Part shown: piece after piece, positions 1 to 64,000 of the stretch
How the letters are laid out: each line of letters opens with the position of its first letter
Position numbering within the stretch: the first letter of the stretch is position 1
Source: Catellatospora sp. IY07-71
Lineage (GTDB): Bacteria > Actinomycetota > Actinomycetes > Mycobacteriales > Micromonosporaceae
Assembly (NCBI RefSeq): GCF_018326265.1
Contig: NZ_AP023360.1
Coordinates: 226,501-290,500, forward strand
Direction of reading: 5' to 3'
Length of the DNA: 64,000 bases
Position numbers and translations under genes: made by a program
The notes under the pieces: model-generated
Seen by the model: only the letters and a program-made list of their open reading frames with translations
Database searches by the model: none
What the model was told of the DNA's origin: nothing

Positions 1-765
1 CGTGATGAGCGGCCACTGGAAGTCGTTCCAGGTGCCGACGAAGGTGAGCAGGCCGAGCACGGCCAGTGCGGGCCGGATCGCGGGCAGCACGACGCTCCAG
101 TAGATGCGCATCGTGGTCGCGCCGTCGACGCGCCCCGACTCGATCAGCTCGTCGGGCACCGCGCCGAGGATGAACTGCCGCATGTAGAACACGCCGAACG
201 CGCTGACCAGGCCGGGCACGATGACCGCGAGCAGGGTGCCGTTCCAGCCGCCCTCGCCGGGCATGTAGCCCATGAGGATGTACAGCGCGACGACGCCGAG
301 CTGGTTGGGCACGGTCAGCGTCAGGATGACCATCACCATCAGCGCGTTGCTGCCCTTGAAGCGCAGCTTGGCGAAGGCGAACCCGGCCACCGAGCAGAAG
401 AACAGCACCGAGATCGTGACCACGGTGGACACGATGAAGCTGTTCACCAGCGACTCGGCGAAGTACACGTCCTGCATCGAGAACACCTCGCGCAGGTTGC
501 GCGAGAACTCGGCGCCGGGCAGGAACTTCGGCGGGATCTCGGCCAGCGCCGCGTCGGTGCTCGTCGCGATGACGAACATCCAGTAGATCGGGTAGATCGC
601 GATCAGGAAGGTGAGGCTGAGCAGGACGTAGGTCCATACCCCCGCCGGGGTGTCCTGGGGGGCGCGGCCCACCACGGACAGGCCGCCGCGGCGCTTGGGC
701 GGAGCGGGCGGCGCCGGGCGCGGCCCGGCCTGCCGCACGCTCTGGGTGTCGGTGGTCGTGGTCAC
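1..765 (-). CDS. sugar ABC transporter permease, MalG type (3' part outside window)
   Basis: Inner-membrane subunit of a carbohydrate importer. The minus-strand frame runs off the left edge, so only the N-terminal 255 codons are present. After a Pro/Arg-rich cytoplasmic start there are several hydrophobic helices, and near the window edge the EAA loop that contacts the ATPase (LIESGRVDGATTMRIYW). This is the usual organisation of MalG-type permeases of the MalFG family. The GTG start at 765 overlaps the stop of the upstream permease gene as GTGA, which indicates translational coupling in one operon with the MalF-type permease and the binding protein. The substrate cannot be told from sequence. 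No ATPase gene is visible; actinomycete sugar importers often share a distant MsiK-type ATPase. Confidence 0.93.
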   Translation of the reverse strand, partial: MTTTTDTQSVRQAGPRPAPPAPPKRRGGLSVVGRAPQDTPAGVWTYVLLSLTFLIAIYPIYWMFVIATSTDAALAEIPPKFLPGAEFSRNLREVFSMQDVYFAESLVNSFIVSTVVTISVLFFCSVAGFAFAKLRFKGSNALMVMVILTLTVPNQLGVVALYILMGYMPGEGGWNGTLLAVIVPGLVSAFGVFYMRQFILGAVPDELIESGRVDGATTMRIYWSVVLPAIRPALAVLGLLTFVGTWNDFQWPLIT

Positions 766-1685
766 CGTCGTCCTCCTCCGAGCCGGCTGGTGAGCAGGGT
801 GTTGACGGCCGCGACGAGCACGATGATCAGGAACAGCGCCCAGGACATCGCGGCGGCGTAGCCGAGGTTGAGGTTCTTCCAGCCGGTCTTGTAGATCAGC
901 TGGGCGATGGTCTGCCACTCGCCGTTGGCGCCGCCGGTGGCCGCGGCCGGGTTCGGCTCGAACAGCATCGGCTCGGTGAACAGCTGCAGGCCGCCGATGG
1001 TGGACAGCACCACGGTGAAGATGACGACGGGCAGGATCATCGGCACGGTGATCCGCCACAGCTGCTTCCAGGCGGTCGCGCCGTCCAGCGCGGAGGCCTC
1101 GTAGATGTCACGCGGGATGGTCTGCATCGCGGCCAGGTAGAGCAGCGCGTTGTAGCCGATCCACTTCCAGTTGACCATCGTGGCGATGGCGACCCAGGAC
1201 TGCAGCTTGCCGGCCCGCCAGTCGATCGGATCGTCCATGCCGAACAGCGACAGCACCCAGTTGGCGGTGCCCGTGTCCCGGCCGAACACCACCAGGAAGA
1301 CCAGCGTCGAGGCGGTCACCGGGGTGATGTACGGCAGCAGCATGCTCACCCGGAACCAGATCTTGCCGCGCAGCTGCCGGTTGAGCAGGAACGCGATGCA
1401 GATGGCCAGGAACAGCTGCGGGATGGTGGACAGCACGAAGATGCCGAACGTGTTGTAGAGCGCGTTCCAGAAGTCCTCGTCGGACAGCAGTTTCTCGAAG
1501 TTGCCGAGGCCGGCCCAGCCGTCCTGAGCCGGGTCGTCCAGGCGCCAGGTGCGCAGCGCCACGATCCCGTTGAAGATCAGCGGGAACAGCCCGAAGATCG
1601 CGAACAGGATGAAGAAGGGTGCGATCAGGACGTAAGGCATCTGCTTCACGTCGAAGCGGTGCAGCCGGTGCGAGAGCCCGCGCAC
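762..1685 (-). CDS. sugar ABC transporter permease, MalF type
   Basis: Partner permease of the same importer, 307 aa. About six membrane helices start near residue 20 (VLIAPFFILFAIFGLFPLI). An EAA loop lies at about residues 215-235 (DIYEASALDGATAWKQLW), the signature of binding-protein-dependent permeases. It lies 177 bp downstream of the binding-protein gene and its TGA overlaps the GTG of the MalG-type gene, giving the common order binding protein, MalF, MalG. Length and topology are normal for the family, and no defect is visible. Confidence 0.95.
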   Translation of the reverse strand: MRGLSHRLHRFDVKQMPYVLIAPFFILFAIFGLFPLIFNGIVALRTWRLDDPAQDGWAGLGNFEKLLSDEDFWNALYNTFGIFVLSTIPQLFLAICIAFLLNRQLRGKIWFRVSMLLPYITPVTASTLVFLVVFGRDTGTANWVLSLFGMDDPIDWRAGKLQSWVAIATMVNWKWIGYNALLYLAAMQTIPRDIYEASALDGATAWKQLWRITVPMILPVVIFTVVLSTIGGLQLFTEPMLFEPNPAAATGGANGEWQTIAQLIYKTGWKNLNLGYAAAMSWALFLIIVLVAAVNTLLTSRLGGGRR

Positions 1686-1862
1686 GATTACCTCCGTTTA
1701 CCGAGGAAGGTCGATATGATTCCGTCGCGGAACGGGGCCGGGCACCGTGGCGCGCCGCGGTGCGGCGGCGCACGGTCCGGCCGGGTTCCGTCGCGGCGGG
1801 CGAAGGGGTGGACGCCGTAGGGAGACGCCCACCCCTTCTGATCCCCTACGCGAAGCCGCCCG

Positions 1863-3140
1863 TCAGGCCTTCGAGGCCTTGTCGGCTTCCTTCACCGCCT
1901 GCGCCCAGGCGTCACCGGCCTTGGTGGTGCCCGCCTGGACGGAGTTGATGACGTTCTCGACCGCGACGCGGGTCGGGCCGTTCTTCTTGCCGAGGTACTG
2001 CGGGGTCAGGCTCTCCGCGGTCTTGGCGAAGATCTGGCCGACCGGGGCGTCGCTGAAGAACGGGTTCTTGAAGTCGAGGATGTTCTGGTCCTTGTAGAGG
2101 GCCGGCTGCGAGGGCAGGTTGCCGACCTTCTTGAAGATCTCGATCTGCTGCTCCGGCTGGACCAGCCACTCCAGCAGCTTGTACGCCTCGTCCACGTTCT
2201 TGCCCTGCTTGGGGATGGTCAGGAACGAGCCGCCCCAGTTGCCGCCGCCGCCGGGGATGGCCGCGATGTCCCACTTGCCGCTGGTGTCGGGCGCGGTGTT
2301 CTTGATGTGACCCTGCATCCACGCCGGGCAGGCGAGGACGGCGAAGTCACCCTTGACGAAGCCCGCGTTCCACTCCGGGGACCAGGCCGGCAGGTTCGCC
2401 GACAGGCCCGCCTCGATGGACTTCATGGTCAGGTCGAACGCGACCTTGGGACCGCCGTCCATCTTCAGCGCCTCGGACTCGTCGTAGAAGCCCACCGGCT
2501 GCTGGCCGAGGATCGGGTTGAACAGGTTGGTGGCGTTGTCCAGGAACTTCTTCTTCGAGGCGGCGGTGTACTGCCGGCCCACCTTGATGAAGTCGTCCCA
2601 GCTCGGCCACAGCGCGGAGACCTTGTCGCGCTCGGTCGGCAGGCCGGCCGCCTTGAACAGGTCCGTCCGGTAGCACATGGCCAGGCCGCCGACGTCGGTG
2701 CCGAGGCCGATCTGGGTCTTGCCGTCGGCCGACAGGGACTGCTTCCACTTCCAGCCCAGGTACTTGTCCTGGTAGCTGCTCGCGCCCTTGTCCAGCAGGT
2801 TCACGAACTTGTCGGCCTGGCTGCGGAAGCTCACGATGAAGCCCTCGTCGATCGCGGCGATGTCCGGCGCGCCGCTGCCCGCGATGAGCTTCTTCTGCAG
2901 GTCCTCGTGCTGGGCGTTGTACTCGCCCGAGTTGAGGACGATCTTGACGTTCGGGTTCGCGGCCTCGTACTTGGCCTTGAGCTCGTCGAGGCCGAAGTCG
3001 CCCCAGAAGGCGATCTTCAGCTCGACCGGGCCGCCGGGCTCCGACGGCTCGCTGCTGCCGCCCTTGCAACCCGCCAGCGCGAGCGCGGTGACCGCCACCA
3101 GGGCGGTCCCCACGGCCCAGCGGGACCTGTGCAGTCGCAT
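1863..3140 (-). CDS. extracellular sugar-binding lipoprotein of an ABC importer
   Basis: Type 1 solute-binding protein (SBP_bac_1/MalE-like), 425 aa from the chosen start. That ATG follows a GGAGGACAC ribosome site and opens a classic lipoprotein signal: positive N-terminus, hydrophobic core and the lipobox ALAGC. A longer in-frame start at 3212 would place 24 extra residues before the signal peptide and lacks a good ribosome site. The mature part shows the family's typical early strand (VELKIAFWGDFGLDELK). It should deliver a sugar to the two permeases encoded downstream. A strong promoter and a LacI-like operator lie upstream. Confidence 0.94.
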   Translation of the reverse strand: MRLHRSRWAVGTALVAVTALALAGCKGGSSEPSEPGGPVELKIAFWGDFGLDELKAKYEAANPNVKIVLNSGEYNAQHEDLQKKLIAGSGAPDIAAIDEGFIVSFRSQADKFVNLLDKGASSYQDKYLGWKWKQSLSADGKTQIGLGTDVGGLAMCYRTDLFKAAGLPTERDKVSALWPSWDDFIKVGRQYTAASKKKFLDNATNLFNPILGQQPVGFYDESEALKMDGGPKVAFDLTMKSIEAGLSANLPAWSPEWNAGFVKGDFAVLACPAWMQGHIKNTAPDTSGKWDIAAIPGGGGNWGGSFLTIPKQGKNVDEAYKLLEWLVQPEQQIEIFKKVGNLPSQPALYKDQNILDFKNPFFSDAPVGQIFAKTAESLTPQYLGKKNGPTRVAVENVINSVQAGTTKAGDAWAQAVKEADKASKA

Positions 3141-3214
3141 GTGTCCTCCGAACAAACCTGAAACGCCCGCGTTCAGGGATCGCGAAGCGTCTACTGAACC
3201 GGATAAGTGCACAC

Positions 3215-3243
3215 ACGGTATGGGCGCGCTCCCAGCATGTCAA
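3215..3243 (-). promoter_or_regulatory. housekeeping-type promoter of the sugar importer operon
   Basis: On the minus strand a perfect TTGACA (3238-3243) is followed after 17 bp by TACCGT (3215-3220), a good principal-sigma promoter. It lies 75 bp upstream of the binding-protein start. An imperfect LacI-family core (AACCGGAT, 3197-3204) lies just downstream of the -10 box. Confidence 0.7.
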
Positions 3244-3286
3244 TGGGGGGTCGATCTCGTGACGATCCTGTGACGTGGACCATGAA

Positions 3287-3294
3287 AACCGATT
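3287..3294. promoter_or_regulatory. possible LacI-family operator
   Basis: The 8-mer AACCGATT matches the LacI-family core AANCGNTT inside an A/T-rich stretch that stands out from the GC-rich surroundings. It lies upstream of the importer promoter, as expected for a sugar-responsive LacI regulator. No regulator gene is adjacent, and an 8-mer can occur by chance. Confidence 0.3.
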
Positions 3295-3415
3295 AAGCAA
3301 CTTTGCTGACCGTCGATGCCTTCTGCCCGAGAGGCGAAAATGGTGCGGTGGTCGCGCTCTCCGTACGGCATGATCGGCACGCCGCGGGGAAGACCCGGGA
3401 AGGGAGGACGCAGCC

Positions 3416-3841
3416 ATGGCCGAAGACCTGACAATCACCGACCGGATCGTGATTCCGGCATCCGAGCTGCGCGAACGCTTCTCCCGCAGCTCCGGCCCCG
3501 GCGGCCAGGGCGTCAACACCGCCGACAGCCGCGTCGAGCTCTCCTACGACGTGGAGCGCTCCCACGCCCTCCCCGAGCCGTTGCGCGCCCGCGCCCTGGA
3601 GCGCCTCGCCGGCCGCCTCACCGACGGCGTCCTCACCATCGCCGCCAGCGAGCACCGCGCCCAGCTCGCCAACCGCGAAGCCGCCCGCGCCCGCCTGACA
3701 GCCCTGCTACGCGAAGCCATCGCTCCGCCCCCGCCCCCACGCCGCCCCACCAAGATGAGCAAAGGCGCGAAACAGCGCCGCCTCGACGCGAAGAAGCACC
3801 GCGGCGCCCTGAAACAACTCCGCCGCGGCGCCCACGACTGA
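3416..3841 (+). CDS. arfB: ribosome-rescue peptidyl-tRNA hydrolase ArfB
   Basis: Small release-factor-like hydrolase, 141 aa, that frees stalled ribosomes. The catalytic GGQ motif appears as [18 protein letters not shown] at about residues 24-41. The C-terminal tail is strongly basic ([21 protein letters not shown]), the part known in ArfB/YaeJ to enter the empty mRNA channel. The length fits ArfB and excludes a full release factor, which would carry codon-recognition domains. The ATG is preceded by GGGAGGA. It is a single gene, divergent from the sugar importer. Confidence 0.95.
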
Positions 3842-3878
3842 CCACCCCGCGCCGCGTCCCGCGCGCCTCTCCGGCGCC

Positions 3879-3945
3879 GATCTTGCGCGAGCTGTGGGTA
3901 CGACACGCACTATCCGGGCAAATCCCTAACACTTCGCGCAAGATC
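3879..3945. repeat. 12-bp inverted repeat containing GATCTTG
   Basis: GATCTTGCGCGA at 3879-3890 is the exact reverse complement of TCGCGCAAGATC at 3934-3945, with a 43-nt loop. It lies just after arfB and before a convergent small gene, so it could terminate either. The GATCTTG word recurs in other intergenic regions here (34.57 kb, 51.4-51.6 kb), which suggests a dispersed repeat. Confidence 0.5.
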
Positions 3946-3974
3946 GACGTGATCTTGGCGGGGTTGCAGCGGGG

Positions 3975-4322
3975 TCAGGTGCGGGATTGGCGGACTTCGG
4001 GGGTTACGGGGGCGGTGGCGGCCAGGCGGAGGAAGAGGTCGCAGGCGGTTTGGGCCTGGACGCGGCGCTGGTAGGCGCGGCTGGCGATGGCTACGGCGCC
4101 GGGGGCGGCGTCCAGGCGCCAGGCCCAGGCGAGGCGGCTGACGCGGTGGATGACCGGCTCGACCTCGGTGACGGCGGCGCGGACCTCGTCCACGGCGCGC
4201 AGGCAGGCGTCCACATCGGGGAAGCCGGTGCCGGAGCGGCCGAGGTCACGGTTGTTGCTGGACAGCAGCCGCCAGGTGACGCCGGCGCACGCCCGCTCGT
4301 AGAACTCGAAGCGAGCGGTCAA
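3975..4322 (-). CDS. small protein, possibly DUF1508 (YegP)-like
   Basis: Protein of 115 aa. The first half (FEFYERACAGVTWRLLSSNN...SGTGFPDVDACLRAV) resembles the DUF1508/YegP fold pattern: an aromatic strand, W-x-W/R-L, an asparagine turn, then SGxGF and a Cys-containing helix. The rest is a helical region rich in Ala, Arg and Val that I do not recognise. The function of this family is unknown. It is convergent with arfB. The DUF1508 assignment rests on the motif pattern only. Confidence 0.65.
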   Translation of the reverse strand: MTARFEFYERACAGVTWRLLSSNNRDLGRSGTGFPDVDACLRAVDEVRAAVTEVEPVIHRVSRLAWAWRLDAAPGAVAIASRAYQRRVQAQTACDLFLRLAATAPVTPEVRQSRT

Positions 4323-4432
4323 CGTCTTCCCCCATGCGGCCGGTTTATCCGATCACATGACGTTCGCCCGCCGAGATGGACGGCTGCTGTCGTGGGGATG
4401 AACAGCGTACGTCCCGGTGGGCGAAGAGACGG

Positions 4433-5398
4433 TCACAGCACCTCACCGCGCAGTTGGGGGAAGACCTTACCCACCTTGCCCAGCAGGTACTCGCCGTACG
4501 TGCCGGTGAAAGCGCGCAGGTCCTGACCGTCCCAGCGGGGCCGGCCGGACGCGTCGGTGCGGGCCCGGCCGGGCAGCGGCGGCACGGCCGCCGAGAAGTC
4601 GGGATCGAAGAAGAACGGGAACGACAGGCGCTCGTTGCCGCTGACGTTGCGCACCCGGTGCGGGGTGGACCGGTAGTACCCGCCGGTCAGCCGGTCCAGC
4701 ATGTCGCCGATGTTGCAGACGAACGTGCCCGGGACCGGCGGCGCGTCGACCCAGCCGCGCGGCGTGTGCACCTGCAGGCCGCCGTTCTCGTCCTGGGCCA
4801 GCAGGGTGAGCAGGCCGTAGTCGGTGTGCTCGCCGACGCCCCAGCCGTCGTCCCCGGACGGCGCCGGCGGGTAGTGGAAGATCCGGAACAGCACGGTCGG
4901 GTCGGCGGTGTAACCACTCGCGAAGTAGTCATCGGGCAGGTCCAGGCTCGCCGCGACGGCGCGCATCACGTCCTGCGCGACGCGCGTCAGCGCGGCCGCA
5001 TACGCCGGGACCAGCTCGGCCAGGGCCGGGACCTGGCGGGGGTACAGGCTGGAGCCGTGCAGCGGCAGACCGGCGAGGACGCGAGGGTCGTCATCGGGCA
5101 GGTCGAGGCCGAAGTACAGGCCCTCCTTGAGGTCCGGGCGGCCCGAGGTCAGCTCGCCTCCCACCGGGAAGAAGCCACGCCAGGCCCGGCCGCCGCGGGC
5201 CATGGCGATCTCCATCTTGGCGTCCTCGGGCAGCGCGAAGAACTCCCGCGCCGCCGCGTCGAGTGACTTCAGCAGCTCGGCGGGCACGCCGTGTCCGCTC
5301 AGGTAGAAGAAGCCGCTGTCGCGGCATGCCGCCTGGATCGCGGCTGCCACGGTGGCACGGTCGGCGGACAGGTCGATGATCGGCAGCGCGGCACCCAT
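4433..5398 (-). CDS. 2-oxoglutarate/Fe(II) oxygenase, isopenicillin N synthase family
   Basis: Non-haem iron oxygenase of 321 aa. The N-terminal DIOX_N domain begins [20 protein letters not shown] and carries the usual [11 protein letters not shown]. In the catalytic barrel the iron ligands are visible as H-x-D ([11 protein letters not shown]) and the distal His (RSTPHRVRN), followed by the 2-oxoglutarate-binding R-x-S ([12 protein letters not shown]). Cytosolic. The substrate is unknown; family members hydroxylate, desaturate or cyclise small molecules. It is a single gene with no biosynthetic neighbours, so no pathway can be proposed. Confidence 0.93.
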
Positions 5399-5457
5399 GC
5401 CGCCATTCTCACCCCCACATCCCCACTGCTGGGGCGGCGGCCCAACTCCGGCATGAA

Positions 5458-5486
5458 CCGGCCCGCGCCCGAGGGACGCGGGCCGG
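5458..5486 (-). terminator. hairpin after the sigma gene stub
   Basis: A perfect 10-bp inverted repeat (CCGGCCCGCG / CGCGGGCCGG) with a 9-nt loop begins 7 nt below the stub's stop codon on the minus strand. It lacks a T-run, as is usual in high-GC actinomycetes. Confidence 0.55.
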
Positions 5487-5492
5487 TGCCGG

Positions 5493-5579
5493 CTAGAGGA
5501 CCACGGAGCAGCCGGGGCAGCGCGACAGGGCTCCCCCGCGGGCCACGACGAACTCGTGGAACCCGTCGAATCTGTTCAT
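5493..5579 (-). pseudogene. N-terminal stub of a third SigE-family sigma factor gene
   Basis: An ATG behind a GGAGGTAAGG ribosome site opens a 28-codon frame. Its first 20 residues ([20 protein letters not shown]) are nearly identical to the start of the intact sigma gene at 46298-47962 and identical to the split copy. After residue 20 it switches to unrelated sequence (CPGCSVVL) and stops. The promoter and leader are also conserved. It is therefore what is left of a third tandem copy after internal deletion, with a terminator hairpin directly downstream. A functional 28-aa peptide cannot be excluded but nothing supports one. Confidence 0.85.
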
Positions 5580-5598
5580 GTCCTTACCTCCGACCCCC

Positions 5599-5625
5599 CA
5601 CTACGCGGCAGGGCGCCAAAGGGTT
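5599..5625 (-). promoter_or_regulatory. ECF-type promoter of the sigma stub
   Basis: Minus-strand AACC (5622-5625) and CGTAGTG (5599-5605) are separated by exactly 16 bp. The same arrangement stands before the other two sigma paralogues. AAC/CGT boxes with 16-17 bp spacing are characteristic of ECF sigma promoters, which suggests autoregulation. Confidence 0.7.
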
Positions 5626-5645
5626 GCGGCTCATCATCCCGGCGG

Positions 5646-5688
5646 CCCGCCCGGCCCACAGCCCCGGTCGGGGCACGGGCCGGGCGGG
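5646..5688 (-). terminator. terminator after the C-terminal sigma fragment
   Basis: A perfect 12-bp inverted repeat, CCCGCCCGGCCC / GGGCCGGGCGGG, with a 19-nt loop lies 8 nt downstream of the stop of the split sigma gene. A second CCCCGGTCGGGG hairpin can form in the loop. Confidence 0.65.
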
Positions 5689-5695
5689 AGCCCGA

Positions 5696-6862
5696 TCAGA
5701 ACACGCTCCAGCAGCCGGGCAGGCGATACCGTCCCGGAGGAAGACCGACGGTGGTGACGGCGCCGTCCGGCCCCTGACGTCTGTTGATCGTGTCGTCGCC
5801 GCGCCAGAACAACTCCGTGCCCCGGTAGCAGATGAGGAAGTTCGGGCTCATCGGCGTGGCTGCCGGCGGCACGTCGTGGCGGCGCACCACCCGGCCGTCG
5901 GTCACCGAGATCTGGACGAAGGCCACGATGCTCCCGGCCGGTGACTCCTCCCGCACCTCGATCGCGGCGGTGCCGTCCGCGGTGGGGTGGATCGCCGCGA
6001 GCGGCACCACGCGCCGGCGCACCCCCTCGGCCGGGCGCAGCGAGCCGCTGATGTCGACGGCGAGCGGCCGCACTGCACCGGTCCGCGGATCGACCACCTC
6101 GACCCCGACTTTGCCGCCCTTGCCTGTGTCGGCCATGCGCAGCACCTCACCGGTGTCCAGCACACCGCTGATGCTCCATCCGGCCTCGCGGGCGGGCGCC
6201 GGGAACTCGGTCCAGTCCGGCACGGAGTACAGGCTGTAGCGATCGGACATGCCCCGGTAGCCGAGCAGCCAGTTGCCCGTGGGAGACCAGCGGACCACCA
6301 GGGCGCCCGGCAGCACCCGCTCGGCTGTGCCGGCCAGGTCCCGGACGACCGCGCCGTCCGGGGTGGGCCACAGCAGCCAGCGGCCGTCCGGGGACAGCTC
6401 GGCCGGGTTGCCGCTCCTGATGTTGGGGAACGTCGTGCGATACCACGATCCTCCGGCGAGCACGTCCGCCCGTACCTTGCCCGGCTCCGAGGTCAGGTCG
6501 TAGCGCAGCAGCGAGGCGGGGCCGACGCCCCGGTCGCGCGGCAGGGCGGCGACGTCGGGGCCTGGCTCGGGCACCTGCGTGGGCATCGGCGGCACCTGCG
6601 CCGGCGCGGACACCGAAGGGCTGGGCGAGGCGGTGCCGGTCAGCGGCGGCGGCACGGTGTCGCCGCCGCGCACCGCGAACAGCACCCCGACCAGGGCGAG
6701 TGGCAGCACCGCCAGCGCCGCGCCCACCGCGATCCGGCGCGCCCGCGAGCGCCGGGCCCGGACCACGGCCGCTTCCGCGTCGGCGTACTGGCCGGCCTGT
6801 TCGGCGAACATCGGCAGCGCCGCACGCAGCTTTGCCAGCGCGGCGTGCGCCTGGCTCTTGAC
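5696..6862 (-). pseudogene. C-terminal half of the split sigma factor gene (region 4 end, membrane anchor, extracytoplasmic domain)
   Basis: From the junction the frame reads TVKSQAHAALAKLRAALPMF, which matches residues 139-158 of the intact paralogue (TVKSQTHLAIGKLRSALPMF). It continues through one membrane helix (IAVGAALAVLPLALVGVLFA), a Pro/Ser linker and a domain of about 320 residues with blade-like repeats (LSPDGRWLLW, VRWSPTGNWLLGY). Upstream of the junction the open frame continues into element DNA with no homology, so the apparent 473-codon frame is chimeric. The matching N-terminal half lies 39 kb away at 45818-46236. Joining them at the shared GT gives 528 codons including the stop, in frame. 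Without the element this would be a complete sigma factor with an extracytoplasmic extension. Confidence 0.92.
6861..6862. other. left attachment-site core of the integrative element
   Basis: Homology to the intact sigma paralogue (CTGGCTCTT then AC on the plus strand) stops here and element DNA begins. The only sequence shared with the right junction (45818-45819) is AC (GT in the sigma reading direction). A 2-bp crossover core is what large serine recombinases use. The boundary is certain to about 1-2 bp. Confidence 0.8.
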
Positions 6863-7187
6863 CGTAGTCATCGAACTAAAAAAGCCACATCCACTGCGAC
6901 TTTCGAAAGACACGTTGCACATCTCCAGTCGAGTCGGCAGCTTTGCAAAGATCGCTATTGCCCGTCTGGCACCAATGAGGTCAAACGCCACGACGCGATC
7001 GAGTTCGCCATAACCATCACCTACGGGGACACCACAACCAAGCGACCGCCACCCGCAACGTAGACCACCGGGGTCTACGTAGCTCGCCCGCGAGATTGGA
7101 TGGTGCGCTAGGCGCATAGATCGTTTTGCGCTTCCTCCGTCTCATCTGGAAAGATGTGGCTCCTCGCGCGACACTCAGGAGACATCG

Positions 7188-7487
7188 ATGGCGATTGACA
7201 CGCTTCGGGCCGCAATAGCACAACGTCGCGTGGTCACCTTCTTCTACAAGGGATATTCCCGCAGTGTCATCCCAATGGCAGTCGGACAATCTCGCGATAA
7301 CACGTGGATGCTTAGAGGTCAACAGGTTGCAGGCGGGTCGTCCTCTGGTGGCACGAGCATCGACGCGCCCAAGCTCTTCAAGATCGCCGAAGTGATGGAT
7401 ATCGCGGTTTCGAACGACACGTTTGCCGTTCCCTCTCAATACCGCCCTGGCGACAGCGCCTTTGTGGTCATTGAGGCCGAACTCTAG
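7188..7487 (+). CDS. small WYL-domain-like protein
   Basis: Protein of 99 aa that resembles a stand-alone WYL-type fold. The N-terminus LRAAIAQRRVVTFFYKG is the usual first helix-strand of WYL domains (I-x-x-R-x-V-x-F-x-Y), and the C-terminal half carries PKLFKIAEVMDIAVSND, matching the strand-helix with F-K-x-x-x-I. It lacks the HTH found in WYL regulators. An AGGAGA ribosome site precedes the ATG. It is the first gene inside the left end of the element and lies 68 bp upstream of the OLD nuclease, so it may sense a ligand or regulate that defence gene. WYL proteins are frequent in defence islands; the link here is inferred. Confidence 0.7.
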   Translation: MAIDTLRAAIAQRRVVTFFYKGYSRSVIPMAVGQSRDNTWMLRGQQVAGGSSSGGTSIDAPKLFKIAEVMDIAVSNDTFAVPSQYRPGDSAFVVIEAEL

Positions 7488-7555
7488 ATCCGAGAGATCA
7501 TTTCCAACTGCGGAAACACCCCCTTAACCGAGGACTGGAGCTGAAGGAGACAGAG

Positions 7556-9379
7556 ATGCGGCTCGCCTCCGTCAAAGTATCTGGGTTTCGCAGCCTTCGT
7601 CAGGTCGGACCGATCCCACTCCGACGGCCAACCATTCTTGCTGGACACAACGACGCAGGCAAGACGGCCGTCATTGATGCAATCGCATTTCTCCTGGGCG
7701 ACTACCAGATCACCGATGATGATCCGACGTTCATGGCCCTTACGTCAGATGCGGATACCGAACGTAAGCGAGTCGACTCCATTGAGGTCCGTGGCGAGTT
7801 TCTGCCATCGGAATCTGAACGAACAGAACTGGGCCTGCCAGAACGCATCGCCATCCGTCGGATCTGGAGCGAGGGCGGCAACCTGCGCCTCGAGTCAGAG
7901 GAGCAGGTGCCCCAAGACGCGCGCCTTCGGGGCATCGCATCCAAGACCATGCCTGCCCTGCGGGAGATCGCGCGCGACTTCAGCGTCACGGTACCGGCAG
8001 GTTCCTTGAAGCCCGTGTGGGTCAAAACCTTAGAGGACTTCGCCAAAACCCAATCGGCCGTGATCGGTTGGACGCCGGTCCGTCCGGATGTTCGAGATGC
8101 CATGCCCCGGCTTTTGCGATTCGGTGAAGCGGGATCGGTCGAGGCGGCAGTTAAGGCTGCACTAAATGATCGATACCGGGAACATCTCGATAGTGACGAA
8201 TTTAAGCTGCAGGTCAAGGAACTTGAGCAGAGGCTCCAGAACTGCATTCTGGACGACGCAAATGACCTAATCTCGCACATCAAGGTTCGGTGCACTGACC
8301 TCGTCTCGGTTACCGTTGAGCCAGACGTTTCGTTCAAAGGAGGCCTCCAGCGAACGCGACTCCGACTCGCTCGTACCGATGGCGAGGAAGTGCCGCTGAC
8401 ATCGGTTGGCTCTGGTCGAAGCCGGCGAATTAGCCTTGCGATTTGGGAGTGGACGAGCGACATACTTCGTCGTGATGTGGACTCGGGCGCCGCATATAGC
8501 GAAGAACGCGATGTAGTGATCGTTTACGACGAGCCTGATACCCACCTCGACTATCTGCAACAAAGACGAGTGATGGAGCTGATTCGCGAGCAATGCGACT
8601 TGCCAGGCGTTGCGATGGTCGTTGCTACCCACTCCATGAACCTGATCGATGGAGCTGCGATCGATGACATCATCCACCTACAACTGGTCGACGAGCGCAC
8701 TGTGGCGAAGCGGCTGCTCGACGACTCAAGTGATGCGGCAAATACTCAGCACTTGGCTGACATAGCAGCCGCTCTCGGACTTCGCAACACCGTACTGCTG
8801 CACGAGCGATGCTTTGTGGGAGTGGAAGGAGCATCTGAACAACAAGCGTTCCCAATCCTCTTCAAACTCGCCACAGGGCGATCCTTGCAGGCCGCTGGCG
8901 TGGTTATTGTTGCTTGCAACAACAATGAAGGCGCACTCAACTTTGTTGGCTATCTCGCGCGAAGCGGGCGGCAAACGCTTATGATCGTCGATGCCGACAG
9001 TGGGAGAAATCGGCTTTTCAGTGATACCAGGTTAGCTTCCGTTGGTCTGAGAAAGGAGCACTGTCACTGGCTGGGACTTCCCGATAAAGAGCTTGAGTAC
9101 CTCTTCACCGATAAACAGTGGGCTGACGTTGGCAACAGGGTATGGCGCAGAAATGATGCCGCTAATTGGACGTCGGAGAACATCTCCGCGCTACGCGGTG
9201 CAGCTAAGTTTAGTAAAGCACTAGAGGATCTTTTTGCCACCGAGAGCGACACTGGACCGGCGTCTAAGACTGAGCTTGTGTACGAACTCTCTCGAAGCCT
9301 GACAAGGCCAGAAGACATTCCCAAGGAGCTCCGAGATGCCTTCAGTAAACTAGTCGGCATGGCGGCGCTTGATCGGTGA
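7556..9379 (+). CDS. OLD-family nuclease (ABC ATPase fused to TOPRIM)
   Basis: Protein of 607 aa combining an SMC/RecF-like ATPase with a TOPRIM nuclease, the architecture of overcoming-lysogenization-defect proteins. Walker A is GHNDAGKT (residues 30-37), an ABC-signature-like GSGRSRR follows near 290, and Walker B is VVIVYDEPDTHLD near 320-335. The TOPRIM part shows the catalytic Glu (VGVEGASEQQ, about 420) and the D-x-D (MIVDADSG, about 480). OLD proteins act in phage defence as DNA nucleases. No UvrD-like partner follows, so this is not a Gabija (GajA/GajB) pair but a solitary OLD. An AAGGAGA ribosome site precedes the ATG. Its base composition is lower in GC than the chromosome, which suggests transfer. 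Confidence 0.93.
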   Translation: MRLASVKVSGFRSLRQVGPIPLRRPTILAGHNDAGKTAVIDAIAFLLGDYQITDDDPTFMALTSDADTERKRVDSIEVRGEFLPSESERTELGLPERIAIRRIWSEGGNLRLESEEQVPQDARLRGIASKTMPALREIARDFSVTVPAGSLKPVWVKTLEDFAKTQSAVIGWTPVRPDVRDAMPRLLRFGEAGSVEAAVKAALNDRYREHLDSDEFKLQVKELEQRLQNCILDDANDLISHIKVRCTDLVSVTVEPDVSFKGGLQRTRLRLARTDGEEVPLTSVGSGRSRRISLAIWEWTSDILRRDVDSGAAYSEERDVVIVYDEPDTHLDYLQQRRVMELIREQCDLPGVAMVVATHSMNLIDGAAIDDIIHLQLVDERTVAKRLLDDSSDAANTQHLADIAAALGLRNTVLLHERCFVGVEGASEQQAFPILFKLATGRSLQAAGVVIVACNNNEGALNFVGYLARSGRQTLMIVDADSGRNRLFSDTRLASVGLRKEHCHWLGLPDKELEYLFTDKQWADVGNRVWRRNDAANWTSENISALRGAAKFSKALEDLFATESDTGPASKTELVYELSRSLTRPEDIPKELRDAFSKLVGMAALDR

Positions 9380-9562
9380 TGCACGGTGGGCACGACGCCA
9401 CAGCATTCTTGCCTTACGCTGTGCAGGGGTAGGTGCCTCCCAAAGATGCCAGCGCTTGGCCGGCGTCCATTGATGACCATGGCTCTCTTGGAGCACGCCA
9501 CACCACCTGCACGCATTCGGCTCAGGTGGCGATTCGTGGCGCACCCGGGTATGGAACTCCAT
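9350..9562 (-). CDS. small Cys-containing protein
   Basis: Protein of 70 aa starting MEFHTRVRHE behind a strong GAGGAGGTGCGACG ribosome site. It contains CRWCGVLQESHGHQW followed by a basic helix (PTPAQRKARMLWRRAH). The C-x-x-C plus two His suggest a small zinc site. Similar short proteins with a CR-x-CG...H...GWH-x-W pattern are common in actinomycete phages and mobile elements; their role is unknown. The 3' end overlaps the convergent OLD gene by 30 bp. An in-frame start at 9661 exists but has no ribosome site. Confidence 0.6.
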   Translation of the reverse strand: MEFHTRVRHESPPEPNACRWCGVLQESHGHQWTPAKRWHLWEAPTPAQRKARMLWRRAHRASPIKRRHAD

Positions 9563-9888
9563 CGTCGCACCTCCTCGTCCATCCACCATGACACATGCGT
9601 ATGACAGTTTGTAGTGCCTCGACAGACCCAACGACTGATCAAATGCGGCCACGGCCGCCACTGTCAGACGCGCCTTGCGCTGGGCAAGTCCGCCACGGCC
9701 CTGGCGAGCTCGGCGTGTTGCGGTCGCGGAGCGAAGAACAGCAGCCCTGGTTGGAGTGTGTTGTTCGAGGCGGCGAAGTATGGCGTGGCTACGGGAAGGA
9801 GCCCTTCGTCCGCCCCAACGCCAGGGAAAGGCCGTACGCGCTCAACAGCGCGAGGCCGGCGGTGCCTGCACCCGCGCTCTGATGGAAG
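9563..9888. other. 326-bp stretch with no supported gene
   Basis: Open frames on the plus strand (from 9595, 9614 and 9675) have no recognisable protein pattern or good ribosome site. I see no repeat or hairpin of note. It may hold gene debris between the OLD gene and vsr. Confidence 0.4.
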
Positions 9889-10329
9889 CTAAGACTTTGA
9901 GGATCGGGACCGAACGGCCGATACCACTCTGAGCGCGGCCTCCGCCATGTCTTCATGCTCCCAGACGCGAATAGTCAACCATCCAGCATCCGCGAGAGCC
10001 TGGTCTGTGCTGCGGTCACGCGCCCGGTTGCGCTCGACTTTCGCGGACCAGTACTCGCCGTTAGCTCTTGGAGCTCGATGATGGCTCGGGCAGCCGTGCC
10101 AGAAGCATCCGTCGAGGTACACCGCCACCTTCTGGCGGCTGAACACCATGTCCGCCGTGCGGCGCACCTCCAGCAGAGGCCGAGAGCACACACGATACCG
10201 CAGGCCGAGCGCATGAACCGCTCGCCGCAGGGCCAGCTCAGGTTTCGTGTCACGGCTGCGGTTCGCCCGCATGCTGGCACGGGTTCCGTCGCTCGTGGCC
10301 CACGACTCTGGTCTCTCGGTCGCCTTCAC
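9889..10329 (-). CDS. vsr: very-short-patch repair endonuclease Vsr
   Basis: Nicking endonuclease of 146 aa that repairs T:G mismatches arising from deamination of 5-methylcytosine. Family hallmarks: RSRDTKPELALRRAVHALGLRYRV near the N-terminus, DMVFSRQKVAVYLDGCFWHGCPSHH with the catalytic Asp and the Cys/His zinc site, and the C-terminal GWLTIRVWEHE. I chose the GTG at 10329 because GGAAGGCGGA precedes it; the open frame reaches 10485 but the added residues are low-complexity. It lies downstream of the cytosine methyltransferase on the same strand, the usual Dcm-Vsr pairing. Confidence 0.93.
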   Translation of the reverse strand: MKATERPESWATSDGTRASMRANRSRDTKPELALRRAVHALGLRYRVCSRPLLEVRRTADMVFSRQKVAVYLDGCFWHGCPSHHRAPRANGEYWSAKVERNRARDRSTDQALADAGWLTIRVWEHEDMAEAALRVVSAVRSRSSKS

Positions 10330-10610
10330 TCCGCCTTCCCGTTCAAGCCGATTCGTACCGCCCACGGGATCCCTGCCATCGCCCAATACCGCGAGACTCA
10401 TGGAACGAGGATCACGGCAGCGGGTATCGGGAACCGCCTCACCGCGTCGACACGACAACGAGTCGTCACCGACGCAAGGAGCCACTCCCTATCACCCTAA
10501 CGGAATACTCGCACATCTCGACTCCTCGACCAGCCCTATGCGAGCTTGAGAATCACGTCGATCGAGCATTCCCAGGATTTGAGGTTCATCCTGGGCCAGC
10601 ATACGTGCAA

Positions 10611-11828
10611 CTACACCGTCTCGGGACTGGAGCTGTTGACACGGGCCGCCTGGACCATCGGCATGAGGTAGTGGCGAGCCAGCCATTCGACGGCGGGCAC
10701 GCAGACTGCGTCTCCGAACCCGCCTACAGCATGGCTGACGCGTAAGTCGTTGCCGAGCGTGTAAGTGTCGGCCCCCATCAAGCGGGCGTACTCCACTGAA
10801 GTCATCCAGCGCACTTTGAATCGGCCTGCTTCCGCGCGCACGACGGCCTGCTTGGAGGAACCGCCGCGCGCTGTGCGCAAGCATCCGGCGACGTCATCCG
10901 GCCGTATCTCCCACGCTGGCTTGCCAAGGCGGGTCCGGCGGTAGGCGGTCCGGTATGCTGGCTTCTCGCTGGCTTTGAGGAGCTCAAGCCGGGCTTGGTT
11001 GAGTGGCGAGAGCTCGTCGAAAAATTTGGCGGTGCGTTTGTCGTCCCACCAACGAGGGTCCGATTCCTCGAGGTCCTCGGCGATTTCCGACAATCCCTCG
11101 TCGCGCAGTGCGGGCGGCACCGGCAGGACTGCGCGATGCATGACTAGCTCGGTGTCGTTGAAGAAGCGGTCTAGCAGTTTCGGACGAAGGTCATAGTTGT
11201 CCTCTTGCTTTTCCGCGGGCGGAATGCGCAGCCCAATAATGAACAAGCGTGGCCGCGATTGCGGCACAAAGCGGCGTGCGTCAATAGTCAGGACATCAAC
11301 GGAGTAACCGAGCTCGTTCAAACTGGTGATCGCTGCCTTCATGTCCGCTCCACCGTGACTGGTGGCAAGGCCGGTGACGTTCTCCAGCGTCACGACGGCA
11401 GGCGCCGACTCCCCCAACTCCTCTAGAATCCGCGTGAAGTGCCAAAAGGTGCCCGAGTGCTTTCCTGCGAGTCCGCTGCGGCCGCCGGCAAGCGACAAGT
11501 CCGTGCACGGAAAGGACGCCCATGCCAATGACAAGTCCGTGGGCAGAGCTTCTGCGTGCACCTCTGCCACGTCGCCGAGATGGAACCCGTCATCGTCTGG
11601 ATCTTGGAAGTGTGCAGAATACATCTGCTTTTTGTCCGGTTCGATGTCGTTCGCCCAGACCACACGGAATCCGACGCGTTCCAGTCCCATTCGCACCAGG
11701 CCGATGCCGGCGAAGAACTCCGCGACGGTGGCCGGGGGCACAGGGTGCGCAACGATGGTGTCGCCGGGCTCACTCGGTGGCGCGACCTCGGCGGGTCGTT
11801 CGCTGACAGGTGCGATAACCGGCGTCAT
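10611..11828 (-). CDS. DNA (cytosine-5) methyltransferase
   Basis: C5-methyltransferase of 405 aa. In order: motif I FFAGIGLVRMGLERVGF (near residue 38), motif IV with the catalytic Cys ASFPCTDLSLAGG (PCT instead of the commoner PCQ), motif VI VVTLENVTGL, motif VIII VPQSRPRLFIIGL, and after a target-recognition region motifs IX/X (RWMTSVEYARLMGAD, AVGGFGDAVCVPAV). It probably protects host sites against the GIY-YIG nuclease encoded divergently. Vsr follows on the same strand. The recognition sequence cannot be read from the protein. Confidence 0.95.
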   Translation of the reverse strand: MTPVIAPVSERPAEVAPPSEPGDTIVAHPVPPATVAEFFAGIGLVRMGLERVGFRVVWANDIEPDKKQMYSAHFQDPDDDGFHLGDVAEVHAEALPTDLSLAWASFPCTDLSLAGGRSGLAGKHSGTFWHFTRILEELGESAPAVVTLENVTGLATSHGGADMKAAITSLNELGYSVDVLTIDARRFVPQSRPRLFIIGLRIPPAEKQEDNYDLRPKLLDRFFNDTELVMHRAVLPVPPALRDEGLSEIAEDLEESDPRWWDDKRTAKFFDELSPLNQARLELLKASEKPAYRTAYRRTRLGKPAWEIRPDDVAGCLRTARGGSSKQAVVRAEAGRFKVRWMTSVEYARLMGADTYTLGNDLRVSHAVGGFGDAVCVPAVEWLARHYLMPMVQAARVNSSSPETV

Positions 11829-12053
11829 CTATGACCACTCTCATCGTACAGGCGTTCGTCCGAGATGATGTTAGTCGACCGGCCCAGGGGCCCGACGCCA
11901 GGTCATCCTGACACGCCCGGTGAACATCCGAAAGTGACTCGCTGTTCGCTACGACGTGTTGGAGCTCCGACTACGGAGGGTGCCTAACGACGGTACTTCG
12001 ACTGATGCGCAGCCAATTACAGTCCTTGCCGACCTCGCTTATCGGAGGCCAAT

Positions 12054-12773
12054 GTGTTGCCCCGGCCTGGCATTGACATGTCCACCACGCTGCTGCCCCG
12101 TGAAGTGCAGCTCATTCGCGACGCCATAGCGCGCGCATTGCGCCAGCCGGACCCGCAGCGGCCCACGCAGTCGATCGGCAGGGCCACGGCAGGCATCTAC
12201 GCCTTCTACGACTACGACGGCGAACCCATCTACGTCGGCCAGACCGCCGAGGGTTTCAGCGTTCGTCTGGGTCGCCATCTGACCGGACAGAGGTCGGATG
12301 CTGTGGCTAAATATGTGCTAGACCCGTTCGAGGTGCACACGGTCGCGCTGTGGTCATTGCCTCATATCGGAGACATGCCGGCGAGACAGCGCAAGGCTGC
12401 TCTAGATCCCTTCGAGTACACCGTCTATCAGAAGCTGCTTGAGGATAGCGCCTTCAAAGCCGTGTTGAACGAGGGTGACATCGCTCCTGGTCCGCTCATG
12501 CAGATGTCGGCTCCACTCGTCACGGTGATCATCCCTGACGAGATCTTCCCCGACCGCAGCCATCCGGACGTTCGCATCGCACGACGGGCGCAGACGATCT
12601 CGCTTCTCGCCAAGAACATCAGCGAGCGTAAGGTCTCCAAAGGGCTGCGCCGCGCGCTCGTCACTCAGACTCGGCGTTTGGATGAGCTGGCCAGGCGACG
12701 CTACGACGCGCTTGGCGGGGCCATTGAGGTGGAAGGCCCCGAGGGGGTGGTGCCGGAGGACGAGGACCTGTGA
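12054..12773 (+). CDS. GIY-YIG restriction endonuclease, Eco29kI-like
   Basis: Protein of 239 aa. The nuclease core appears as AGIYAFYDYDGEPIYVGQTAE, with GIY and YVG at the positions of GIY-YIG, then the arginine helix SVRLGRHLTG, and downstream the DPFEY segment that may supply the catalytic Glu. This is the pattern of R.Eco29kI-type type II enzymes. The GTG at 12054 has GGAGG six bases upstream. It is divergent from the cytosine methyltransferase across 225 bp, typical of a restriction-modification pair. The substrate would be unmethylated foreign DNA. Confidence 0.85.
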   Translation: MLPRPGIDMSTTLLPREVQLIRDAIARALRQPDPQRPTQSIGRATAGIYAFYDYDGEPIYVGQTAEGFSVRLGRHLTGQRSDAVAKYVLDPFEVHTVALWSLPHIGDMPARQRKAALDPFEYTVYQKLLEDSAFKAVLNEGDIAPGPLMQMSAPLVTVIIPDEIFPDRSHPDVRIARRAQTISLLAKNISERKVSKGLRRALVTQTRRLDELARRRYDALGGAIEVEGPEGVVPEDEDL

Positions 12774-12809
12774 CGACAGAGGGTGTGCGAGCCGCTCGGC
12801 CGCCGGGAG

Positions 12810-13772
12810 TCAGCGGCGGGTTCTGTCGTGCGTTGCCATTCGCATGCCTGGGATTTGAAGCGAGCTCCTCACCTTCAGCCCGGGTAAGCGGAAACCAGGC
12901 GGCAGCCGCAGTTCGTATTCGCGCCAGCTTTCAGCTGGAGGGCTGATGATCGCCGACTCCGACCACCTAAATGCCGTGTTGTCACGTGGGACAAGCCCCG
13001 CCAAGGTGTCCGCCGTCAGCTCGAACACGTCCTCGATATGGTGATGAGTCAGCGTCTCGGCGGTGAACGCCTCGTTGGTGAACACGACCTGTAGCAACAT
13101 CCATTCCGAGTGATACAGGCGGCTCTTGTCGTACTCGTTACGACTGAGGTGGAACTGATGGCGCGTGGCGCGGCTCGCCGCCTTCACCTCGATCCGCTTG
13201 ACACGCGGCAGGCGGACCTCGATGTCATAGCCATAAGCGTCGGAGACTTCGGCGACATGGACCGGAGCCATGCCCTGACACCGCAACCCATGCAAGATCA
13301 CCAACTCGCCGGCTGTTCCGAGAGCGCTCTTGACGTCGACGGAACTCGCAGCTGCCAGGTCAGCCGCCACATCGATGATGATTTGATCGAGGTTGGGCTC
13401 CAGCCACGACAAGATACGAAGGTCCTGGCTGGGAATGTACGCGCGAGACACAGTCGGCCCGCTGACGACGAGAGGCAGCCACGCCGGCGGCTCACACGTG
13501 AGCGCCAAGCGGGCCATCGCCGTCAGAGTGGCTCGATCAGCAGCTTGAGCGAGAGCCGCGAGCGGCCCTGCCAGGTCGATGCGATCGTCGACAATCGCTA
13601 ATCGCCATCTGACCAGCGCGTCCGCCACTGCAGGAAGATCCGTTGCCGCGGCGAGAAAGGCGCCGTGCCGTTTGGCTGCGTTTATCCATGAGGGAATATC
13701 ACGTCGTGGTGCCAGTGCTGCGGCCCAGGCGAGCAACACCGCAGCTTGGGCGAAGCCGCGACTGGGGACCAT
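12810..13772 (-). CDS. PD-(D/E)XK / DUF3883-like nuclease-fold protein
   Basis: Protein of 320 aa. The N-terminal half is helical and not recognisable. The C-terminal half (about 165-250) reads LGTAGELVILHGLR...VSDAYGYDIEVR...RIEVKAASRATRHQFHLSRNEYD. The Glu of GE, the Asp of GYDIEV and EVK fit the E...D...E-x-K active site of restriction-endonuclease folds, most like DUF3883. Its ATG overlaps the TGA of the SNF2 gene by one base (TGATG), so it is translated with the helicase and is probably its nuclease partner. It is last in the four-gene minus-strand operon and converges with the GIY-YIG gene. Confidence 0.8.
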   Translation of the reverse strand: MVPSRGFAQAAVLLAWAAALAPRRDIPSWINAAKRHGAFLAAATDLPAVADALVRWRLAIVDDRIDLAGPLAALAQAADRATLTAMARLALTCEPPAWLPLVVSGPTVSRAYIPSQDLRILSWLEPNLDQIIIDVAADLAAASSVDVKSALGTAGELVILHGLRCQGMAPVHVAEVSDAYGYDIEVRLPRVKRIEVKAASRATRHQFHLSRNEYDKSRLYHSEWMLLQVVFTNEAFTAETLTHHHIEDVFELTADTLAGLVPRDNTAFRWSESAIISPPAESWREYELRLPPGFRLPGLKVRSSLQIPGMRMATHDRTRR

Positions 13773-15652
13773 CAGCGGCTTTCCTGGAGCAGCGCGGCGA
13801 CGGCCGCCATGTCGTCGGCGTACGCTGGCTGTTCGACCGTGTCGCCCTCGAGGTCCGGCAGCGCCACCTGCACCAACCCCGGATCGTCCATCAATCTGGC
13901 CAACGCTTCGACCTTGTCACGCAGCCGGGCATCGACGGCGTCGTCGATAGTGCCTGCGCTCAGGAGCAGAGTGAACCGCGTCTGTGTGTCTGCGGCCAGT
14001 CCCAGCCGATGGATTCGGTCCTGGCTCTGCAGGAAATGGCCAGCGTTGAACGTCCTGTCCAGGTAGACAGCGTGGTGTGACCAGTGGTGCAGGCTAACGC
14101 CTTCACCGCAGGCAGCCGGATTGGCCAGAAGGACATGACAGTCAGGGTCGAACCGGAAGCGGTTCAGCTCAGCTTCGCGGGTCACGGCCGCAGCCGCCGG
14201 TGCAGTGTCCTCAGCGGGCACGCCCCCGTGGACCATGGCTGGCTGCCGGTCGCGCAGCCTGACCGCGAGCGCCTTCAAATTGCGGACGAAGTTCGACCAC
14301 ACGATGATCTTCTCCCCGCGCGCAGCTGCGTTCGCGGCAAGCTCGGCCACGTAGTCGTACTTCCACGGCACTTCGAAGTCTCGGTACCGTTGAAGCAGTT
14401 CTGTCATCGCCTCGTCACCATTAAGCCGCAATGGTGGGTGGGCGAAACCGTCGTCGTCGTCCTCATCGGAACCAGCCACCAGTAGCATCGGGTTCGTTGC
14501 CGCTTCCAGCAGGTACATCACGATGCGTCCCAGGCGATCGAACTGGCGACGTGAAGAACGGTCCAGCGCGAACGCGCCTCGGTACCTTCCTGCCAAGGCG
14601 TCGTAGATCGCCGCCTGAATCGGCCTCATCGGCCTCGACACCACCGTGAACTCGGTCGGCGGGAGGTCGAGCTGAGACTTCGGGGTGCGGACGAAATACC
14701 GGCCTATGGCCTTACTCGTTGCGCGAAGCACGCCGTCGACGCGCCCGTCTCGTTCGTTGTAGGCGCTCGCAGGCAGAATCTGCCGGTCCTGCCCCGGGTA
14801 CAAGAACCTCATCAGCGCGATGAGGTCGTGTGCCCCTTGCGGCGCAGGCGTGCCAGTGAGGACGTCGCGCCGCCGTGCCGCGTACGCCAAGTCGAGTGCC
14901 GCTCGTCCATGCACTCCAGCGGCCCCACGTTTGATGCGATGTGCCTCGTCCAACACGACTGCCGTCGGATGACGTGCCACGTACTCCCGGATGCGGTCAT
15001 AATCGCCGGCGAGGCGGTTGTAGCTGGTGAGAAGAATTTCGACGTGCTGGGGGATAACAGAGGACGCGTTGGCGTGGACCGCGATCGTCGGCTGCCATGC
15101 CAGGCACGCGGCCGAGTCTTCTTTCCACGCGTGGAACGCCGCGATGGGCGCCACCACCAACAACTGTCGCACTGACTCGCGTGATCGGCTCAAGGTGTAG
15201 TTGGCGAGTGCGACGGTGGTCTTTCCTGCTCCTGGCACGGAGAAATCCGCTCCGTGAGGAAGTCGCAGGATCGCCGCCACATTTTCTAGCTGAAACGGCT
15301 TCAACTCCCGGAGAAAACCAGCCTCGACGAGCTCAGCTGCCAACTGCTCAAGGTCCACCGGCTCAGTGGACGCGGTGACCCGCTCTCGGTCACGACGATC
15401 GTTGGCCAACGAGCGCAGCTGGTTCGTCAGGTCGGGACCCAGCTCGACGCTCTGTCGGAAGAGATCGCGGATCTCGCGTAGCACCTCCAGTTCGGCGAGG
15501 AAGACGTCCACCCGGACGTCAAGTCGTGTGGCCGAGCCTCCGACGATCCCCCGGGAGAAGGCGTCTTGCACACGAGCCCACGCTCCGTCGCCGCCGGTCC
15601 CGCGGTCGACGACGACCAGAGGTCTGCCCTGTTTGTAGAGCTCGGCCCTCAC
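13772..15652 (-). CDS. SNF2-family helicase/translocase
   Basis: Superfamily 2 DNA translocase of 626 aa. After about 110 N-terminal residues comes ELKPFQLENVAAIL, Walker A VPGAGKTTVAL, then motif II VVLDEAHRIKRG (DEAH) and motif III LTGTPAPQG. In the second RecA lobe are IIVWSNFVRNL and the arginine-finger motif VI FLQSQDRIHRLG. It lacks DUF1998 and helicase partners of DISARM. Start and stop overlap both neighbours (ATGA with the ParB-like gene, TGATG with the nuclease), so the three products are made together. Likely role: DNA translocation in a restriction-like defence complex. Confidence 0.92.
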   Translation of the reverse strand: MRAELYKQGRPLVVVDRGTGGDGAWARVQDAFSRGIVGGSATRLDVRVDVFLAELEVLREIRDLFRQSVELGPDLTNQLRSLANDRRDRERVTASTEPVDLEQLAAELVEAGFLRELKPFQLENVAAILRLPHGADFSVPGAGKTTVALANYTLSRSRESVRQLLVVAPIAAFHAWKEDSAACLAWQPTIAVHANASSVIPQHVEILLTSYNRLAGDYDRIREYVARHPTAVVLDEAHRIKRGAAGVHGRAALDLAYAARRRDVLTGTPAPQGAHDLIALMRFLYPGQDRQILPASAYNERDGRVDGVLRATSKAIGRYFVRTPKSQLDLPPTEFTVVSRPMRPIQAAIYDALAGRYRGAFALDRSSRRQFDRLGRIVMYLLEAATNPMLLVAGSDEDDDDGFAHPPLRLNGDEAMTELLQRYRDFEVPWKYDYVAELAANAAARGEKIIVWSNFVRNLKALAVRLRDRQPAMVHGGVPAEDTAPAAAAVTREAELNRFRFDPDCHVLLANPAACGEGVSLHHWSHHAVYLDRTFNAGHFLQSQDRIHRLGLAADTQTRFTLLLSAGTIDDAVDARLRDKVEALARLMDDPGLVQVALPDLEGDTVEQPAYADDMAAVAALLQESR

Positions 15653-16974
15653 GCACTTCTCCTGAGTTGCTCAAGCGAGTCGCTCAGCGTCTGCAAGGTG
15701 GATAGGAACTCCTTCTCGTCCCACTCGTCGAAGCGTCGCGCCTTCGGCAGCGCCGCCAGTGCGCCCTTCAGATCGCCGAGCGCATGCGTGAGCCGTTTGA
15801 GCGGCTCGCCGACAGCGTTCTGGTCCTTCTGCTCGCCGTCGGCCTCGTTGGCGGCCGCCACGATGGCGCCCTTCAAAGTGCCGAGCGCTTCTTGAACAGA
15901 TAGGCGAGCGCCGCTGTCCAGGGTGAGCGTCTCGTCCGGTTTCCTGCTAGCCATCAAGCCCAGCACCTTGCTCAGCTGCGATGACGGTGCAGGATCGCCG
16001 AGAAGGTCGTCCAAGGGATCGTGGTCTTGTTGGTCATCAGCGTGGGTGTCCGCGGCGCGCAGGATGGCGCTCGCGTTCGGGTCCGCCTCGATCTCGTGCA
16101 GAATCAGATCCGCCGCGTCGGGCCGTTTCAGATGCCGCAGCTTGCGGTATTCCACGCCGGCCAAGGTGCCGAGGAAATAGGTTGACTGGATGTCGAGGGT
16201 CTCCGCGGATGGCTTGTTCCGGGTGGCTTTCACCAGCTCGTCGAACGCCGACTCATGCGGGTGGAAGTCGATGAGCATCCGCGCGCCGCGGGACAACTCC
16301 ACTAGTTGCCGCACTTGTTGCAACTTCTCGTGTTGACCGCGAACGTCGACCTCGCTGCGATGCATGCGCGCAGCGACTTTGGCGTAGCTCTTGTCAAAAC
16401 GATCATAAAGCTCGTCGATGAGGATGGCTTCATTGATCCACGAATAGCCCTGTTTGAAGTCGCGCGCCACCTGAAGCTCCGCCTCCAGGTCGACCAACTC
16501 TTCGATAGTCGCGTCCTTCGGCAGGACGAGGCACTTCACATAACGGGCGTTGAGAAAGTCGTCGTCTTGAAACAAAGAGAGCAGCGCCGCAGATCTGCGG
16601 TTGCCGTTGATCAATACGCCGTCCGCGGTGACGATCGCAGGCTCCAGCTGTCCGCGCTTGCGAAGGTCATCTTTGAGGTCGCTGAATCCACTCTGCGTCC
16701 GCAAGATCTCGTACTGGGCAGTCTGTGCGTCCTCGCCGAGAGGGTCCGCCGTGAACAGGTCATGTCGTCCACGCTGGTGCATCTCACGCAGCTGTTCAGC
16801 CCGAGTGCGATGGTTCAGCGTCGAGAACCTCAGCCACTTGACGTCCACTTCGACCTGAGGCAGCTCCTTGTCCTCACGGGGCCAGGCTGCGACCAGCACT
16901 CTGCGCGGATGGCCCGAAGCCTGCCTAGCGTCGAGGTACGCCACTCGTTCTTGATCCAACGCGACGCTCAACAT
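15649..16974 (-). CDS. ParB/Srx-like nuclease-fold protein in a defence operon
   Basis: Protein of 441 aa. The N-terminal region holds a ParB-like core: KDDLRKRGQLEPAIVTADGVLINGNRRSAAL, with the G-N-R-R-S/A-A signature of ParB-type domains that bind nucleotide. The middle is helical and resembles the HTH part (YAKVAARMHRSEVDVRGQHEKL), and the C-terminus is acidic and probably coiled (KDQNAVGEPLKRLTHALGDLK). It is not a partition ParB, since no ParA is nearby; ParB-fold proteins are known in restriction and DNA-modification operons. Its stop overlaps the SNF2 start by 4 bp. Confidence 0.82.
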   Translation of the reverse strand: MLSVALDQERVAYLDARQASGHPRRVLVAAWPREDKELPQVEVDVKWLRFSTLNHRTRAEQLREMHQRGRHDLFTADPLGEDAQTAQYEILRTQSGFSDLKDDLRKRGQLEPAIVTADGVLINGNRRSAALLSLFQDDDFLNARYVKCLVLPKDATIEELVDLEAELQVARDFKQGYSWINEAILIDELYDRFDKSYAKVAARMHRSEVDVRGQHEKLQQVRQLVELSRGARMLIDFHPHESAFDELVKATRNKPSAETLDIQSTYFLGTLAGVEYRKLRHLKRPDAADLILHEIEADPNASAILRAADTHADDQQDHDPLDDLLGDPAPSSQLSKVLGLMASRKPDETLTLDSGARLSVQEALGTLKGAIVAAANEADGEQKDQNAVGEPLKRLTHALGDLKGALAALPKARRFDEWDEKEFLSTLQTLSDSLEQLRRSA

Positions 16975-16977
16975 GGC

Positions 16978-17868
16978 TCAACTCCTGTGGACGGTCGAGC
17001 GGCCGGGGCCGAAGCGGGCTGTGATCTTCACGTCCACCGCCGAGCTTCCCCGGCGGAAGCCGACATTGCCGACGTGAGACTCGACGTCCTCATCGCGGAC
17101 GCCGAAGTGCTGGAGCAGCAACCTGGGGAACTGCAGCACGCGCTCGTTCTCCCAGTTCCATCGTTCCGCGTCAGGCATGACATAAACGCAAGGCGGCGGG
17201 CCTAGCTCCGCTGAGCGCGCCAACGGGCCAGCTGATCGAGGACAGGGTCGTCGCGCGCTGCCGCAGAGCTCGTTGTAGAAAACCACGCCGTCGACCATAG
17301 GAGCGGCCTCCGACAAGAACTTCTTCTTCAGCCGGCCCACACCTTTGGCGATGTGCACACCGGGGTGATAGTTCATGCTGGAGCAAATCCACCACAGGTA
17401 TGTCTCGGCCGCCCACGACGGAACAGACCAGTTCAAGCTGCTGTGTGCGCCATCCGGGCAGCCCTTCTGAATGACAGCCACGTCGCCGACATCTCGCACC
17501 CTCAAGCGATACACCGTGTCGTCCCCATACTGCGGCATGATCACATCCTCGACCACTCCACTGCTCTTCATACTGCCGAAGATTCGCACCAGGAAGTCGC
17601 GCCGGTCAGCGTTGCTGGCGCTCATGCTGCCCCGGATGTTCTCAATCGCGGCCGAGAGGGCTCCGTTGTACTCCTCAGGGGACAGGCCGTAACCAGCCAA
17701 GACAGAGCTGTCAGCGCCAAGCTCCTTGATCACCGAGGCAACCCTCTCGACTACCGCCGCTGGTGGAGTCCCGGCATGACGGCAGGGCGCCGCGTCCTCT
17801 CCCTTAACCGTCGAACTCGTCTCGCGCAACCGACGTACCCCGCTTCTTGTCAATGTTGAGCTGGTCAT
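16978..17868 (-). CDS. unknown protein heading the SNF2 operon
   Basis: About 296 aa; I do not recognise the family. The start at 17868 (MTSSTLTRSG) is preferred over 17883 but neither has a clear ribosome site. The body has alternating helical and beta segments, with an aromatic stretch YLWWICSSMNYHPGVHIAKGVGRLKKKF and a C-terminal CVYVMPDAERWNWENERVLQF. The conserved-looking K/D/E positions could belong to a nuclease fold but no active site is clear. Three bases separate its stop from the ParB-like start, so it is the first gene of a four-gene operon and presumably part of the same system. Confidence 0.7.
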   Translation of the reverse strand: MTSSTLTRSGVRRLRETSSTVKGEDAAPCRHAGTPPAAVVERVASVIKELGADSSVLAGYGLSPEEYNGALSAAIENIRGSMSASNADRRDFLVRIFGSMKSSGVVEDVIMPQYGDDTVYRLRVRDVGDVAVIQKGCPDGAHSSLNWSVPSWAAETYLWWICSSMNYHPGVHIAKGVGRLKKKFLSEAAPMVDGVVFYNELCGSARRPCPRSAGPLARSAELGPPPCVYVMPDAERWNWENERVLQFPRLLLQHFGVRDEDVESHVGNVGFRRGSSAVDVKITARFGPGRSTVHRS

Positions 17869-18184
17869 CACGGCGACAGGCAAGGACTCGATCGCTGTCG
17901 GCCCTACCTATACCCTCGGACAAGATACTGAGGCCAGCGTGCGATGTCACTCGGCGTCACCACCTCCGAATGAATGAAACTCCTTCGGCAGGACGTACTG
18001 CTGCGGACAAAACAACCTGTTGCGGCGAAATCGGGGCTTGACCTTACCGCCGTGTCGCGGCAGACATGATGATCGATACCTAGTAACGCCTGGCTCGACG
18101 GAAGGGTCAGCACAGCGGCTTGGAAGCGTCTCCCACTTGTTCAGCGTCGTCGATCAACAATGCGAGTGAGAGTAGGTGATGTCC
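17869..18184. other. 316-bp gap without a gene
   Basis: This lies between the SNF2 operon start and the convergent end of the MOSC-ATL gene. It should hold the promoter of the four-gene operon. I see no convincing hairpin or open frame. Confidence 0.4.
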
Positions 18185-18952
18185 CTACAAACCGCCCCTT
18201 TTGAGTCGAGGGCTTCCGGCCGCCGCTCCCCAGAGTGCAGATGTCAGGGGCCATGCAGCACCGTGATAGCAGCCTGGTGGCAGGCCTTCGTCGGCAAGTA
18301 TTCGCGCGGCATCAGGCGACCACGACGGTAGCCCGAAGTCGATCGGAAGGACTCGGTGCCCCGGCAGGCCCTCGGACACGGCTTGCCGAAGCCACCCAGG
18401 CAATGCGCGGTGATATGACCGACTTGCGCCGATAGCTGCGAGGAACTCGCGGGAACTGACGACTCTGCCCGCCGGAATTTGGCCGACCGCCCATGCAGCG
18501 CGTGACTTGAAGTCTTCGGGGACGCGCGGATGGACGTCGTGCTTAATGGAGGCCTCCTGACCAAGACTAATCCGACCCGGCACGGTAACCACGGCCAGGT
18601 ACCGGTCGAGCTGACGGAATCGCCCGAGGGGCACGCCTGCGAGCCGTGCGCCATGAGCACACGGCTCGCAGGGGAAGGTGATCCGCAGCTGCGCTAGGCC
18701 GATGGTCAGGTGTGCACCGGAACTTAAGGAAGTCGCCGGGGCACCGAAAATGATGTTGGCCCTGGAGCCAGCCGCGCTAACACCATGAGTTTCGAGCGAG
18801 CTGGCTGCGGCGATGTTGACCTGCCGAGGCAGGATCGACGGCGCACTGCCGATGATGCCGCCGGCGGGATCGAGGTCCAGATATGTCTGCTCGGTCATGG
18901 CGGCTTCACGCTCAGGTTTGAGAAACAGCTGGCTGATGCGCAATACCGACAT
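18185..18952 (-). CDS. MOSC domain fused to an alkyltransferase-like DNA-binding domain
   Basis: Protein of 255 aa. Residues 1 to about 135 follow the MOSC pattern: VLRISQLFLKP at the start, LPRQVNIAA, an ENI-like RANIIFGAP, an L-x-IG strand (AHLTIGLAQLRITFPCEPC) and the closing VTVPGRISLGQE. From about 145 the sequence follows the MGMT/ATL DNA-binding domain: WAVGQIPAGRVVSSREFLAAIG, then GLPGHRVLP at the PCHR position and LADEGL at the end. The reactive Cys of PCHR is missing, as in alkyltransferase-like proteins that bind but do not repair O6-alkylguanine. MOSC domains bind pyranopterin or handle sulphur. The MOSC-like start supports the ATG at 18952. It follows the unknown gene by 10 bp. 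Confidence 0.75.
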   Translation of the reverse strand: MSVLRISQLFLKPEREAAMTEQTYLDLDPAGGIIGSAPSILPRQVNIAAASSLETHGVSAAGSRANIIFGAPATSLSSGAHLTIGLAQLRITFPCEPCAHGARLAGVPLGRFRQLDRYLAVVTVPGRISLGQEASIKHDVHPRVPEDFKSRAAWAVGQIPAGRVVSSREFLAAIGASRSYHRALPGWLRQAVSEGLPGHRVLPIDFGLPSWSPDAARILADEGLPPGCYHGAAWPLTSALWGAAAGSPRLKRGGL

Positions 18953-18962
18953 ATGGCCGAGC

Positions 18963-19790
18963 CTATGCGAGGAGTTGGGCGGGAACGGTCAGGGTGGCCT
19001 TCGCCGCCGAGACGTCGTCAGGCTTCGCGCCGAGGATCATCTCGGTGCGCCTCTTCGTAGACCACCAGCGGTCCTCCCAGTGGCGGTCGCTCATGGTGAG
19101 TGGCGTGTCGGCGAGGTGCGCGATCTCGCGCTCCTGGCTGCTGCGGTGGAAGACCCACTCGGGCTTGGGCTTGACCCGGATCGCCAGCTCGGCGTACGGA
19201 CCGCGCCGTGTGTTGGGGATGAAGTCGAACGGGGCAAACGCCATGGCCCATGCCTGCGTGTCGGCGTCCACGGGGTAGCGGACGAAGAGACGACGCAGAC
19301 CGTCGGCCAGGTCGTCGCGCTCCAGCCAGAACGGCCCGCGCCGCACCAGGGCACGAATCAGCTCGACCAACTCTCCGGCCGTGGCAATGCCAGGGGCCAG
19401 AATGCTGGCGACCTGGACATGCGGGTCTGCCACGGCACCGGCGACCAGCTCACAGACGCCGGCCGCGGTGGCTTCGCTGTCCGCGTCGGTCTCGACGTCG
19501 AGCACGTGGTAGTCCCAGCGGACCGTGTCGGCATCCTTGGCCACGAGCCGGGCGAACTGGCAGCCGTTCTGGCCGCGGGTATGCCAATCCCGCTGGGCGA
19601 GCGCGCACAGCCGGCTCAGCGCGGGCGCCTCCGGCTGTTCAGCCAGCCGCGCGACTACCTCGTGGTATGCGGGCGGTTCCGGGAACCTGCGCAGCCCGTA
19701 CTGAGCGGTTCCCGTGATCGCGGCGAGCGCTTTGGCCCACCGGAGGTCCGAGCTGTCGAAGCGCACGGCTTCGACGGTTGTCGTTTTCAT
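18963..19790 (-). CDS. unknown protein of the AlaRS cluster
   Basis: Protein of 275 aa that I cannot place in a family. It is soluble, rich in Trp and acidic residues, with a helical N-terminus (WAKALAAITGTAQYGLRRFPEPP) and a C-terminal block AFDFIPNTRRGPYAE-like (seen as FDFIPNTRRGPYAELAIRV) followed by WVFHRSSQERE and SDRHWEDRWWSTKRRTE. The His/Arg/Trp density there looks like a substrate site. A GAGGTG ribosome site precedes the ATG. It is divergent from the beta-hydroxylase-like gene across about 290 bp and is followed after 10 bp by the MOSC-ATL gene. Confidence 0.7.
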   Translation of the reverse strand: MKTTTVEAVRFDSSDLRWAKALAAITGTAQYGLRRFPEPPAYHEVVARLAEQPEAPALSRLCALAQRDWHTRGQNGCQFARLVAKDADTVRWDYHVLDVETDADSEATAAGVCELVAGAVADPHVQVASILAPGIATAGELVELIRALVRRGPFWLERDDLADGLRRLFVRYPVDADTQAWAMAFAPFDFIPNTRRGPYAELAIRVKPKPEWVFHRSSQEREIAHLADTPLTMSDRHWEDRWWSTKRRTEMILGAKPDDVSAAKATLTVPAQLLA

Positions 19791-20083
19791 GATTGCGACA
19801 CCTCACCTCGCGTGGTTGCACGTCGATGGCGGTCAGCCCGACGTCGTGAGACCCCGTGTTTCGGGCTTTGAACCAGCCTGGGACATCGGTGGTGGTGAGG
19901 GAATCGCCGTGCGTCGCAGGGCTGATGCATAGGTGTTGCAGCTCTGTCGCAGGTCTGCACGGTGTTGCAGCACGGCTGCGCCGTCCCTGCGACGAGCCTG
20001 CGACGGCACCGTCTATCCCGATCGGACGCACGTCGCACACGCTGGAGCCAACGAAACATCGATGGATGGATGGAGGCGGTCAC

Positions 20084-20941
20084 GTGTTGGTGCAGGACAA
20101 GAGACCGGCTAGCCTCGCCGAACAGGTCGGTAGGGTATGCGCGCTCGACGGAGCGGTGCTCGACCGGATGCGGCACGAGGCGCTGACGGTGCCGGACGGC
20201 TGGGTGGCGGAGTACGGCGAGTTTCAGAGCGGCGGTTGGTGGACCCTGTCGCTGTTCAACGCCTCTGGTGACCCGGGGGACGTGACCATCGCCGACTGCG
20301 AGGCGGTGCCGACGTCGCTGCTGGAGCGAATGCCGGCAACCCGGGCGCTGCTGGACAGTCTCGGGTTGGTCTACATGTGGGTGCGGCTGGCACGGCTGGC
20401 GCCGAACTCGTTCCTGTGGGAGCACCGCGACTACGGCGAGCTCTCGGAGCGGGAGCACTACAGGCTGCACATCCCGCTGCAGACCAACCGGTCCGCGGGG
20501 TTGGTGCTCGGCGGCGCGAAGGTGCACCTGGCTGTCGGAGATCTCTGGCGACTGGTGCCGACCAACGCTCACGGAGCGTGCAACCTGCTCGGCCCGGACC
20601 GGATCCACCTGATCCTGGACTGCTACGGCAATGACGGCTTCGCCAAGCTCGCCAGCCACTCGCGGTTGCACGACGGCGACGCGGTCATGCTCCCGTCCGC
20701 TTCCGACGCGGAGCTGGACCGGCACGTCGACGATGCGGTCAGGCTGGCGCGGCTGGGCTATACCGACACAGCCGAGCGCAGCCTGCTGCGCCTGTTTTAC
20801 CGCTACGCCCTGCCCGAGGGCCGCGTGTATGACCTGCTCGCCGCCATGCACACCGCGCTCGCTCAGCCGGAGACCGCCCAGGCGTGGCAGGCCAAGAAGT
20901 CGCTGATGCTCGGAACTACGGATAACGGAGGCCGGCGATGA
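20084..20941 (+). CDS. aspartyl/asparaginyl beta-hydroxylase-like 2-oxoglutarate oxygenase
   Basis: Protein of 285 aa with the cupin core of the Asp/Asn beta-hydroxylase family. The iron-binding H-x-D is in SFLWEHRDYGELSEREHYRLHIPLQTN, which also shows the conserved R-x-H-I-P-L strand; the distal His is probably that of RIHLILDCY. Family members hydroxylate peptidyl Asp/Asn, free amino acids or, in antibiotic pathways, carrier-bound residues. The GTG at 20084 has GGAGG seven bases upstream, better than the in-frame ATG at 20066. Its stop overlaps the start of the nucleotidyltransferase gene (ATGA), so the two are coupled. Confidence 0.85.
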   Translation: MLVQDKRPASLAEQVGRVCALDGAVLDRMRHEALTVPDGWVAEYGEFQSGGWWTLSLFNASGDPGDVTIADCEAVPTSLLERMPATRALLDSLGLVYMWVRLARLAPNSFLWEHRDYGELSEREHYRLHIPLQTNRSAGLVLGGAKVHLAVGDLWRLVPTNAHGACNLLGPDRIHLILDCYGNDGFAKLASHSRLHDGDAVMLPSASDAELDRHVDDAVRLARLGYTDTAERSLLRLFYRYALPEGRVYDLLAAMHTALAQPETAQAWQAKKSLMLGTTDNGGRR

Positions 20942-21816
20942 CACTCGCCTCGATCGCGGAGCTCGTCGCGGCGAGCCGACCGCAGGTCTTCACCCTGCTG
21001 GAGCGGGCAACCGAGAAGATCACCACCAGCCCGCACGTCACCCACGTATATGTTCGCGGGTCGCTGGCGGCGGGTCGGGCCGACCGGATGTCGGACCTCG
21101 ACTTCGTCGCCGGCGTCGCCGACGAGTGGTTCGAGGACTTCCACGAGGCCCTCGACACGTTCATGACGACCGAGTTCAATGCGATCCTGCCCGGCTGGCG
21201 CGACACGATCGTGAACAAGATGGGTGGCATCGGCTATGTCTACCTCGTCGAGAACGGCGGCAAGCTCTACCAGCTCGACTTCTACCTCGTGCCGGCCAGC
21301 CGAGCCGAGGACGTGCCAGCACGCACCACCCGGGCCTGCCTGCTGCACACCCGACAGTACGTTCCGGCCTGCGACGCGGCGCTGCGTATGAAGGTCGCCA
21401 AGTACATCGCACAGACAGCGGAGCGTCCCCGGACATCGGTAGAGCTGATGGTGGAACTACTCGTCCTGCTGCAGATGGTGTACAAGCGGGTACGTCGTGG
21501 CCAGCACTTCTCTGCATATGGCGAGTGGGTGATGGCCAGGGAGACTGTTCGCGACCTGGTCCGTAGCTCGCTGATTCCCACCTCGCCGAACTGGGGCTGG
21601 TACAGGCTGGAGGAGGAGCTGGCCACGACGCCGATCGGCCGGGCCTGCGGGCGCAGCCTGCATGATCTGCTGCTCTTGCAGCCACCTACCAGCGGCGCCG
21701 AGCTGGACAACATCGTGGAACGATGCCTGCACATCGCGGAGATGGCCGCACCGGCCACCGTGGCCCAGCTCGCCGACGCGATCGGCTCCTACCGCGCCTA
21801 CCTCGACCTGAACTGA
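20938..21816 (+). CDS. nucleotidyltransferase-fold protein
   Basis: Protein of 292 aa of the DNA polymerase beta/aminoglycoside nucleotidyltransferase superfamily. The active site reads VYVRGSLAAGRADRMSDLDF (GS, then D-x-D); a third acidic residue may be in YQLDFYLV. A helical C-terminal domain follows (LMVELLVLLQMVYKRVRRGQ), as in antibiotic nucleotidyltransferases. It should transfer an NMP to a small molecule or protein. It is coupled to the oxygenase gene upstream, with alaS 360 bp downstream. Either resistance or a biosynthetic step is possible; context favours the latter. Confidence 0.85.
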   Translation: MTLASIAELVAASRPQVFTLLERATEKITTSPHVTHVYVRGSLAAGRADRMSDLDFVAGVADEWFEDFHEALDTFMTTEFNAILPGWRDTIVNKMGGIGYVYLVENGGKLYQLDFYLVPASRAEDVPARTTRACLLHTRQYVPACDAALRMKVAKYIAQTAERPRTSVELMVELLVLLQMVYKRVRRGQHFSAYGEWVMARETVRDLVRSSLIPTSPNWGWYRLEEELATTPIGRACGRSLHDLLLLQPPTSGAELDNIVERCLHIAEMAAPATVAQLADAIGSYRAYLDLN

Positions 21817-21874
21817 CCGATCGGCTACGCCGCCTCGCCGCGACACGTCATCAATCGGCTTGACTGCTCCGCAT

Positions 21875-21924
21875 CGCACCGGGTAGTAATGGGCTCGACA
21901 CCCGGCGTCTTTAGCACCGGTGCG
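21875..21924 (+). promoter_or_regulatory. two mutually exclusive hairpins in the alaS leader or NTase trailer
   Basis: CGCACCGG (21875-21882) can pair with CCGGTGCG (21917-21924); alternatively CCGGGT (21879-21884) pairs with ACCCGG (21900-21905). Both use the same ACCGG bases, so only one can form. GCACCGGTGC (21914-21923) is also a perfect 10-bp palindrome. The 360-bp region 21817-22175 otherwise holds no gene. It could be a terminator for the upstream gene or a control element of alaS. Confidence 0.35.
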
Positions 21925-22175
21925 GATGAATGGAAGTACTGATGATCGCGGTGGGGCGGCGAGCTAGCCGCGCCGAGCTGGTAGCCGGGGACTGCGTCCT
22001 CGCCTGACCCTCGGCCTGGCTCGGCGAGACCTGCCTGCCCAGACTTCCCCCGCACGCACCTGCAGACGGCTTGATCCCACGTCAGCGGCGAGGTCCCTGC
22101 TCTCACGCGCGCTAGCACGCGCCAGGGGCGGGTTCTGAAGGTGCGTCGGCCCCATCCGACAAGCGAGGCCGACTC

Positions 22176-24833
22176 ATGCGTTCCACCGACATCCGCCGTA
22201 CCTTCTTCGACTACTTCGCCCAGCGCGACCACCATCTGGTGCCATCGGGGTCGCTGATCCCCGATGATCCGACGCTGTTGCTCACCAATGCGGGCATGGT
22301 GCCGTTCAAGCCGTACTTCAGCGGCGAGCGCGTGCCGGAGCATCCGCGGGCGATGTCGCTGCAGAAGTGCGCCCGCACCGTGGACATCGAAAACGTCGGG
22401 CACACCACCCGGCACGCGACATTCTTCGAGATGGCGGGCAACTTCTCATTCGGCGACTTCTTCAAGCCGGAGGCCATCGCCTGGGCGTATGAACTAGTGA
22501 CCGAGGGCTACCAGCTCGACCGGGACCGGCTGTGGGTGACCGTGTTCCGCGACGACGACGAGGCGATCTCGCTGTGGCGCCGCCTGGGCGTTCCCGCCGA
22601 CCGGATCCAGCGCCTGGACATGGCCGACAACTACTGGTCCATGGGCGTTCCGGGACCGTGCGGACCGTGCTCGGAGATCTTCTACGACCGCGGCGAGTCC
22701 TACGGCCGCGACGGCGGCCCGGCGGTCAACAGCGAGCGGTTCCTGGAGATCTGGAACCTGGTGTTCATGCAATATGAGCGCGGCGCGGGCGACGGCAAGG
22801 ACGGCTTCCCGATCCTGGGCGAACTCCCGGGGAAGAACATCGACACCGGCATGGGCATCGACCGGATGGCGCTGATCCTGCAGGACGCGCGCTACATCTG
22901 CGAGACCGACCTGGTGGCGCCGACAATGCACCGCCTCCAGGAGATCACCGGCGAGGAGTACGGGACCCTGCCGCCGAAGCAGCAGGTCTCGTACCGGGTG
23001 ATCACCGACCACGTCCGGTCGGCGGCGTTCCTGGTCGCCGACGGCGTGCTGCCGTCCAACGAGGGCCGCGGGTACGTGCTGCGGCGGCTGCTACGCCGTG
23101 CGGTACGCCACGCGCGGCTGCTCGGCGTCGAGCAGCCCATCCTCGACGACCTCACCGGCAGTGTCATCAACAACCTCGGCGACGTCTGGCCGGAGCTGGT
23201 CGGCCAGCGTTCGCTCATCGGCAAGGTCGTCACCCGGGAGGAGGACACTTTCGACCGCACGCTGCGGCAGGGCACGAAGCTGCTCGACACCGCGATCAAG
23301 CAGTCGCGGCCCGGTGGCGCGCTGCCGGCGGAGACCGCGTTCGAGCTGCACGACACGTACGGCTTCCCGATCGACCTCACCGTGGAGATCGCGGCCGACG
23401 CGGGCCTGGACCTCGACCGGGACCGGTTCGCGCAGCTCATGGACGCCCAGCGCCGCCAGGCGAAGGCGGCACGCGCGGACCTGACTCCCGGCCTGGTCAA
23501 GCTGGACGTGTACCGCGAGATCGCGGGCCGGCACGGGCGCACGACCTTCATCGGCTACAACGACCTCGCTGGCGAGGCGACCGTACTCGGGCTGCTGCGC
23601 GACGGCAGCCCGGTCGAGGCGGCGGTGGAAGGCCAGCGGGTCGAGGTGATCCTCGACCGCAGCCCGTTCTACGCCGAAGCGGGCGGCCAAGTCGGCGATA
23701 TCGGCACCCTCACGACCGGCGATGGTGCGGTGCTGCGGGTCGACAAGACCCGCTATGGGCTCGACGGCCTGCACGTGCACACTGCGCACGTGACCACCGG
23801 CGTGGTGACCACCGGGCAGGCAGTGATGGCGACGGTCGACGAGCAGCGCCGCCAGGCGACCGCGCGCTCGCACAGCGCGACCCACGTCCTGCACGCCACG
23901 CTGCGCCAGCGCATCGGCGACCACGCCCGCCAGCACGGGTCGCTGGTCGAACCAGGGCGGCTGCGCTTCGACTTCAGCCACTTCGACGCCATCAGCCCGG
24001 ACGAGCTCGCCGCGTTGGAGGACGAGGTCAACCAGCGTGTCTTGGGCAACCCGGAGGTGCGGGTCTGGCACGCGACGCGCGCGGAGGCCGATGCGGCTGG
24101 GGCGACGGCGCTGTTCGGCGAGAAGTACGGCGACGTCGTACGCATCGTCGACATCGGCGACTTCTCCCGCGAGCTGTGCGGCGGCACCCACGTCGGCTAC
24201 GGCAGCCAAGCCGGGCCGGTCCGCATCCTCGCCGAGTCCTCGATCGGTGCCGGCCTGCGCCGGGTCGAGGCGCTCGTCGGCATCGACGCGCTGCGCCACG
24301 CCAACCACGAACGCGCCGTCCTGCGCGAGCTCGGGGAGCTACTCGGCGCGCGGCCCGACAGGATCGTCGAGCAGCTCTCCCAGCGGCTGGGCACCCTGGC
24401 CGCGGCGGAAAAGCAGCTCGCTTCGTACCGCCAGGACCAGCTCAGCGCGAAGGCACGCCGCCTCGCTGACCGCATCCAGCCGAGCGCCGGGGTACGCATC
24501 CTGGCCGAGGTAGTGACCGAGACGACCGGCGCCGAGCTGCGCAGCGTCGCGACCACGGTCCTCGCGGCGCTGCCATCCGGCGAGCCCGCGGCGGTGATCC
24601 TCGGCTGCGTCCAGGACGACAAGGCCAACCTCGTCGCGGTCGTCAACACGGCATTCCACGACAAGACCGGAGTCGAGGCGGTCCGGCTTTTGCAAGCCGC
24701 AGGCAAGGCCGTGGGCGGTGGAGCCGGAGGCACTACGTTCATCGCCAACGCCGGTGGCCGCCACGCTGAGCGCCTGCCGGACGCGCTCCGCGAGGCGCAC
24801 ACCGCGGCCCGCGAACTGCTCGCGCTGAGCTGA
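22176..24833 (+). CDS. alaS: alanyl-tRNA synthetase, full-length second-copy type
   Basis: Complete class II synthetase of 885 aa. It starts MRSTDIRRTFFDYFAQRDH, the normal AlaRS N-terminus; the aminoacylation domain is intact (motif 2 KCARTVDIENVGHTTRHATF). The editing domain has both zinc motifs: SHSATHVLHA and ELCGGTHVGYG. The C-terminal C-Ala part ends with the expected GGGAGG segment (KAVGGGAGGTTFIANAGG). Nothing suggests inactivity. Being inside a mobile element next to an oxygenase, a nucleotidyltransferase and a phosphodiesterase, it is unlikely to be the housekeeping copy. It may be an inhibitor-resistant duplicate or supply Ala-tRNA for a tRNA-dependent pathway. A strong hairpin follows directly. 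Confidence 0.96.
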   Translation: MRSTDIRRTFFDYFAQRDHHLVPSGSLIPDDPTLLLTNAGMVPFKPYFSGERVPEHPRAMSLQKCARTVDIENVGHTTRHATFFEMAGNFSFGDFFKPEAIAWAYELVTEGYQLDRDRLWVTVFRDDDEAISLWRRLGVPADRIQRLDMADNYWSMGVPGPCGPCSEIFYDRGESYGRDGGPAVNSERFLEIWNLVFMQYERGAGDGKDGFPILGELPGKNIDTGMGIDRMALILQDARYICETDLVAPTMHRLQEITGEEYGTLPPKQQVSYRVITDHVRSAAFLVADGVLPSNEGRGYVLRRLLRRAVRHARLLGVEQPILDDLTGSVINNLGDVWPELVGQRSLIGKVVTREEDTFDRTLRQGTKLLDTAIKQSRPGGALPAETAFELHDTYGFPIDLTVEIAADAGLDLDRDRFAQLMDAQRRQAKAARADLTPGLVKLDVYREIAGRHGRTTFIGYNDLAGEATVLGLLRDGSPVEAAVEGQRVEVILDRSPFYAEAGGQVGDIGTLTTGDGAVLRVDKTRYGLDGLHVHTAHVTTGVVTTGQAVMATVDEQRRQATARSHSATHVLHATLRQRIGDHARQHGSLVEPGRLRFDFSHFDAISPDELAALEDEVNQRVLGNPEVRVWHATRAEADAAGATALFGEKYGDVVRIVDIGDFSRELCGGTHVGYGSQAGPVRILAESSIGAGLRRVEALVGIDALRHANHERAVLRELGELLGARPDRIVEQLSQRLGTLAAAEKQLASYRQDQLSAKARRLADRIQPSAGVRILAEVVTETTGAELRSVATTVLAALPSGEPAAVILGCVQDDKANLVAVVNTAFHDKTGVEAVRLLQAAGKAVGGGAGGTTFIANAGGRHAERLPDALREAHTAARELLALS

Positions 24834-24838
24834 CCTCG

Positions 24839-24868
24839 CTGGGGGTCCCGGACGACCGGGACCCCCAG
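24839..24868 (+). terminator. terminator hairpin after alaS
   Basis: A perfect 13-bp inverted repeat (CTGGGGGTCCCGG / CCGGGACCCCCAG) around an ACGA tetraloop begins 6 nt after the alaS stop and ends 18 nt before the next start. It would separate or attenuate expression of the phosphodiesterase gene. Confidence 0.75.
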
Positions 24869-24886
24869 CCGCAGAAGGGAACCCTG

Positions 24887-26023
24887 TTGACTTCCGATCT
24901 CGCGAAGATTCTCCCGGGCGTCGCCACCCTGTTCGGCCTGCCCGGCTTCACAGACCCGCTCGGTGTGGCCGACCATCTGACGGGTGCCCGCAAAGTCGCG
25001 TTGCTCCTGCTGGACGGTATGGGCTGGCACAACGTGCCAGCCGACCCAGAGCGCACACCGACCTTCCACGCCATCCTGACCGGCGAACTCGGCGCAGCAC
25101 GCCCGATCAGCACCGGCTTCCCTTCGACCACCGCCACCAGCATCGTCAGCCTGTGCACGGGCGCTATGGCCGGCGATCACGGCATCCTCGGCTACACCCT
25201 CAACGTGCCCGACACCGACCGCGTGCTCGTACACACACGCTGGGCTGATGACCCCGACCCGCCCATCTGGCAACCGGTTCCGTCGATCCTTGACGCGCTG
25301 CGGGCCGCCGGAGTCGCTGTCACCATCGTCAACCGCCCGGACCTCGCCACCAGCGGCCTGACACAGGTGACCACCGGCAGGCGCGGATACGTCATGGCAC
25401 CCGACACCGACGCATTGGCGGAAGGCATGATCGCAGCTCTGCAGCGGGAGCAGCGCAGTCTCACCTACGGCTACTACTCCGGCATGGACTCCGCCGCTCA
25501 CCTGCATGGCAACTCGTCACCGCAGTGGTGGCAGGCCGCCCAGACCGCAGACAGACTCGTGCAGCGGCTCGTGGAGGGACTCCCCGCCGACGCCGCGCTT
25601 GTCATCACGGCCGACCACGGCCAACTCGACATCCCACCGCACCGCCGCATCGACATCGACGCCGAGCCCGACCTGAGCGAAGGACTGCGTGTCGTCGCGG
25701 GGGAGGCACGAGTTCGGTACCTGCACACCAGGCCGGGCGCCAGCACGGACGTACGCGACCGCTGGACGGCGAAGCTGGGCACCCGCGCGCAGGTGCTCCT
25801 TCGGGACGAAGCCGTAGCGCAAGGGTTGTTCGGTCCTGTGCGCGACGAACACCGCGCCCGCATCGGTGATGTCGTGGCTATCTGCAACGACGATTGGGCG
25901 CTGGTGGCGACCAAGCGTGAGCCGGCCGCCGAGTCCAGCCTTGTCGGGATGCATGGCGGCATGACGGCCGTGGAGTCGCAGATTCCGTTGATCACCATCG
26001 CTGGGAATGACGCAGCGAGTTGA
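24887..26023 (+). CDS. alkaline-phosphatase-superfamily phosphodiesterase (NPP type)
   Basis: Protein of 378 aa of the type I phosphodiesterase/nucleotide pyrophosphatase family. Metal-site motifs: LLLLDGMGWHNV (first Asp), the nucleophile Thr in GFPSTTATSIVSLCTG, and ITADHGQLD near residue 240 with Asp and His ligands; the final metal His is probably in GMHGGMT. No signal peptide, so probably cytosolic. It starts with TTG behind AGAAGGGAA. It likely cleaves a phosphodiester or pyrophosphate, for example a nucleotide adduct made by the nearby nucleotidyltransferase; that link is inferred. Confidence 0.88.
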   Translation: MTSDLAKILPGVATLFGLPGFTDPLGVADHLTGARKVALLLLDGMGWHNVPADPERTPTFHAILTGELGAARPISTGFPSTTATSIVSLCTGAMAGDHGILGYTLNVPDTDRVLVHTRWADDPDPPIWQPVPSILDALRAAGVAVTIVNRPDLATSGLTQVTTGRRGYVMAPDTDALAEGMIAALQREQRSLTYGYYSGMDSAAHLHGNSSPQWWQAAQTADRLVQRLVEGLPADAALVITADHGQLDIPPHRRIDIDAEPDLSEGLRVVAGEARVRYLHTRPGASTDVRDRWTAKLGTRAQVLLRDEAVAQGLFGPVRDEHRARIGDVVAICNDDWALVATKREPAAESSLVGMHGGMTAVESQIPLITIAGNDAAS

Positions 26024-26323
26024 CTATGGCGGATCGGAATGCCGCAAAGGGTCCTGACCCATCGGCTGAGCTGTGGGCGCGGCCAGTAGCGCGAACCGAT
26101 ACCGGACCTCGGCGGTGGCCGACTCCAGCACCTGATCCAAGATCGCTTGCATGTCTGGTCGCGGCGTGATCCGCTGCCCTTCAGACTCCCAGTACGACAC
26201 GGTGCGGGCGGCCACGCCCAGGTGCGCTGCGAACGACCGGACGCTCATGCGTTTCGCGGCGCGCAGAACCCGCGCCTCCGCGCCGGTCCACTGGCTGACG
26301 GTTAGGGGCGGAGCGCTGTCCAT
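26024..26323 (-). CDS. XRE-type HTH protein
   Basis: Protein of 99 aa with a helix-turn-helix at about residues 15-60 (TGAEARVLRAAKRMSVRSFAAHLGVAARTVSYWE), typical of actinomycete XRE regulators, and a short C-terminal tail. GAGGACGACGTC precedes the ATG. It lies at the end of a run of minus-strand small genes and converges with the phosphodiesterase gene one base away. Probably a local repressor. Confidence 0.8.
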   Translation of the reverse strand: MDSAPPLTVSQWTGAEARVLRAAKRMSVRSFAAHLGVAARTVSYWESEGQRITPRPDMQAILDQVLESATAEVRYRFALLAAPTAQPMGQDPLRHSDPP

Positions 26324-26420
26324 GACGTCGTCCTCTCATTGGCGACCGGCTGCGGTCTTTGCGGTCTGCTGCGTTGTAGGTGCTGAACACGGCGCGGTCA
26401 GCATGCTGAGCATCGAGGTG

Positions 26421-26681
26421 CTAGCGCGCTTCCCACGCGTTGAAGGTGGTGTGGCCGATCTTGGGGGGAAGCGCGGCGAGTGGCCGTCGCCGGGGCAGCT
26501 GGCCGTGCCCGAGCAGCGCCACGTGGGCGAGTTCGCGTTGCGAGCAGGGCTCCAACTCGCCACAGCCGACGCAGCGGCCACCATGATCGGAACGTAGGTG
26601 CCGGTCGATGACGGCCTGAGCCGCTACGGCACCTACCAGGGCATCTGCTGCTACCGCTGCGCGCCATACCTGGGTGGTCAT
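26421..26681 (-). CDS. small Cys-rich protein
   Basis: Protein of 86 aa. A helical N-terminus is followed by HLRSDHGGRCVGCGELEPCSQRELA, a C-x-x-C...C arrangement preceded by His that suggests a zinc site, then a basic stretch. The ATG overlaps the upstream gene's stop by 4 bp (ATGA), marking it as last of four coupled small genes. Function unknown; such short treble-Cys proteins are common in actinomycete mobile elements. Confidence 0.65.
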   Translation of the reverse strand: MTTQVWRAAVAADALVGAVAAQAVIDRHLRSDHGGRCVGCGELEPCSQRELAHVALLGHGQLPRRRPLAALPPKIGHTTFNAWEAR

Positions 26682-26998
26682 CGCTGCCCTGCCTTCGCGC
26701 CGGACATGTCGCCGATCGTGTGGCCCGGTTCCCAGTCGGCAATGGTCCTGCCAAGGACGTCAGCGCCGTCAGGGGCCAGGCGCAACGTCAGCAGCCGTTG
26801 ACGAGGCACGATCTCCATCACCGCATCGCCGAGCAGCAGGTGCAGTGTGCTGCGGACAGCTTCAACCGACACGCCTGGCGCAACCTCGGCAACCTGCGCC
26901 ACCGTCCAGCAGCGTGACGGATCCACCAGGAGCGCGTGGTAGATCGTCTCGCGCGGCGGGCTCCACACGGTCAGGACTCTTGCCGACAGCGGTCTCAC
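26678..26998 (-). CDS. small winged-helix-like protein
   Basis: Protein of 106 aa from a GTG that overlaps the upstream stop (GTGA). The sequence ETIYHALLVDPSRCWTVAQVAEVAPGVSVEAVRSTLHLLLGDAVMEIV has the helix pattern of a winged helix-turn-helix, then a beta wing (RQRLLTLRLAP). Probably DNA-binding. A longer frame from a TTG at 27175 exists, but the extra part is the antisense-like shadow of the neighbouring gene. Part of the coupled run 27401 to 26421. Confidence 0.6.
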   Translation of the reverse strand: MRPLSARVLTVWSPPRETIYHALLVDPSRCWTVAQVAEVAPGVSVEAVRSTLHLLLGDAVMEIVPRQRLLTLRLAPDGADVLGRTIADWEPGHTIGDMSGAKAGQR

Positions 26999-27189
26999 TG
27001 CGCGCCTCGCTCGGCCTCGGCGTCCACGACGGCCCGCGCCCAGCCCGCCTGCGGGCAGGGAGACCACGTCAGGTGACCCAGTTCGTGGCAGCCCTGGCAC
27101 AGCCCGCCAGGTCCAGGGCGATGACTGTCCAGCAGCGCCTGCGCTTGCGCCAGCAGGGCCGCGTCGTGCTTCCAAGCGACGATCATCAT
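26995..27189 (-). CDS. small Cys-rich protein with LDSHRPG motif
   Basis: Protein of 64 aa: helix (AALLAQAQALLDSHRPG), then LCQGCHELGHLTWSPC and a C-terminal helix. The H-R-P-G followed by C-x-x-C and PC recurs in the gene at 31339-31765 (LDRHRPGGHRCDQARC...WPC), so the two are paralogous. Its ATG overlaps the upstream stop by 4 bp and its stop overlaps the next GTG. Unknown function, probably a small zinc-binding domain. Confidence 0.65.
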   Translation of the reverse strand: MMIVAWKHDAALLAQAQALLDSHRPGPGGLCQGCHELGHLTWSPCPQAGWARAVVDAEAERGAQ

Positions 27190-27401
27190 GACCAGGGCCC
27201 CGTCCGCTGATCCAGTGCCTCGATCTGCAGATCGGTCCAGCCGTCGTCGACCAGCGTCTCGTAGGCCAACCGGTGGACCTGACAAGGGAACCGCTGGTGA
27301 CAGTTCAGGCAACGTGATCCTTCGGGCCAGCTGATCGAGCAGTGCACACGGATCGCGTACGCCGCGGCGGCGATCGTGGAACCGTGCATCGGGCCGGACA
27401 T
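27186..27401 (-). CDS. small Cys-rich protein, first of a coupled run
   Basis: Protein of 71 aa beginning MSGPMHGSTIAAAAYAIRVH behind GAAGGGGAATGCC. The middle holds CLNCHQRFPCQVHRLAYETL, a C-x-x-C...C site. Its stop overlaps the next ATG (ATGA). It is the first of four overlapping minus-strand genes. An in-frame start at 27467 adds low-complexity residues and has no better ribosome site. Function unknown. Confidence 0.62.
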   Translation of the reverse strand: MSGPMHGSTIAAAAYAIRVHCSISWPEGSRCLNCHQRFPCQVHRLAYETLVDDGWTDLQIEALDQRTGPWS

Positions 27402-27698
27402 GGCATTCCCCTTCACCAGGTGCTCGGGCTTGATGACCTGTCCGCCGCCACGCCCCAGCGGCAGCAACGGCGAACAGGAGCTTCATCGACGCGTTTCGTG
27501 CTGGCATCCACATTCACGGACAGTCCGGGGTTGGCGGAACCCCGATCCATTACTCGGTCTATTGGTCGTTCTAGCGGTTGAACACGCCTCCACCTGCGCA
27601 GGCTCGTGTCGGCGGCGTTGGCGGCCGGCTCGACTACGCGAAATCGGCGCTAAGCTCGTCATCACAATGAGTCACGACGGGTCGGGAGGTGTCGCATC

Positions 27699-28574
27699 GT
27701 GATCAGCCCGCTGGTACGGCGCCGCCGACTTGCGATCGAACTACGGAACCTTCGAGGCAGGTCTGGCTACTCCGCCAGTGCATTGGCCGCCAAGAGCGGA
27801 GTCGCGCGCCAGCGCATCAGCGCTCTCGAAAACGCGCACGTGGCTCCCGACCTCGACCAACTCGCGAGACTTCTGGACGTCTTCGACATCGAGTCGGGCG
27901 CCCGGGAGTCGCTCATGGTGATTGCTCGAGAAGCACGGGTACGTGGATGGTGGTCGCGCTACTCCGATGAGATGGGGCGTCGTCAGGCCGGTTACGCGAA
28001 CCTTGAGGCGGGCGCCTGCGAGATACACGAGTACCAGATGACCTTTCTCCCCGGGCTCCTTCAGCTACCGGCATACACCGAGGCCAGAACGCAGCTCGAA
28101 CGACCACGAGCGGCGAACTACGACCCGGCGCGGGCCATCGAAGCACGGGCTTCACGGCAACGAGCAGTGCGTAGGAGCGGCGGACCGACGTACGAAGTGA
28201 TCATCGATGAAGTCGCTGTCCGCAGGCCTGCCGTTCCGGTCGGCGTTTTCGCAGACCAGCTTGATCACATGGTTGCGCTGCCGAGTGAGTGGTCGAAGCT
28301 GACGATAAGGATCCTGCCCCTTACGCCTTCGACGGCCATTCGAGCCGTGCCCCGATCCGCGTTCGCCTGGTACCGATATCCGGATCCTGAAGACCCTGTC
28401 GTCGTAGCGGTCGACACGGTAACCGATGATCTTATCCTGACCGAAGAAGGAGTCGTCGCAACGTACCTTGATCTGTATGACGCGCTCCGAAGCGCGGCGT
28501 GGTCACCAAGCGAGAGCCTCGACTTCCTTATCGAAATCGGCCAGCAAGCACGGAGAGCCGTACATGAAGGATAA
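27699..28574 (+). CDS. XRE regulator with DUF5753 (Scr1-type)
   Basis: Protein of 291 aa. The N-terminal HTH covers about residues 8-65 (LRGRSGYSASALAAKSGVARQRISALENA). The rest matches DUF5753: the W-x-x-Y stretch RGWWSRYSDEM, EIHEYQMTFLPGLLQLPAYTEA, then VIIDEVAVRRP and AFAWYRYPDPEDPVVVAVDTVTDDL. In actinomycetes these regulators are paired with small DUF397 proteins, as here. The pair is known from Scr1/Scr2-type regulation and is sometimes listed as toxin-antitoxin-like. Confidence 0.92.
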   Translation: MISPLVRRRRLAIELRNLRGRSGYSASALAAKSGVARQRISALENAHVAPDLDQLARLLDVFDIESGARESLMVIAREARVRGWWSRYSDEMGRRQAGYANLEAGACEIHEYQMTFLPGLLQLPAYTEARTQLERPRAANYDPARAIEARASRQRAVRRSGGPTYEVIIDEVAVRRPAVPVGVFADQLDHMVALPSEWSKLTIRILPLTPSTAIRAVPRSAFAWYRYPDPEDPVVVAVDTVTDDLILTEEGVVATYLDLYDALRSAAWSPSESLDFLIEIGQQARRAVHEG

Positions 28575-28893
28575 GCCCAGCCGGACATGGAAGAAGTCGA
28601 GCAGGAGTGCTCCCGACTCGAACTGCGTCGAGGTTGATGACACCTCGGACGTCCACCATGTCTCCGTCCGTGACTCAAAAGATCCACACGGTCCGGTATT
28701 GAGATTCGATCGGCAATCGTGGCGCGCATTTGTTGAAGAGTTGAAAGCTTCCGAATTCAGGGAAGCTGCATGGTGCATGTCCATTGGATGCCTGGACGCG
28801 GGTTCTGACTTGATGGCATCCCTGCCATGCGAAATACTGTTCGGACTGAACTGCCCGCCGGGACACGTACCCCATGCGGGCCGTTCCCGCTAA
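28564..28893 (+). CDS. DUF397 protein with an unusual C-terminal extension
   Basis: Protein of 109 aa. The first 65 residues are a textbook DUF397 (WKKSSRSAPDSNCVEVD, VRDSKDPHGPVLRFDRQSW, AFVEELKASEF). DUF397 proteins normally end there, but this frame continues about 40 residues (AAWCMSIGCLDAGSDLMASL) without homology, probably through loss of the original stop. The ATG overlaps the end of the DUF5753 regulator by 11 bp, so the two form one unit and probably interact. Confidence 0.85.
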   Translation: MKDKPSRTWKKSSRSAPDSNCVEVDDTSDVHHVSVRDSKDPHGPVLRFDRQSWRAFVEELKASEFREAAWCMSIGCLDAGSDLMASLPCEILFGLNCPPGHVPHAGRSR

Positions 28894-28914
28894 CGGCCCT
28901 GTCGAGGTCACGCA

Positions 28915-30294
28915 ATGGGAGTCAGGCAGGCGGACGACGCCAACGTGAACAACCAGTTGATGGCTGCTCGGCTGGGCCGCGTGTCCCCGTCGGGATCAGG
29001 GCGTCCCATGTCACGGCAGGAGGTGGCCGACGGTGCCAACGCCGCGATCGCCAGGCTGTGCCGTGAACGAGGGACCCGGCCCCAGATGGCCGGGCTGACG
29101 GCCAACATGATCGGGGCGTTCGAACGCGGCGAAAGACGGTGGCCCTCCAAGGAGTACCGGGACGGACTGACCGCGTTCTTCGGCATGACGCCTGCCGAGC
29201 TGGGGCTGTACATCGACCGTCCCTCACGTACCGCGGTCACACCCCGCGCTCGGCGAGACCAGCGTGACGTCGCCGAGCTCGGACCGCGGAACCCTCAACG
29301 TCGGGAGATTCTCAGACGCATCGCCGCGATCGCGGCTACCTCCGGCCTGCTGGGACGATCGACCGTCGGCATCACGCGCATCGGCGCGGCCGACGCGGCC
29401 CGCCTGACCGCCGTCACGGAACTCTACGGTTCCGTCGACCGTGAGGTGGGCGGTGGCCTGCTGTGCCGGCACGTCGCAGAACTCGCCGAATCGGCCACAT
29501 CGCTCCTGAGCCGGGATGCCGGCGAGGCTCAGCGCAGCAAGTTCATGGTTGCGCTCGCCGGCATTCGCCAGCTTGCCGGATGGACTGCGTTCGATGCTGG
29601 CAATCACGCAGAGAGCCAGAGGCACTTCACCATCGCCGAGAGCCTCGCATCAAGTGCCGGCGACGCCAGGCTCGCCGCGCGCGTGCGCTACTGCCAAGCA
29701 CGACAACTTCAGCACCTCCATCACAACGTCGATGCGGCATACCTGCTGCGGCGTGCGGCGGAAGGGCTGGCTGCATCGGGCACTCCCGCCCTGCGAGCCC
29801 TGCTCGCAGGATCCGAGGCTGCATCCCTGGCTGCGCTTGGGGACCACACGGCGGCCCTGAACAATCTCGAGTCCGCCCGCGAGGAGTTCCACCGGATCGA
29901 CTGGGATCTTGAACCAGCGTGGATCCGCTTCTACGACCAGGGAGAACTGTTGGCACAGTATGGGCGCGTCTACCGCGACCTCGCCCGGCAAGACCAACGT
30001 TATGGAGACACCGCCGTCGAGTGGGTCAAGACAGCCATAGCCAACTTCGAGCCCACCAACCAGCGGTCCATGGTCCTCAACCGGGTCGGCCTCTGCAGTG
30101 CGTACTTCCTTGCCGGGCACCCAGACGAGGCCATTCGCGTCGGGACGAACGTCGTCAAGTTCGGCCAGCACCTGACCTCACGCCGCATCCTCGACCGCAT
30201 CGGCAACGTCCGCCGCGACATACGGCACAGCCGCGGGCGATCCGACGTCGCCGACTTTGCGAACGCGCTAGCCCAGTTTGCGCCCCGCCCATGA
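28915..30294 (+). CDS. XRE-type regulator with TPR-like C-terminus
   Basis: Protein of 459 aa. The N-terminal part has an HTH (MSRQEVADGANAAIARLCRERG...MIGAFERGERRWPSKEYRDGL), a form common in actinomycete regulators. The rest is all helical with tandem 34-residue-like units (AGNHAESQRHFTIAESLASSAGDARLAARV, ALGDHTAALNNLESAREEFHRID), typical of TPR domains that sense peptides or partner proteins. Its stop overlaps the start of the kinase-like gene (ATGA), so it may regulate or assist that enzyme. Confidence 0.85.
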   Translation: MGVRQADDANVNNQLMAARLGRVSPSGSGRPMSRQEVADGANAAIARLCRERGTRPQMAGLTANMIGAFERGERRWPSKEYRDGLTAFFGMTPAELGLYIDRPSRTAVTPRARRDQRDVAELGPRNPQRREILRRIAAIAATSGLLGRSTVGITRIGAADAARLTAVTELYGSVDREVGGGLLCRHVAELAESATSLLSRDAGEAQRSKFMVALAGIRQLAGWTAFDAGNHAESQRHFTIAESLASSAGDARLAARVRYCQARQLQHLHHNVDAAYLLRRAAEGLAASGTPALRALLAGSEAASLAALGDHTAALNNLESAREEFHRIDWDLEPAWIRFYDQGELLAQYGRVYRDLARQDQRYGDTAVEWVKTAIANFEPTNQRSMVLNRVGLCSAYFLAGHPDEAIRVGTNVVKFGQHLTSRRILDRIGNVRRDIRHSRGRSDVADFANALAQFAPRP

Positions 30295-31199
30295 AGTCAT
30301 CAGAGGGCCGGTTCTCCGAGGCGGTCATGACCCGGGCGATGGCCGGCGTCGCCTCCAGGCTGTCGCTTCCGTCGGACGATGCCACACTGCTTCGCCTTAC
30401 CAACAACGCCGTGTTCGCGCTGCCCGAGGCAGGCGTCGTCGTTCGGATCACGCGATCACATCAGCTGCAGTCCCGCGTTTCGAAGGTCGTAAGGCTGGCG
30501 AGGTGGTTCGAAGCGATTGACGCACCGACCATTCGTCTGGCCCAAGTAGGAGATCAGCCCGTCGAGATCGACGGCCTGCTCGCGACCGTCTGGACCTACA
30601 TCAGCCAACACGACCCTGCACTCGGCCCAGACGATCTCGGTATGGCCCTGCGGAGCTTTCACGGCCTGGGCCTACCACCGTTCGAGCTACCGCTGTGGGA
30701 TCCGATCTCGGATGCGCGATCTCGGCTCAAGGACGCGGAGGGCTTGACCCGGACAGACGAGCAGTTCCTGAGAGCCTGGTGCGACCGCCTCGAACCCCAG
30801 ATCGAGGAGGTACGCGGACGGGTTGGCCTGCACCTGATCCACGGTGACGCGCACGTCGGCAACCTTCTACGCGACCGCGATGGCAGAGCACTGTTCTGCG
30901 ACTTCGACGCCACCTCGCAAGGACCGTGGCAGGTCGACCTCGTCGCTGTCGCTGTCGGAGAAGCGCGTTTCGGCCGGGCTGGCGCCCACAACGCGCTCGC
31001 GGCCAGCTACGGCTACGACGTCACGTCGGACCCGGACTGGCCACTCTTCCGTGAGGCTCGCGAACTGAAGATGGTGACCGCGGCCGTTCCGCTGCTCGCC
31101 AGCGGCGATCTCGTGGCGGACGAGTTCCGTACCCGGCTGCTGTCAGTCATGAATGGCAATACCTCAGCACGGTGGACACCGTTTGCCGATCTCCGGTGA
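30291..31199 (+). CDS. aminoglycoside phosphotransferase-family kinase
   Basis: Protein of 302 aa with the APH/choline-kinase fold. The catalytic loop reads LHLIHGDAHVGNLLRD (H-G-D-x-H-x-x-N) and the metal-binding ALFCDFDATSQGPWQVDLV (DFD). The N-lobe lacks a recognisable P-loop, as is usual. Substrate unknown: antibiotic, sugar or nucleoside. It is coupled by ATGA overlap to the TPR regulator. A terminator follows 100 bp downstream. Confidence 0.88.
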   Translation: MKSSEGRFSEAVMTRAMAGVASRLSLPSDDATLLRLTNNAVFALPEAGVVVRITRSHQLQSRVSKVVRLARWFEAIDAPTIRLAQVGDQPVEIDGLLATVWTYISQHDPALGPDDLGMALRSFHGLGLPPFELPLWDPISDARSRLKDAEGLTRTDEQFLRAWCDRLEPQIEEVRGRVGLHLIHGDAHVGNLLRDRDGRALFCDFDATSQGPWQVDLVAVAVGEARFGRAGAHNALAASYGYDVTSDPDWPLFREARELKMVTAAVPLLASGDLVADEFRTRLLSVMNGNTSARWTPFADLR

Positions 31200-31300
31200 T
31201 ACGGGCCTAACGCGTGGCGAGGCCTTCGAGAGGGCCTCCAGCAGTAGTACACCGCCCGCCCCGCCGGGGCTACCGGCATCGCCTGCCCCCACGCCAGACA

Positions 31301-31330
31301 AGTGCCCGCCTGCCCCTGCAGGCGGGCACT
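31301..31330. terminator. bidirectional terminator hairpin
   Basis: A perfect 12-bp stem (AGTGCCCGCCTG / CAGGCGGGCACT) with loop CCCCTG lies between the kinase gene and the convergent small gene that would end at 31339. Confidence 0.75.
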
Positions 31331-31338
31331 GTCGATGG

Positions 31339-31765
31339 TCAGGCGGTGGCGGTGTGGGTGGCCCAGCCGCAGGTGGTGAGGGCGCGCAGGATGAGGGCGA
31401 TGACCGGTGCGGGGGCGGCCGAGTCGTACGGCGAGTTGGGCGAGGGAGGCGGTGCCCATGCGGTGCAGCAGTTCCATGACGTTGCCCATGTCGGCGGCCA
31501 GGGGCGCGGTCGGGGGCACCTGGTAGGCGGCGGTGGTCAGCAGCCACACGCGGGCGGTGTCGGCCCGTTCGGGGCCGTGGGGCGCGGCCGGTGGCGGGGC
31601 CGGTGGGTCGGCATAGGTGGCGATGACGCGCCGGGCGGTGGTCACCGCCGCGCACGGCCATGTCTCGTGCGCGCATCGGGCTTGGTCGCATCGGTGGCCG
31701 CCGGGGCGGTGGCGGTCGAGAAGTTGCCGGGCGTCGCGGTAGGTCTGGTCGATACGGCTGCTCAC
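31339..31765 (-). pseudogene. small Cys-rich gene, apparently frameshifted
   Basis: From the GTG at 31765 (GGGAGG upstream) the frame reads SSRIDQTYRDARQLLDRHRPGG, then CDQARC...WPC and a helical part down to LAQLAVRLGR near 31420. Beyond that this frame becomes His/Pro-rich and runs 186 bp antisense into the kinase gene, which is implausible. In another frame the sequence continues naturally as PAPVIALILRALTTCGWATH and stops at 31339, just before the terminator. A single-base indel near 31420 would explain this. Paralogous to the 64-aa gene at 26995. A programmed shift or a sequencing error is possible. Confidence 0.5.
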
Positions 31766-31872
31766 GGGGCCTCCCAGGCTCGTGCGGGAAGCCAATGGAC
31801 GCGCGGGACGCCGAGACGATCAAGTGGACGGTGGTGTGCTAACGCGCCGCGCTCTACCCCGGCGGGTTCGGC

Positions 31873-32102
31873 TCAGACGATGCCCAGCCGTTCGCGGCAG
31901 GTACGCCGCCACGGCCGCAGCCACGCGCGGCCCGCACCGGTGGCCGCGCAGAACTCGTGGACCCCAGGTGCCTCGACCTGGCGGCATCCAAGCCGCGCGG
32001 CAGCGCCCATGCCGACCACGCGGACAGGTCGTCCACGTACTCGGGGTGGGTCCGCAGGAAGGTCGCGGCGACGTGCATCAGGTCCGCGTGTCCGACGTTC
32101 AT
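31873..32102 (-). pseudogene. small gene, probably frameshifted
   Basis: From the ATG at 32102 the frame reads MNVGHADLMHVAATFLRTHP, then EYVDDLSAWSAWAL, protein-like. After about residue 40 it becomes low-complexity, while a second frame carries VHEFCAATGAGRAWLRPWRR and a stop at 31873. The natural protein would use both, so a frameshift near 31980 is likely. Unknown family. Confidence 0.4.
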
Positions 32103-32211
32103 CTGCTGATCTTGCCAGGTGGGGACAAGCGGCGCACTCCCGTTGCGGCGGCTGGCAGGTTGCTGGGTCGCGGCGGCGGACGTCCCCGCCGCAGGTGTCT
32201 AGGATCGGCTC

Positions 32212-32562
32212 GTGACGATCGATGACGGCGATGACGACAACCCGGTCTATCCGCTTGTCGCGGGCTTTGTCCACCGCGAGGAGCTGAAGGTGTGGTGTCT
32301 GTGGTGCTGCGTCTGGCACACGCACGGCCACGACCCGGATGACGCGGTCGGCAGCGCGGAGCACCGCAGCGCGCACTGCTACGCCTCGGACTCGCCGTAC
32401 AAGGAGTCGGGCGGCTACAACGTGCAGGTGTCGTCGCGGTCGTTCGCCTCGGTCCGCAAGCTGGTCAAGGAGGCCACCCCCGCCCAGCAGGAGGACATCC
32501 ACGCCGGCCGCAGCACCGAGGCGATCGTCAAGCTCCGTTCCCAGCCCCAGCCCGCACCCTGA
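32212..32562 (+). CDS. conserved-looking small protein with Cys/His cluster
   Basis: Protein of 116 aa from a GTG. The segment LKVWCLWCCVWHTHGHDPDD followed by HRSAHC suggests a metal site of Cys and His. The C-terminal half is a helix (SSRSFASVRKLVKEATPAQQ). I recall similar proteins in actinomycete plasmids and elements, without assigned function. It stands alone, 62 bp before the next plus-strand gene. Confidence 0.65.
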   Translation: MTIDDGDDDNPVYPLVAGFVHREELKVWCLWCCVWHTHGHDPDDAVGSAEHRSAHCYASDSPYKESGGYNVQVSSRSFASVRKLVKEATPAQQEDIHAGRSTEAIVKLRSQPQPAP

Positions 32563-32623
32563 CGCCGGTGCTGGCCCGGTTGGGCTCGCCCGTGCGGTGC
32601 GGTGGTGTCAAGCTGTGGGTGTG

Positions 32624-33289
32624 ATGTCTGAGGCCGAGCGTGCCGCCGCGTGGACGGTGGAGGACGCGGTGACGCGCCTGAGTGACGCCATGGCGTCTGC
32701 CGATGTGGCGGGCGCGCAGGCTCCGGCTGGTCATGGCTATATCGCCGGGTTGGGCTGGTTCCGGGTGTGGCGGCGCGGTCAGCGGGTCGGCGCGCCGCCT
32801 GCCGGGTTGAGCGCCGATGCGCTGTCGCGGCGCAGGTTCGCCGAGCGGCTGGCCGACACCTTGGCATATCCGGGTGAGGATGTGGCCCGCTACGGCCACG
32901 GCGGGGACCTGTTCGGCGCTTGCAGCGAGTTCGTGCCGGTCGCGGCGTCACCGGTGGCGCAGCGGGTCATCGCCGATGCTGAGGCCGTCACTGAGCGGGT
33001 CGCGGTCGTTGAGGGTGAGACGCGGGTGTACGACACCGGCGCGGGTGCGGTGGTGCTGGTGCACGGACCGGACTGGAGTCTGCTGTTCGAGCACGACTCG
33101 TTCGGCGTGACGATCCGGGTGTGCGGCGACGAGTGGGACGAGGTCGCGCTCGCGGTCGATGAGGACCCTGACCCGCAGGTGCAGTCGCAGTTGTTGACGA
33201 TGGTCTACGACGTGCTGTTTCAGTTGCAGCGGGTGTCGGTCGGCGGGGACCGGTTCGCCGAAGCCGCATCCGGCTCCGGCGACCGGTAG
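32624..33289 (+). CDS. hypothetical protein
   Basis: Protein of 221 aa, family not recognised. A helical N-terminal half (WTVEDAVTRLSDAMASADV) leads to a beta-rich C-terminal half (RVYDTGAGAVVLVHGPDWSLLFEHDSFGVTIRVCGDEWDEV). No membrane segment, signal or known motif. It is convergent with the sigma-region-4-like gene, 10 bp away. Codon use and composition agree with a real gene. Confidence 0.65.
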   Translation: MSEAERAAAWTVEDAVTRLSDAMASADVAGAQAPAGHGYIAGLGWFRVWRRGQRVGAPPAGLSADALSRRRFAERLADTLAYPGEDVARYGHGGDLFGACSEFVPVAASPVAQRVIADAEAVTERVAVVEGETRVYDTGAGAVVLVHGPDWSLLFEHDSFGVTIRVCGDEWDEVALAVDEDPDPQVQSQLLTMVYDVLFQLQRVSVGGDRFAEAASGSGDR

Positions 33290-33299
33290 CACCTGCTGG

Positions 33300-34301
33300 T
33301 CAGCTGGGCGGTGGCCGATGCCGCCGCTGGGCCAGTTCGTCGGCGCGTTCGTGGGCCAGCAGCGCGGTGACGAGCTTGACCGCCCGGTGCGCGCGCATCC
33401 GCGCGGCCGGTTCGGACAGGCCGAGCAGGCGGGCGGCGTCGGTCATGGGGTAGCCGATCAGGCGGGTCAAGGCGATCAGCGCGGCGTCGGGCCGCGACAG
33501 GCGCTGTCCGGCGCGCCGCCCGGCGGTCTGGGTGACCAGGCGGGCCAGGGTGGAGTACGCGTCGGCGCGGCCGGGCTGATGGTGCAGGCGCGAGTGGGCG
33601 TTGCCGTCGGGCAGGATCTCGTGAAGTAGCTCGAACCCGGCCAGGTCGAGGTTGCGGCGGGCGCGGTTGTGCCGGTTCCACCGCTTGACGGTGACCGTGT
33701 AGAGGCAGTGGTCGCGCAGCCGGGCGAAGATGTAGGGCTTGGCGATGTCGAAGCCGTACACCGCTCGGCCGTGTTCGTCGGCTTCGGTGCGGTGGATCTC
33801 GACCAGCATCTCTGCGGCCATCACGTGCTGCACGTCGCGCTTGACGGTGGGCGGACGCCGCAGCGCGACCCCGTCTGCCTGCCGGTGCAGTCCCGGGCGG
33901 GCAAGGCCCAGGGCGTAGAGGTTCCAAGCTCCGCGGTGGGCTCTGGTCGCGGCGATGACGTAGCTCCACACCCGGTCGACCAGTTCCGGCGGGGCGGACC
34001 TGACGCCGACGACCGCCATCACCTCGGGCACGCTCAACCCGTCCTCGGCCGGGTCGTCGGCCGGGTCGGGCAGCGGCGCGTCAGCGTGGAGGACGGCGGC
34101 CGGCACGCGGGGCCGAGCGAGTCGGCGCACGAGCCAGCGGATCTGATCCATGGGGTAGTAGGGCCACTCGTGATCGTCGAGCGCAGCATCAAGCGAGCCG
34201 GAGTCGGCGTCCCGGCGGTCGTCGGCGCGGATCGTGTCCGGACCGAGGCGGGCGGGCAGCCCGTGACGGATTGGCACGGCGTGTCCTTCCAGCGGCAACA
34301 C
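33300..34301 (-). CDS. sigma-region-4-like HTH protein of the transfer module
   Basis: Protein of 333 aa. The C-terminal 60 residues form an HTH like sigma-70 region 4: LSRPDAALIALTRLIGYPMTDAARLLGLSEPAARMRAHRAVK. A central part (about 130-240) is basic and helical (VKRDVQHVMAAEMLVEIHR, TVTVKRWNRHNRARRN). No region 2 is recognisable, so it is probably not a functional sigma factor but a regulator that uses the same fold. It is divergent from the conjugation-type genes that begin at 34768 and may control them. Confidence 0.7.
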   Translation of the reverse strand: MLPLEGHAVPIRHGLPARLGPDTIRADDRRDADSGSLDAALDDHEWPYYPMDQIRWLVRRLARPRVPAAVLHADAPLPDPADDPAEDGLSVPEVMAVVGVRSAPPELVDRVWSYVIAATRAHRGAWNLYALGLARPGLHRQADGVALRRPPTVKRDVQHVMAAEMLVEIHRTEADEHGRAVYGFDIAKPYIFARLRDHCLYTVTVKRWNRHNRARRNLDLAGFELLHEILPDGNAHSRLHHQPGRADAYSTLARLVTQTAGRRAGQRLSRPDAALIALTRLIGYPMTDAARLLGLSEPAARMRAHRAVKLVTALLAHERADELAQRRHRPPPS

Positions 34302-34767
34302 GTGCGGGTTGTCGTGGACACGCCGGAGGCAGGGTGGGCGGCAAGGGTGGCCGGTCGGCGGTGACCGTGTCTGCTCCGGCGTGCTGCGACATCCGCCGGG
34401 GCTCGAACAAGCGAACGAGGATCGCGTCCCGGATGCACTCCGGTTGTCGCCCCCGCGCGCCGCCTTGCGCCTGGTGCCTCGACGATCCGGACAGTCCGGC
34501 CGTCACCACCACATGAAGACTAGATCACCGACTCTCGTGGCGGCCCGATCTGGATTTCCGAGAAAGTTTCGTTGATCTTGTGAGCCCTGCCCAAGATCAA
34601 TTCCTCTTTACTTATGAGCGCTTTCCGCTCATGCCGCCTGGGCAGTCGTGCCGGGGCGGCTTTCCCGCTCGTCGCAGCACACCACAGCGTGCCTGCGCGC
34701 CGTTCACCTGGAGTTCCGCATGACCTACCGAGTCCTGCTGCCTGCCCCTACCACCCAGAAGGAAGTG
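34302..34767. other. divergent control region before the transfer genes
   Basis: About 466 bp between divergent genes. A minus-strand frame from 34512 starts plausibly (CIRDAILVRLFEPRRM) but becomes low-complexity and overlaps the neighbouring gene, so I do not call it. The A/T-richer part near 34540-34635 carries GATCTTG/CAAGATC words about 15 bp apart and a small hairpin ATGAGCG-CTTTC-CGCTCAT (34614-34632). It probably contains the promoter of the transfer operon. Confidence 0.4.
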
Positions 34768-36153
34768 ATGACGATGAACCCGACGATCATCGCGGTAGTC
34801 CTGCTGGCTGCCGTCCCCAAGCCCAAGCCCAAGCCGTCCCCGTCGCCGTCGCCGCAGTCCGAGTCATGGACCGACCACCCTCCCGATCCGCACGGGTGGC
34901 TGTCCGGCCTGCTGACCGCTGCCCGAGACTGGGCCCACACCCACCGCGCCCTGCTGGCCGCTGCCATCGTGCTGGCCGTAGCCGCCGTCGTGGTGGTCCG
35001 GGCGGTGCGCGCCCGCTGGTGGCTGGCCGCGGTGCGCTCGGCCACCTGGCTGGAAGTCGTTCCGCCGCGCCAGACCCGCATCGGTCAGTCGGCTGCCGCC
35101 TGGAAGCTGCTGGCCTCGCTTGCCGCACGGGCCAGCAGCGGCCCGCGTCTGGCCAAGCCGCCGCTGGCCATGGAGGTCCACGCCGAGGGCGGCCGTCTGG
35201 CGCTGACGGTGTGGGTTCCGCCGTGGGTCACCGCTGCGGCGGTCGCCAAGGAGGTCCGGCTGGCATGGCCGGGCGCGCTCACGAGGCAGTTCACCGCGCC
35301 TGCGACCCGCCAGGGCTGGCACGCTGCCGGGTTCGAGCTGGTGCCGACCCACACCGATCTCGGGCCGCTGGTCGACGACACCCGGCTCGGTACGGACGCG
35401 GCCGGAGAAGGTGACCCTCTGCGGGCGGTGTTCGAGGCGCTGCGCAGCGAGGGCGGCCCGAACGTGCTGCAAGTGCTGGTCCGTCCCGCATCCGGCCGCC
35501 GGATCAAGGCACTGAGGGCTGCGGCGCGCGGGCCGGTCAAGGCCCGCCGCGGTGTCGCCTCCATCGCCGCCGACGGCCTAGTGCGGGGCGTGTCCGGGGT
35601 GGTGACCTTCGCCCTGGACATGCTGACCGACTCCCGCACCCCGGCGGCCGGCACGGCGAAGTCCACGCCACAGCCGCCGGATGCACTGCAACGGGCCGAG
35701 ATGCGCCAGGCGGGCGAGAAGCTGGCCACCGGACCGCATCTGCTCGTGGCGATCCGCACCTTGTCCGTGCGGCCTGGCAGGGCGTATGCCCGCGCGGAGG
35801 CCCGCTCGATGGCGCACGGCTTCGTCGTGGCCGCCAAGCTTCGCCCCCGGCTGCTGCGCCGGGCCGGGCGGGCGGTGGCCGATCGCCGCGCCTCGCGGGG
35901 GCAGTGGCTGCTGGCGTCCGCGCACGAGCTGGCGCTGCTGCTGCACTTCCCGACCGACCCGGCACGGCACGGATTCGATGTGGCCGCCCGCACGCGCCTG
36001 TCACCCAGGAACGCGGCCCAGCCTGATGCCGAGCCGCCGACCGCGCATACCTCCGGCTGGACCCACAGCCGGTGGAGCGCACCCGAAGGGCTCGCCGTGA
36101 TCGACGACGACCCCGACCCGTTCACCCTCGACGACGGAGAACCCCACCCATGA
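34768..36153 (+). CDS. membrane protein of the conjugative transfer module
   Basis: Protein of 461 aa. One N-terminal hydrophobic stretch (NPTIIAVVLLAAV), a Lys-Pro/Ser-Pro repeat linker (PKPKPKPSPSPSPQ), a clear membrane helix at about 65-85 (ALLAAAIVLAVAAVVVVRAV), then a large cytosolic domain. I do not recognise that domain. Its stop overlaps the ATPase start (ATGA), as in pairs where a membrane protein docks a VirD4/TraG-type coupling ATPase. The start at 34768 has AGAAGGAAGTG in front; an open frame from 34648 exists. Confidence 0.75.
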   Translation: MTMNPTIIAVVLLAAVPKPKPKPSPSPSPQSESWTDHPPDPHGWLSGLLTAARDWAHTHRALLAAAIVLAVAAVVVVRAVRARWWLAAVRSATWLEVVPPRQTRIGQSAAAWKLLASLAARASSGPRLAKPPLAMEVHAEGGRLALTVWVPPWVTAAAVAKEVRLAWPGALTRQFTAPATRQGWHAAGFELVPTHTDLGPLVDDTRLGTDAAGEGDPLRAVFEALRSEGGPNVLQVLVRPASGRRIKALRAAARGPVKARRGVASIAADGLVRGVSGVVTFALDMLTDSRTPAAGTAKSTPQPPDALQRAEMRQAGEKLATGPHLLVAIRTLSVRPGRAYARAEARSMAHGFVVAAKLRPRLLRRAGRAVADRRASRGQWLLASAHELALLLHFPTDPARHGFDVAARTRLSPRNAAQPDAEPPTAHTSGWTHSRWSAPEGLAVIDDDPDPFTLDDGEPHP

Positions 36154-37625
36154 CAGCCGACAAACCCACGCACGACAGCACCGGCGGGCCGCAGACTTCT
36201 GCGGCCCGCCTTCGTCTTCGACCCGAAGGCGACCCCGCCCGCGCACGACCGAAGGCGCTGGGGGTCACCGACGCCGACGCCTCCGGCAGGCTCGTCGGCC
36301 TGCACGTGGCCGACTCCCGCTACCACCTGCACGTGCTCGGCCCGACCGGCACCGGCAAGTCCACGCTGCTGCTCAACTACACCCTCGGCGAGGTACGCGC
36401 CGGGCGCGGCGTGGCCGTGTTCGACCCGAAAGGAGACCTGACCCGCGACCTGCTCGACCGCCTACCGCCCGAGGCAGCGGAGCGGCTGGTGCTCATCGAC
36501 CCCGACGAGACGCAGGCGCCGGCCGCGCTGAACCTCCTCGAACTGGCCGACGACCCCTACGACACGGCCGATCAGCTCGTCGGGGTCATGGCAAAGGTCT
36601 GGGCCGCGACGTGGGGGCCTCGCACCGACGACCTGGCCCGCCACGCGCTGCTGACGTTGATGCGGCTGCCGGGGGCGAGCCTGGCCGACCTGCCCCGGCT
36701 GCTGTCCGACCCGCGCCTGCGCCGGGCGGCGCTGGCGCGGGCCGACCGGCGCGGCCACGACGGCTGGACGGTGGACCTGCACGCGTTCTGGTCCTGGTGG
36801 GACGAGCAGACCCCCGGCCTGGTCGCGCAACAGTCGGGGCCGCTGCTGTCCAAGCTGCGGGCGGTGCTGTCGCGCCGCTTCGCCGCCGGGCTGTTCGGCG
36901 TGCCCCGCTCCACGTTCTCCCTGTCCGACGTCCTGGACGGCGGCATCCTGCTGGTGCGGCTGCCCAAGTCGATGGGCGAGGACACCGTCAGGTTGGCGGG
37001 GAGTCTGCTGCTGGCGGCGCTGCTGCACACCGCCGGACGCCGCTCGGCGCTACCGGAGGCGCGGCGGCGGGACGCGTCGCTGGTCATCGACGAGGCGCAC
37101 AACTTCGTGAACCTGCCCATCGGCCTGGACGACGCCCTGGCCGACGCCCGAGGGCTGCGGCTGTCGCTACTCCTCGCGCACCAGCACCTCGGACAGCTGT
37201 CCCGGTCAGTGTTCGCGGCGATCGACGCCAACGCCCGGTCGAAGGTGTTCTTCGCCCTGGCCCCGTCCGACGCCGCCGACCTGGCCCACCACGTCAAGCC
37301 CTACTTCGCCGCCGAAGACCTCATCCACCGCGACGCCTACGGCATGGTCTGCCGCCTGGTCATCGCCGGACGCAACGCCGAGCCGTTCACGCTGCGCGCC
37401 CGACCGGCCCCGCCGGTCTGGCCCGGCCGCGCCGAACTGCTCCGCCAGGCAGCGCGCGCCCGCGGCCTGCCCGCCGCCGAGCGGCGGCGGCTTGCCGACG
37501 CCCGCCGCCTCGGCCCGCTCGCCCAACAGCAGCCCACTACCCAACATCCGCATGGAGCGGAGCTGTCCAGCCCGGACACGTTCGGCAGTGCCGGGCCGAT
37601 CCTGCCGCCGGGCAGCGTCCGTTGA
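36150..37625 (+). CDS. VirD4/HerA-like coupling ATPase
   Basis: Protein of 491 aa of the FtsK-HerA superfamily. Walker A: YHLHVLGPTGTGKSTLLLN (about residues 58-76); next strand GVAVFDPKGDLTRDLLDRL is the D-P-K-G-D hallmark of TraG/VirD4-type ATPases; Walker B ASLVIDEAHNFVN; then the sensor LLLAHQHLGQL and the VFFALAPSDA strand. No membrane helices of its own, so the upstream membrane protein probably anchors it. It should pump element DNA during transfer. This differs from the TraB/FtsK translocase of pSAM2-like elements. Confidence 0.88.
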   Translation: MTADKPTHDSTGGPQTSAARLRLRPEGDPARARPKALGVTDADASGRLVGLHVADSRYHLHVLGPTGTGKSTLLLNYTLGEVRAGRGVAVFDPKGDLTRDLLDRLPPEAAERLVLIDPDETQAPAALNLLELADDPYDTADQLVGVMAKVWAATWGPRTDDLARHALLTLMRLPGASLADLPRLLSDPRLRRAALARADRRGHDGWTVDLHAFWSWWDEQTPGLVAQQSGPLLSKLRAVLSRRFAAGLFGVPRSTFSLSDVLDGGILLVRLPKSMGEDTVRLAGSLLLAALLHTAGRRSALPEARRRDASLVIDEAHNFVNLPIGLDDALADARGLRLSLLLAHQHLGQLSRSVFAAIDANARSKVFFALAPSDAADLAHHVKPYFAAEDLIHRDAYGMVCRLVIAGRNAEPFTLRARPAPPVWPGRAELLRQAARARGLPAAERRRLADARRLGPLAQQQPTTQHPHGAELSSPDTFGSAGPILPPGSVR

Positions 37626-37749
37626 CCCCGACCCTCAGTCCAAGCCTCGCCCGGTCGGCAACCTCCGGCAGAACCTCTACCCCCCGACCACCTGACACCG
37701 CAGGTCAGCCGCACCCAACAGCCGCCCCTGCGAGAAGGGACTCATAAGG

Positions 37750-38610
37750 ATGATCCCAAGAAACCAGCCACACAAAGTCAACGCCCTGCGTACGGCCCCG
37801 CCCGGCGGGGCCAACAGCGCCGACGAGATGCGCCGCCTCATGCCCCGCGACCGGTGGCTGATCGACCTGCTCGGCCAGCACCGCGTCTTCACCACCGAGC
37901 AGGTCTGCACCCTGGCCTTCGGCAACATCCACACCGCCCGCAACCGCCTCGTGCTGCTCAACTCACGAGGCATCCTGGCCCGCTTCCGCGACGCCGTACG
38001 CCCCGGCAGCGAGCAGTGGCGCTGGACCCTCGACCTGATCGGCGAGGTCTACCTCGCCGCCCGCGACGACCAGCCGACCCCGAAGTTCTCCACCATCCGC
38101 AACAAGATCAACCGCCTGGCGGCAAGCCCCCGCCTCGGCCACCTCCTGGCCGCCAACGATCTGTTCGTCGACCTGATCGGCCACGCCCGCAACACCAGCG
38201 GCGCGCAACTGAGCAACTGGTGGTCGGAGGCGGCGTGCCGCGCCGTCACCGGGGACCTGGTGCGCCCGGACGGCTACGGCGACTGGACCGAGCACGGCAG
38301 GCGAATCACGTTCTGGCTGGAGCAGGACCAAGGCACCGAGAAGACCCATCGCGTCATCGCCAAGCTCGACGACTACGCCGCGTTCGCCCAAGCCAGCGGG
38401 CGGCGCGACGCGATCCTGTTCCGCCTGTCCAGCCCGAGGGCGGAGAAGTCGTTCCGTACCCGGCTGGCCGCCCACCCCGCCGTCGCCGACGGTCGGCTAC
38501 TCGTGGCCACCAACGACGGCACCGGCCACCCCGCCACCGCCATCTGGCAGCCCGCCACCGCCCCTGCGAGGGTGCGACTGGCCGAGCTCGCCGACCACCT
38601 TCCCCGCTGA
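37750..38610 (+). CDS. replication-relaxation family protein
   Basis: Protein of 286 aa. The N-terminus is a winged HTH (RDRWLIDLLGQHRVFTTEQVCTLAFGNIHTARNRLVLL) and the C-terminal half has the nuclease-like pattern of the Replic_Relax family: VRPDGYGDWTEHGRRITFWLEQDQGTE. Such proteins are found in actinomycete plasmids and integrative elements next to coupling ATPases and are thought to act in replication or DNA relaxation. A repeat-rich locus that could be its target follows immediately. Confidence 0.85.
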   Translation: MIPRNQPHKVNALRTAPPGGANSADEMRRLMPRDRWLIDLLGQHRVFTTEQVCTLAFGNIHTARNRLVLLNSRGILARFRDAVRPGSEQWRWTLDLIGEVYLAARDDQPTPKFSTIRNKINRLAASPRLGHLLAANDLFVDLIGHARNTSGAQLSNWWSEAACRAVTGDLVRPDGYGDWTEHGRRITFWLEQDQGTEKTHRVIAKLDDYAAFAQASGRRDAILFRLSSPRAEKSFRTRLAAHPAVADGRLLVATNDGTGHPATAIWQPATAPARVRLAELADHLPR

Positions 38611-38794
38611 CAGACCCTCCCGTCAGCGGGCCACAGCGCTGACAGACGGCGCTGTCAGCGCGCAAACCTGGCCGCTGAGATGCAGCTCACACAGGCGTGA
38701 TCAAGCGTGATCAAGGCTGTGACCTGCACTGTCAGCACCTGTCAGGTTTTCAAGATCGTTTGTCAGCGGATCGTCGCGTTCGATCTCGCTGACA
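38607..38794. repeat. cluster of CTGTCAG/CTGACAG words, possible origin of transfer or replication
   Basis: At least six copies or near-copies of CTGTCAG in either orientation lie between 38607 and 38794 (38607-38613, 38639-38645, 38652-38658, 38729-38735, 38739-38745, 38761-38766, 38789-38794). Two direct copies of GCGTGATCAA sit at 38695-38714. There is no gene in 38611-38934. Iteron-like arrays next to a replication-relaxation gene suggest an oriT/clt or replication origin, or a multi-site operator. Confidence 0.55.
38636..38661. terminator. perfect hairpin inside the CTGTCAG cluster
   Basis: GCGCTGACAG (38636-38645) and CTGTCAGCGC (38652-38661) pair over 10 bp with a 6-nt loop. It may terminate the replication-relaxation gene or be the nicking hairpin of an origin. 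Confidence 0.5.
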
Positions 38795-38934
38795 AACCGG
38801 ATTACCAGATGTCGCACCAGTACGCCCGGCCCGCGCCACTGCGGGCCGAGCGCCACCCATCACGGAAGGCACACACATGCACCTGACCCGACCGACCACC
38901 CGACCGCCCACGAGCAGACCCCGCAAGGAGGCAC

Positions 38935-39780
38935 ATGACTGACCCGACACCGCTGCACCCGACTCAACGGCTGAGCGGCCGACCGCGCGGCGAGCGCATC
39001 GAAGGGATCGTGCAGACGGTCATCATGCTCGCCATCGGAGCCGCCGCCGGGGCGGCCTCCTTCCGCCACGTCCACGACGTCGCGGCCTCCCACGGCCAGA
39101 CAGGGTGGCTCGCCTGGGCCGACGCGGTCACCTTGGAGGCCGCGAGCATCGCCGCCGGCTTGGAGATGCGCCGCCGCAAGCGCCACGCAAAGCCCGTGCT
39201 GTTCCCCGCCGCGACCCTCACCTGCGCGGTGGCGCTGTCCCTGGCAGCCCAGGTCGTCGAGGCCGAAGACTCCGTCATCGGCTGGATCGCCGCAGCGCTA
39301 CCCGCGCTCGGCTTCCTGGCCATGGTCAAGATGGCCATGGGCAGAGCCGACCCCGCCACCTCAACCCGCCCAGCCGAGGCTGCTGACCGGCCGCCCGGAC
39401 CCGACCAGCCCCAGCCCGCACCCGACCAGCCCGAGCCCGGACCCACACGGCCCGAGCCCGGACCAGTCCCGGACACGGCGGACCAGTCCGCGACGGTCCC
39501 GGACCCCGCCGTGCGGGCACTGCTGCCCGCCGCGCGCCAAGCCGCCGACTGGCTCACCACAGCGGGGGCCAGTTTGACCCGCACCACCCTGGCCCGGCAG
39601 CTACGCCGCGACGGCCACCACCTGTCCAACCAGACCGCAACCGCACTCGTGCGCGCCCTCCGCGCCCACGACACCGCCGCGCCCAAGGGCGCAGACGAGG
39701 AGCCACCGATGAACGCAACCACCACCACCGCCGCCGCTCGGCCCCGCCCGACGCCGCACACACCACCAGGCGAAACATGA
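38935..39780 (+). CDS. DUF2637 / SpdB2-like spread protein
   Basis: Protein of 281 aa. The N-terminal half has the DUF2637 layout: four membrane helices (VQTVIMLAIGAAAGAASF, TLEAASIAAGLEM, LFPAATLTCAVALSLAAQV, IGWIAAALPALGFLAMV). A proline-rich repeat linker (units like PDQPEPGP) joins it to a C-terminal domain with a helix pattern resembling an HTH (TRTTLARQLRRDGHHLSNQTATALVRAL). DUF2637 proteins include SpdB2, needed for intramycelial spread of conjugative DNA. A second, decayed copy of the C-terminal part is at 43873-44064. Stop overlaps the next ATG. Confidence 0.88.
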   Translation: MTDPTPLHPTQRLSGRPRGERIEGIVQTVIMLAIGAAAGAASFRHVHDVAASHGQTGWLAWADAVTLEAASIAAGLEMRRRKRHAKPVLFPAATLTCAVALSLAAQVVEAEDSVIGWIAAALPALGFLAMVKMAMGRADPATSTRPAEAADRPPGPDQPQPAPDQPEPGPTRPEPGPVPDTADQSATVPDPAVRALLPAARQAADWLTTAGASLTRTTLARQLRRDGHHLSNQTATALVRALRAHDTAAPKGADEEPPMNATTTTAAARPRPTPHTPPGET

Positions 39781-40007
39781 CCACCCCGCGACCGCGCCGG
39801 GTACCCCGGCAACGACGACCCGACCACGACACCGACGAAGCCGAGCCAGCAACGCCGCCGACCGGCCCACTCGTCCGCTACCTGACCGACCCCGACATCG
39901 AAGCCGACATCCAAGCCTTCGTCGACACCGCACCACCCATGAGCGAGGTCAAACGCGCCAAGATCGCACGGCTGCTCGGCACCGACAAACCCCACCACAA
40001 CACCTGA
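39777..40007 (+). CDS. small protein coupled to the SpdB2-like gene
   Basis: Protein of 76 aa translated from an ATG overlapping the upstream stop (ATGA). A basic, proline-rich start is followed by an acidic segment YLTDPDIEADIQAFVDTAPP and a basic helix VKRAKIARLLG. Unknown function; its position suggests a role with the spread protein. A strong terminator follows. Confidence 0.65.
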   Translation: MTTPRPRRVPRQRRPDHDTDEAEPATPPTGPLVRYLTDPDIEADIQAFVDTAPPMSEVKRAKIARLLGTDKPHHNT

Positions 40008-40012
40008 CGCGC

Positions 40013-40049
40013 ACAAAGGGCGTGGCCGCGCCGCGGCCACGCCCTTTGT
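40013..40049. terminator. strong terminator ending the transfer operon
   Basis: An 18-bp perfect inverted repeat (ACAAAGGGCGTGGCCGCG and its complement) around one base, followed by TGTT on the plus strand. It separates the spread genes from the convergent minus-strand unit. Confidence 0.85.
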
Positions 40050-40080
40050 TGTTCCGCCCGGGAATCTCCTCAGAATCTTA

Positions 40081-40221
40081 TTACCTAGCGGCGAGCCAGA
40101 TCAGACCTGCAATGATTAGCGCAGCCCCAATCGAGATCATCAATGCAGGAGTCGAGCCGGTCCTCGACACATTTTGGCCACACGCCTGCAACATTGCACC
40201 GCCTATACCCGCCGCCAGCAT
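40081..40221 (-). CDS. possible 46-aa membrane peptide
   Basis: The frame starts MLAAGIGGAMLQACGQ and ends with one clear membrane helix (LMISIGAALIIAGLIWLAAR). It lies directly downstream of the XRE gene on the same strand and in the same frame after its stop. GGTGG sits before the ATG. Too short for certainty, and no family is known to me. Confidence 0.4.
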   Translation of the reverse strand: MLAAGIGGAMLQACGQNVSRTGSTPALMISIGAALIIAGLIWLAAR

Positions 40222-40251
40222 GAGGCAGCCACCTACAAGTAAGAACGCACA

Positions 40252-41112
40252 TCAGTCTGACGAGCCGCCAGATGGAGGATTCATCTGCGAGTTCAGCCGG
40301 TCGTAGAGGATAGGAGCAAGGAGCCGATCTAGGTCGTCGCCTGCCGTGGCGCTGTCACCATCGGAAGCTGGGTCCTCCGCATGATGGCGTCCGGTCGACT
40401 CGGACCCACGCACACTCACTGCCAGCCCCGGGGGGAGTGTCGGGAGCAGGAAGCCTTCGGCCTGAATGAGCCTGCGATGCTGACGGATTCGGTCGAGACT
40501 GTAGGCGAACTCTTGGGCTGCGTGGTTCAGGAGGGACGTCCGACCTTGAGGTCCATCCCCAAACAAGGTCGACTGATCACTACTTAGCCCATCATGCTCG
40601 GTGAGTCGCTTGATCCGTGTCTGGATCTGCTGATGTTCAAGCACCAAGAGCCTGTGAATGTCGTATAGCGCGATCGCTCGGCGCGCATCCTGCCAGTTGG
40701 CGCGAGAGAAGGACTTGTAGTCAGGGTGACGGGCTCCAAGGATCCAGCCACGACCCAACCACGGCGGCACCTCAACATCCGGGAGTATCTCCACCGCCTC
40801 TTCGCGGCCGACGGCAGTGAGGAGCATCGTCGGGGGGACGTCGAGCGCCGCTGCCAGGATCAGAACTTCTGCCACGCCGACCGCATCACGACGCCCGGTT
40901 TCAAGGTTCGCGATGACCGTGCGAGGAACCCTGAAGCCAAGATCGCCAGTTCTGTCCGACAGCTGCTTAGCACTGAGTCCTCGGCGCTCACGCCAGTGCT
41001 TGATCTGCGACGCAACCGTACGGGTAACGCGGGCGGACCACCCTGGACCGGCCGCCTCGACGTTGCCGGCTCCGGCGGGCGACACCTCGGGCGTATCGTA
41101 CGCATGTTCCAT
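40252..41112 (-). CDS. XRE-type regulator of the element
   Basis: Protein of 286 aa. The HTH covers about residues 30-85 (ASQIKHWRERRGLSAKQLSDRTG...FRVPRTVIANLETGRRDAVG). The rest is helical with a basic middle and acidic C-terminus and not recognisable. It is divergent from the small gene and CBASS on the right and convergent with the transfer operon, a plausible place for the element's master repressor. No other gene between transfer module and CBASS has a regulatory fold. Confidence 0.85.
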   Translation of the reverse strand: MEHAYDTPEVSPAGAGNVEAAGPGWSARVTRTVASQIKHWRERRGLSAKQLSDRTGDLGFRVPRTVIANLETGRRDAVGVAEVLILAAALDVPPTMLLTAVGREEAVEILPDVEVPPWLGRGWILGARHPDYKSFSRANWQDARRAIALYDIHRLLVLEHQQIQTRIKRLTEHDGLSSDQSTLFGDGPQGRTSLLNHAAQEFAYSLDRIRQHRRLIQAEGFLLPTLPPGLAVSVRGSESTGRHHAEDPASDGDSATAGDDLDRLLAPILYDRLNSQMNPPSGGSSD

Positions 41113-41374
41113 TTCGTTACCCGCTTGAGACTGTAAGGTGCGTCACGCGCGTACAATATCATCTGCGGAAACTCGACTTCAACGGGTAGTTGTGGATCTT
41201 TATGTGTCCTGGTGGCGCAAGCCAGCCTCATAATCTGCCAAGATCTGCGCAACTGATTTGCGGTGCCGAGGCAACCTCACCTACACTTGCCCGAGTGCCT
41301 CACGGGGCACACCGGCAACAAGCCGGGAGTTCATTGACAACCCGCCTCAGAGCGGGAGAAGAGAGGCAAGGGTC

Positions 41375-41518
41375 GTGAAGACCTCAGCGTGGCACTCGAT
41401 CAAGCAGTCGGTGCACCACAACGAGACGCTCTGCACCGAGGGCAACAACATCGAGCGCGAGAACAAGCGCGAGGGCACGGGCGGCAAGCCGCTCTGCAAG
41501 AACTGCGCCGACATCTGA
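41375..41518 (+). CDS. 47-aa Cys-containing protein with GNNIE motif
   Basis: Starts from a GTG behind GAGGCAAGG. The sequence contains HHNETLCTEGNNIERENKRE, then GTGGKPLCKNCADI: three Cys and a GTGG turn that suggest a small zinc knuckle. I recall similar 45-55-residue proteins in many actinomycetes, without known function. A strong terminator follows, so it is transcribed apart from CBASS. The open frame reaches back to 41258 but has no other start support. Confidence 0.7.
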   Translation: MKTSAWHSIKQSVHHNETLCTEGNNIERENKREGTGGKPLCKNCADI

Positions 41519-41538
41519 CCGAGGTAAGCAGACAGTAG

Positions 41539-41587
41539 GGCCCCGTGTATACCGAGATGTTTCCGTCACCTCGGTCTACACGGGGCC
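41539..41587 (+). terminator. terminator between the small gene and CBASS
   Basis: GGCCCCGTGTATACCGAG (41539-41556) pairs with CTCGGTCTACACGGGGCC (41570-41587) over 18 bp with one mismatch and a 13-nt loop. Confidence 0.85.
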
Positions 41588-41685
41588 TTCCGCGCAAACA
41601 ATACGGCCACTACGGCTCGCCGCGCCATACTCGCGACGACGCCGGTGACCCAGTCGACAACGGACCATGAGCGGGGAGATGAAAG

Positions 41686-42600
41686 ATGGGAATGACCGCG
41701 ACCGAGCGACGGGAGACGCTGTCGCGATGGATCAAGCCCTCGAGTGACCATGAACAGGATCAGCAGGAGCGGGCCGAGCGCATGGTCAGACAGGCGATCA
41801 AGGCCAGCGACGCTTTTGCAAGCAGCAACGTGCTGATCTACACCAAAGGTAGCTATCCGAACAATACGAACGTGCGCAGAGATAGTGACGTCGACGTAGT
41901 CGTTGAGCTGCAGGACTGCATCTATTTCGACTATCTTCAAGGCCAGAAACCAGCGAGCGAATCTAGTTCTCCGTACTCCGGGTCATGGACGCCATCGACG
42001 TGGAGATACGCAGTGCGGAACGCGCTGGTTGGTTACTTCGGATCCGACGGAGTCGATGCCACGGGCCGTATCGCAATCAACGTCAAGGCCGTGGCCGGAA
42101 GCCGACCGAGCGCAGATGTCGTTCCCAGCTTCGACTACCGCCGGTATGATGACCCCAACCGTCGCACCACACACATCGGAAGCTGTGTATTTCCCAGTGA
42201 CGGCGGCGACAAGATCGTTAATTGGCCTACCCAGCAGCTCACCAACGGACGAAGCCTTAATACCAGCACTGGCGGGCGGTACAAGTACTACGTTCGGGCG
42301 CTGAAGAACGCCGAGAACACCCTGGTGTCCCTCGGCAAAATCAAGGACCTGCCTTCGTATTTCATGGAATGCCTCATCTACAACGTTCCTAAAGATTACT
42401 TGACCAGTGGCGACCTCAGCCGAGGATTTGAATTGACCTTGAGCCATCTCTGGTCAAAGTTGAATGATGGTTCTGCGCAGGAGACCATGGTCGAGCCCAA
42501 TGACTTGAAGTGGCTCTTTAAGGGACACCAGAAGTGGACCGTGAATGACGCCAAGACTCTTGTCCTCGCAACGTTCGACCATCTGGGATATGGTGAGTAA
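41686..42600 (+). CDS. CD-NTase (CBASS nucleotide second-messenger synthase)
   Basis: Protein of 304 aa of the cGAS/DncV-like nucleotidyltransferase family. The core is YTKGSYPNNTNVRRDSDVDVVVE: GS, then N-x-T and D-x-D as in CD-NTases. The third catalytic Asp is in SADVVPSFDYRRY, and the C-terminal helical domain follows. On phage infection such enzymes make cyclic di- or trinucleotides. The adjacent effector (6 bp downstream) confirms a CBASS. No Cap2/Cap3 or HORMA/TRIP13 genes are present, so it is a minimal type I operon. It is A/T-richer than the chromosome. Confidence 0.93.
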   Translation: MGMTATERRETLSRWIKPSSDHEQDQQERAERMVRQAIKASDAFASSNVLIYTKGSYPNNTNVRRDSDVDVVVELQDCIYFDYLQGQKPASESSSPYSGSWTPSTWRYAVRNALVGYFGSDGVDATGRIAINVKAVAGSRPSADVVPSFDYRRYDDPNRRTTHIGSCVFPSDGGDKIVNWPTQQLTNGRSLNTSTGGRYKYYVRALKNAENTLVSLGKIKDLPSYFMECLIYNVPKDYLTSGDLSRGFELTLSHLWSKLNDGSAQETMVEPNDLKWLFKGHQKWTVNDAKTLVLATFDHLGYGE

Positions 42601-42605
42601 GTGTC

Positions 42606-43253
42606 ATGAATAGGCCCACGGCCGCCGTCCGATACGCCATACTCGGTGTCGGAGTGGTGTACACGGCACTTCTGTACTTAGCCGGATTCCAGTTTACGGG
42701 CTTGTCAAAGCACCTGATCGCGCTACTCCCCGCCGCCGGCACAGTTGCCTTAACTCTTTGGGACGGCTGGCTCTGGAGAATCGCGCCCCTTAACAAGCTA
42801 GTACATCGCCCGCGCATTGATGGTCTGTGGCAGTTGACCATCACCCCGACCTCCGAGAGTCACATCCCTCCGGGCGGCAATCGTGGTCCAATCCTGGCCT
42901 TTATGACAGTTAGTCAGTCCTACTGGTCTATCCATGTCCGTTTGTGCACCGTGGAGAGCGTGAGCCTGAGTCGCAGCTTCTTTTGGGAGCACCCAAATGG
43001 AGCGGACACTGAAAGACTAGTTTTTGTCTATGAGAATGAGCCTCGCCACATCCACCAGCACCGCAGCGTACGCCACATCGGCTCATGTGTCCTGGACATC
43101 GTTGGTAAGCAACCGGACAATTTTATGGGGACTTACTTCACCGACAGATATACCAAGGGTGACATGGAGTTCGAACTGATCGACCGAACAAAGGATTATG
43201 CATCCTTTGCCTCAGCTCAAAAGTATGTAGAAACGTTACGCAATGGGCGATGA
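42606..43253 (+). CDS. Cap15-like CBASS effector (2TM plus beta-barrel)
   Basis: Protein of 215 aa. Two N-terminal membrane helices (AILGVGVVYTALLYLAGFQF and LIALLPAAGTVALTLW) precede a beta-rich domain starting RIDGLWQLTITPTSESH and continuing with alternating strands (AFMTVSQSYWSIHVRLCTVES, RLVFVYENEPR, NFMGTYFTDR). This is the architecture of Cap15 (S-2TMbeta), which binds a cyclic nucleotide through the barrel and disrupts the inner membrane to abort infection. It follows the CD-NTase by 5 bp. The identification rests on architecture and context. Confidence 0.88.
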   Translation: MNRPTAAVRYAILGVGVVYTALLYLAGFQFTGLSKHLIALLPAAGTVALTLWDGWLWRIAPLNKLVHRPRIDGLWQLTITPTSESHIPPGGNRGPILAFMTVSQSYWSIHVRLCTVESVSLSRSFFWEHPNGADTERLVFVYENEPRHIHQHRSVRHIGSCVLDIVGKQPDNFMGTYFTDRYTKGDMEFELIDRTKDYASFASAQKYVETLRNGR

Positions 43254-43870
43254 GCTTGAGCGACGATCGACTTTTGTGCATCGGGGCAAGATAGCTCGTA
43301 ACTGAGTTGGGCTTTGCTCTGATCAGCTACGTTGTAGATTCGAACCTGCCTCGTACCCGATTCCCGAGCTTCTCGCGAGGGGAGAGTGGTCCTTCCGACC
43401 GTCACGTCCGACGAGTAAAGGTCAACAAAGTTGGTCTCTACCTCGCCCTGGCCCTGCTGCTGGTGGTCGTTGCGACGCTGAAAGGGGTTGTGCCCATGAT
43501 CGCTGACTTGCTGTTCGAAGTTCTGCTGTACGTCGGTGTGATGGTCGGGAGTCGGGTATGAGGCAGGTCTGCATGAGCCGCTGTGGCCGTTACCTACCTG
43601 CGTAGAAGCGGCACGGCCTCTGGGTCCGGGTTCGAAAGACCCCCGATGAGGTGCAGGTTGCGTCCACGGCAAGCCCCCGCATCAGCGCAATATGGTGCCC
43701 TGTAGCCGCGCCCCGTCGAGCGTCCTACGGCCGGCCGGTTGCCTATGGCGTCCAGTACAACCCCACCGAGTATCCCGGCTGACCGCCCCGGCCCGCACGA
43801 GCCGAACCCCGGTGCACCCTGACCGGACCTCGACCTCACCGGACCAGACCCGGACGACGGGGACCGGTCC
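43254..43870. other. gap between CBASS and the SpdB remnant, no supported gene
   Basis: A frame from a weak TTG at 43307 ends at 43561 with a hydrophobic helix (VGLYLALALLLVVVATLKGV), which may be a decayed or small membrane peptide; there is no ribosome site. From about 43690 composition returns to very high GC with proline-rich frames typical of decayed SpdB linker. Confidence 0.4.
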
Positions 43871-43872
43871 GG

Positions 43873-44064
43873 GACGTCCCGGACCAAGCGGTCCAAGCAC
43901 TCCTCCAAGGCGCGCGTCACGCCGCCGAAGCCCTCACCGACGGCGGCCCGCCGCTCAACCGGACCTCCATGGCCCGGCACCTGCGCGAGGGAGGCCACTC
44001 GCTGCCAACCAACATCGCGACCGCACTCATCCGCGCCCTGCGCGCCACACCGACCCCACGACAC
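43873..44064 (+). pseudogene. remnant of a second DUF2637/SpdB2 gene
   Basis: The frame DVPDQAVQALLQGARHAAEA, then RTSMARHLREGGHSLPTNIA and TALIRALRAT aligns with the C-terminal domain of the intact gene at 38935-39780 (TVPDPAVRALLPAARQAADW, TTLARQLRRDGHHLSNQTAT, ALVRAL). No membrane part or start is left. It suggests recombination between related elements or that cargo was inserted next to a transfer-gene copy by the integrase. Confidence 0.75.
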
Positions 44065-44098
44065 AGACGCGCCCGCCACGGGCGCAGCCTGACCAGGA

Positions 44099-44140
44099 CG
44101 CGACGAGGGCGTAGCCGCCGGCGGCCGCGCCCTCGTCGCG
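44099..44140. terminator. terminator after the integrase
   Basis: A perfect 13-bp inverted repeat, CGCGACGAGGGCG / CGCCCTCGTCGCG, with an internal GCCGCCGGCGGC stem lies 7 bp below the integrase stop. Confidence 0.7.
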
Positions 44141-44147
44141 TCCCACC

Positions 44148-45776
44148 TCACCCGCCCGTGACGACCGAGGCCGGGCGCTCAGCGGGCACCGCAGCGTCGT
44201 CATCCAGTAGCAGCCAGCGCTTGGCCACCCGACTCCCGCTGAACTTGCGCGTGCCCTTACCCGCGGGCATCAACTTCAACTCGAAGATCTCCTTGATGAT
44301 TTCGCGCTTGCGGGCCACGTCGTCACCGAGCGCGGCCCACTCGGCCTCGGCGTGCGGGCCGATCATCCCGCGCAGCACCGGCGGCACCCCCGCCTCACGC
44401 GCCTTGGCCTCCGCGCCCTTGATCCGCTGGATCAACCCCGGCTCCACGCGCCGGAACGACGTCGCCGTCACGTCACCGATCTCGGCCGCCGCCCGCCACT
44501 CCTCCAACTCCGCCCGCAAACGCTGCGCCTCCGCACGCGCCCGCACCACGCCCTGGTCATCGAACACCCGGTGCAAATTCTCGTACGTCGCAGGCCGCGA
44601 CAGCCAGCCGACCACGATCCGTTCCACGTATTCGTCGAGGTACTGCATCTTCACCGCCGCGCACCGCTTGTGCAGGCACGAGTACACCTGCCCGGTCCAG
44701 CCGTGCCGGTTCACGTTGCCCACCGACAACGGCCCCCCACACTTGCCGCACTTGACCAGGTACGACAGCAGATAGTGCGCCCGTGCGGGCTTCCACGTCG
44801 TGCGCTTGGGGTCCTCCAGCATGTTGCGCACCGACCAGTACGACTCCTCGCTGACCAGACCCTCCCATATGCCCTCGGTGACCTCGTCGAAGTGTGACCG
44901 CTTGCCGATGTAGGCGATGTTCAACGCGATCTTGCGGACGATGCCGCGCCGCCACACCCCGCCCTGCGACGCCGGGATACCCCGTTCGTTCAGGCTCTCC
45001 TCGATCCGGATCAAGGGCACCCCCTTGGCTACCTTCTCGAAGATCTCCCGCACCACCCCCGCCTTGGTGTACTCCGTCTTCACTCCGGTGGCCGAGGTCG
45101 CGACGTGCACCTCCTCATCGGCGCGCTGCTCCAGCAGCACCTTGGTCTTGGAGTGGTAGATGCGCTCGAACCCGTAGGCGAGCTTCCCGTGCGGGCGACC
45201 GGCCTGCGCCGCACCGTTCACCCCGCGCTGCACGTTGTCGCGGATGTAATCGGACTGGAACTCCGCCTGCACCGCCTGGAAGCCCAGCATCATCCGGTCG
45301 TTGCGGTCACGCAGGTCGTACAACTGCCCGCCGACCAGCCAGAAATTCAGCCCAACCTCGCTACACAAGTCACGAATCTTCACGTACACCGCAAGATCAC
45401 GCTCCTTACGCGAGATCTCCCACACCACCAGCACGTCATCGGTGCCCGACCGGATGCGGTCCATCAAGTCCTCGAACCCCGGCCGGTCCTTCTTCGCGTG
45501 CCGCGACGCCGACCGGTCGTTGTCCCAGAACGACTCACCCAACTGCCACGAATGCCGTGCCACCTCGCCGTGGTTGAGCTTGCGCTGATCGGTGACCGAC
45601 TTGCCCTGCTTCTTCTTGTCCTGGCTCGCACGCTCGTACGTCAACGCCGACACGAGATCCCCGCCGGCCAGAAGGTCGGCCTTCGAGTCCCACACCCGCC
45701 GACCCGGCCCCGGAACCGACCCACCACTGCGTGATCGCGGCCCTGCCATTGCCATCACCTGCCCATACGTCCACAT
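44148..45776 (-). CDS. large serine recombinase (integrase)
   Basis: Protein of 542 aa. The resolvase domain begins LVSALTYERASQDKKKQGKSV with the catalytic Ser at about residue 51, followed by FWDNDRSASRHAKKDRPGFEDLM and VLVVWEISRKERD. The Recombinase domain (VREIFEKVAKGVPLIRIEESLNERGIP) and the zinc ribbon (CGKCGGPL...CLHKRC) follow, then a coiled-coil tail (ARAEAQRLRAELEEWRAA). This is the full set for unidirectional integration. The 40 residues before the resolvase domain may be an over-extended start; Met8 or Met10 are alternatives. The gene starts 42 bp from the right att core, as expected for a serine integrase. Confidence 0.95.
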   Translation of the reverse strand: MWTYGQVMAMAGPRSRSGGSVPGPGRRVWDSKADLLAGGDLVSALTYERASQDKKKQGKSVTDQRKLNHGEVARHSWQLGESFWDNDRSASRHAKKDRPGFEDLMDRIRSGTDDVLVVWEISRKERDLAVYVKIRDLCSEVGLNFWLVGGQLYDLRDRNDRMMLGFQAVQAEFQSDYIRDNVQRGVNGAAQAGRPHGKLAYGFERIYHSKTKVLLEQRADEEVHVATSATGVKTEYTKAGVVREIFEKVAKGVPLIRIEESLNERGIPASQGGVWRRGIVRKIALNIAYIGKRSHFDEVTEGIWEGLVSEESYWSVRNMLEDPKRTTWKPARAHYLLSYLVKCGKCGGPLSVGNVNRHGWTGQVYSCLHKRCAAVKMQYLDEYVERIVVGWLSRPATYENLHRVFDDQGVVRARAEAQRLRAELEEWRAAAEIGDVTATSFRRVEPGLIQRIKGAEAKAREAGVPPVLRGMIGPHAEAEWAALGDDVARKREIIKEIFELKLMPAGKGTRKFSGSRVAKRWLLLDDDAAVPAERPASVVTGG

Positions 45777-45817
45777 TGGCTACCAACGCCATCGACCTTA
45801 GCAGCTATGGACCCATT

Positions 45818-45819
45818 AC
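45818..45819. other. right attachment-site core of the integrative element
   Basis: Plus-strand AC here is the last base pair set shared with the left core at 6861-6862. To the right the sequence matches the sigma paralogue (TGTGCCGATGGAGCAGCCCAT compared with GGTGCCGACCGAACAGCCCAT); to the left it does not. Exact position uncertain by 1-2 bp. Confidence 0.8.
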
Positions 45820-46236
45820 TGTGCCGATGGAGCAGCCCATGGCGGCGGCCGTCTCCGCCTCCGTCAGGTCCTCGTAGTAGCGCAGCACGACCACCGCCCG
45901 CTGGCGGGGCGCGAGCGTATCCAGGGCCCGGCCCAGCACGACCCGGTCCACCACCTGGCGCGGCTCGTCCGGGCCGGGCCACTCGGGGACCTGCGCCATC
46001 GGCCGGGCCGGGCGCCTGCGCCACCACGAGATGTGCTCGTTGATCATGATGCGGCGGATGTACGCCTCCGGCTGCCCGTACTCCATGATCTGCCGCCACC
46101 GCGCGGCCGCCTTCGCCAGCGCGGACTGCAGCAGGTCCTCGGCCGCGTGATGCTCCCCCGTGAGCAGGAACGCGGTCCGCGACAGGGCTCCCCCGCGGGC
46201 CACGACGAACTCGTGGAACCCGTCGAATCTGTTCAT
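45818..46236 (-). pseudogene. N-terminal half of the split SigE-family sigma factor gene
   Basis: The frame starts [20 protein letters not shown] and is almost identical to the intact paralogue through sigma region 2 (AAEDLLQSALAKAAARWRQI, then YIRRIMINEHISWWRRRPAR) and the start of region 4 (LAPRQRAVVVLRYYEDLTEA). At the junction (Val140) it leaves the sigma sequence within the recognition helix of region 4 (MGCSIGTV) and ends three codons into element DNA, so the residual product is 143 aa (stop at 45805). It retains region 2 but has lost -35 recognition and the membrane/extracytoplasmic part. Promoter and ribosome site are intact, so the fragment may be made. Confidence 0.93.
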
Positions 46237-46252
46237 GTCCTACCTCCGACCC

Positions 46253-46279
46253 CACTACGCGGCAGGAAGGCAAAGGGTT
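46253..46279 (-). promoter_or_regulatory. ECF-type promoter of the split sigma gene
   Basis: AACC (46276-46279) and CGTAGTG (46253-46259) on the minus strand, 16 bp apart, identical in layout to the promoters of the intact copy and the stub. Confidence 0.72.
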
Positions 46280-46297
46280 GGCTCGGCGGTGTCCTCT

Positions 46298-47962
46298 TCA
46301 GAGGGACTCCCAGCAGCCCGGCAGACGGTACCGGGCGCCGTGCAGGTCGACGGCCGCGACGGTGGCACCGGGCCGCGACCGCACCTTGACCGCCGCGCCG
46401 TCCCGCCAGAGCAGCTCCGCGCCGCGGAAGCAGAGGGGCCGGAACTCGCTCGCCCGGCCGACCCGCTCGGCCGGCTCTAAACGGGCCGACACCGTGCCGT
46501 CCACGGGCGAGAACTCCAGGTAGGCACCGATCCGCCAGCCGAGGTCCTCCTGTGACACCTCGACTGCCACCGTGCCGTCGACGGTGACGTGCATCGGCGC
46601 GAACACCGCCGAGGTCCGGCCCACCTGCTCCCCCGGCCTCAGCCATCCGCTGATCCCGACCGCCAGCCGCCGGACGGTGCCCGTCCGTGGATCAAGCAGC
46701 TCCACCGTGACGGTGCCCCCGTCACCGGCCCTGATCACGTTGCCACCGCCGCTGCCCCGGCCAAGCACAGGCACCTCCAACTGCTCCGCACCGACCTCCC
46801 CCAGCCTGCGGTCGCCGGTGCCCGGCCCGGCCACGCGCACCAGTTCTCCGGTGTCGAGCACACCCGCGACGCCCCACCCGCCGGGGTGCTGTGGCACGGT
46901 CAGGACCGTGCCCGGCTCCGTCGACTCGACCGTGTAGCCGGACGGCGGACGCCAGAGGAACATCCAGTCGCCCGACGGAGACCAGCGCATCTCCTGCACG
47001 CCGGGCAGCAGGCGCTCGGAGGTGCCCGTCAGATCGCGCAGCAGCGCCCCCTCGCTGACGTACCAGAGCAGCCATCGGCCGTCCGGGGAGACCTCGGCCG
47101 GTGGGAAGTACAGCCCGTTCGGCGTGGTCAACCGATACCACTCGGCTCCGGCGAGCACGTCGAGTTCCACCCGCGCGGCGGTGATCCCATACCGCAGCAG
47201 CGAGGCGGGGCCGACGCCGCGGTCGCGCGGCAGGTCCGCGGGGGTGGCGGCGGGCGCGGTCAGCCGTGTGGGGGCCGGCGGGATCGGTGCCCATGACCGG
47301 CTGGGCGACGGCGTCGGGGTCAGCGGGGGCGGCACGGTGTCTCCGCCACCGCGTAGGCCGAAGAGCACCGCGGCCAGCCCGAGCAGGAGCACCGACAGCG
47401 CCGCGCCGGCCGCGGCCCGGCGCGCCCGGGTGTGCCGGGCACGCGTCACGGCGGCTTCCGCGTCGGCGTACACCCGTGCCTGTTCGGCGAACATGGGCAG
47501 CGCGGACCGCAGCTTGCCGATGGCAAGGTGGGTCTGGCTCTTCACGGTGCCGACCGAACAGCCCATCGCGGCGGCGGTGTCGGCCTCGGACAGGTCCTCG
47601 TAGTAGCGCAGCACGACCACTGCGCGCTGCCGCGGGGTGAGCGTGGCGAGCGCCTGCCCGAGCACGACCCGGTCCACCACCTGGTGCGGCTCGTCGGCGC
47701 CGGGCCGGTCGGGCAGCTCCGCCATGGGCCGGGCCGGACGCCGCCGCCACCACGAGATGTGCTCGTTGATCATGGTGCGCCGGACGTACGCCTCCGGCTG
47801 CCCGTACTCCATGATCTGCCGCCACCGCGCCGCCGCCTTGGCCAGCGCGGACTGCACCAGGTCCTCGGCGGCGTGGTGCTCGCCGGTGAGCAGGAAAGCG
47901 GTCCGCGACAGGGCTCCCCCGCGGGCCGCGACGAACTCGTGGAACCCGTCGAATCTGTTCAT
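46298..47962 (-). CDS. SigE-family sigma factor with membrane anchor and extracytoplasmic domain
   Basis: Protein of 554 aa. Region 2 spans about residues 10-75 (LVQSALAKAAARWRQIMEYG), region 4 about 100-155 (LTPRQRAVVVLRYYEDLSEA, AAMGCSVGTVKSQTH), then one membrane helix at 183-203 and a C-terminal domain of about 350 residues with propeller-like repeats (VSPDGRWLLWY, MRWSPSGDWMFLWR). The sigma part would be cytosolic and the tail outside, so activity may be gated by an external signal or by release from the membrane. The ATG at 47962 has GGAGGTCAGAAC upstream; the much longer open frame beyond it is antisense to the FAD gene. It is the only intact member of a tandem trio. Confidence 0.92.
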   Translation of the reverse strand: MNRFDGFHEFVAARGGALSRTAFLLTGEHHAAEDLVQSALAKAAARWRQIMEYGQPEAYVRRTMINEHISWWRRRPARPMAELPDRPGADEPHQVVDRVVLGQALATLTPRQRAVVVLRYYEDLSEADTAAAMGCSVGTVKSQTHLAIGKLRSALPMFAEQARVYADAEAAVTRARHTRARRAAAGAALSVLLLGLAAVLFGLRGGGDTVPPPLTPTPSPSRSWAPIPPAPTRLTAPAATPADLPRDRGVGPASLLRYGITAARVELDVLAGAEWYRLTTPNGLYFPPAEVSPDGRWLLWYVSEGALLRDLTGTSERLLPGVQEMRWSPSGDWMFLWRPPSGYTVESTEPGTVLTVPQHPGGWGVAGVLDTGELVRVAGPGTGDRRLGEVGAEQLEVPVLGRGSGGGNVIRAGDGGTVTVELLDPRTGTVRRLAVGISGWLRPGEQVGRTSAVFAPMHVTVDGTVAVEVSQEDLGWRIGAYLEFSPVDGTVSARLEPAERVGRASEFRPLCFRGAELLWRDGAAVKVRSRPGATVAAVDLHGARYRLPGCWESL

Positions 47963-47980
47963 GTTCTGACCTCCGACCCC

Positions 47981-48007
47981 CACTACGCAGCGGGACGGCC
48001 GCAGGTT
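47981..48007 (-). promoter_or_regulatory. ECF-type promoter of the intact sigma gene
   Basis: AACC (48004-48007) and CGTAGTG (47981-47987) on the minus strand with 16 bp between them. The spacer differs from the other two copies while the boxes and distance are kept, which argues for function. Confidence 0.75.
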
Positions 48008-48112
48008 GGAGGTCATCCTGCACCATCGGCCGGGAAGCCGGGCGACCACTAACTGAAGAAGTTTCGCGTTGGATATGCTGCCGGTCACATCCCCGGCTAT
48101 GGAGAGGGCACC

Positions 48113-49759
48113 GTGGACGCAGACGTCATCGTGGTCGGAGCAGGGCTGGCGGGGCTTGTCGCCACCGCGGAGCTGGCCGACGCCGGCAAGCGCGTGATCC
48201 TGGTGGACCAGGAGCCGGAGGCCTCGCTCGGCGGGCAGGCCTTCTGGTCCTTCGGCGGCCTGTTCCTGGTCGACTCGCCGGAGCAGCGGCGCATGGGCAT
48301 CAAGGACTCGCGCGAGCTGGCGCTGCAGGACTGGCTGGGCAGCGCCGGGTTCGACCGCGAGTGCGACGCCTGGCCCCGGCGCTGGGCCGAGGCGTACGTC
48401 GACTTCGCGGCCGGTGAGAAGCGGTCCTGGCTGCACGCGCAGGGGGTGCGGTTCTTCCCGGTGGTGGGCTGGGCCGAGCGCGGCGGTTACCTCGCCGACG
48501 GGCACGGCAACTCGGTGCCGCGCTTCCACATCACCTGGGGCACCGGGCCGGGCGTGCTGGCGCCCTTCCTCCGCCGGGTCCGTGCCGCGCAGGCGAAGGG
48601 CCTGGTCACGCTGGCGTTCCGGCACCGGGTCGACGGGCTGACCCAGACCGGCGGCGTCGTCGACGGGGTACGCGGCGCGGTGCTGGAGCCGAGCGACGCC
48701 GCACGCGGCGAGGCCAGCTCGCGGACCGAGACGGGCGAGTTCGAGCTGCGCGCCCAGGCCGTGGTCGTCACCTCCGGCGGCATCGGCGGCAACCACGACC
48801 TGGTGCGGCGCAACTGGCCGGAGCGGCTGGGCACGGCGCCGCAGCGGCTGCTGTCCGGCGTGCCCGCGCACGTGGACGGGCGCATGCTCGGCATCACCGA
48901 GGACGCGGGCGGCAACCTGATCAACCGTGACCGGATGTGGCACTACACCGAGGGCATCGCCAACTGGGCGCCGATCTGGGACCGGCACGGCATCCGGATC
49001 CTGCCCGGCCCGTCCTCGCTGTGGCTGGACGCGACCGGCAAGCGGCTGCCCGTGCCGCTGTTCCCGGGCTTCGACACGCTGGGCACGCTCGAGCACATCA
49101 TGCACACCGGGCACGAGTACACCTGGTTCGTCCTGACCCAGAAGATCATCGAGAAGGAGTTCGCGCTGTCGGGCTCCGAGCAGAACCCGGACCTGACCGG
49201 CAAGTCGGTGCGCCAGGTGCTGAAGCGGGCGCTGCCCGGCGCGCCCGGCCCGGTCGAGGCGTTCAAGCGGCACGGCGAGGACTTCGTCGTCGCGGACTCG
49301 CTGGACGAGCTGGTCGCGGGCATGAACAAGCTGACCGGCGAAGGGCTGCTCGACCTCGCCGACGTACGCCGCCAGGTCGAGGCGCGGGACCGGGAGATCG
49401 ACAACGCGTTCACCAAGGACCTGCAGATCACGGCGATCCGCGGGGCGCGCAACTACCGCGGCGACAAGATCGTGCGGGTGGCCACGCCGCACCGGCTGCT
49501 GGACCCGAAGGCGGGGCCGCTGATCGCGGTCCGGCTCAACATCCTCACCCGCAAGACGCTGGGCGGGCTGGAGACCGACCTGGGCGGCCGGGTGCTGCGC
49601 GCCGACGGCAGCCCGCTGCCCGGCGTGTACGCGGCGGGCGAGGTGTCCGGCTTCGGCGGTGGCGGCGTGCACGGGTACCGCTCGCTGGAGGGCACCTTCC
49701 TCGGCGGCTGCATCTTCTCCGGCCGCCAGGCCGGCCGCGCCGCCGCGTCCGCCGTCTGA
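48113..49759 (+). CDS. FAD-dependent dehydrogenase, fumarate reductase/ketosteroid dehydrogenase type
   Basis: Flavoprotein of 548 aa. The N-terminal dinucleotide site is ADVIVVGAGLAGLVATAELA, with the acidic strand end VILVDQEPEASLGGQAFWS. A covering domain includes WGTGPGVLAPFLRR, and the C-terminal FAD-contact segment is GVYAAGEVSGFGGGGVHGYR. The pattern fits FAD_binding_2 dehydrogenases such as KstD-like proteins, probably acting on a hydrophobic ketone or acid. GTG start with GAGAGGGCACC upstream. Single gene; substrate not predictable. Confidence 0.9.
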   Translation: MDADVIVVGAGLAGLVATAELADAGKRVILVDQEPEASLGGQAFWSFGGLFLVDSPEQRRMGIKDSRELALQDWLGSAGFDRECDAWPRRWAEAYVDFAAGEKRSWLHAQGVRFFPVVGWAERGGYLADGHGNSVPRFHITWGTGPGVLAPFLRRVRAAQAKGLVTLAFRHRVDGLTQTGGVVDGVRGAVLEPSDAARGEASSRTETGEFELRAQAVVVTSGGIGGNHDLVRRNWPERLGTAPQRLLSGVPAHVDGRMLGITEDAGGNLINRDRMWHYTEGIANWAPIWDRHGIRILPGPSSLWLDATGKRLPVPLFPGFDTLGTLEHIMHTGHEYTWFVLTQKIIEKEFALSGSEQNPDLTGKSVRQVLKRALPGAPGPVEAFKRHGEDFVVADSLDELVAGMNKLTGEGLLDLADVRRQVEARDREIDNAFTKDLQITAIRGARNYRGDKIVRVATPHRLLDPKAGPLIAVRLNILTRKTLGGLETDLGGRVLRADGSPLPGVYAAGEVSGFGGGGVHGYRSLEGTFLGGCIFSGRQAGRAAASAV

Positions 49760-49775
49760 CCCGCTCCGCGAGGTT

Positions 49776-49823
49776 AGGAAGGGCACCTTCTTCATCGGAA
49801 AGCGATAAGAAGGTGCCCTTCCT
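49776..49823. terminator. inverted AAGGGCACCTTCTT repeat as terminator
   Basis: AGGAAGGGCACCTTCTT (49776-49792) is the exact complement of AAGAAGGTGCCCTTCCT (49807-49823), 14-nt loop. Related copies occur at 51298-51349 and 59532-59580. Confidence 0.75.
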
Positions 49824-49849
49824 TTCCCTCGGGGCGGGACAATCCAGGC

Positions 49850-51292
49850 ATGACGGAGACTGCGGTCGAGGTGGTGGTCGGGACCGGGAGCGGGCGGGTA
49901 CGCGGGCGGGTCAGCGACGGCGTCGCGGTCTTCCTCGGCATCCCCTACGCGGCGGCGCCGTTCGGGGAGCACCGGTTCGCGTCACCGGCACCCGTGCCGG
50001 CCTGGGACGGGGTGCGCGACGCGCTCGCGTACGGGCCGACCGCGCCCAAGGCGCCGTTCCCGCCGCCGCTGGACCGGCTGCTCAGCGATCCGGACATCCC
50101 GGGCGAGGAGTTCCTCAACCTGAACGTGTGGGCGCCCGCCGGGGCCACCGGGCGGCCGGTCATGGTGTGGATCCACGGCGGCTCGCTGCGCAACGGCTCC
50201 AACAGCCTGCCCACGTACGACGGGCGTAACTTCGCCCGGGACGGCGTGGTACTGGTGTCGATCAACTACCGGCTCGGCATCGAGGGCTTCGGCGTCTTCC
50301 CCGACGCCCCGGGCAACCTCGGCCTGCGCGACCAGATCGCGGCCCTCGGCTGGGTGCGCGACAACATCGCCGCGTTCGGCGGCGACCCGGGCAACGTCAC
50401 CGTGTTCGGCGAGTCGGCCGGCTCCATCTCCATCGGCGCGCTGCTGACCAGCCCGTACGCGCAGGGGCTGTTCCGGCGGGCGGTGCTGCAGAGCGGCGCG
50501 CCGACCGCGCAGCAGCCCGAGGCGGCGGGCCGGTCCACCCGCATGATCGCCAAGCGGCTGAAGATCCCGGCCACCGCGGCGGCGTTCGCGGCCGTCCCGC
50601 CGGAGCGGCTGCTCGCGGCGCAGGTGGCGATCACGAAGGGCGGACCGCCGCTCGGCAACGGCAGCGGGTTCACCCTGTCCGTGGACGGCGACGTGCTTCC
50701 CCGCGACCCGATGGTCGCGCTGCACGAGGGCGCGGGGGCGGACGTGGAGCTGCTGCTCGGCTACAACGCCGAGGAGTACCGGCTGTGGTTCGTGCCCAGC
50801 GGGCTCGTCGACCGGATCAACCGGCTCACGCTGCGCCTGGCCCTGGCCAAGTTCCGGGTCAAGGCCCGCACCGCGCGCGTCTACCGGGCGGCCCGGCCGG
50901 AAGCGTCGCCCGGCGAGCTGCTCGGCGTCATCGCGACGGACCGCCTGCTGCGGCTGCCGCTCAACCACCTCGCCGACTTCCGCCTGCCCCACCGCACCTG
51001 GCTGTACGAGTTCGCCTGGCCGTCGCCGGTGGAGCGGCTCGGCGCCTGCCACGCGCTGGAGATCGGCTTCGTCTTCGACACCCTCGACTCGCCCGAGGGC
51101 CTTCCCCTGGCCGGCCCGAACCCGCCCCAGTCCCTGGCCGACGCCATGCACCGCGCCTGGGTCGACTTCGCCACCACCGGCGACCCCGGCTGGCCCGCCT
51201 GGGACGCCACCCGGCCCGTGATGCGCTTCGACGCCCCCGACTCCCGCCTCGTCCGCGCCCCCAACGACCCCGAACTCAACGCCTGGTCCTGA
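49850..51292 (+). CDS. carboxylesterase type B
   Basis: Alpha/beta hydrolase of 480 aa. Oxyanion region VMVWIHGGSLRNGSN, nucleophile Ser in VTVFGESAGSISIGALL, acid Glu in LLLGYNAEEYRLW, catalytic His in LGACHALEIGFVFD. The early VFLGIPYAAAPFGEHRF is the family's N-terminal signature. No signal peptide is visible, so cytosolic. It cleaves carboxylic esters; natural substrate unknown. Flanked by the AAGGGCACC repeats on both sides. Confidence 0.93.
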   Translation: MTETAVEVVVGTGSGRVRGRVSDGVAVFLGIPYAAAPFGEHRFASPAPVPAWDGVRDALAYGPTAPKAPFPPPLDRLLSDPDIPGEEFLNLNVWAPAGATGRPVMVWIHGGSLRNGSNSLPTYDGRNFARDGVVLVSINYRLGIEGFGVFPDAPGNLGLRDQIAALGWVRDNIAAFGGDPGNVTVFGESAGSISIGALLTSPYAQGLFRRAVLQSGAPTAQQPEAAGRSTRMIAKRLKIPATAAAFAAVPPERLLAAQVAITKGGPPLGNGSGFTLSVDGDVLPRDPMVALHEGAGADVELLLGYNAEEYRLWFVPSGLVDRINRLTLRLALAKFRVKARTARVYRAARPEASPGELLGVIATDRLLRLPLNHLADFRLPHRTWLYEFAWPSPVERLGACHALEIGFVFDTLDSPEGLPLAGPNPPQSLADAMHRAWVDFATTGDPGWPAWDATRPVMRFDAPDSRLVRAPNDPELNAWS

Positions 51293-51297
51293 GGAAA

Positions 51298-51349
51298 GGA
51301 AGGGCACCTTCTTAACGCTATGCGTAGTGGAAGGGCACCTTCTTAACGC
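51298..51349. repeat. 21-bp direct repeat of the AAGGGCACCTTCTT family
   Basis: GGAAGGGCACCTTCTTAACGC occurs at 51298-51318 and again at 51329-51349. Each copy carries the internal near-palindrome AAGGGCACCTT. It follows the esterase stop directly. Confidence 0.8.
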
Positions 51350-51473
51350 CACTGGGACCGGGCGCGGCGCCTGCCCTCGCCGCGCCCCCGCCTCGGGCCG
51401 CGCCGACTGCCCGAGGCGGGCGGGGTGCCCGGCCAAGATCGGTAGTTCGTGTCAGAACCTTGCCCCAGACCGC

Positions 51474-51590
51474 AGATCTTGACACGAGACCGCGATCTTC
51501 ACGCGCCAGACCACACATCCGGACACGAGACCCCGATCTTGACATGCGCGACCAGGCGAATCGGCGCCAGACGGCGATCTTCACGCCGAG
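51474..51590. repeat. degenerate 41-bp tandem repeat with GATCTT cores
   Basis: GATCTT occurs at 51494, 51535 and 51576, exactly 41 bp apart, with further copies at 51475 and 51631. GACACGAGACC is repeated at 51481 and 51522, also 41 bp apart. The gap 51293-51647 holds no gene. Confidence 0.6.
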
Positions 51591-51647
51591 GTCGGCATAC
51601 CTCGGTGCGGGACTGCGGCCCTTCCGGTGCGATCTTCCCGGGTCGGG

Positions 51648-52361
51648 TCAGGCGGGGCTGGACAGCTGGGCGGCGAGCAGCGCCGGAGCCTCGGCCAGGG
51701 ACGGGCCGTACCAGGTGAGGTGCCGGCCGGAGACCAGCGCGAAGGGCACGCCCGGAAACGCCTCCGGACCGTCGTCACGGGTGAACGCGTAGGGCTCGTC
51801 CGGCAGCACGACCAGGTCGGCGGCGCGGGCGTGGAGTTCGTCCAGGGACGGGCGGGGGTAGCGCTCGTCCGCGTCCGCGTACACGTTGGCGATGCCGAGC
51901 CGCCGCAAAACGTCCCCGGCGAAGGTGTCCGAGCCGAGCACCACCCATGGACGCCGCCAGACCGGGACGACCGCACGGCGCGGCGCGACGGCGGGCAGCC
52001 CCGCCCAGGCGGCACGGGCCCGGACCAGCCAGTCCGGCTCCCCGGCGGCACCCAGCACGGCCACCAGGCGGCCCAGCTCGTCGAGCGCCTCGTCCACCGT
52101 ACGGGGGTAGGTCACGTGCAGCGGCACGCCCGCCGCGCGCAGGGCGTCGGCGTCGGCCTCGCGGTTCTCCTCGACGTTGACCAGCACCAGGTCGGGCCGC
52201 AGCGCCAGCACGGCGGCGACGTCGGGATACTTGCTGCCGCCCACCCTGGCCACCGTGAGGCCCGCCGGATGCGTACACCAGTCGGTCGCGCCGACCAGCA
52301 CCTCGGGCACGGTCGCCGCGACCGCCTCGGTCAGCGACGGCACCAGGGACACGACCCGCAC
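51648..52361 (-). CDS. BtuF-like helical-backbone metal/corrinoid receptor, no signal peptide
   Basis: Protein of 237 aa matching class III binding proteins: start RVVSLVPSLTEAVAATVPE, then LVGATDWCTHPAG, VARVGGSKYPDVAAVLALRPDLVLV and the second lobe (WVVLGSDTFAGDVLRRLGIA). Relatives bind vitamin B12 or siderophores outside the cell, but this one begins directly with the first strand and has no export signal, so it may be cytosolic or wrongly started; no upstream in-frame signal is visible. No transporter genes are adjacent. Confidence 0.85.
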   Translation of the reverse strand: MRVVSLVPSLTEAVAATVPEVLVGATDWCTHPAGLTVARVGGSKYPDVAAVLALRPDLVLVNVEENREADADALRAAGVPLHVTYPRTVDEALDELGRLVAVLGAAGEPDWLVRARAAWAGLPAVAPRRAVVPVWRRPWVVLGSDTFAGDVLRRLGIANVYADADERYPRPSLDELHARAADLVVLPDEPYAFTRDDGPEAFPGVPFALVSGRHLTWYGPSLAEAPALLAAQLSSPA

Positions 52362-52370
52362 CGGACGAGA

Positions 52371-55300
52371 CTAGTCCGCGGTGGGCCGGTCGAGATCGTC
52401 GACCAGCCAGCGCAGCGCCTCGGCGGCGGGCAGCGGCTTGCTGAACAGGTAGCCCTGGCCGTACGGGCAGCCGATGTCGGCGAGGATCTCGCGCTGCTCC
52501 TGCGTCTCGATGCCCTCGGCGATGACCTCCAGGCCGAGCGTGTTGGCCAGCCGGACGATGCCCTCCACCAGCGCCCGCTGCTGCGCGGACACCGCGATCT
52601 CGCTGACGAACGACTTGTCGAGCTTCACCACGTCCAGCGCCATCTGCCGCAGGTAGCTCAGCGAGGAGTAGCCGGTGCCGAAGTCGTCGATCGCCACGCG
52701 CACGCCCGCCTCGCGCAGGTCGGCCAGGTCGGTCCAGACCTCCTCCTCCTCGTGCAGCAGCAGCGACTCGACGATCTCCAGCATGAGCCGGTTGGCCGGC
52801 AGCCCGGCCTCGTCGAGTTCGCGCAGCAGGTCGACCACGACGCCGGGGGTGCGGAACTGCCGGGCCGAGATGTTGATGCTGACGTACGGCCCGAGCCCGG
52901 CGTGCGTCGGCCACCGGGCGGCCATCGCCAGCGCCTGCCGGACGACCTGGGTGCCGATGGGCACGATGAGGCCGGACTCCTCGGCCAGCCCGATGAACTC
53001 GCCCGGCCCGAGCGTGCCGCGGTGCGGGTGCTCCCAGCGCACCAGCGCCTCCAGCCCGACCGTGCCGCCGCCGGTCAGCCCGACCACGGGCTGGAAGCGC
53101 AGGCTGAACTCCTCCTCGGCGATGGCCCGGTCGAGGTCGGCCTTCAGCTGCAGCCGCTCGACGAGCGCCTCGTGCAGGGCCGGCTGGTAGCGCCGCCACT
53201 GGCCCTTGCCCTCGCCCTTGGCGGAGTAGAGCGCCAGGTCGGCGTGGCGCAACAGCTCGTCGCCGTCGTCGGCGTGCCGGGTGGTGGCCACCCCGACGCT
53301 CGCGCCCGCGGGCACGACCTGGTCGCCGACGGGCACGGGCGCGGACAGCACCCGGATCACCTTCTCCGCGACGGCCTCGATCGCGCCGGTGCCCGCGGCG
53401 TCCTCGATCAGCGCGGCGAACTCGTCGCCGCCCAGGCGGGCGGCGGTGTCGTGCGGGCGGAGCACCCCCCTGAGCCGTTCGGCGACGGCGGTGAGCAGCT
53501 CGTCGCCGACCGGGTGGCCGAGCGTGTCGTTGACGTCCTTGAAGTCGTCGAGGTCGATGAAGAGGACGCCGGTGATGGCGCCGTTGCGCCGGGCCCGGTC
53601 CACCGCCAGGGTGACCCGGTCGATGAAGAGCGCACGGTTGGCCAGCCCGGTGAGCGAGTCGTGGAAGGCCCGGTGGGTCAGCTCGCGCTCCAGCCGCCGT
53701 CGCTGGGTGACGTCCCGCAGGGTGATCACGAGGCCGCCGACGGTCGGGTCGTCGCGCAGGTCGCGGCTGGAGACCTCGACCTGCAGCCGCCGGTTGCCGA
53801 AGCCCCACACGGTCCAGTCGGTGGTCTCGCCGCGCCGCTCCTGGCGGACCCGCAGCAGGTAGCCCGCGCAGCGCTCGCGCTCCTCCGGCACCACCAGGTC
53901 GAGCAGGTGGCTGCCCTCCAGGGCCTCGCGGCCGAACATCGCCGCGGCCGACGGGCTGCAGTAGCGGATGTCGTCGCCGTTCCCGACGATCATGATGACG
54001 TCGGCGGTGTTGTGCACCAGCGCCCGGAAGTACGCCTCGCTGTCGCGCCGGTTCACCTCGTCGTTGAGCATTATCCGGGACAGCGCCAGGGCCGCCTGCA
54101 CGGCCAGCACCTCCATCGCGCCCTGCAGCGTACGCAGTACGTTCTCGTCCGCCCCGACGAGCAGCGTGCCGATGCTCCGGCCGCCCGAGGTGCCGTTGGC
54201 CGGGGCGAGCGGGCAGCTCAGCACCGACGCGAACCCGGCCAGCTCGGCGGAGTGCGCCGGATGCAGCGCACGGGGGTCGGCCACGACCGCGGCTCGCGGC
54301 GGCGACGCGGCGGTGCCGGGAGGCACTGCCTCGTCCTCGTCGACGGCGAGCACGACGCGGTGCGGGCAGTGCGGGGGCATCAGCCCGGTGGCGGTCTCCC
54401 GTACCACGTCGGTGACCTGTGCTACGTCGGTCGCGGCGACCAGTTCGGCCCCGGCCTCGCGCAGCAGGCGCTCCCGGGCGAGCGAGTGCCGGTGCACCCG
54501 CATCGCGTCGACCAGCCGGATCAGCACCAGCACGAACATGGCGATGCAGAGCAGCGCGATGGCCTCGGCGTTGCGCACCGGTCCGCGCAGCGCCTGGAAC
54601 AGCAGCACGACCGGGGGGATGAACGAGGACAGGCCGAGCAGCACCACCCGGCGGCTGCTCAGCTCGGCGGTGGGCGCGGGCCCCGGCTCGGACAGCCAGA
54701 CCATGGACGGCAGCAGCGCGGCCAGGCCCCAGCCCCAGTACAGCAGCATCCAGCCGACGTCGAGCGGCCCGCCGATGTGCCAGAACCCGTCGAGCCGGGC
54801 GAACAGGTGCAGGTTGTCGCTGACGAACATCCCGGCGCTGCCGGCCGCCAGCAGCGCCACCGACGCGCTCCACCGGGCCAGGATCACGATGCGCACCACC
54901 ATCGCCAGCAGCAGCAGGTCGGCGAGCGGGTAGGCGACGGCCGCTATCTGCTCCAGCGCGGTCAATCCCGGTGTACGGAACCGCGGCTCGACGAGGAACA
55001 TCCACGCGAGCAGGCCCAGGGCGAGCAGGAGGGTGACCGCGTCGAGCACGCCGGCCCGGTCGCGCACCGGCGAGCCGGACCGGGCCAGTCCCATCAGACC
55101 CGCACTCATCAGCACGAACATGACCAGATAGCACATGTCGATGACGAACGGGACCTCGTACGGCGCGAGCCGGTCGCTGTTCAGCACGGCCGAGAAGGTG
55201 TCGCCTATGACGAACAGCACCAGCGCGCCCGCCAGCAGGCGCCAGGGCAGCGGCTCCCGCGGCCGGTGGCGGCGCACGCCGTACTCGATCGCGGCGGCGC

Positions 55301-55415
55301 CGCTCAGCCCGAGCACAGCCCAGATCGCCACCTGCCACGGCCTGATGGCGTAGAACAGCACGCCAAGCAGCACCATCCAGGCCGTGAAGAGCACTGAAAC
55401 GGCGCGAGACGACAC
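52371..55415 (-). CDS. membrane-bound GGDEF-EAL protein (c-di-GMP turnover)
   Basis: Protein of 1014 aa. About eight to ten N-terminal membrane helices (residues 1-310), a GAF-like region (about 330-450), a PAS domain (about 455-575, FRALVHNTADVIMIVGNGDD), GGDEF (about 580-735, with intact RLGGDEFAALIED) and EAL (about 745-1000, with VGLEALVRWEHP, IDDFGTGYSSLSYL and KLDKSFV). Both catalytic signatures are intact, so it could make and degrade c-di-GMP, tuned by light, redox or ligand through PAS/GAF. It is a single gene; the very long antisense frames across it are shadows. Confidence 0.96.
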   Translation of the reverse strand: MSSRAVSVLFTAWMVLLGVLFYAIRPWQVAIWAVLGLSGAAAIEYGVRRHRPREPLPWRLLAGALVLFVIGDTFSAVLNSDRLAPYEVPFVIDMCYLVMFVLMSAGLMGLARSGSPVRDRAGVLDAVTLLLALGLLAWMFLVEPRFRTPGLTALEQIAAVAYPLADLLLLAMVVRIVILARWSASVALLAAGSAGMFVSDNLHLFARLDGFWHIGGPLDVGWMLLYWGWGLAALLPSMVWLSEPGPAPTAELSSRRVVLLGLSSFIPPVVLLFQALRGPVRNAEAIALLCIAMFVLVLIRLVDAMRVHRHSLARERLLREAGAELVAATDVAQVTDVVRETATGLMPPHCPHRVVLAVDEDEAVPPGTAASPPRAAVVADPRALHPAHSAELAGFASVLSCPLAPANGTSGGRSIGTLLVGADENVLRTLQGAMEVLAVQAALALSRIMLNDEVNRRDSEAYFRALVHNTADVIMIVGNGDDIRYCSPSAAAMFGREALEGSHLLDLVVPEERERCAGYLLRVRQERRGETTDWTVWGFGNRRLQVEVSSRDLRDDPTVGGLVITLRDVTQRRRLERELTHRAFHDSLTGLANRALFIDRVTLAVDRARRNGAITGVLFIDLDDFKDVNDTLGHPVGDELLTAVAERLRGVLRPHDTAARLGGDEFAALIEDAAGTGAIEAVAEKVIRVLSAPVPVGDQVVPAGASVGVATTRHADDGDELLRHADLALYSAKGEGKGQWRRYQPALHEALVERLQLKADLDRAIAEEEFSLRFQPVVGLTGGGTVGLEALVRWEHPHRGTLGPGEFIGLAEESGLIVPIGTQVVRQALAMAARWPTHAGLGPYVSINISARQFRTPGVVVDLLRELDEAGLPANRLMLEIVESLLLHEEEEVWTDLADLREAGVRVAIDDFGTGYSSLSYLRQMALDVVKLDKSFVSEIAVSAQQRALVEGIVRLANTLGLEVIAEGIETQEQREILADIGCPYGQGYLFSKPLPAAEALRWLVDDLDRPTAD

Positions 55416-55700
55416 AATTCCCTCCGGCTAACACTATTACGGTGCCGATGCCGCAACGCGAAAACCAACGTTTCGGGCAAAGCCGGGCACGCTCGTCGAT
55501 CGCTTTGAGCACCGCTTGCCGGACCGGGTAATCTGACCGCCTGCCCCATGGCACCGAGGCTGTCTCACATAAAGAACTGCCGAAGCCACCGTCGCGCATC
55601 CCCGACGACAGGCCCGGCCGCCCGGCCCGCTGCATCCCCCGCAGCCCGCCACCCGGCGCCGGTCCGGTCCGCGCGGCGAACGACGGAAGGAAGCACCTCC

Positions 55701-56750
55701 GTGACCCCCACCGTGCCCCACCGGCGTCCCCGCCGAAGGCGCTCGGCCCGCCTCGCGGTGCTGCTCGCCGCACTGATGGTCGTGACCGGCCTAGCGCCCG
55801 CCGCGCCCGCGCTGGCCGAGCCCAACGAGGGCAGCTCGAAGACCCTCAAGCAGCTCCGGGAGAACCTGGACGCCGCCGCCAAGGGCTACCTGGAGGCCCA
55901 GGCGGCCCTGGAGGCGTCCGAGGTCAGCCAGAAGGCGCTCGCCGCGGAGCTGGCCACGGCCGAGACCGAGCTGGAAGGGCTGCGCCAGAACGTCGCCGCG
56001 TACGCCGCCGAGGCGTACAAGACCGGCAAGCTCGGCCTGGTCAGCCTCATGATCGACGGCTCCGGGCCCGGCTCGCTGCTGGCCAAGGCCGGCGCCATGG
56101 ACCGGATGACCCAGCGCGACCAGAGCAAGATGCGCGACTACCGCACCCGCAAGCAGGAGGTCACCGCCAAGAAGGCGGCGATCAACGTGCAGGTCAGGCT
56201 GCAGCAGGACGCGCTCAAGGAGATCGAGAAGCGCAAGAAGGCGGCGGAGAAGGCGCTGGCCGTGGCCGACGGGCGCAACTCCAGCGGCTACATCAACCCG
56301 AACTCGCCGCTGGCCAAGCCCGCGCCGCGCAACTCCGACGGCTCCTGGCCGAAGGAGAGCTGCTCGATCGACGACCCGACGACCGGCGGCTGCATCACCC
56401 CGCGCACCCTGCACGCGATGACCCAGGCCAAGGCCAACGGGTTCAAACGGTATGTCTCCTGCTACCGCTCCGGCGGCGACGGCGAGCATCCCAAGGGCCG
56501 GGCATGCGACCACGCGTCGGCGACCGACGGGTTCAAGAACTCGTCCGCCTCCGGCGGGGACCGGACCTACGGCAACAACCTGGCCGCGTTCTACGTCAAG
56601 AACGCGAGCCGGCTGGGCGTCATGTACGTCATCTGGTACTGCCAGATCTGGGTCAACGGCGCCTGGAAACGGTACAGCTCGACCGGCACCACCTGCGGCG
56701 ACAGCCCGGCCGGCGACCATACCAACCACGTACACGTGTCGATCCTCTGA
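55701..56750 (+). CDS. secreted coiled-coil protein with peptidase-like C-terminal domain
   Basis: Protein of 349 aa from a GTG behind GGAAGGAAG. A twin-Arg-rich N-terminus and hydrophobic core ending in APALAEP form a signal peptide. Residues about 45-215 are coiled coil (LKQLRENLDAAAKGYLEAQA, KAAINVQVRLQQDALKEIEK). The C-terminal domain has two Cys pairs and GEHPKGRACDHASA plus NHVHVSIL, that is H-x6-D and H-x-H, like the zinc site of DD-peptidase/hedgehog folds. It probably acts on peptidoglycan, with the coiled coil as regulator, as in RipA-like proteins. Confidence 0.85.
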   Translation: MTPTVPHRRPRRRRSARLAVLLAALMVVTGLAPAAPALAEPNEGSSKTLKQLRENLDAAAKGYLEAQAALEASEVSQKALAAELATAETELEGLRQNVAAYAAEAYKTGKLGLVSLMIDGSGPGSLLAKAGAMDRMTQRDQSKMRDYRTRKQEVTAKKAAINVQVRLQQDALKEIEKRKKAAEKALAVADGRNSSGYINPNSPLAKPAPRNSDGSWPKESCSIDDPTTGGCITPRTLHAMTQAKANGFKRYVSCYRSGGDGEHPKGRACDHASATDGFKNSSASGGDRTYGNNLAAFYVKNASRLGVMYVIWYCQIWVNGAWKRYSSTGTTCGDSPAGDHTNHVHVSIL

Positions 56751-56850
56751 GCATCGCCGGCGAGCGGGGCGTCTCCTCCGGGAGGCGCCCCGCCGCGTTT
56801 CGCGCCCGCAACGGTGGCATGGCGGGCGCGCGGGCGGGCACAGTAAGGGC

Positions 56851-57054
56851 ATGACGAACGTCGGGGATCCGCCGCAGTACTTCTGGTGCATCAAGCACAA
56901 CAGGGTGGAGCACGGTGACGACAAGTGCCCGTCGAAGTTCCTCCTCGGCCCCTACCCCTCACCGGCCGACGCCGAGCAGGCGCTGTCCCGGGTGAAGGAG
57001 CGCAACGAGCAGTGGGAGGAGGAGGACGCCCGCTGGAGCGGGGACCCCTCCTGA
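56851..57054 (+). CDS. small conserved-looking hypothetical protein
   Basis: Protein of 67 aa: PQYFWCIKHNRVEHGDDKCP with two Cys and two His, then LLGPYPSPADAEQALSRVKE, a helix with acidic end. Possibly a small metal-binding protein; I recall similar short actinomycete proteins with the GPYP-x-x-x-EA pattern. Convergent with the MaoC gene. The ribosome site is weak (AAGGGC). Confidence 0.75.
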   Translation: MTNVGDPPQYFWCIKHNRVEHGDDKCPSKFLLGPYPSPADAEQALSRVKERNEQWEEEDARWSGDPS

Positions 57055-57062
57055 ACCCCTGA

Positions 57063-57545
57063 TCACCGCGGGACGGCCGCCGCCTCCCGCAGCAGGATCG
57101 TCAGGTCGGCGGTGGCCACGCGCTGCCGCCGGCCGGCGTGCTCCGACTCGAACGTCAGCCGGACCACGACCTCGGCGAAGCCCTTCGGGCGGGTCCGCGT
57201 GGACAGCAGCTCGGCCCCCATCCGGACCTGCGCGCCGACCGGCACCGGGGCGCGCAGCCGCAGGCTGTCCAGCCCCTGGTTCACCGTCATGTCGGTCCCG
57301 TCGACCCGCCAGATCTCGGCGAGCAGGGTCGGCGTCAGCGACATGGTCAGGAAGCCGTGCGCGATGGTGCCCCCGTAGGGCCCGGTCGCCGCGCGCTCGG
57401 GATCGGTGTGGATCCACTGGTCGTCCCAGGTCGCCTCGGCGAAGAGATCCACCTGGCGCTGGGTGATCTCGTGCCACTCGCTGTGTCCCAGGAAGGTGCC
57501 GACGGCGTCGGCGAGGTCGCGTACGTGTGTCACGGTCGTCGGCAC
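57063..57545 (-). CDS. MaoC-like (R)-hydratase
   Basis: Hotdog-fold protein of 160 aa. The hydratase-2 motif appears as DDQWIHTDPERA...GPYGGTIAHGFLTMSL, with catalytic Asp and His. It likely hydrates enoyl-CoA esters in (R) configuration; substrates range from fatty acyl to mycolate or polyketide intermediates. Cytosolic, single gene, no pathway neighbours. Confidence 0.92.
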   Translation of the reverse strand: MPTTVTHVRDLADAVGTFLGHSEWHEITQRQVDLFAEATWDDQWIHTDPERAATGPYGGTIAHGFLTMSLTPTLLAEIWRVDGTDMTVNQGLDSLRLRAPVPVGAQVRMGAELLSTRTRPKGFAEVVVRLTFESEHAGRRQRVATADLTILLREAAAVPR

Positions 57546-57695
57546 AGCGGCATCCTAAACGGACGCGGGGCTTTTGTGAGCCGGTGCGGGGAGCACTTCC
57601 GGCCGATGCGCTGAGCCGGTCCGCCCGAGCGTGTGCGAAGCTGCCTCGAGTTTTCCCGACAGCGCGTCTTCCGCGCGTTCTCTTTGGAGGTCTTC

Positions 57696-58463
57696 GTGGC
57701 CTGGTTCATCGGCCAGTCGCTCCTCATGATCTTGATCTCGTTCCTGCTCGGCCTGCTGGTGGGCTGGCTTATCTGGAGCAGGCGCGGCAAGTCCAACCCC
57801 GACAGCAGCACCACGTCCGAGCAGCCCACCGCCGCCGTGACGCCGGCCGACGACGCGCCGGTCCCGGCCGCCGTCGTGGCCCCCGCGCCCGCCGAGAGCA
57901 CGGCACAGGCCAAGCCGGCGCGCAAGAACGGCAAGAAGGCCGCCGCGGCGCCCGCCGACGACCAGATCGAGGTGCAGCAGCACCCGGTGTCGCTGGTCGC
58001 GCCGATCGCCAAGCCGGCCGAGCCGCAGCCCGCGGCCGAGCCGGAGGTCGTGGCCGAGCCGGAGGTCGCGCCGGTCGCCGTTGCCGCCGAGCCGGACGAC
58101 TCGATGGAGGCCATCGTCGAGCGCGCCGAGGCGGCCCAGTCGGCCGGGTTCGCCGCCGAGGCCGCCAAGCTGACCCCCGAGGAGGTCGTGCTGGTCGCCG
58201 CGGGTGACAACCTGCAGCGCATCGAGGGCATCGGCCCGCGGATGGAGGCGGCGCTGACCGCGGCCGGGCTGGGCACGTACGCCGCGCTCGCCGAGGCGGA
58301 CAACGACACCCTGCGCAATGCGATCGAGGCCCAGGGCCTGAAGTTCGCGCCCGCGCTGCTCACCTGGGCCCGCCAGGCCCGGCTGCTCGCCGACGGGGAC
58401 GAGGAGGCGCTGGCCGACCTGCAGCGCCGCCTGGTCGCCGGGCGCGACACGGGACGGGAATGA
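57696..58463 (+). CDS. membrane-anchored protein with C-terminal helix-hairpin-helix-like domain
   Basis: Protein of 255 aa from a GTG with GGAGG nine bases upstream. One N-terminal membrane helix (SLLMILISFLLGLLVGWLIW), a long Ala/Pro/Glu-rich linker (about 35-150) and a folded end LQRIEGIGPRMEAALTAAGL, then YAALAEADNDTLRNAIEAQG, which matches the H3TH/HhH pattern in which I-G-P/x-G precedes a helix. Such domains are found downstream of OmpA-like genes. Its stop overlaps the next ATG by 4 bp, so the two proteins are made together at the cell envelope. Confidence 0.85.
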   Translation: MAWFIGQSLLMILISFLLGLLVGWLIWSRRGKSNPDSSTTSEQPTAAVTPADDAPVPAAVVAPAPAESTAQAKPARKNGKKAAAAPADDQIEVQQHPVSLVAPIAKPAEPQPAAEPEVVAEPEVAPVAVAAEPDDSMEAIVERAEAAQSAGFAAEAAKLTPEEVVLVAAGDNLQRIEGIGPRMEAALTAAGLGTYAALAEADNDTLRNAIEAQGLKFAPALLTWARQARLLADGDEEALADLQRRLVAGRDTGRE

Positions 58464-59518
58464 GCATGGCGAACAGTGAGCGCAGGTTCAGCCCGCTGGT
58501 CGGGGTGACCGTCGCGGTCCTCGGGCTGGCCGGTGTTCTCGCCGCCCAGCACCTGCCCGTGCGCGAGCGCATCCAGGACGACCTGACCCGCCGGTCCGAG
58601 CAGGCCCTGCAGGCCGCCGGGCTGTCCTCGGTGCGAGTGAGCTTCATCGGGCGCGACGGCACGCTCCAGGTCGCCACGGCGGCCGACGCCGACCGGGCGC
58701 TGGCCGTCGTGCGGGCGCTGGAGGGCGTACGCGTCGCCGAAGCCGAGGTCCCCGCCGTCGCGGAGCCGGCACCGGCTCCCTCGGCGTCACCCACGGCCAC
58801 GGCCCCGGCGCCGACGTCCCCGCCGGAGGTCACCGCGACCGTCGCCGGTGGCGGGCGGATCACGCTGAGCGGCCGGGTGCCGACTGAGACGGCCAAGTCC
58901 AGGCTGGTCAAGGCGGCGACCGACGCCGCCGGCGCGGGCATGGTCGACGACCAGCTCACCGTCGACCCGTCGGTCACCGACAAGGGCCTGGACGGGCTCG
59001 GGCTGCTGCTGGCCGCGGTCGCCAAGCACTCCACCGACCTGACCGTGCAGCTGCGCGGGGACAAGATCGAGGTGACCGGCACCGTCGACACCGCGGCGAC
59101 CGCGCAGGCGGTCGACGCGGCGGCCAAGGCGGCGGGCGTCACCGACGTCTCGATCGCCGTCAAGGTGACCGAGGTCGAGCAGGCGCTGGGTGATCTGAAG
59201 GCGGTGACCTTCGTCGACGACAAGACCGTGCTGACCCCGGCCGGGCGGGCGGCGCTGGCCCGCGCGGCGCAGGTGCTCGCCACGACGCAGGTCAAGGTGC
59301 GCATCGAGGGCCATACCGACAGCAAGGGTACGGCCGCGTCCAACCTGACGCTGAGCCGGGCGCGGGCCAAGGTCGTGGTGGACTTCCTGGTGAAGCAGGG
59401 CATCGCCGCGGACCGGCTGACCGCCGTAGGCTACGGCGAGACCCGTCCCGCGGTGCCGAACACGACCGAGGCCAACCAGGCGATCAACCGCCGGGTGGAG
59501 TTCATCGTCGTGCAGTGA
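58460..59518 (+). CDS. OmpA-family protein with BON-like repeats
   Basis: Protein of 352 aa. An N-terminal hydrophobic segment (LVGVTVAVLGLAGVLAAQHL) anchors it; two regions at about 45-90 and 125-230 show the BON alternation of helix and strand (ITLSGRVPTETAKSRLVKAA; IEVTGTVDTAATAQAVDAAA). The C-terminal OmpA domain is complete: VRIEGHTDSKGTAASNLTLS, RLTAVGYGETRP, NRRVEFIVV, which binds peptidoglycan. Coupled to the upstream membrane gene. Similar to mycobacterial ArfA/OmpATb in architecture. Confidence 0.92.
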   Translation: MSMANSERRFSPLVGVTVAVLGLAGVLAAQHLPVRERIQDDLTRRSEQALQAAGLSSVRVSFIGRDGTLQVATAADADRALAVVRALEGVRVAEAEVPAVAEPAPAPSASPTATAPAPTSPPEVTATVAGGGRITLSGRVPTETAKSRLVKAATDAAGAGMVDDQLTVDPSVTDKGLDGLGLLLAAVAKHSTDLTVQLRGDKIEVTGTVDTAATAQAVDAAAKAAGVTDVSIAVKVTEVEQALGDLKAVTFVDDKTVLTPAGRAALARAAQVLATTQVKVRIEGHTDSKGTAASNLTLSRARAKVVVDFLVKQGIAADRLTAVGYGETRPAVPNTTEANQAINRRVEFIVVQ

Positions 59519-59531
59519 CGCCTGAGAGGTT

Positions 59532-59580
59532 AAGAAGGGCACCTTCTTCTACGGATTCCGTTAAGAAGGTGCCCTTCCTT
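59532..59580. terminator. bidirectional terminator, AAGGGCACCTTCTT family
   Basis: AAGAAGGGCACCTTCTT (59532-59548) faces AAGAAGGTGCCCTTCCTT (59563-59580), forming a stem of about 16 bp with a 14-nt loop between two convergent genes. Confidence 0.8.
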
Positions 59581-59585
59581 TGTAT

Positions 59586-61259
59586 CTAGGAGTTTCCGGT
59601 GTAGCGGACTCGGTAGATCTTGGCGCCGGGGGCGTCGGGGGCCGAGGTGTCGGCGTCGGGGTAGAGGGCGGTGAAGTAGAGGCCGTCGGGTCCGGCGGCG
59701 AGGCCCACCACGCTGGCCTTGCCGGTGCCGTTGTACTCCAGCAGCTTCCTCGGCTTGCCGACCTTGCCGCCGTCGAAGGTGAACTCGACGATGCGCTTGC
59801 CGTTGTCCTGCGGGCCGCTGGCGAAGGTCGGGCCGCTCTCGGCCACGAACATGTGGCCGTGCTTGCTCTGCGGGAAGCCCGAGCCGTGGTGCACCGCCGG
59901 GTCGATGAACGCGATCGAGGTGGGCGCGGTCGACGGCTCCCAGATGTAGAGCTTCGGCTTGAGCATGCTGTCGCGGGTGCCGTCCCAGCCGTAGTCGACG
60001 CCCTTGTCGACCCGGGACAGCCGGTCGATCGCGGTGCCGTTTTCCACCTGGTAGTAGCTGCCGTCGGCCCGCCACGCGCCGCCGAACGGGTTGCGGAAGC
60101 CGGACGCGTACACGTAGTCGGCGGCGGTGATGCCGTCGTCGGCGTCGTGGAACGGGTTGTCCTCGGGCGCCGTGCCGTCCAGGTTGACCCGCAGGATCTT
60201 GCCCCGGAAGCTGTTCAGGTCCTTGGCCGTGCTGGCGATCATGCCGTCGCCCATGTGCACGTAGAGCTTGCCGTCCGGGCCGATGGTGAGCTGGGAGATC
60301 TGGTGCGCGGCCGACTGCGGCTCGCTCGGCATGTCCAGCACCGTGGCCTGCTTCGAGGCGGTGAGACCGCCGTCGCGGCTGGAGAAGCGCACCACCTTCG
60401 GGTAGTGCACGCCGCCCTTGTCGTACAGCACGGAGGCGAACACGTCGCCGGTCTTCGGCTCGACCACGATCCCGGTGACGCCCTTCTCCCCGGTGCCGGG
60501 AAAGGTGCCGCGCGGGTCGAAGTTCAAGAGATTCTTCGCGTACGTCCCGACGGTCATGTCACCGCGGACCACCTTGATCTGGCCGTAGAGCTCGGTGACG
60601 TAGAACATCGGGCGGTCCGGGTCCCCGTTGTGGCCGGGCACCATCGCCAGGTGCACGGGCAGCTGGAAGCCGCCGGCCACCTCCTCCACCCGGTACCCGT
60701 CCTGGCGTACGTGCCAGGTGCCCGCGTTGGGCAGCGGCGCGAGCTGCGGGCGGGTGCGGAAGGCCCGTCTGCCCCAGGGGGTCCACCGGTCGGCCTCGGC
60801 CTTGTCCTCGTCGCGGTAGCGCACGCGCAGGTCGTACTCGCGGTCGGCGACCAGGTCGCGGCGGGCGGCGAAGGAGTTCTCGAACCGCCCGTCGCCCAGG
60901 TGCGCGTGCACGAGCTGCGGCCCGTCCAGGCACTTGGTGGACCAGACCCGCTCGGCCGGCTTGATCGACCAGATCTCCCATTCGGAGCACACGTGCTCGG
61001 AGCGCTTGCCGTCCTTGCCGGTCAGCTTCAGCTCAGCACTCTCCATGTGCACGTCGGCGCCGCTGACCAGGTGGCCGTCGGCGCGCGGCTCGGTGACGAT
61101 GGGCGCGCCGGCCAGGGGCGCGCCGAGCGTGCGGATCGGCCGGGCGGGGTGGCCGGCGGGGGCGCCGTCGCTGTACGCCTGCCGGAACGACGCGTAGCCG
61201 ATGCCGCCCAGCACGACCGCGGTGACGACAGCCGTGATGACGAAACGTCTGTTCTTCAT
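59586..61259 (-). CDS. PQQ-dependent sugar dehydrogenase-like protein, membrane-anchored
   Basis: Protein of 557 aa. One N-terminal membrane helix (FVITAVVTAVVLGGIGYASF). After an unusual 170-residue N-terminal part with two Cys (VCSEWEIWSIKPAERVWSTKC), the GSDH propeller starts VEEVAGGFQLPVHLAMVPG and shows ISQLTIGPDGKLYVHMGDGM, YASGFRNPFGGAWRADG and VGLAAGPDGLYFTALYPD, the blade signatures of soluble glucose/sorbosone dehydrogenases. Family members oxidise sugars with PQQ; whether this one binds it is not certain. Single gene, extracytoplasmic. Confidence 0.9.
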   Translation of the reverse strand: MKNRRFVITAVVTAVVLGGIGYASFRQAYSDGAPAGHPARPIRTLGAPLAGAPIVTEPRADGHLVSGADVHMESAELKLTGKDGKRSEHVCSEWEIWSIKPAERVWSTKCLDGPQLVHAHLGDGRFENSFAARRDLVADREYDLRVRYRDEDKAEADRWTPWGRRAFRTRPQLAPLPNAGTWHVRQDGYRVEEVAGGFQLPVHLAMVPGHNGDPDRPMFYVTELYGQIKVVRGDMTVGTYAKNLLNFDPRGTFPGTGEKGVTGIVVEPKTGDVFASVLYDKGGVHYPKVVRFSSRDGGLTASKQATVLDMPSEPQSAAHQISQLTIGPDGKLYVHMGDGMIASTAKDLNSFRGKILRVNLDGTAPEDNPFHDADDGITAADYVYASGFRNPFGGAWRADGSYYQVENGTAIDRLSRVDKGVDYGWDGTRDSMLKPKLYIWEPSTAPTSIAFIDPAVHHGSGFPQSKHGHMFVAESGPTFASGPQDNGKRIVEFTFDGGKVGKPRKLLEYNGTGKASVVGLAAGPDGLYFTALYPDADTSAPDAPGAKIYRVRYTGNS

Positions 61260-61387
61260 GTCTTCCCTACATCGCAGGCATATAGGCGAATTCGGGAAAG
61301 ACTACCGACACGACGACGGGCCGAGCGCGTTACACGCCCGGCTCCGTCCAGGTTGGCCGGGAACTCACCGCGCCGTACGCGGCCCGG

Positions 61388-61870
61388 TCACCACCAGCGC
61401 AGCGGCTCGCCGTCCGCGTCCAGCATGAACCAGGTGCCGTTCATGCCCTGGCCGTTGGCGTCCCCGACCTTGTCGTCGCGGAACCGGTAGAGCGGCTGGT
61501 TGAGGTAGGTGGTCTGCAGCTGCCCGTCCGGCCGGGAGTACGTCGCCAACTGGAAGCCGTCCACGCCCTCCCCGTTGACCGCGTCGCCGGTCAGCGGCGG
61601 CCAGGTCGCGGCGCACTGGCCCAGGCAGCTGCTCTTGCCCTTGGTGTCGGCCGTGGACACGTACAGCGTGCGGCCCTCCTGGTCCACCAGCACCCGGCGG
61701 CCGCCCACGCTGCCCACCCGCACGGCGGTGCGGGCGACGGGCTTGGCGGCGGCCGAGGTGGCGGCCGCCGACGGCTTCGCGGCGGGCGGCTCCTCCTGGC
61801 CGGAGCAGGCGGTGGCGGCACCGGCGACGGCGAGCGCCACGATGATCGAATTGAGACGGCGGACGAGCAT
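61388..61870 (-). CDS. secreted-repeat lipoprotein (COG4315 type)
   Basis: Protein of 160 aa from the ATG at 61870. A lipoprotein signal ends in AGAATACSG. An Ala/Lys/Pro linker leads to two copies of the COG4315 unit: GRRVLVDQEGRTLYVSTADTK with SSCLGQCAATWPPLTGD, and TTYLNQPLYRFRDDKVGDAN with GTWFMLDADG. The W-P-P-L-x-G and LY-x-F/S motifs are the family hallmark. Envelope protein of unknown role, sometimes linked to redox or secreted-protein systems. The frame extends to 61948, but that start puts residues before the signal. Confidence 0.88.
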   Translation of the reverse strand: MLVRRLNSIIVALAVAGAATACSGQEEPPAAKPSAAATSAAAKPVARTAVRVGSVGGRRVLVDQEGRTLYVSTADTKGKSSCLGQCAATWPPLTGDAVNGEGVDGFQLATYSRPDGQLQTTYLNQPLYRFRDDKVGDANGQGMNGTWFMLDADGEPLRWW

Positions 61871-62151
61871 GGTGCACCCCGTTGACAAATCCGACATATT
61901 GCCACGAGGGTAGGCCGCCCGCACGGGTTCGCAGGTGAAGCGCGCCATAACGACATCCGTCAGGGCGCATGGGTGAATGTCGCCGATGTTTCAGTTGAAA
62001 CAACAACGACACAACTTAGACCAGCCGGTAGGGCTGAACGTGCCATCCTGTGACACCGATGTGTCCATCCGTAGGACGTTTCGGGGGTTGCGGTGAAGGT
62101 TGTTGCCCATAACGCTCATGGGAGTCCAACCGACAGTCGGAGGCGCGACGC

Positions 62152-64000
62152 ATGGCAGTCACCGGCGGCGGCGCACCGCCGTGGTCACCACAGTACGTCC
62201 GGGACAGCGACGTTCCGGCGGTTTCGGCCAGGCGCCGTGGCCGCCGATCCATCGGCTACCGGCTGCTGCTGCCCATCGGCGTGGCCACGCTGGGTCTCGG
62301 CGCGCTGGGCGGTCTGCAGACCTCGGCCGCGATGGAGGAGGCGGAGCAGGCCCGCGCCTCGGGTTTGGTCGCCACGGCGCTGACCGCCACGGTGAAGCTC
62401 AACCACCAACTGGAGGAGGAGATCGCCGAGACCGTGGCGCTGCGCCTGCGCGGCGGCAAGGCCGGTGAGGCGCTGCTCGTCGCGCAGCGGCGGCGCACCG
62501 ACGACGCGGTGGCCCGCTTCCGGGCGGCGGCGCTGGCGGCGGCCGACTCCGCGCCCGAGGTGCGGCCGATCCTCAACGAAGCCGAGTTCGTCCTGGTCGA
62601 GCTGCCGTACCTGCGCGACCGGGCGCAGTTCCCGCTGGTCGGCGCGAACGCCGCCGAGACGTCGCCGGAGGCCGTCTACGACGACCTCACCCACACCATG
62701 TTCCTGGTCGGCGAGTCGCTGGGCGAGACGCCGAACGACGACTCGCTGAGCGCGTACGCCGAGGCGGTCGCGGCGCTCAACGCCGTCGAGCACCACGCCT
62801 CCGAGCAGCGCGGCCTGCTGCGAGGGGTGTTCAGCCGGGGCCGCTTCGAGCCCGGTGAGCTGGCCGAGCTGGCCGAGCTGCGCGGCGCCGAGCAGGAGCG
62901 GCTGCTGCAGTTCGAGCGGGTGGCCGGCGCGCAGACGCGCGCCCGCTACGGCGAGGTGGTGCGCGGTGCCGATGTCGACCGTGCGAAAGAGCTGCTGGCC
63001 GCCGCGCTGGCCGCCGACGCCACCCCTGCCGCACTGCGCGTCGACCCCGACTCCTGGTACATCGCGAAGTCGAACGCGCTGCGCCGGCTCTACCTGTTCG
63101 AGCTGGAGATCATCAACTCGCTGGAGCAGGAGTCGGCCCGGCAGCAGGCCGCCGCCCGGCGCGACGCGCTGCTCACCGGCGCGGGCACGGCGGGCATCAT
63201 CGTGCTGGCGCTGGTCGTGGCGGGGATCCTGGCCGTACGCACCAGCCGCGGCCTGCGCCGGCTGAGCCGGTCCGCGATGGACATCGCCGCCACCGAGCTG
63301 CCCGAGGCGATCGCCGGGGTCTCCGCCGCGCCCAACGTCGAGACGGTACGCCGCCTGGTGCGCACCTCCCACGAGGTGGCCGACAAGGCGCTGGCCGGGC
63401 CGAAGGACGAGATCGGCGAGGTGGGCGCGGCCCTGGCCGCGCTGCACGCGCAGGCGCTGCGGCTGGCCGCCGACCAGGCGATGCTGCGCCACGACATCTC
63501 GACGATGTTCGTGAACCTGTCCCGCCGCGGCCAGACCCTGGTGCAGCGGCAGCTCCACCTGATCGACGAGTTCGAGCGGGGGGAGACCGACCCGCAGGCG
63601 CTGGCGAAGCTGTTCGCGCTGGACCATCTCGCCGCGCGCATGCGCCGCAACGAGGAGAACCTGCTGGTCCTCGCGGGCGGCGAGCCGGGCCGCCGGTTCG
63701 TGCACGCCGAGCTGCTGCTCGACGTGGTGCACGCGGCCGCTGCCGAGATCGACCAGTACGCCCGGGTGGAGACGAACTCCATCGCCGACCTGTCCGTGGT
63801 CGCGCACGCCGTCGGCGACGTGGTGCACCTGCTCGCCGAGCTGCTGGAGAACGCGACCGACTTCTCCCCGCCGAAGAGCCGCGTGCTGGTCTCCACCCGG
63901 CGCGGCGTGGACGGTCTGACCATCAGCATCTTCGACGCGGGCATCGGCATGCCGCCCGCGCAGCTCGACGAGATCAACGAGCGGCTGGCCCGACCGTCCA
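62152..64000 (+). CDS. conservon-type sensor histidine kinase (CvnA-like), 3' end outside window
   Basis: At least 616 codons, with no stop before the window ends. An N-terminal membrane helix (LLLPIGVATLGLGALGGLQT) is followed by an all-helical sensor region of about 250 residues like the nitrate/nitrite-sensing (NIT) domain, a second membrane helix (AGTAGIIVLALVVAGILAV), a HAMP-like stretch and the kinase core: MFVNLSRRGQTLVQRQLHLI, then N-box LLAELLENATDFSPP and the G1 box IFDAGIGMPP. This is the architecture of CvnA kinases of actinomycete conservons, which usually precede roadblock, DUF742 and GTPase genes. ATG with GGAGG upstream. Confidence 0.93.
   Translation, partial: MAVTGGGAPPWSPQYVRDSDVPAVSARRRGRRSIGYRLLLPIGVATLGLGALGGLQTSAAMEEAEQARASGLVATALTATVKLNHQLEEEIAETVALRLRGGKAGEALLVAQRRRTDDAVARFRAAALAAADSAPEVRPILNEAEFVLVELPYLRDRAQFPLVGANAAETSPEAVYDDLTHTMFLVGESLGETPNDDSLSAYAEAVAALNAVEHHASEQRGLLRGVFSRGRFEPGELAELAELRGAEQERLLQFERVAGAQTRARYGEVVRGADVDRAKELLAAALAADATPAALRVDPDSWYIAKSNALRRLYLFELEIINSLEQESARQQAAARRDALLTGAGTAGIIVLALVVAGILAVRTSRGLRRLSRSAMDIAATELPEAIAGVSAAPNVETVRRLVRTSHEVADKALAGPKDEIGEVGAALAALHAQALRLAADQAMLRHDISTMFVNLSRRGQTLVQRQLHLIDEFERGETDPQALAKLFALDHLAARMRRNEENLLVLAGGEPGRRFVHAELLLDVVHAAAAEIDQYARVETNSIADLSVVAHAVGDVVHLLAELLENATDFSPPKSRVLVSTRRGVDGLTISIFDAGIGMPPAQLDEINERLARPS

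Follow-up and report, generated by a model that had tools for sequence, protein, structure and literature searches.

We propose that the stretch of DNA analysed here (the window; 64,000 nt of the single-contig, 8.6 Mb genome of Catellatospora sp. IY07-71) carries a mobile element with an integrase that targets the region-4 codons of SigE-family sigma genes, crosses over at the dinucleotide AC and would, on excision, restore the interrupted gene exactly. We place the probability of this reading at close to nine in ten. The N-terminal half (46236..45818) and the C-terminal half (6862..5696) of one SigE-family sigma gene lie 39 kb apart on the minus strand of the window. The joined halves are translated into 527 aa plus a stop without a frameshift, and the alignment of the product with the intact tandem paralogue at 47962..46298 runs through the junction (329/558 columns identical, 59%), as does, with no gap at the join, its alignment with the uninterrupted gene of the same-genus genome G002 (408/527 identical, 77%). 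In G002, the counterparts of window stretches 45818..46284 and 5651..6865 directly adjoin each other (L069 10494/10490). The original prediction that the halves are two parts of one gene is thus borne out by the frame kept on joining, by the paralogue aligned across the join and by the uninterrupted homologue, sought at this locus in related genomes and found in G002 with both halves abutting. The joined frame and the intact homologue likewise support its claim that precise excision would restore the reading frame.

The DNA on both sides of the element is closely similar to that of G002, with identities of 96.1% in the left flank (1..5416) and of 92.8% (46958..51368) and 95.3% (51645..56519) in the right flank, while 46285..46957, the C-terminal part of the paralogue, had no match to G002 at flank-level identity. 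Beyond the junction, the frame of the N half completes the Thr codon, runs through four codons of element DNA and ends at a stop (codon ending at 45805). The TIGR02983 profile gave this half 161.9 bits (cut-off 141.55), with a match only to position 143 of 162. The C half is open from Lys-Ser-Gln to the stop, over 387 aa. Compared with G002, the C half is 78% identical in DNA; at the amino acid level, the N half is 99% and the C half 70% identical. The N half differs by 24 synonymous and 1 nonsynonymous changes. The C part of the intact paralogue has diverged from its G002 counterpart even more than the split C half. Decay of the split copy through relaxed selection was considered and set aside, because the dN/dS of the split C half against its G002 counterpart (0.50, no stop) does not exceed that of the intact paralogue's C part (0.68), which makes this comparison uninformative.

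Several Catellatospora genomes (L069, L011-L031) carry two or three tandem SigE-family copies with a fused hydrophobic segment and a large C-terminal domain. The sigma part of these tandem genes is almost frozen (dN/dS 0.01-0.08) and the C-terminal part changes fast (0.50-0.68), even among intact copies. In the window, the repeat at 5521-5579 reads into a short remnant, the end of which is much like the C terminus of the split gene; this is perhaps a third tandem copy that collapsed by deletion. The features of the window are listed in Table 1.

Table 1. Features of the split sigma gene and of the predicted integrative element (positions in the window)
Feature	Position	Strand	Basis or remark
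59-bp exact repeat of the split gene's start	5521..5579	-	probably left over from another tandem copy
C-terminal half of the split gene	5696..6863	-	remainder of region 4, a single hydrophobic stretch (by eye) and a large C-terminal domain
attR, probable crossover core AC	6864..6865	-	attR alignment, G002 comparison
Predicted P arm of attP	6866..6890	-	GGCT...GACT adjoining AC, as in 12 related attR
Variable cargo	7188..31199	.	matches per ORF in the 12 related elements: 0 to 5, for most 0
Backbone module, partly common to related elements	31854..40007	.	ATPase, Replic_Relax, DUF2637, others
Coupling-protein-like ATPase	36150-37625		matched in 3/12 related elements
Replic_Relax	37750-38610		matched in 10/12 related elements
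DUF2637	38935-39780		matched in 12/12 related elements
CBASS-like pair, cargo	41692..43253	+	CD-NTase-like cyclase 41692-42600; Cap15 / 2TM effector 42606-43253
185-aa ORF overlapping the integrase end	43594..44151	-	no Pfam or PHROGs match; not seen in the 12 related elements
Large serine integrase (predicted)	44148..45776 (start possibly 45749)	-	Pfam domains; just downstream of the sigma N half, same direction
Predicted P' arm of attP	45797..45820	-	conserved in the clade (attL alignment, 25 loci); in-frame stop 15 bases from the core
attL, probable crossover core AC	45821..45822	-	alignment of attL/attR, G002 comparison
N-terminal half, split SigE-family sigma gene	45823..46236	-	Pfam Sigma70_r2, r4; TIGR02983 E 1.1e-47
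Intact tandem paralogue, 554 aa	46298..47962	-	its end and the split gene's start are 61 bp apart

The attL and attR of the window share both AC and GT. In all 13 elements for which both ends were read, AC was common to attL and attR, with flanks that otherwise differ, while GT was missing at the place of the core from the attL of five (G171, G107, G312, G338 and G339), which reads AC-TCCC. In addition, G002 reads GGC ACG GTC AAG, with ACG as in attR against ACA in attL. Based on these observations, GT was rejected as the crossover core and AC was preferred; taken element by element, AC is the most likely and best supported core, short of proof in each. With AC as the core, the element extends over 6864..45821 (38,957 bp). 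The restored protein is the same with either core; the AC lies in the Thr codon of Gly-Thr-Val. The original prediction of a junction at the shared GT, giving 528 codons, therefore stands for the frame and the protein, while the crossover itself lies three bases away, at AC; similarly, its size of about 39 kb holds, and the interval 5696..46236 marks the limits of the split gene rather than those of the element. The base after AC was T in nine, A in two and C in two of the 13 attL, and G in five, C in four, A in three and T in one of the attR, as expected if attP supplies this base in attL and the host supplies it in attR; G207 and G213 fit less well, with C in attL unlike the T or A found elsewhere. 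Column counts for the P' arm were made on 21 sigma-side loci anchored on the P'-arm stop codon. A second P-arm-like sequence, with no sigma coding after it, was observed in the G301 element (L089 8329), 28.2 kb into the stretch fetched behind the integrase.

The 542-codon integrase frame (45776..44148) matched Resolvase (PF00239, 3.6e-24), Recombinase (PF07508, 1.3e-11) and, below the cut-off, Zn_ribbon_recom (PF13408, 1.7e-4; 22.3 bits against 25.3). From the domain order and the 2-bp identical core, we judge it to be a large serine recombinase. Searched at 1e-60 with at most the best four candidates per genome scored, the 354 genomes sampled from the family gave at least 42 places in at least 38 genomes. 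We defined as the clade the 27 places in 25 genomes (a minimum number of carriers under this scoring) with an integrase identity of at least 57%, and set aside the other 15, one of them a fragment (54%) and the remaining 14 no higher than 43%. By the same scoring, 329 of the 354 genomes had no candidate that reached 57% identity, and 2 of the 11 Catellatospora genomes carry an integrase of the clade. In phage and plasmid records, integrase matches remained below 60% identity in all 391 and 198, respectively, and at or below 33% in the ten matches listed for each. The order and class samples (397 and 394 genomes, family members included) yielded, outside the family, a single integrase at E 1e-120, the distant G378 (39% identity).

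Upstream DNA was readable at 26 of the 27 clade places (L062 lies at a contig end). At 20 of these 26, including the window, a SigE-family frame cut at the same codon (...G-T) was found immediately upstream of the integrase, and L115, from a MAG, added one further sigma-side locus, giving 21 sigma targets. TIGR02983 was the best match for all 20 related upstream ORFs (19 other than the window, plus L115), for 12 of them above the cut-off, and every match ended at 142-145 of 162. AC was invariant in the attL of all 21 sigma-side loci. An in-frame integrase start was present 46-72 bp behind the core at all 26 readable loci, and the integrase reads in the sigma direction in all 20 sigma cases. 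The remaining six readable members (L052, L054, L055, L056, L060 and L127) are in non-sigma DNA, which for L127 is a gene that encodes a NACHT-associated domain. All six fall among sigma-targeting rows of the integrase tree, with L055 and L060 as sisters and the others apart, suggesting that they may be secondary attB sites; with 6/26 outside sigma genes, the target is a preferred motif and not an absolute rule. Five of the 15 places set aside were fetched with flanks, and four were readable, L067 being at a contig end. No sigma gene was seen by eye upstream of these more distant integrases (L064, L065, L066 and L068; 34-43% identity), and those of L065, L066 and L068 presumably adjoin, as judged by eye, ComEC-type and aldo/keto reductase genes.

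The right ends were read from about 50 to 60 kb of DNA fetched behind the integrase in 14 genomes; seven further sigma-side places lie outside this set. A right end was found in 13 of the 14. In the window and in all 12 sigma-left elements, AC and an in-frame T(V/A)KSQ... sigma tail come after the P arm GGCT...GACT. G310, with a non-sigma left end, has a non-sigma right end, and for G363, also with a non-sigma left end, no right end was found in the DNA fetched behind the integrase. The 12 related elements with both ends range in size from 17.5 to 42.6 kb. The 21 N halves of the split sigma genes fell into 18 clusters at 70% identity, with a median pairwise identity of 40%, indicating that the split genes are not one orthologue.

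We then analysed the target sequence with a 17-base pattern written from the clade sites, GGSACNGTSAARAGCCA, which matched ten times in the host genome (reversed control, 0). Each of the ten copies belongs to an open frame in which G-T-V-K-S-(Q/H) follows a region-4-like sequence (by eye), and at least four of the ten are under the TIGR02983 matches listed. Each of the 11 Catellatospora genomes contains 8-21 exact copies, and four of ten other genomes searched contain 1 to 7; the control gave 0 in all 21 genomes. At E 0.001, about 50 matches to the SigE profile were listed per Catellatospora genome (about 49 candidates scored), presumably with other ECF-type sigma factors among them. The placement of all ten motif copies in region-4-like frames, together with the many genes split, suggests that the integrase reads the codon-conserved DNA of the region-4 helix-turn-helix common to sigma paralogues.

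In the mechanism that we propose, the integrase would recombine the predicted attP (P arm ...GACT-AC; P' arm AC...TAG...CTA) with an attB in a SigE-family gene. This attB is the part of region 4 that codes for the helix-turn-helix Gly-Cys-Ser-x-Gly-Thr-Val-Lys-Ser-Gln, and the crossover would take place at the AC within its Thr codon. Integration would cut the sigma gene within the helix-turn-helix, presumably with loss of sigma function; the P' arm would supply an in-frame stop, and the integrase gene would end up directly behind the sigma N half and co-directional with it. Excision would regenerate the sigma gene exactly. Since the motif is conserved at the codon level in the paralogues, the element would find many places to land, within one genome as well as in different species, and the price of integration would be one paralogue.

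The original prediction had gone further, to a regulatory role for excision comparable to that of the skin element, which it offered as an inference. As such a switch, a domesticated intervening element would reactivate the sigma factor by timed excision, in development or under envelope stress, with an integrase possibly driven by the sigma promoter. The exact, frame-restoring split with both halves open accords with this, as do the serine recombinases of spore formers, which perform timed excision according to the accessible text of two reports (PMC5025042, PMC5595907). The integrase starts within 75 bp of the core in 26/26 loci and is co-directional with the sigma gene in 20/20 sigma cases, so that a sigma promoter could read into it, and a gap of 61 bp separates the paralogue from the split gene, which makes an operon plausible. 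However, attP adjoining int is the usual arrangement for integrative elements of this kind, and the tandem paralogue is intact. A scan of both junctions, covering promoters of the sigma-70 type only, found none of that type. The split sigma gene differs in almost every lineage (18 clusters), the integrase of the clade is found in only 2/11 Catellatospora genomes among the best four candidates scored in each, the partly common backbone with its mostly private cargo looks like that of a mobile element, and no candidate for an RDF was recognised among the window ORFs. The switch thus appears quite improbable, and the regulatory role suggested for it is unsupported: the clade splits many SigE genes, 6/26 members are in other sequences and 329/354 genomes gave no integrase at 57% or more among the candidates scored. 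Many targets and patchy carriage fit a mobile element that uses a conserved codon motif as its landing site.

Compatible with this mobile element, and of the same origin, would be a copy that no longer excises, with the sigma gene left as a two-part pseudogene. We regard such a fixed insertion as rather unlikely: the divergence of the C half (70% aa identity to G002) speaks for it, but the integrase is open over 542 codons with its domains present, synonymous changes in the N half outnumber nonsynonymous ones by 24 to 1, and the C half is without a stop, at a dN/dS of 0.50 against 0.68 for the paralogue. A recent insertion would give this same picture. An assembly artefact, or halves derived from different genes, is scarcely credible: the genome is a single contig, the uninterrupted G002 homologue contains both halves, and the architecture recurs in 12 other genomes for which both ends were read. 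A more speculative view, which we consider improbable, is that the element family is a parasite of sigma circuits: it would silence one sigma factor, place its integrase under the control of the sigma operon and reactivate the gene on leaving, thereby coupling stress signalling to excision, and nearly every lineage would have had another of its sigma factors captured.

To characterize the content of the mobile element, 40 ORFs were predicted on it, 43594-44151 included, of which 35 were scanned against Pfam at E 0.001 (five short ORFs left out) and 10 against PHROGs. At the DNA level, the backbone (31302-40048) shares 88-89% identity with its counterpart in G006, from the same genus. The ATPase at 36150-37625 matched TrwB_AAD_bind (5.2e-6) and, partially, a PHROGs terminase (46 residues, 9.4e-9); Replic_Relax matched PF13814 (1.8e-41) and, in PHROGs, an entry for replication initiation by nicking (9e-17). 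Of the 40 ORFs, DUF2637 and Replic_Relax alone are widespread in the 12 related elements, and none was recognised as an RDF candidate. FtsK/SpoIIIE (PF01580), VirB4, relaxase, capsid, portal and tail had no Pfam match at E 0.001 in 35/40 ORFs, and the element is for this reason labelled only an integrative mobile element, as its sequence suggests, with self-transfer unproven. Three narrower labels were rejected on the Pfam scan of 35/40 ORFs: AICE, with the FtsK/SpoIIIE-type Tra (PF01580) unmatched; T4SS-type ICE, with the VirB4-like ATPase and relaxase unmatched; and prophage, with no capsid, portal, terminase or tail by Pfam and the one partial terminase match by PHROGs (10/40 ORFs).

The cargo at 7188..31199 encodes an OLD/GajA-like ATPase, Vsr, a cytosine methylase, a SNF2-like helicase, a type II REase-like protein, an Asp/Asn hydroxylase, an alanyl-tRNA synthetase, a phosphodiesterase, an NsdA-family regulator and an APH-like kinase. 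A defence-like cluster at 9889-17733 comprises Vsr, the cytosine methylase, GIY-YIG (below cut-off), a NO VEIN C-terminal domain, the SNF2-like helicase and the type II REase-like protein. The Asp/Asn hydroxylase-like gene (20084-20941) is followed by a 292-aa ORF without a Pfam match (20938-21816), a complete alanyl-tRNA synthetase of 885 aa (22176-24833) and its neighbour, the phosphodiesterase (24887-26023); the cargo ORFs of 20084-26023 had 0 matches in the 12 related elements. The NsdA-family regulator is at 28915-30294 (NCBIfam 1.1e-72). NsdA-type proteins are repressors of differentiation in Streptomyces.

In existing descriptions, serine integrases either use one conserved gene or are loosely specific. 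The clade suggests a further strategy, a landing pad that is conserved between species and yet present in multiple copies per genome. It also offers a set of natural integrase/attB pairs for the Micromonosporaceae, a family of antibiotic producers, as well as 21 natural disruptions of sigma genes, and it extends the splitting of sigma genes beyond endospore formers. A timed switch like that of skin is possible but unsupported, to judge from the differing targets, the adjoining intact tandem paralogue and the mobile-element genes and defence-like cargo aboard.

Among the matches listed in the open-access literature, as far as their accessible text goes, there was no report of an actinomycete serine integrase targeting a sigma gene. 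The accessible text on skin (sigK, in Bacillus and C. difficile), gin (gerE) and SPbeta (spsM) describes sporulation genes for which timed excision is shown (PMC5025042, PMC5595907, PMC4191935). As in these systems, a serine recombinase element here splits a host gene in frame, a regulator gene that is precisely interrupted, and precise excision would restore it. Unlike them, the present clade has many SigE-family targets and no fixed gene (21 sigma targets in 18 clusters at 70%), its host is an actinomycete and its excision is predicted. Prophage MMB025 of Alicyclobacillus, integrated in sigK, is similarly a mobile element within a sigma gene, but it is a phage in a sporulation gene of an endospore former, as the accessible text describes it (PMC13141910). 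With AICEs, the element shares integration in an actinomycete. In the accessible text on AICEs, 19/144 use a serine recombinase, some of those in protein genes, and the class is defined by an FtsK/SpoIIIE Tra and by Rep types; 'sigma' occurs twice in the main text, both times in a supplier's name (PMC3218068). Here, the FtsK/SpoIIIE Tra match is missing in 35/40 ORFs, and the replication-type match observed was to Replic_Relax, where an AICE would have RepSA/RepAM/Prim-Pol; the RepSA model is that study's own. A survey of large serine recombinases mentions no sigma-factor target in its accessible main text ('sigma' occurs once, in a supplier's name) and describes prolyl isomerase and Mg-chelatase/protease cases with a conserved site in one conserved coding gene, in addition to multi-targeting clades (PMC10083194). 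These cases resemble the present one in having a large serine recombinase with attB within conserved coding sequence; whereas each of them, as described there, uses one gene cluster, this clade targets one codon motif common to paralogues (PMC10083194).
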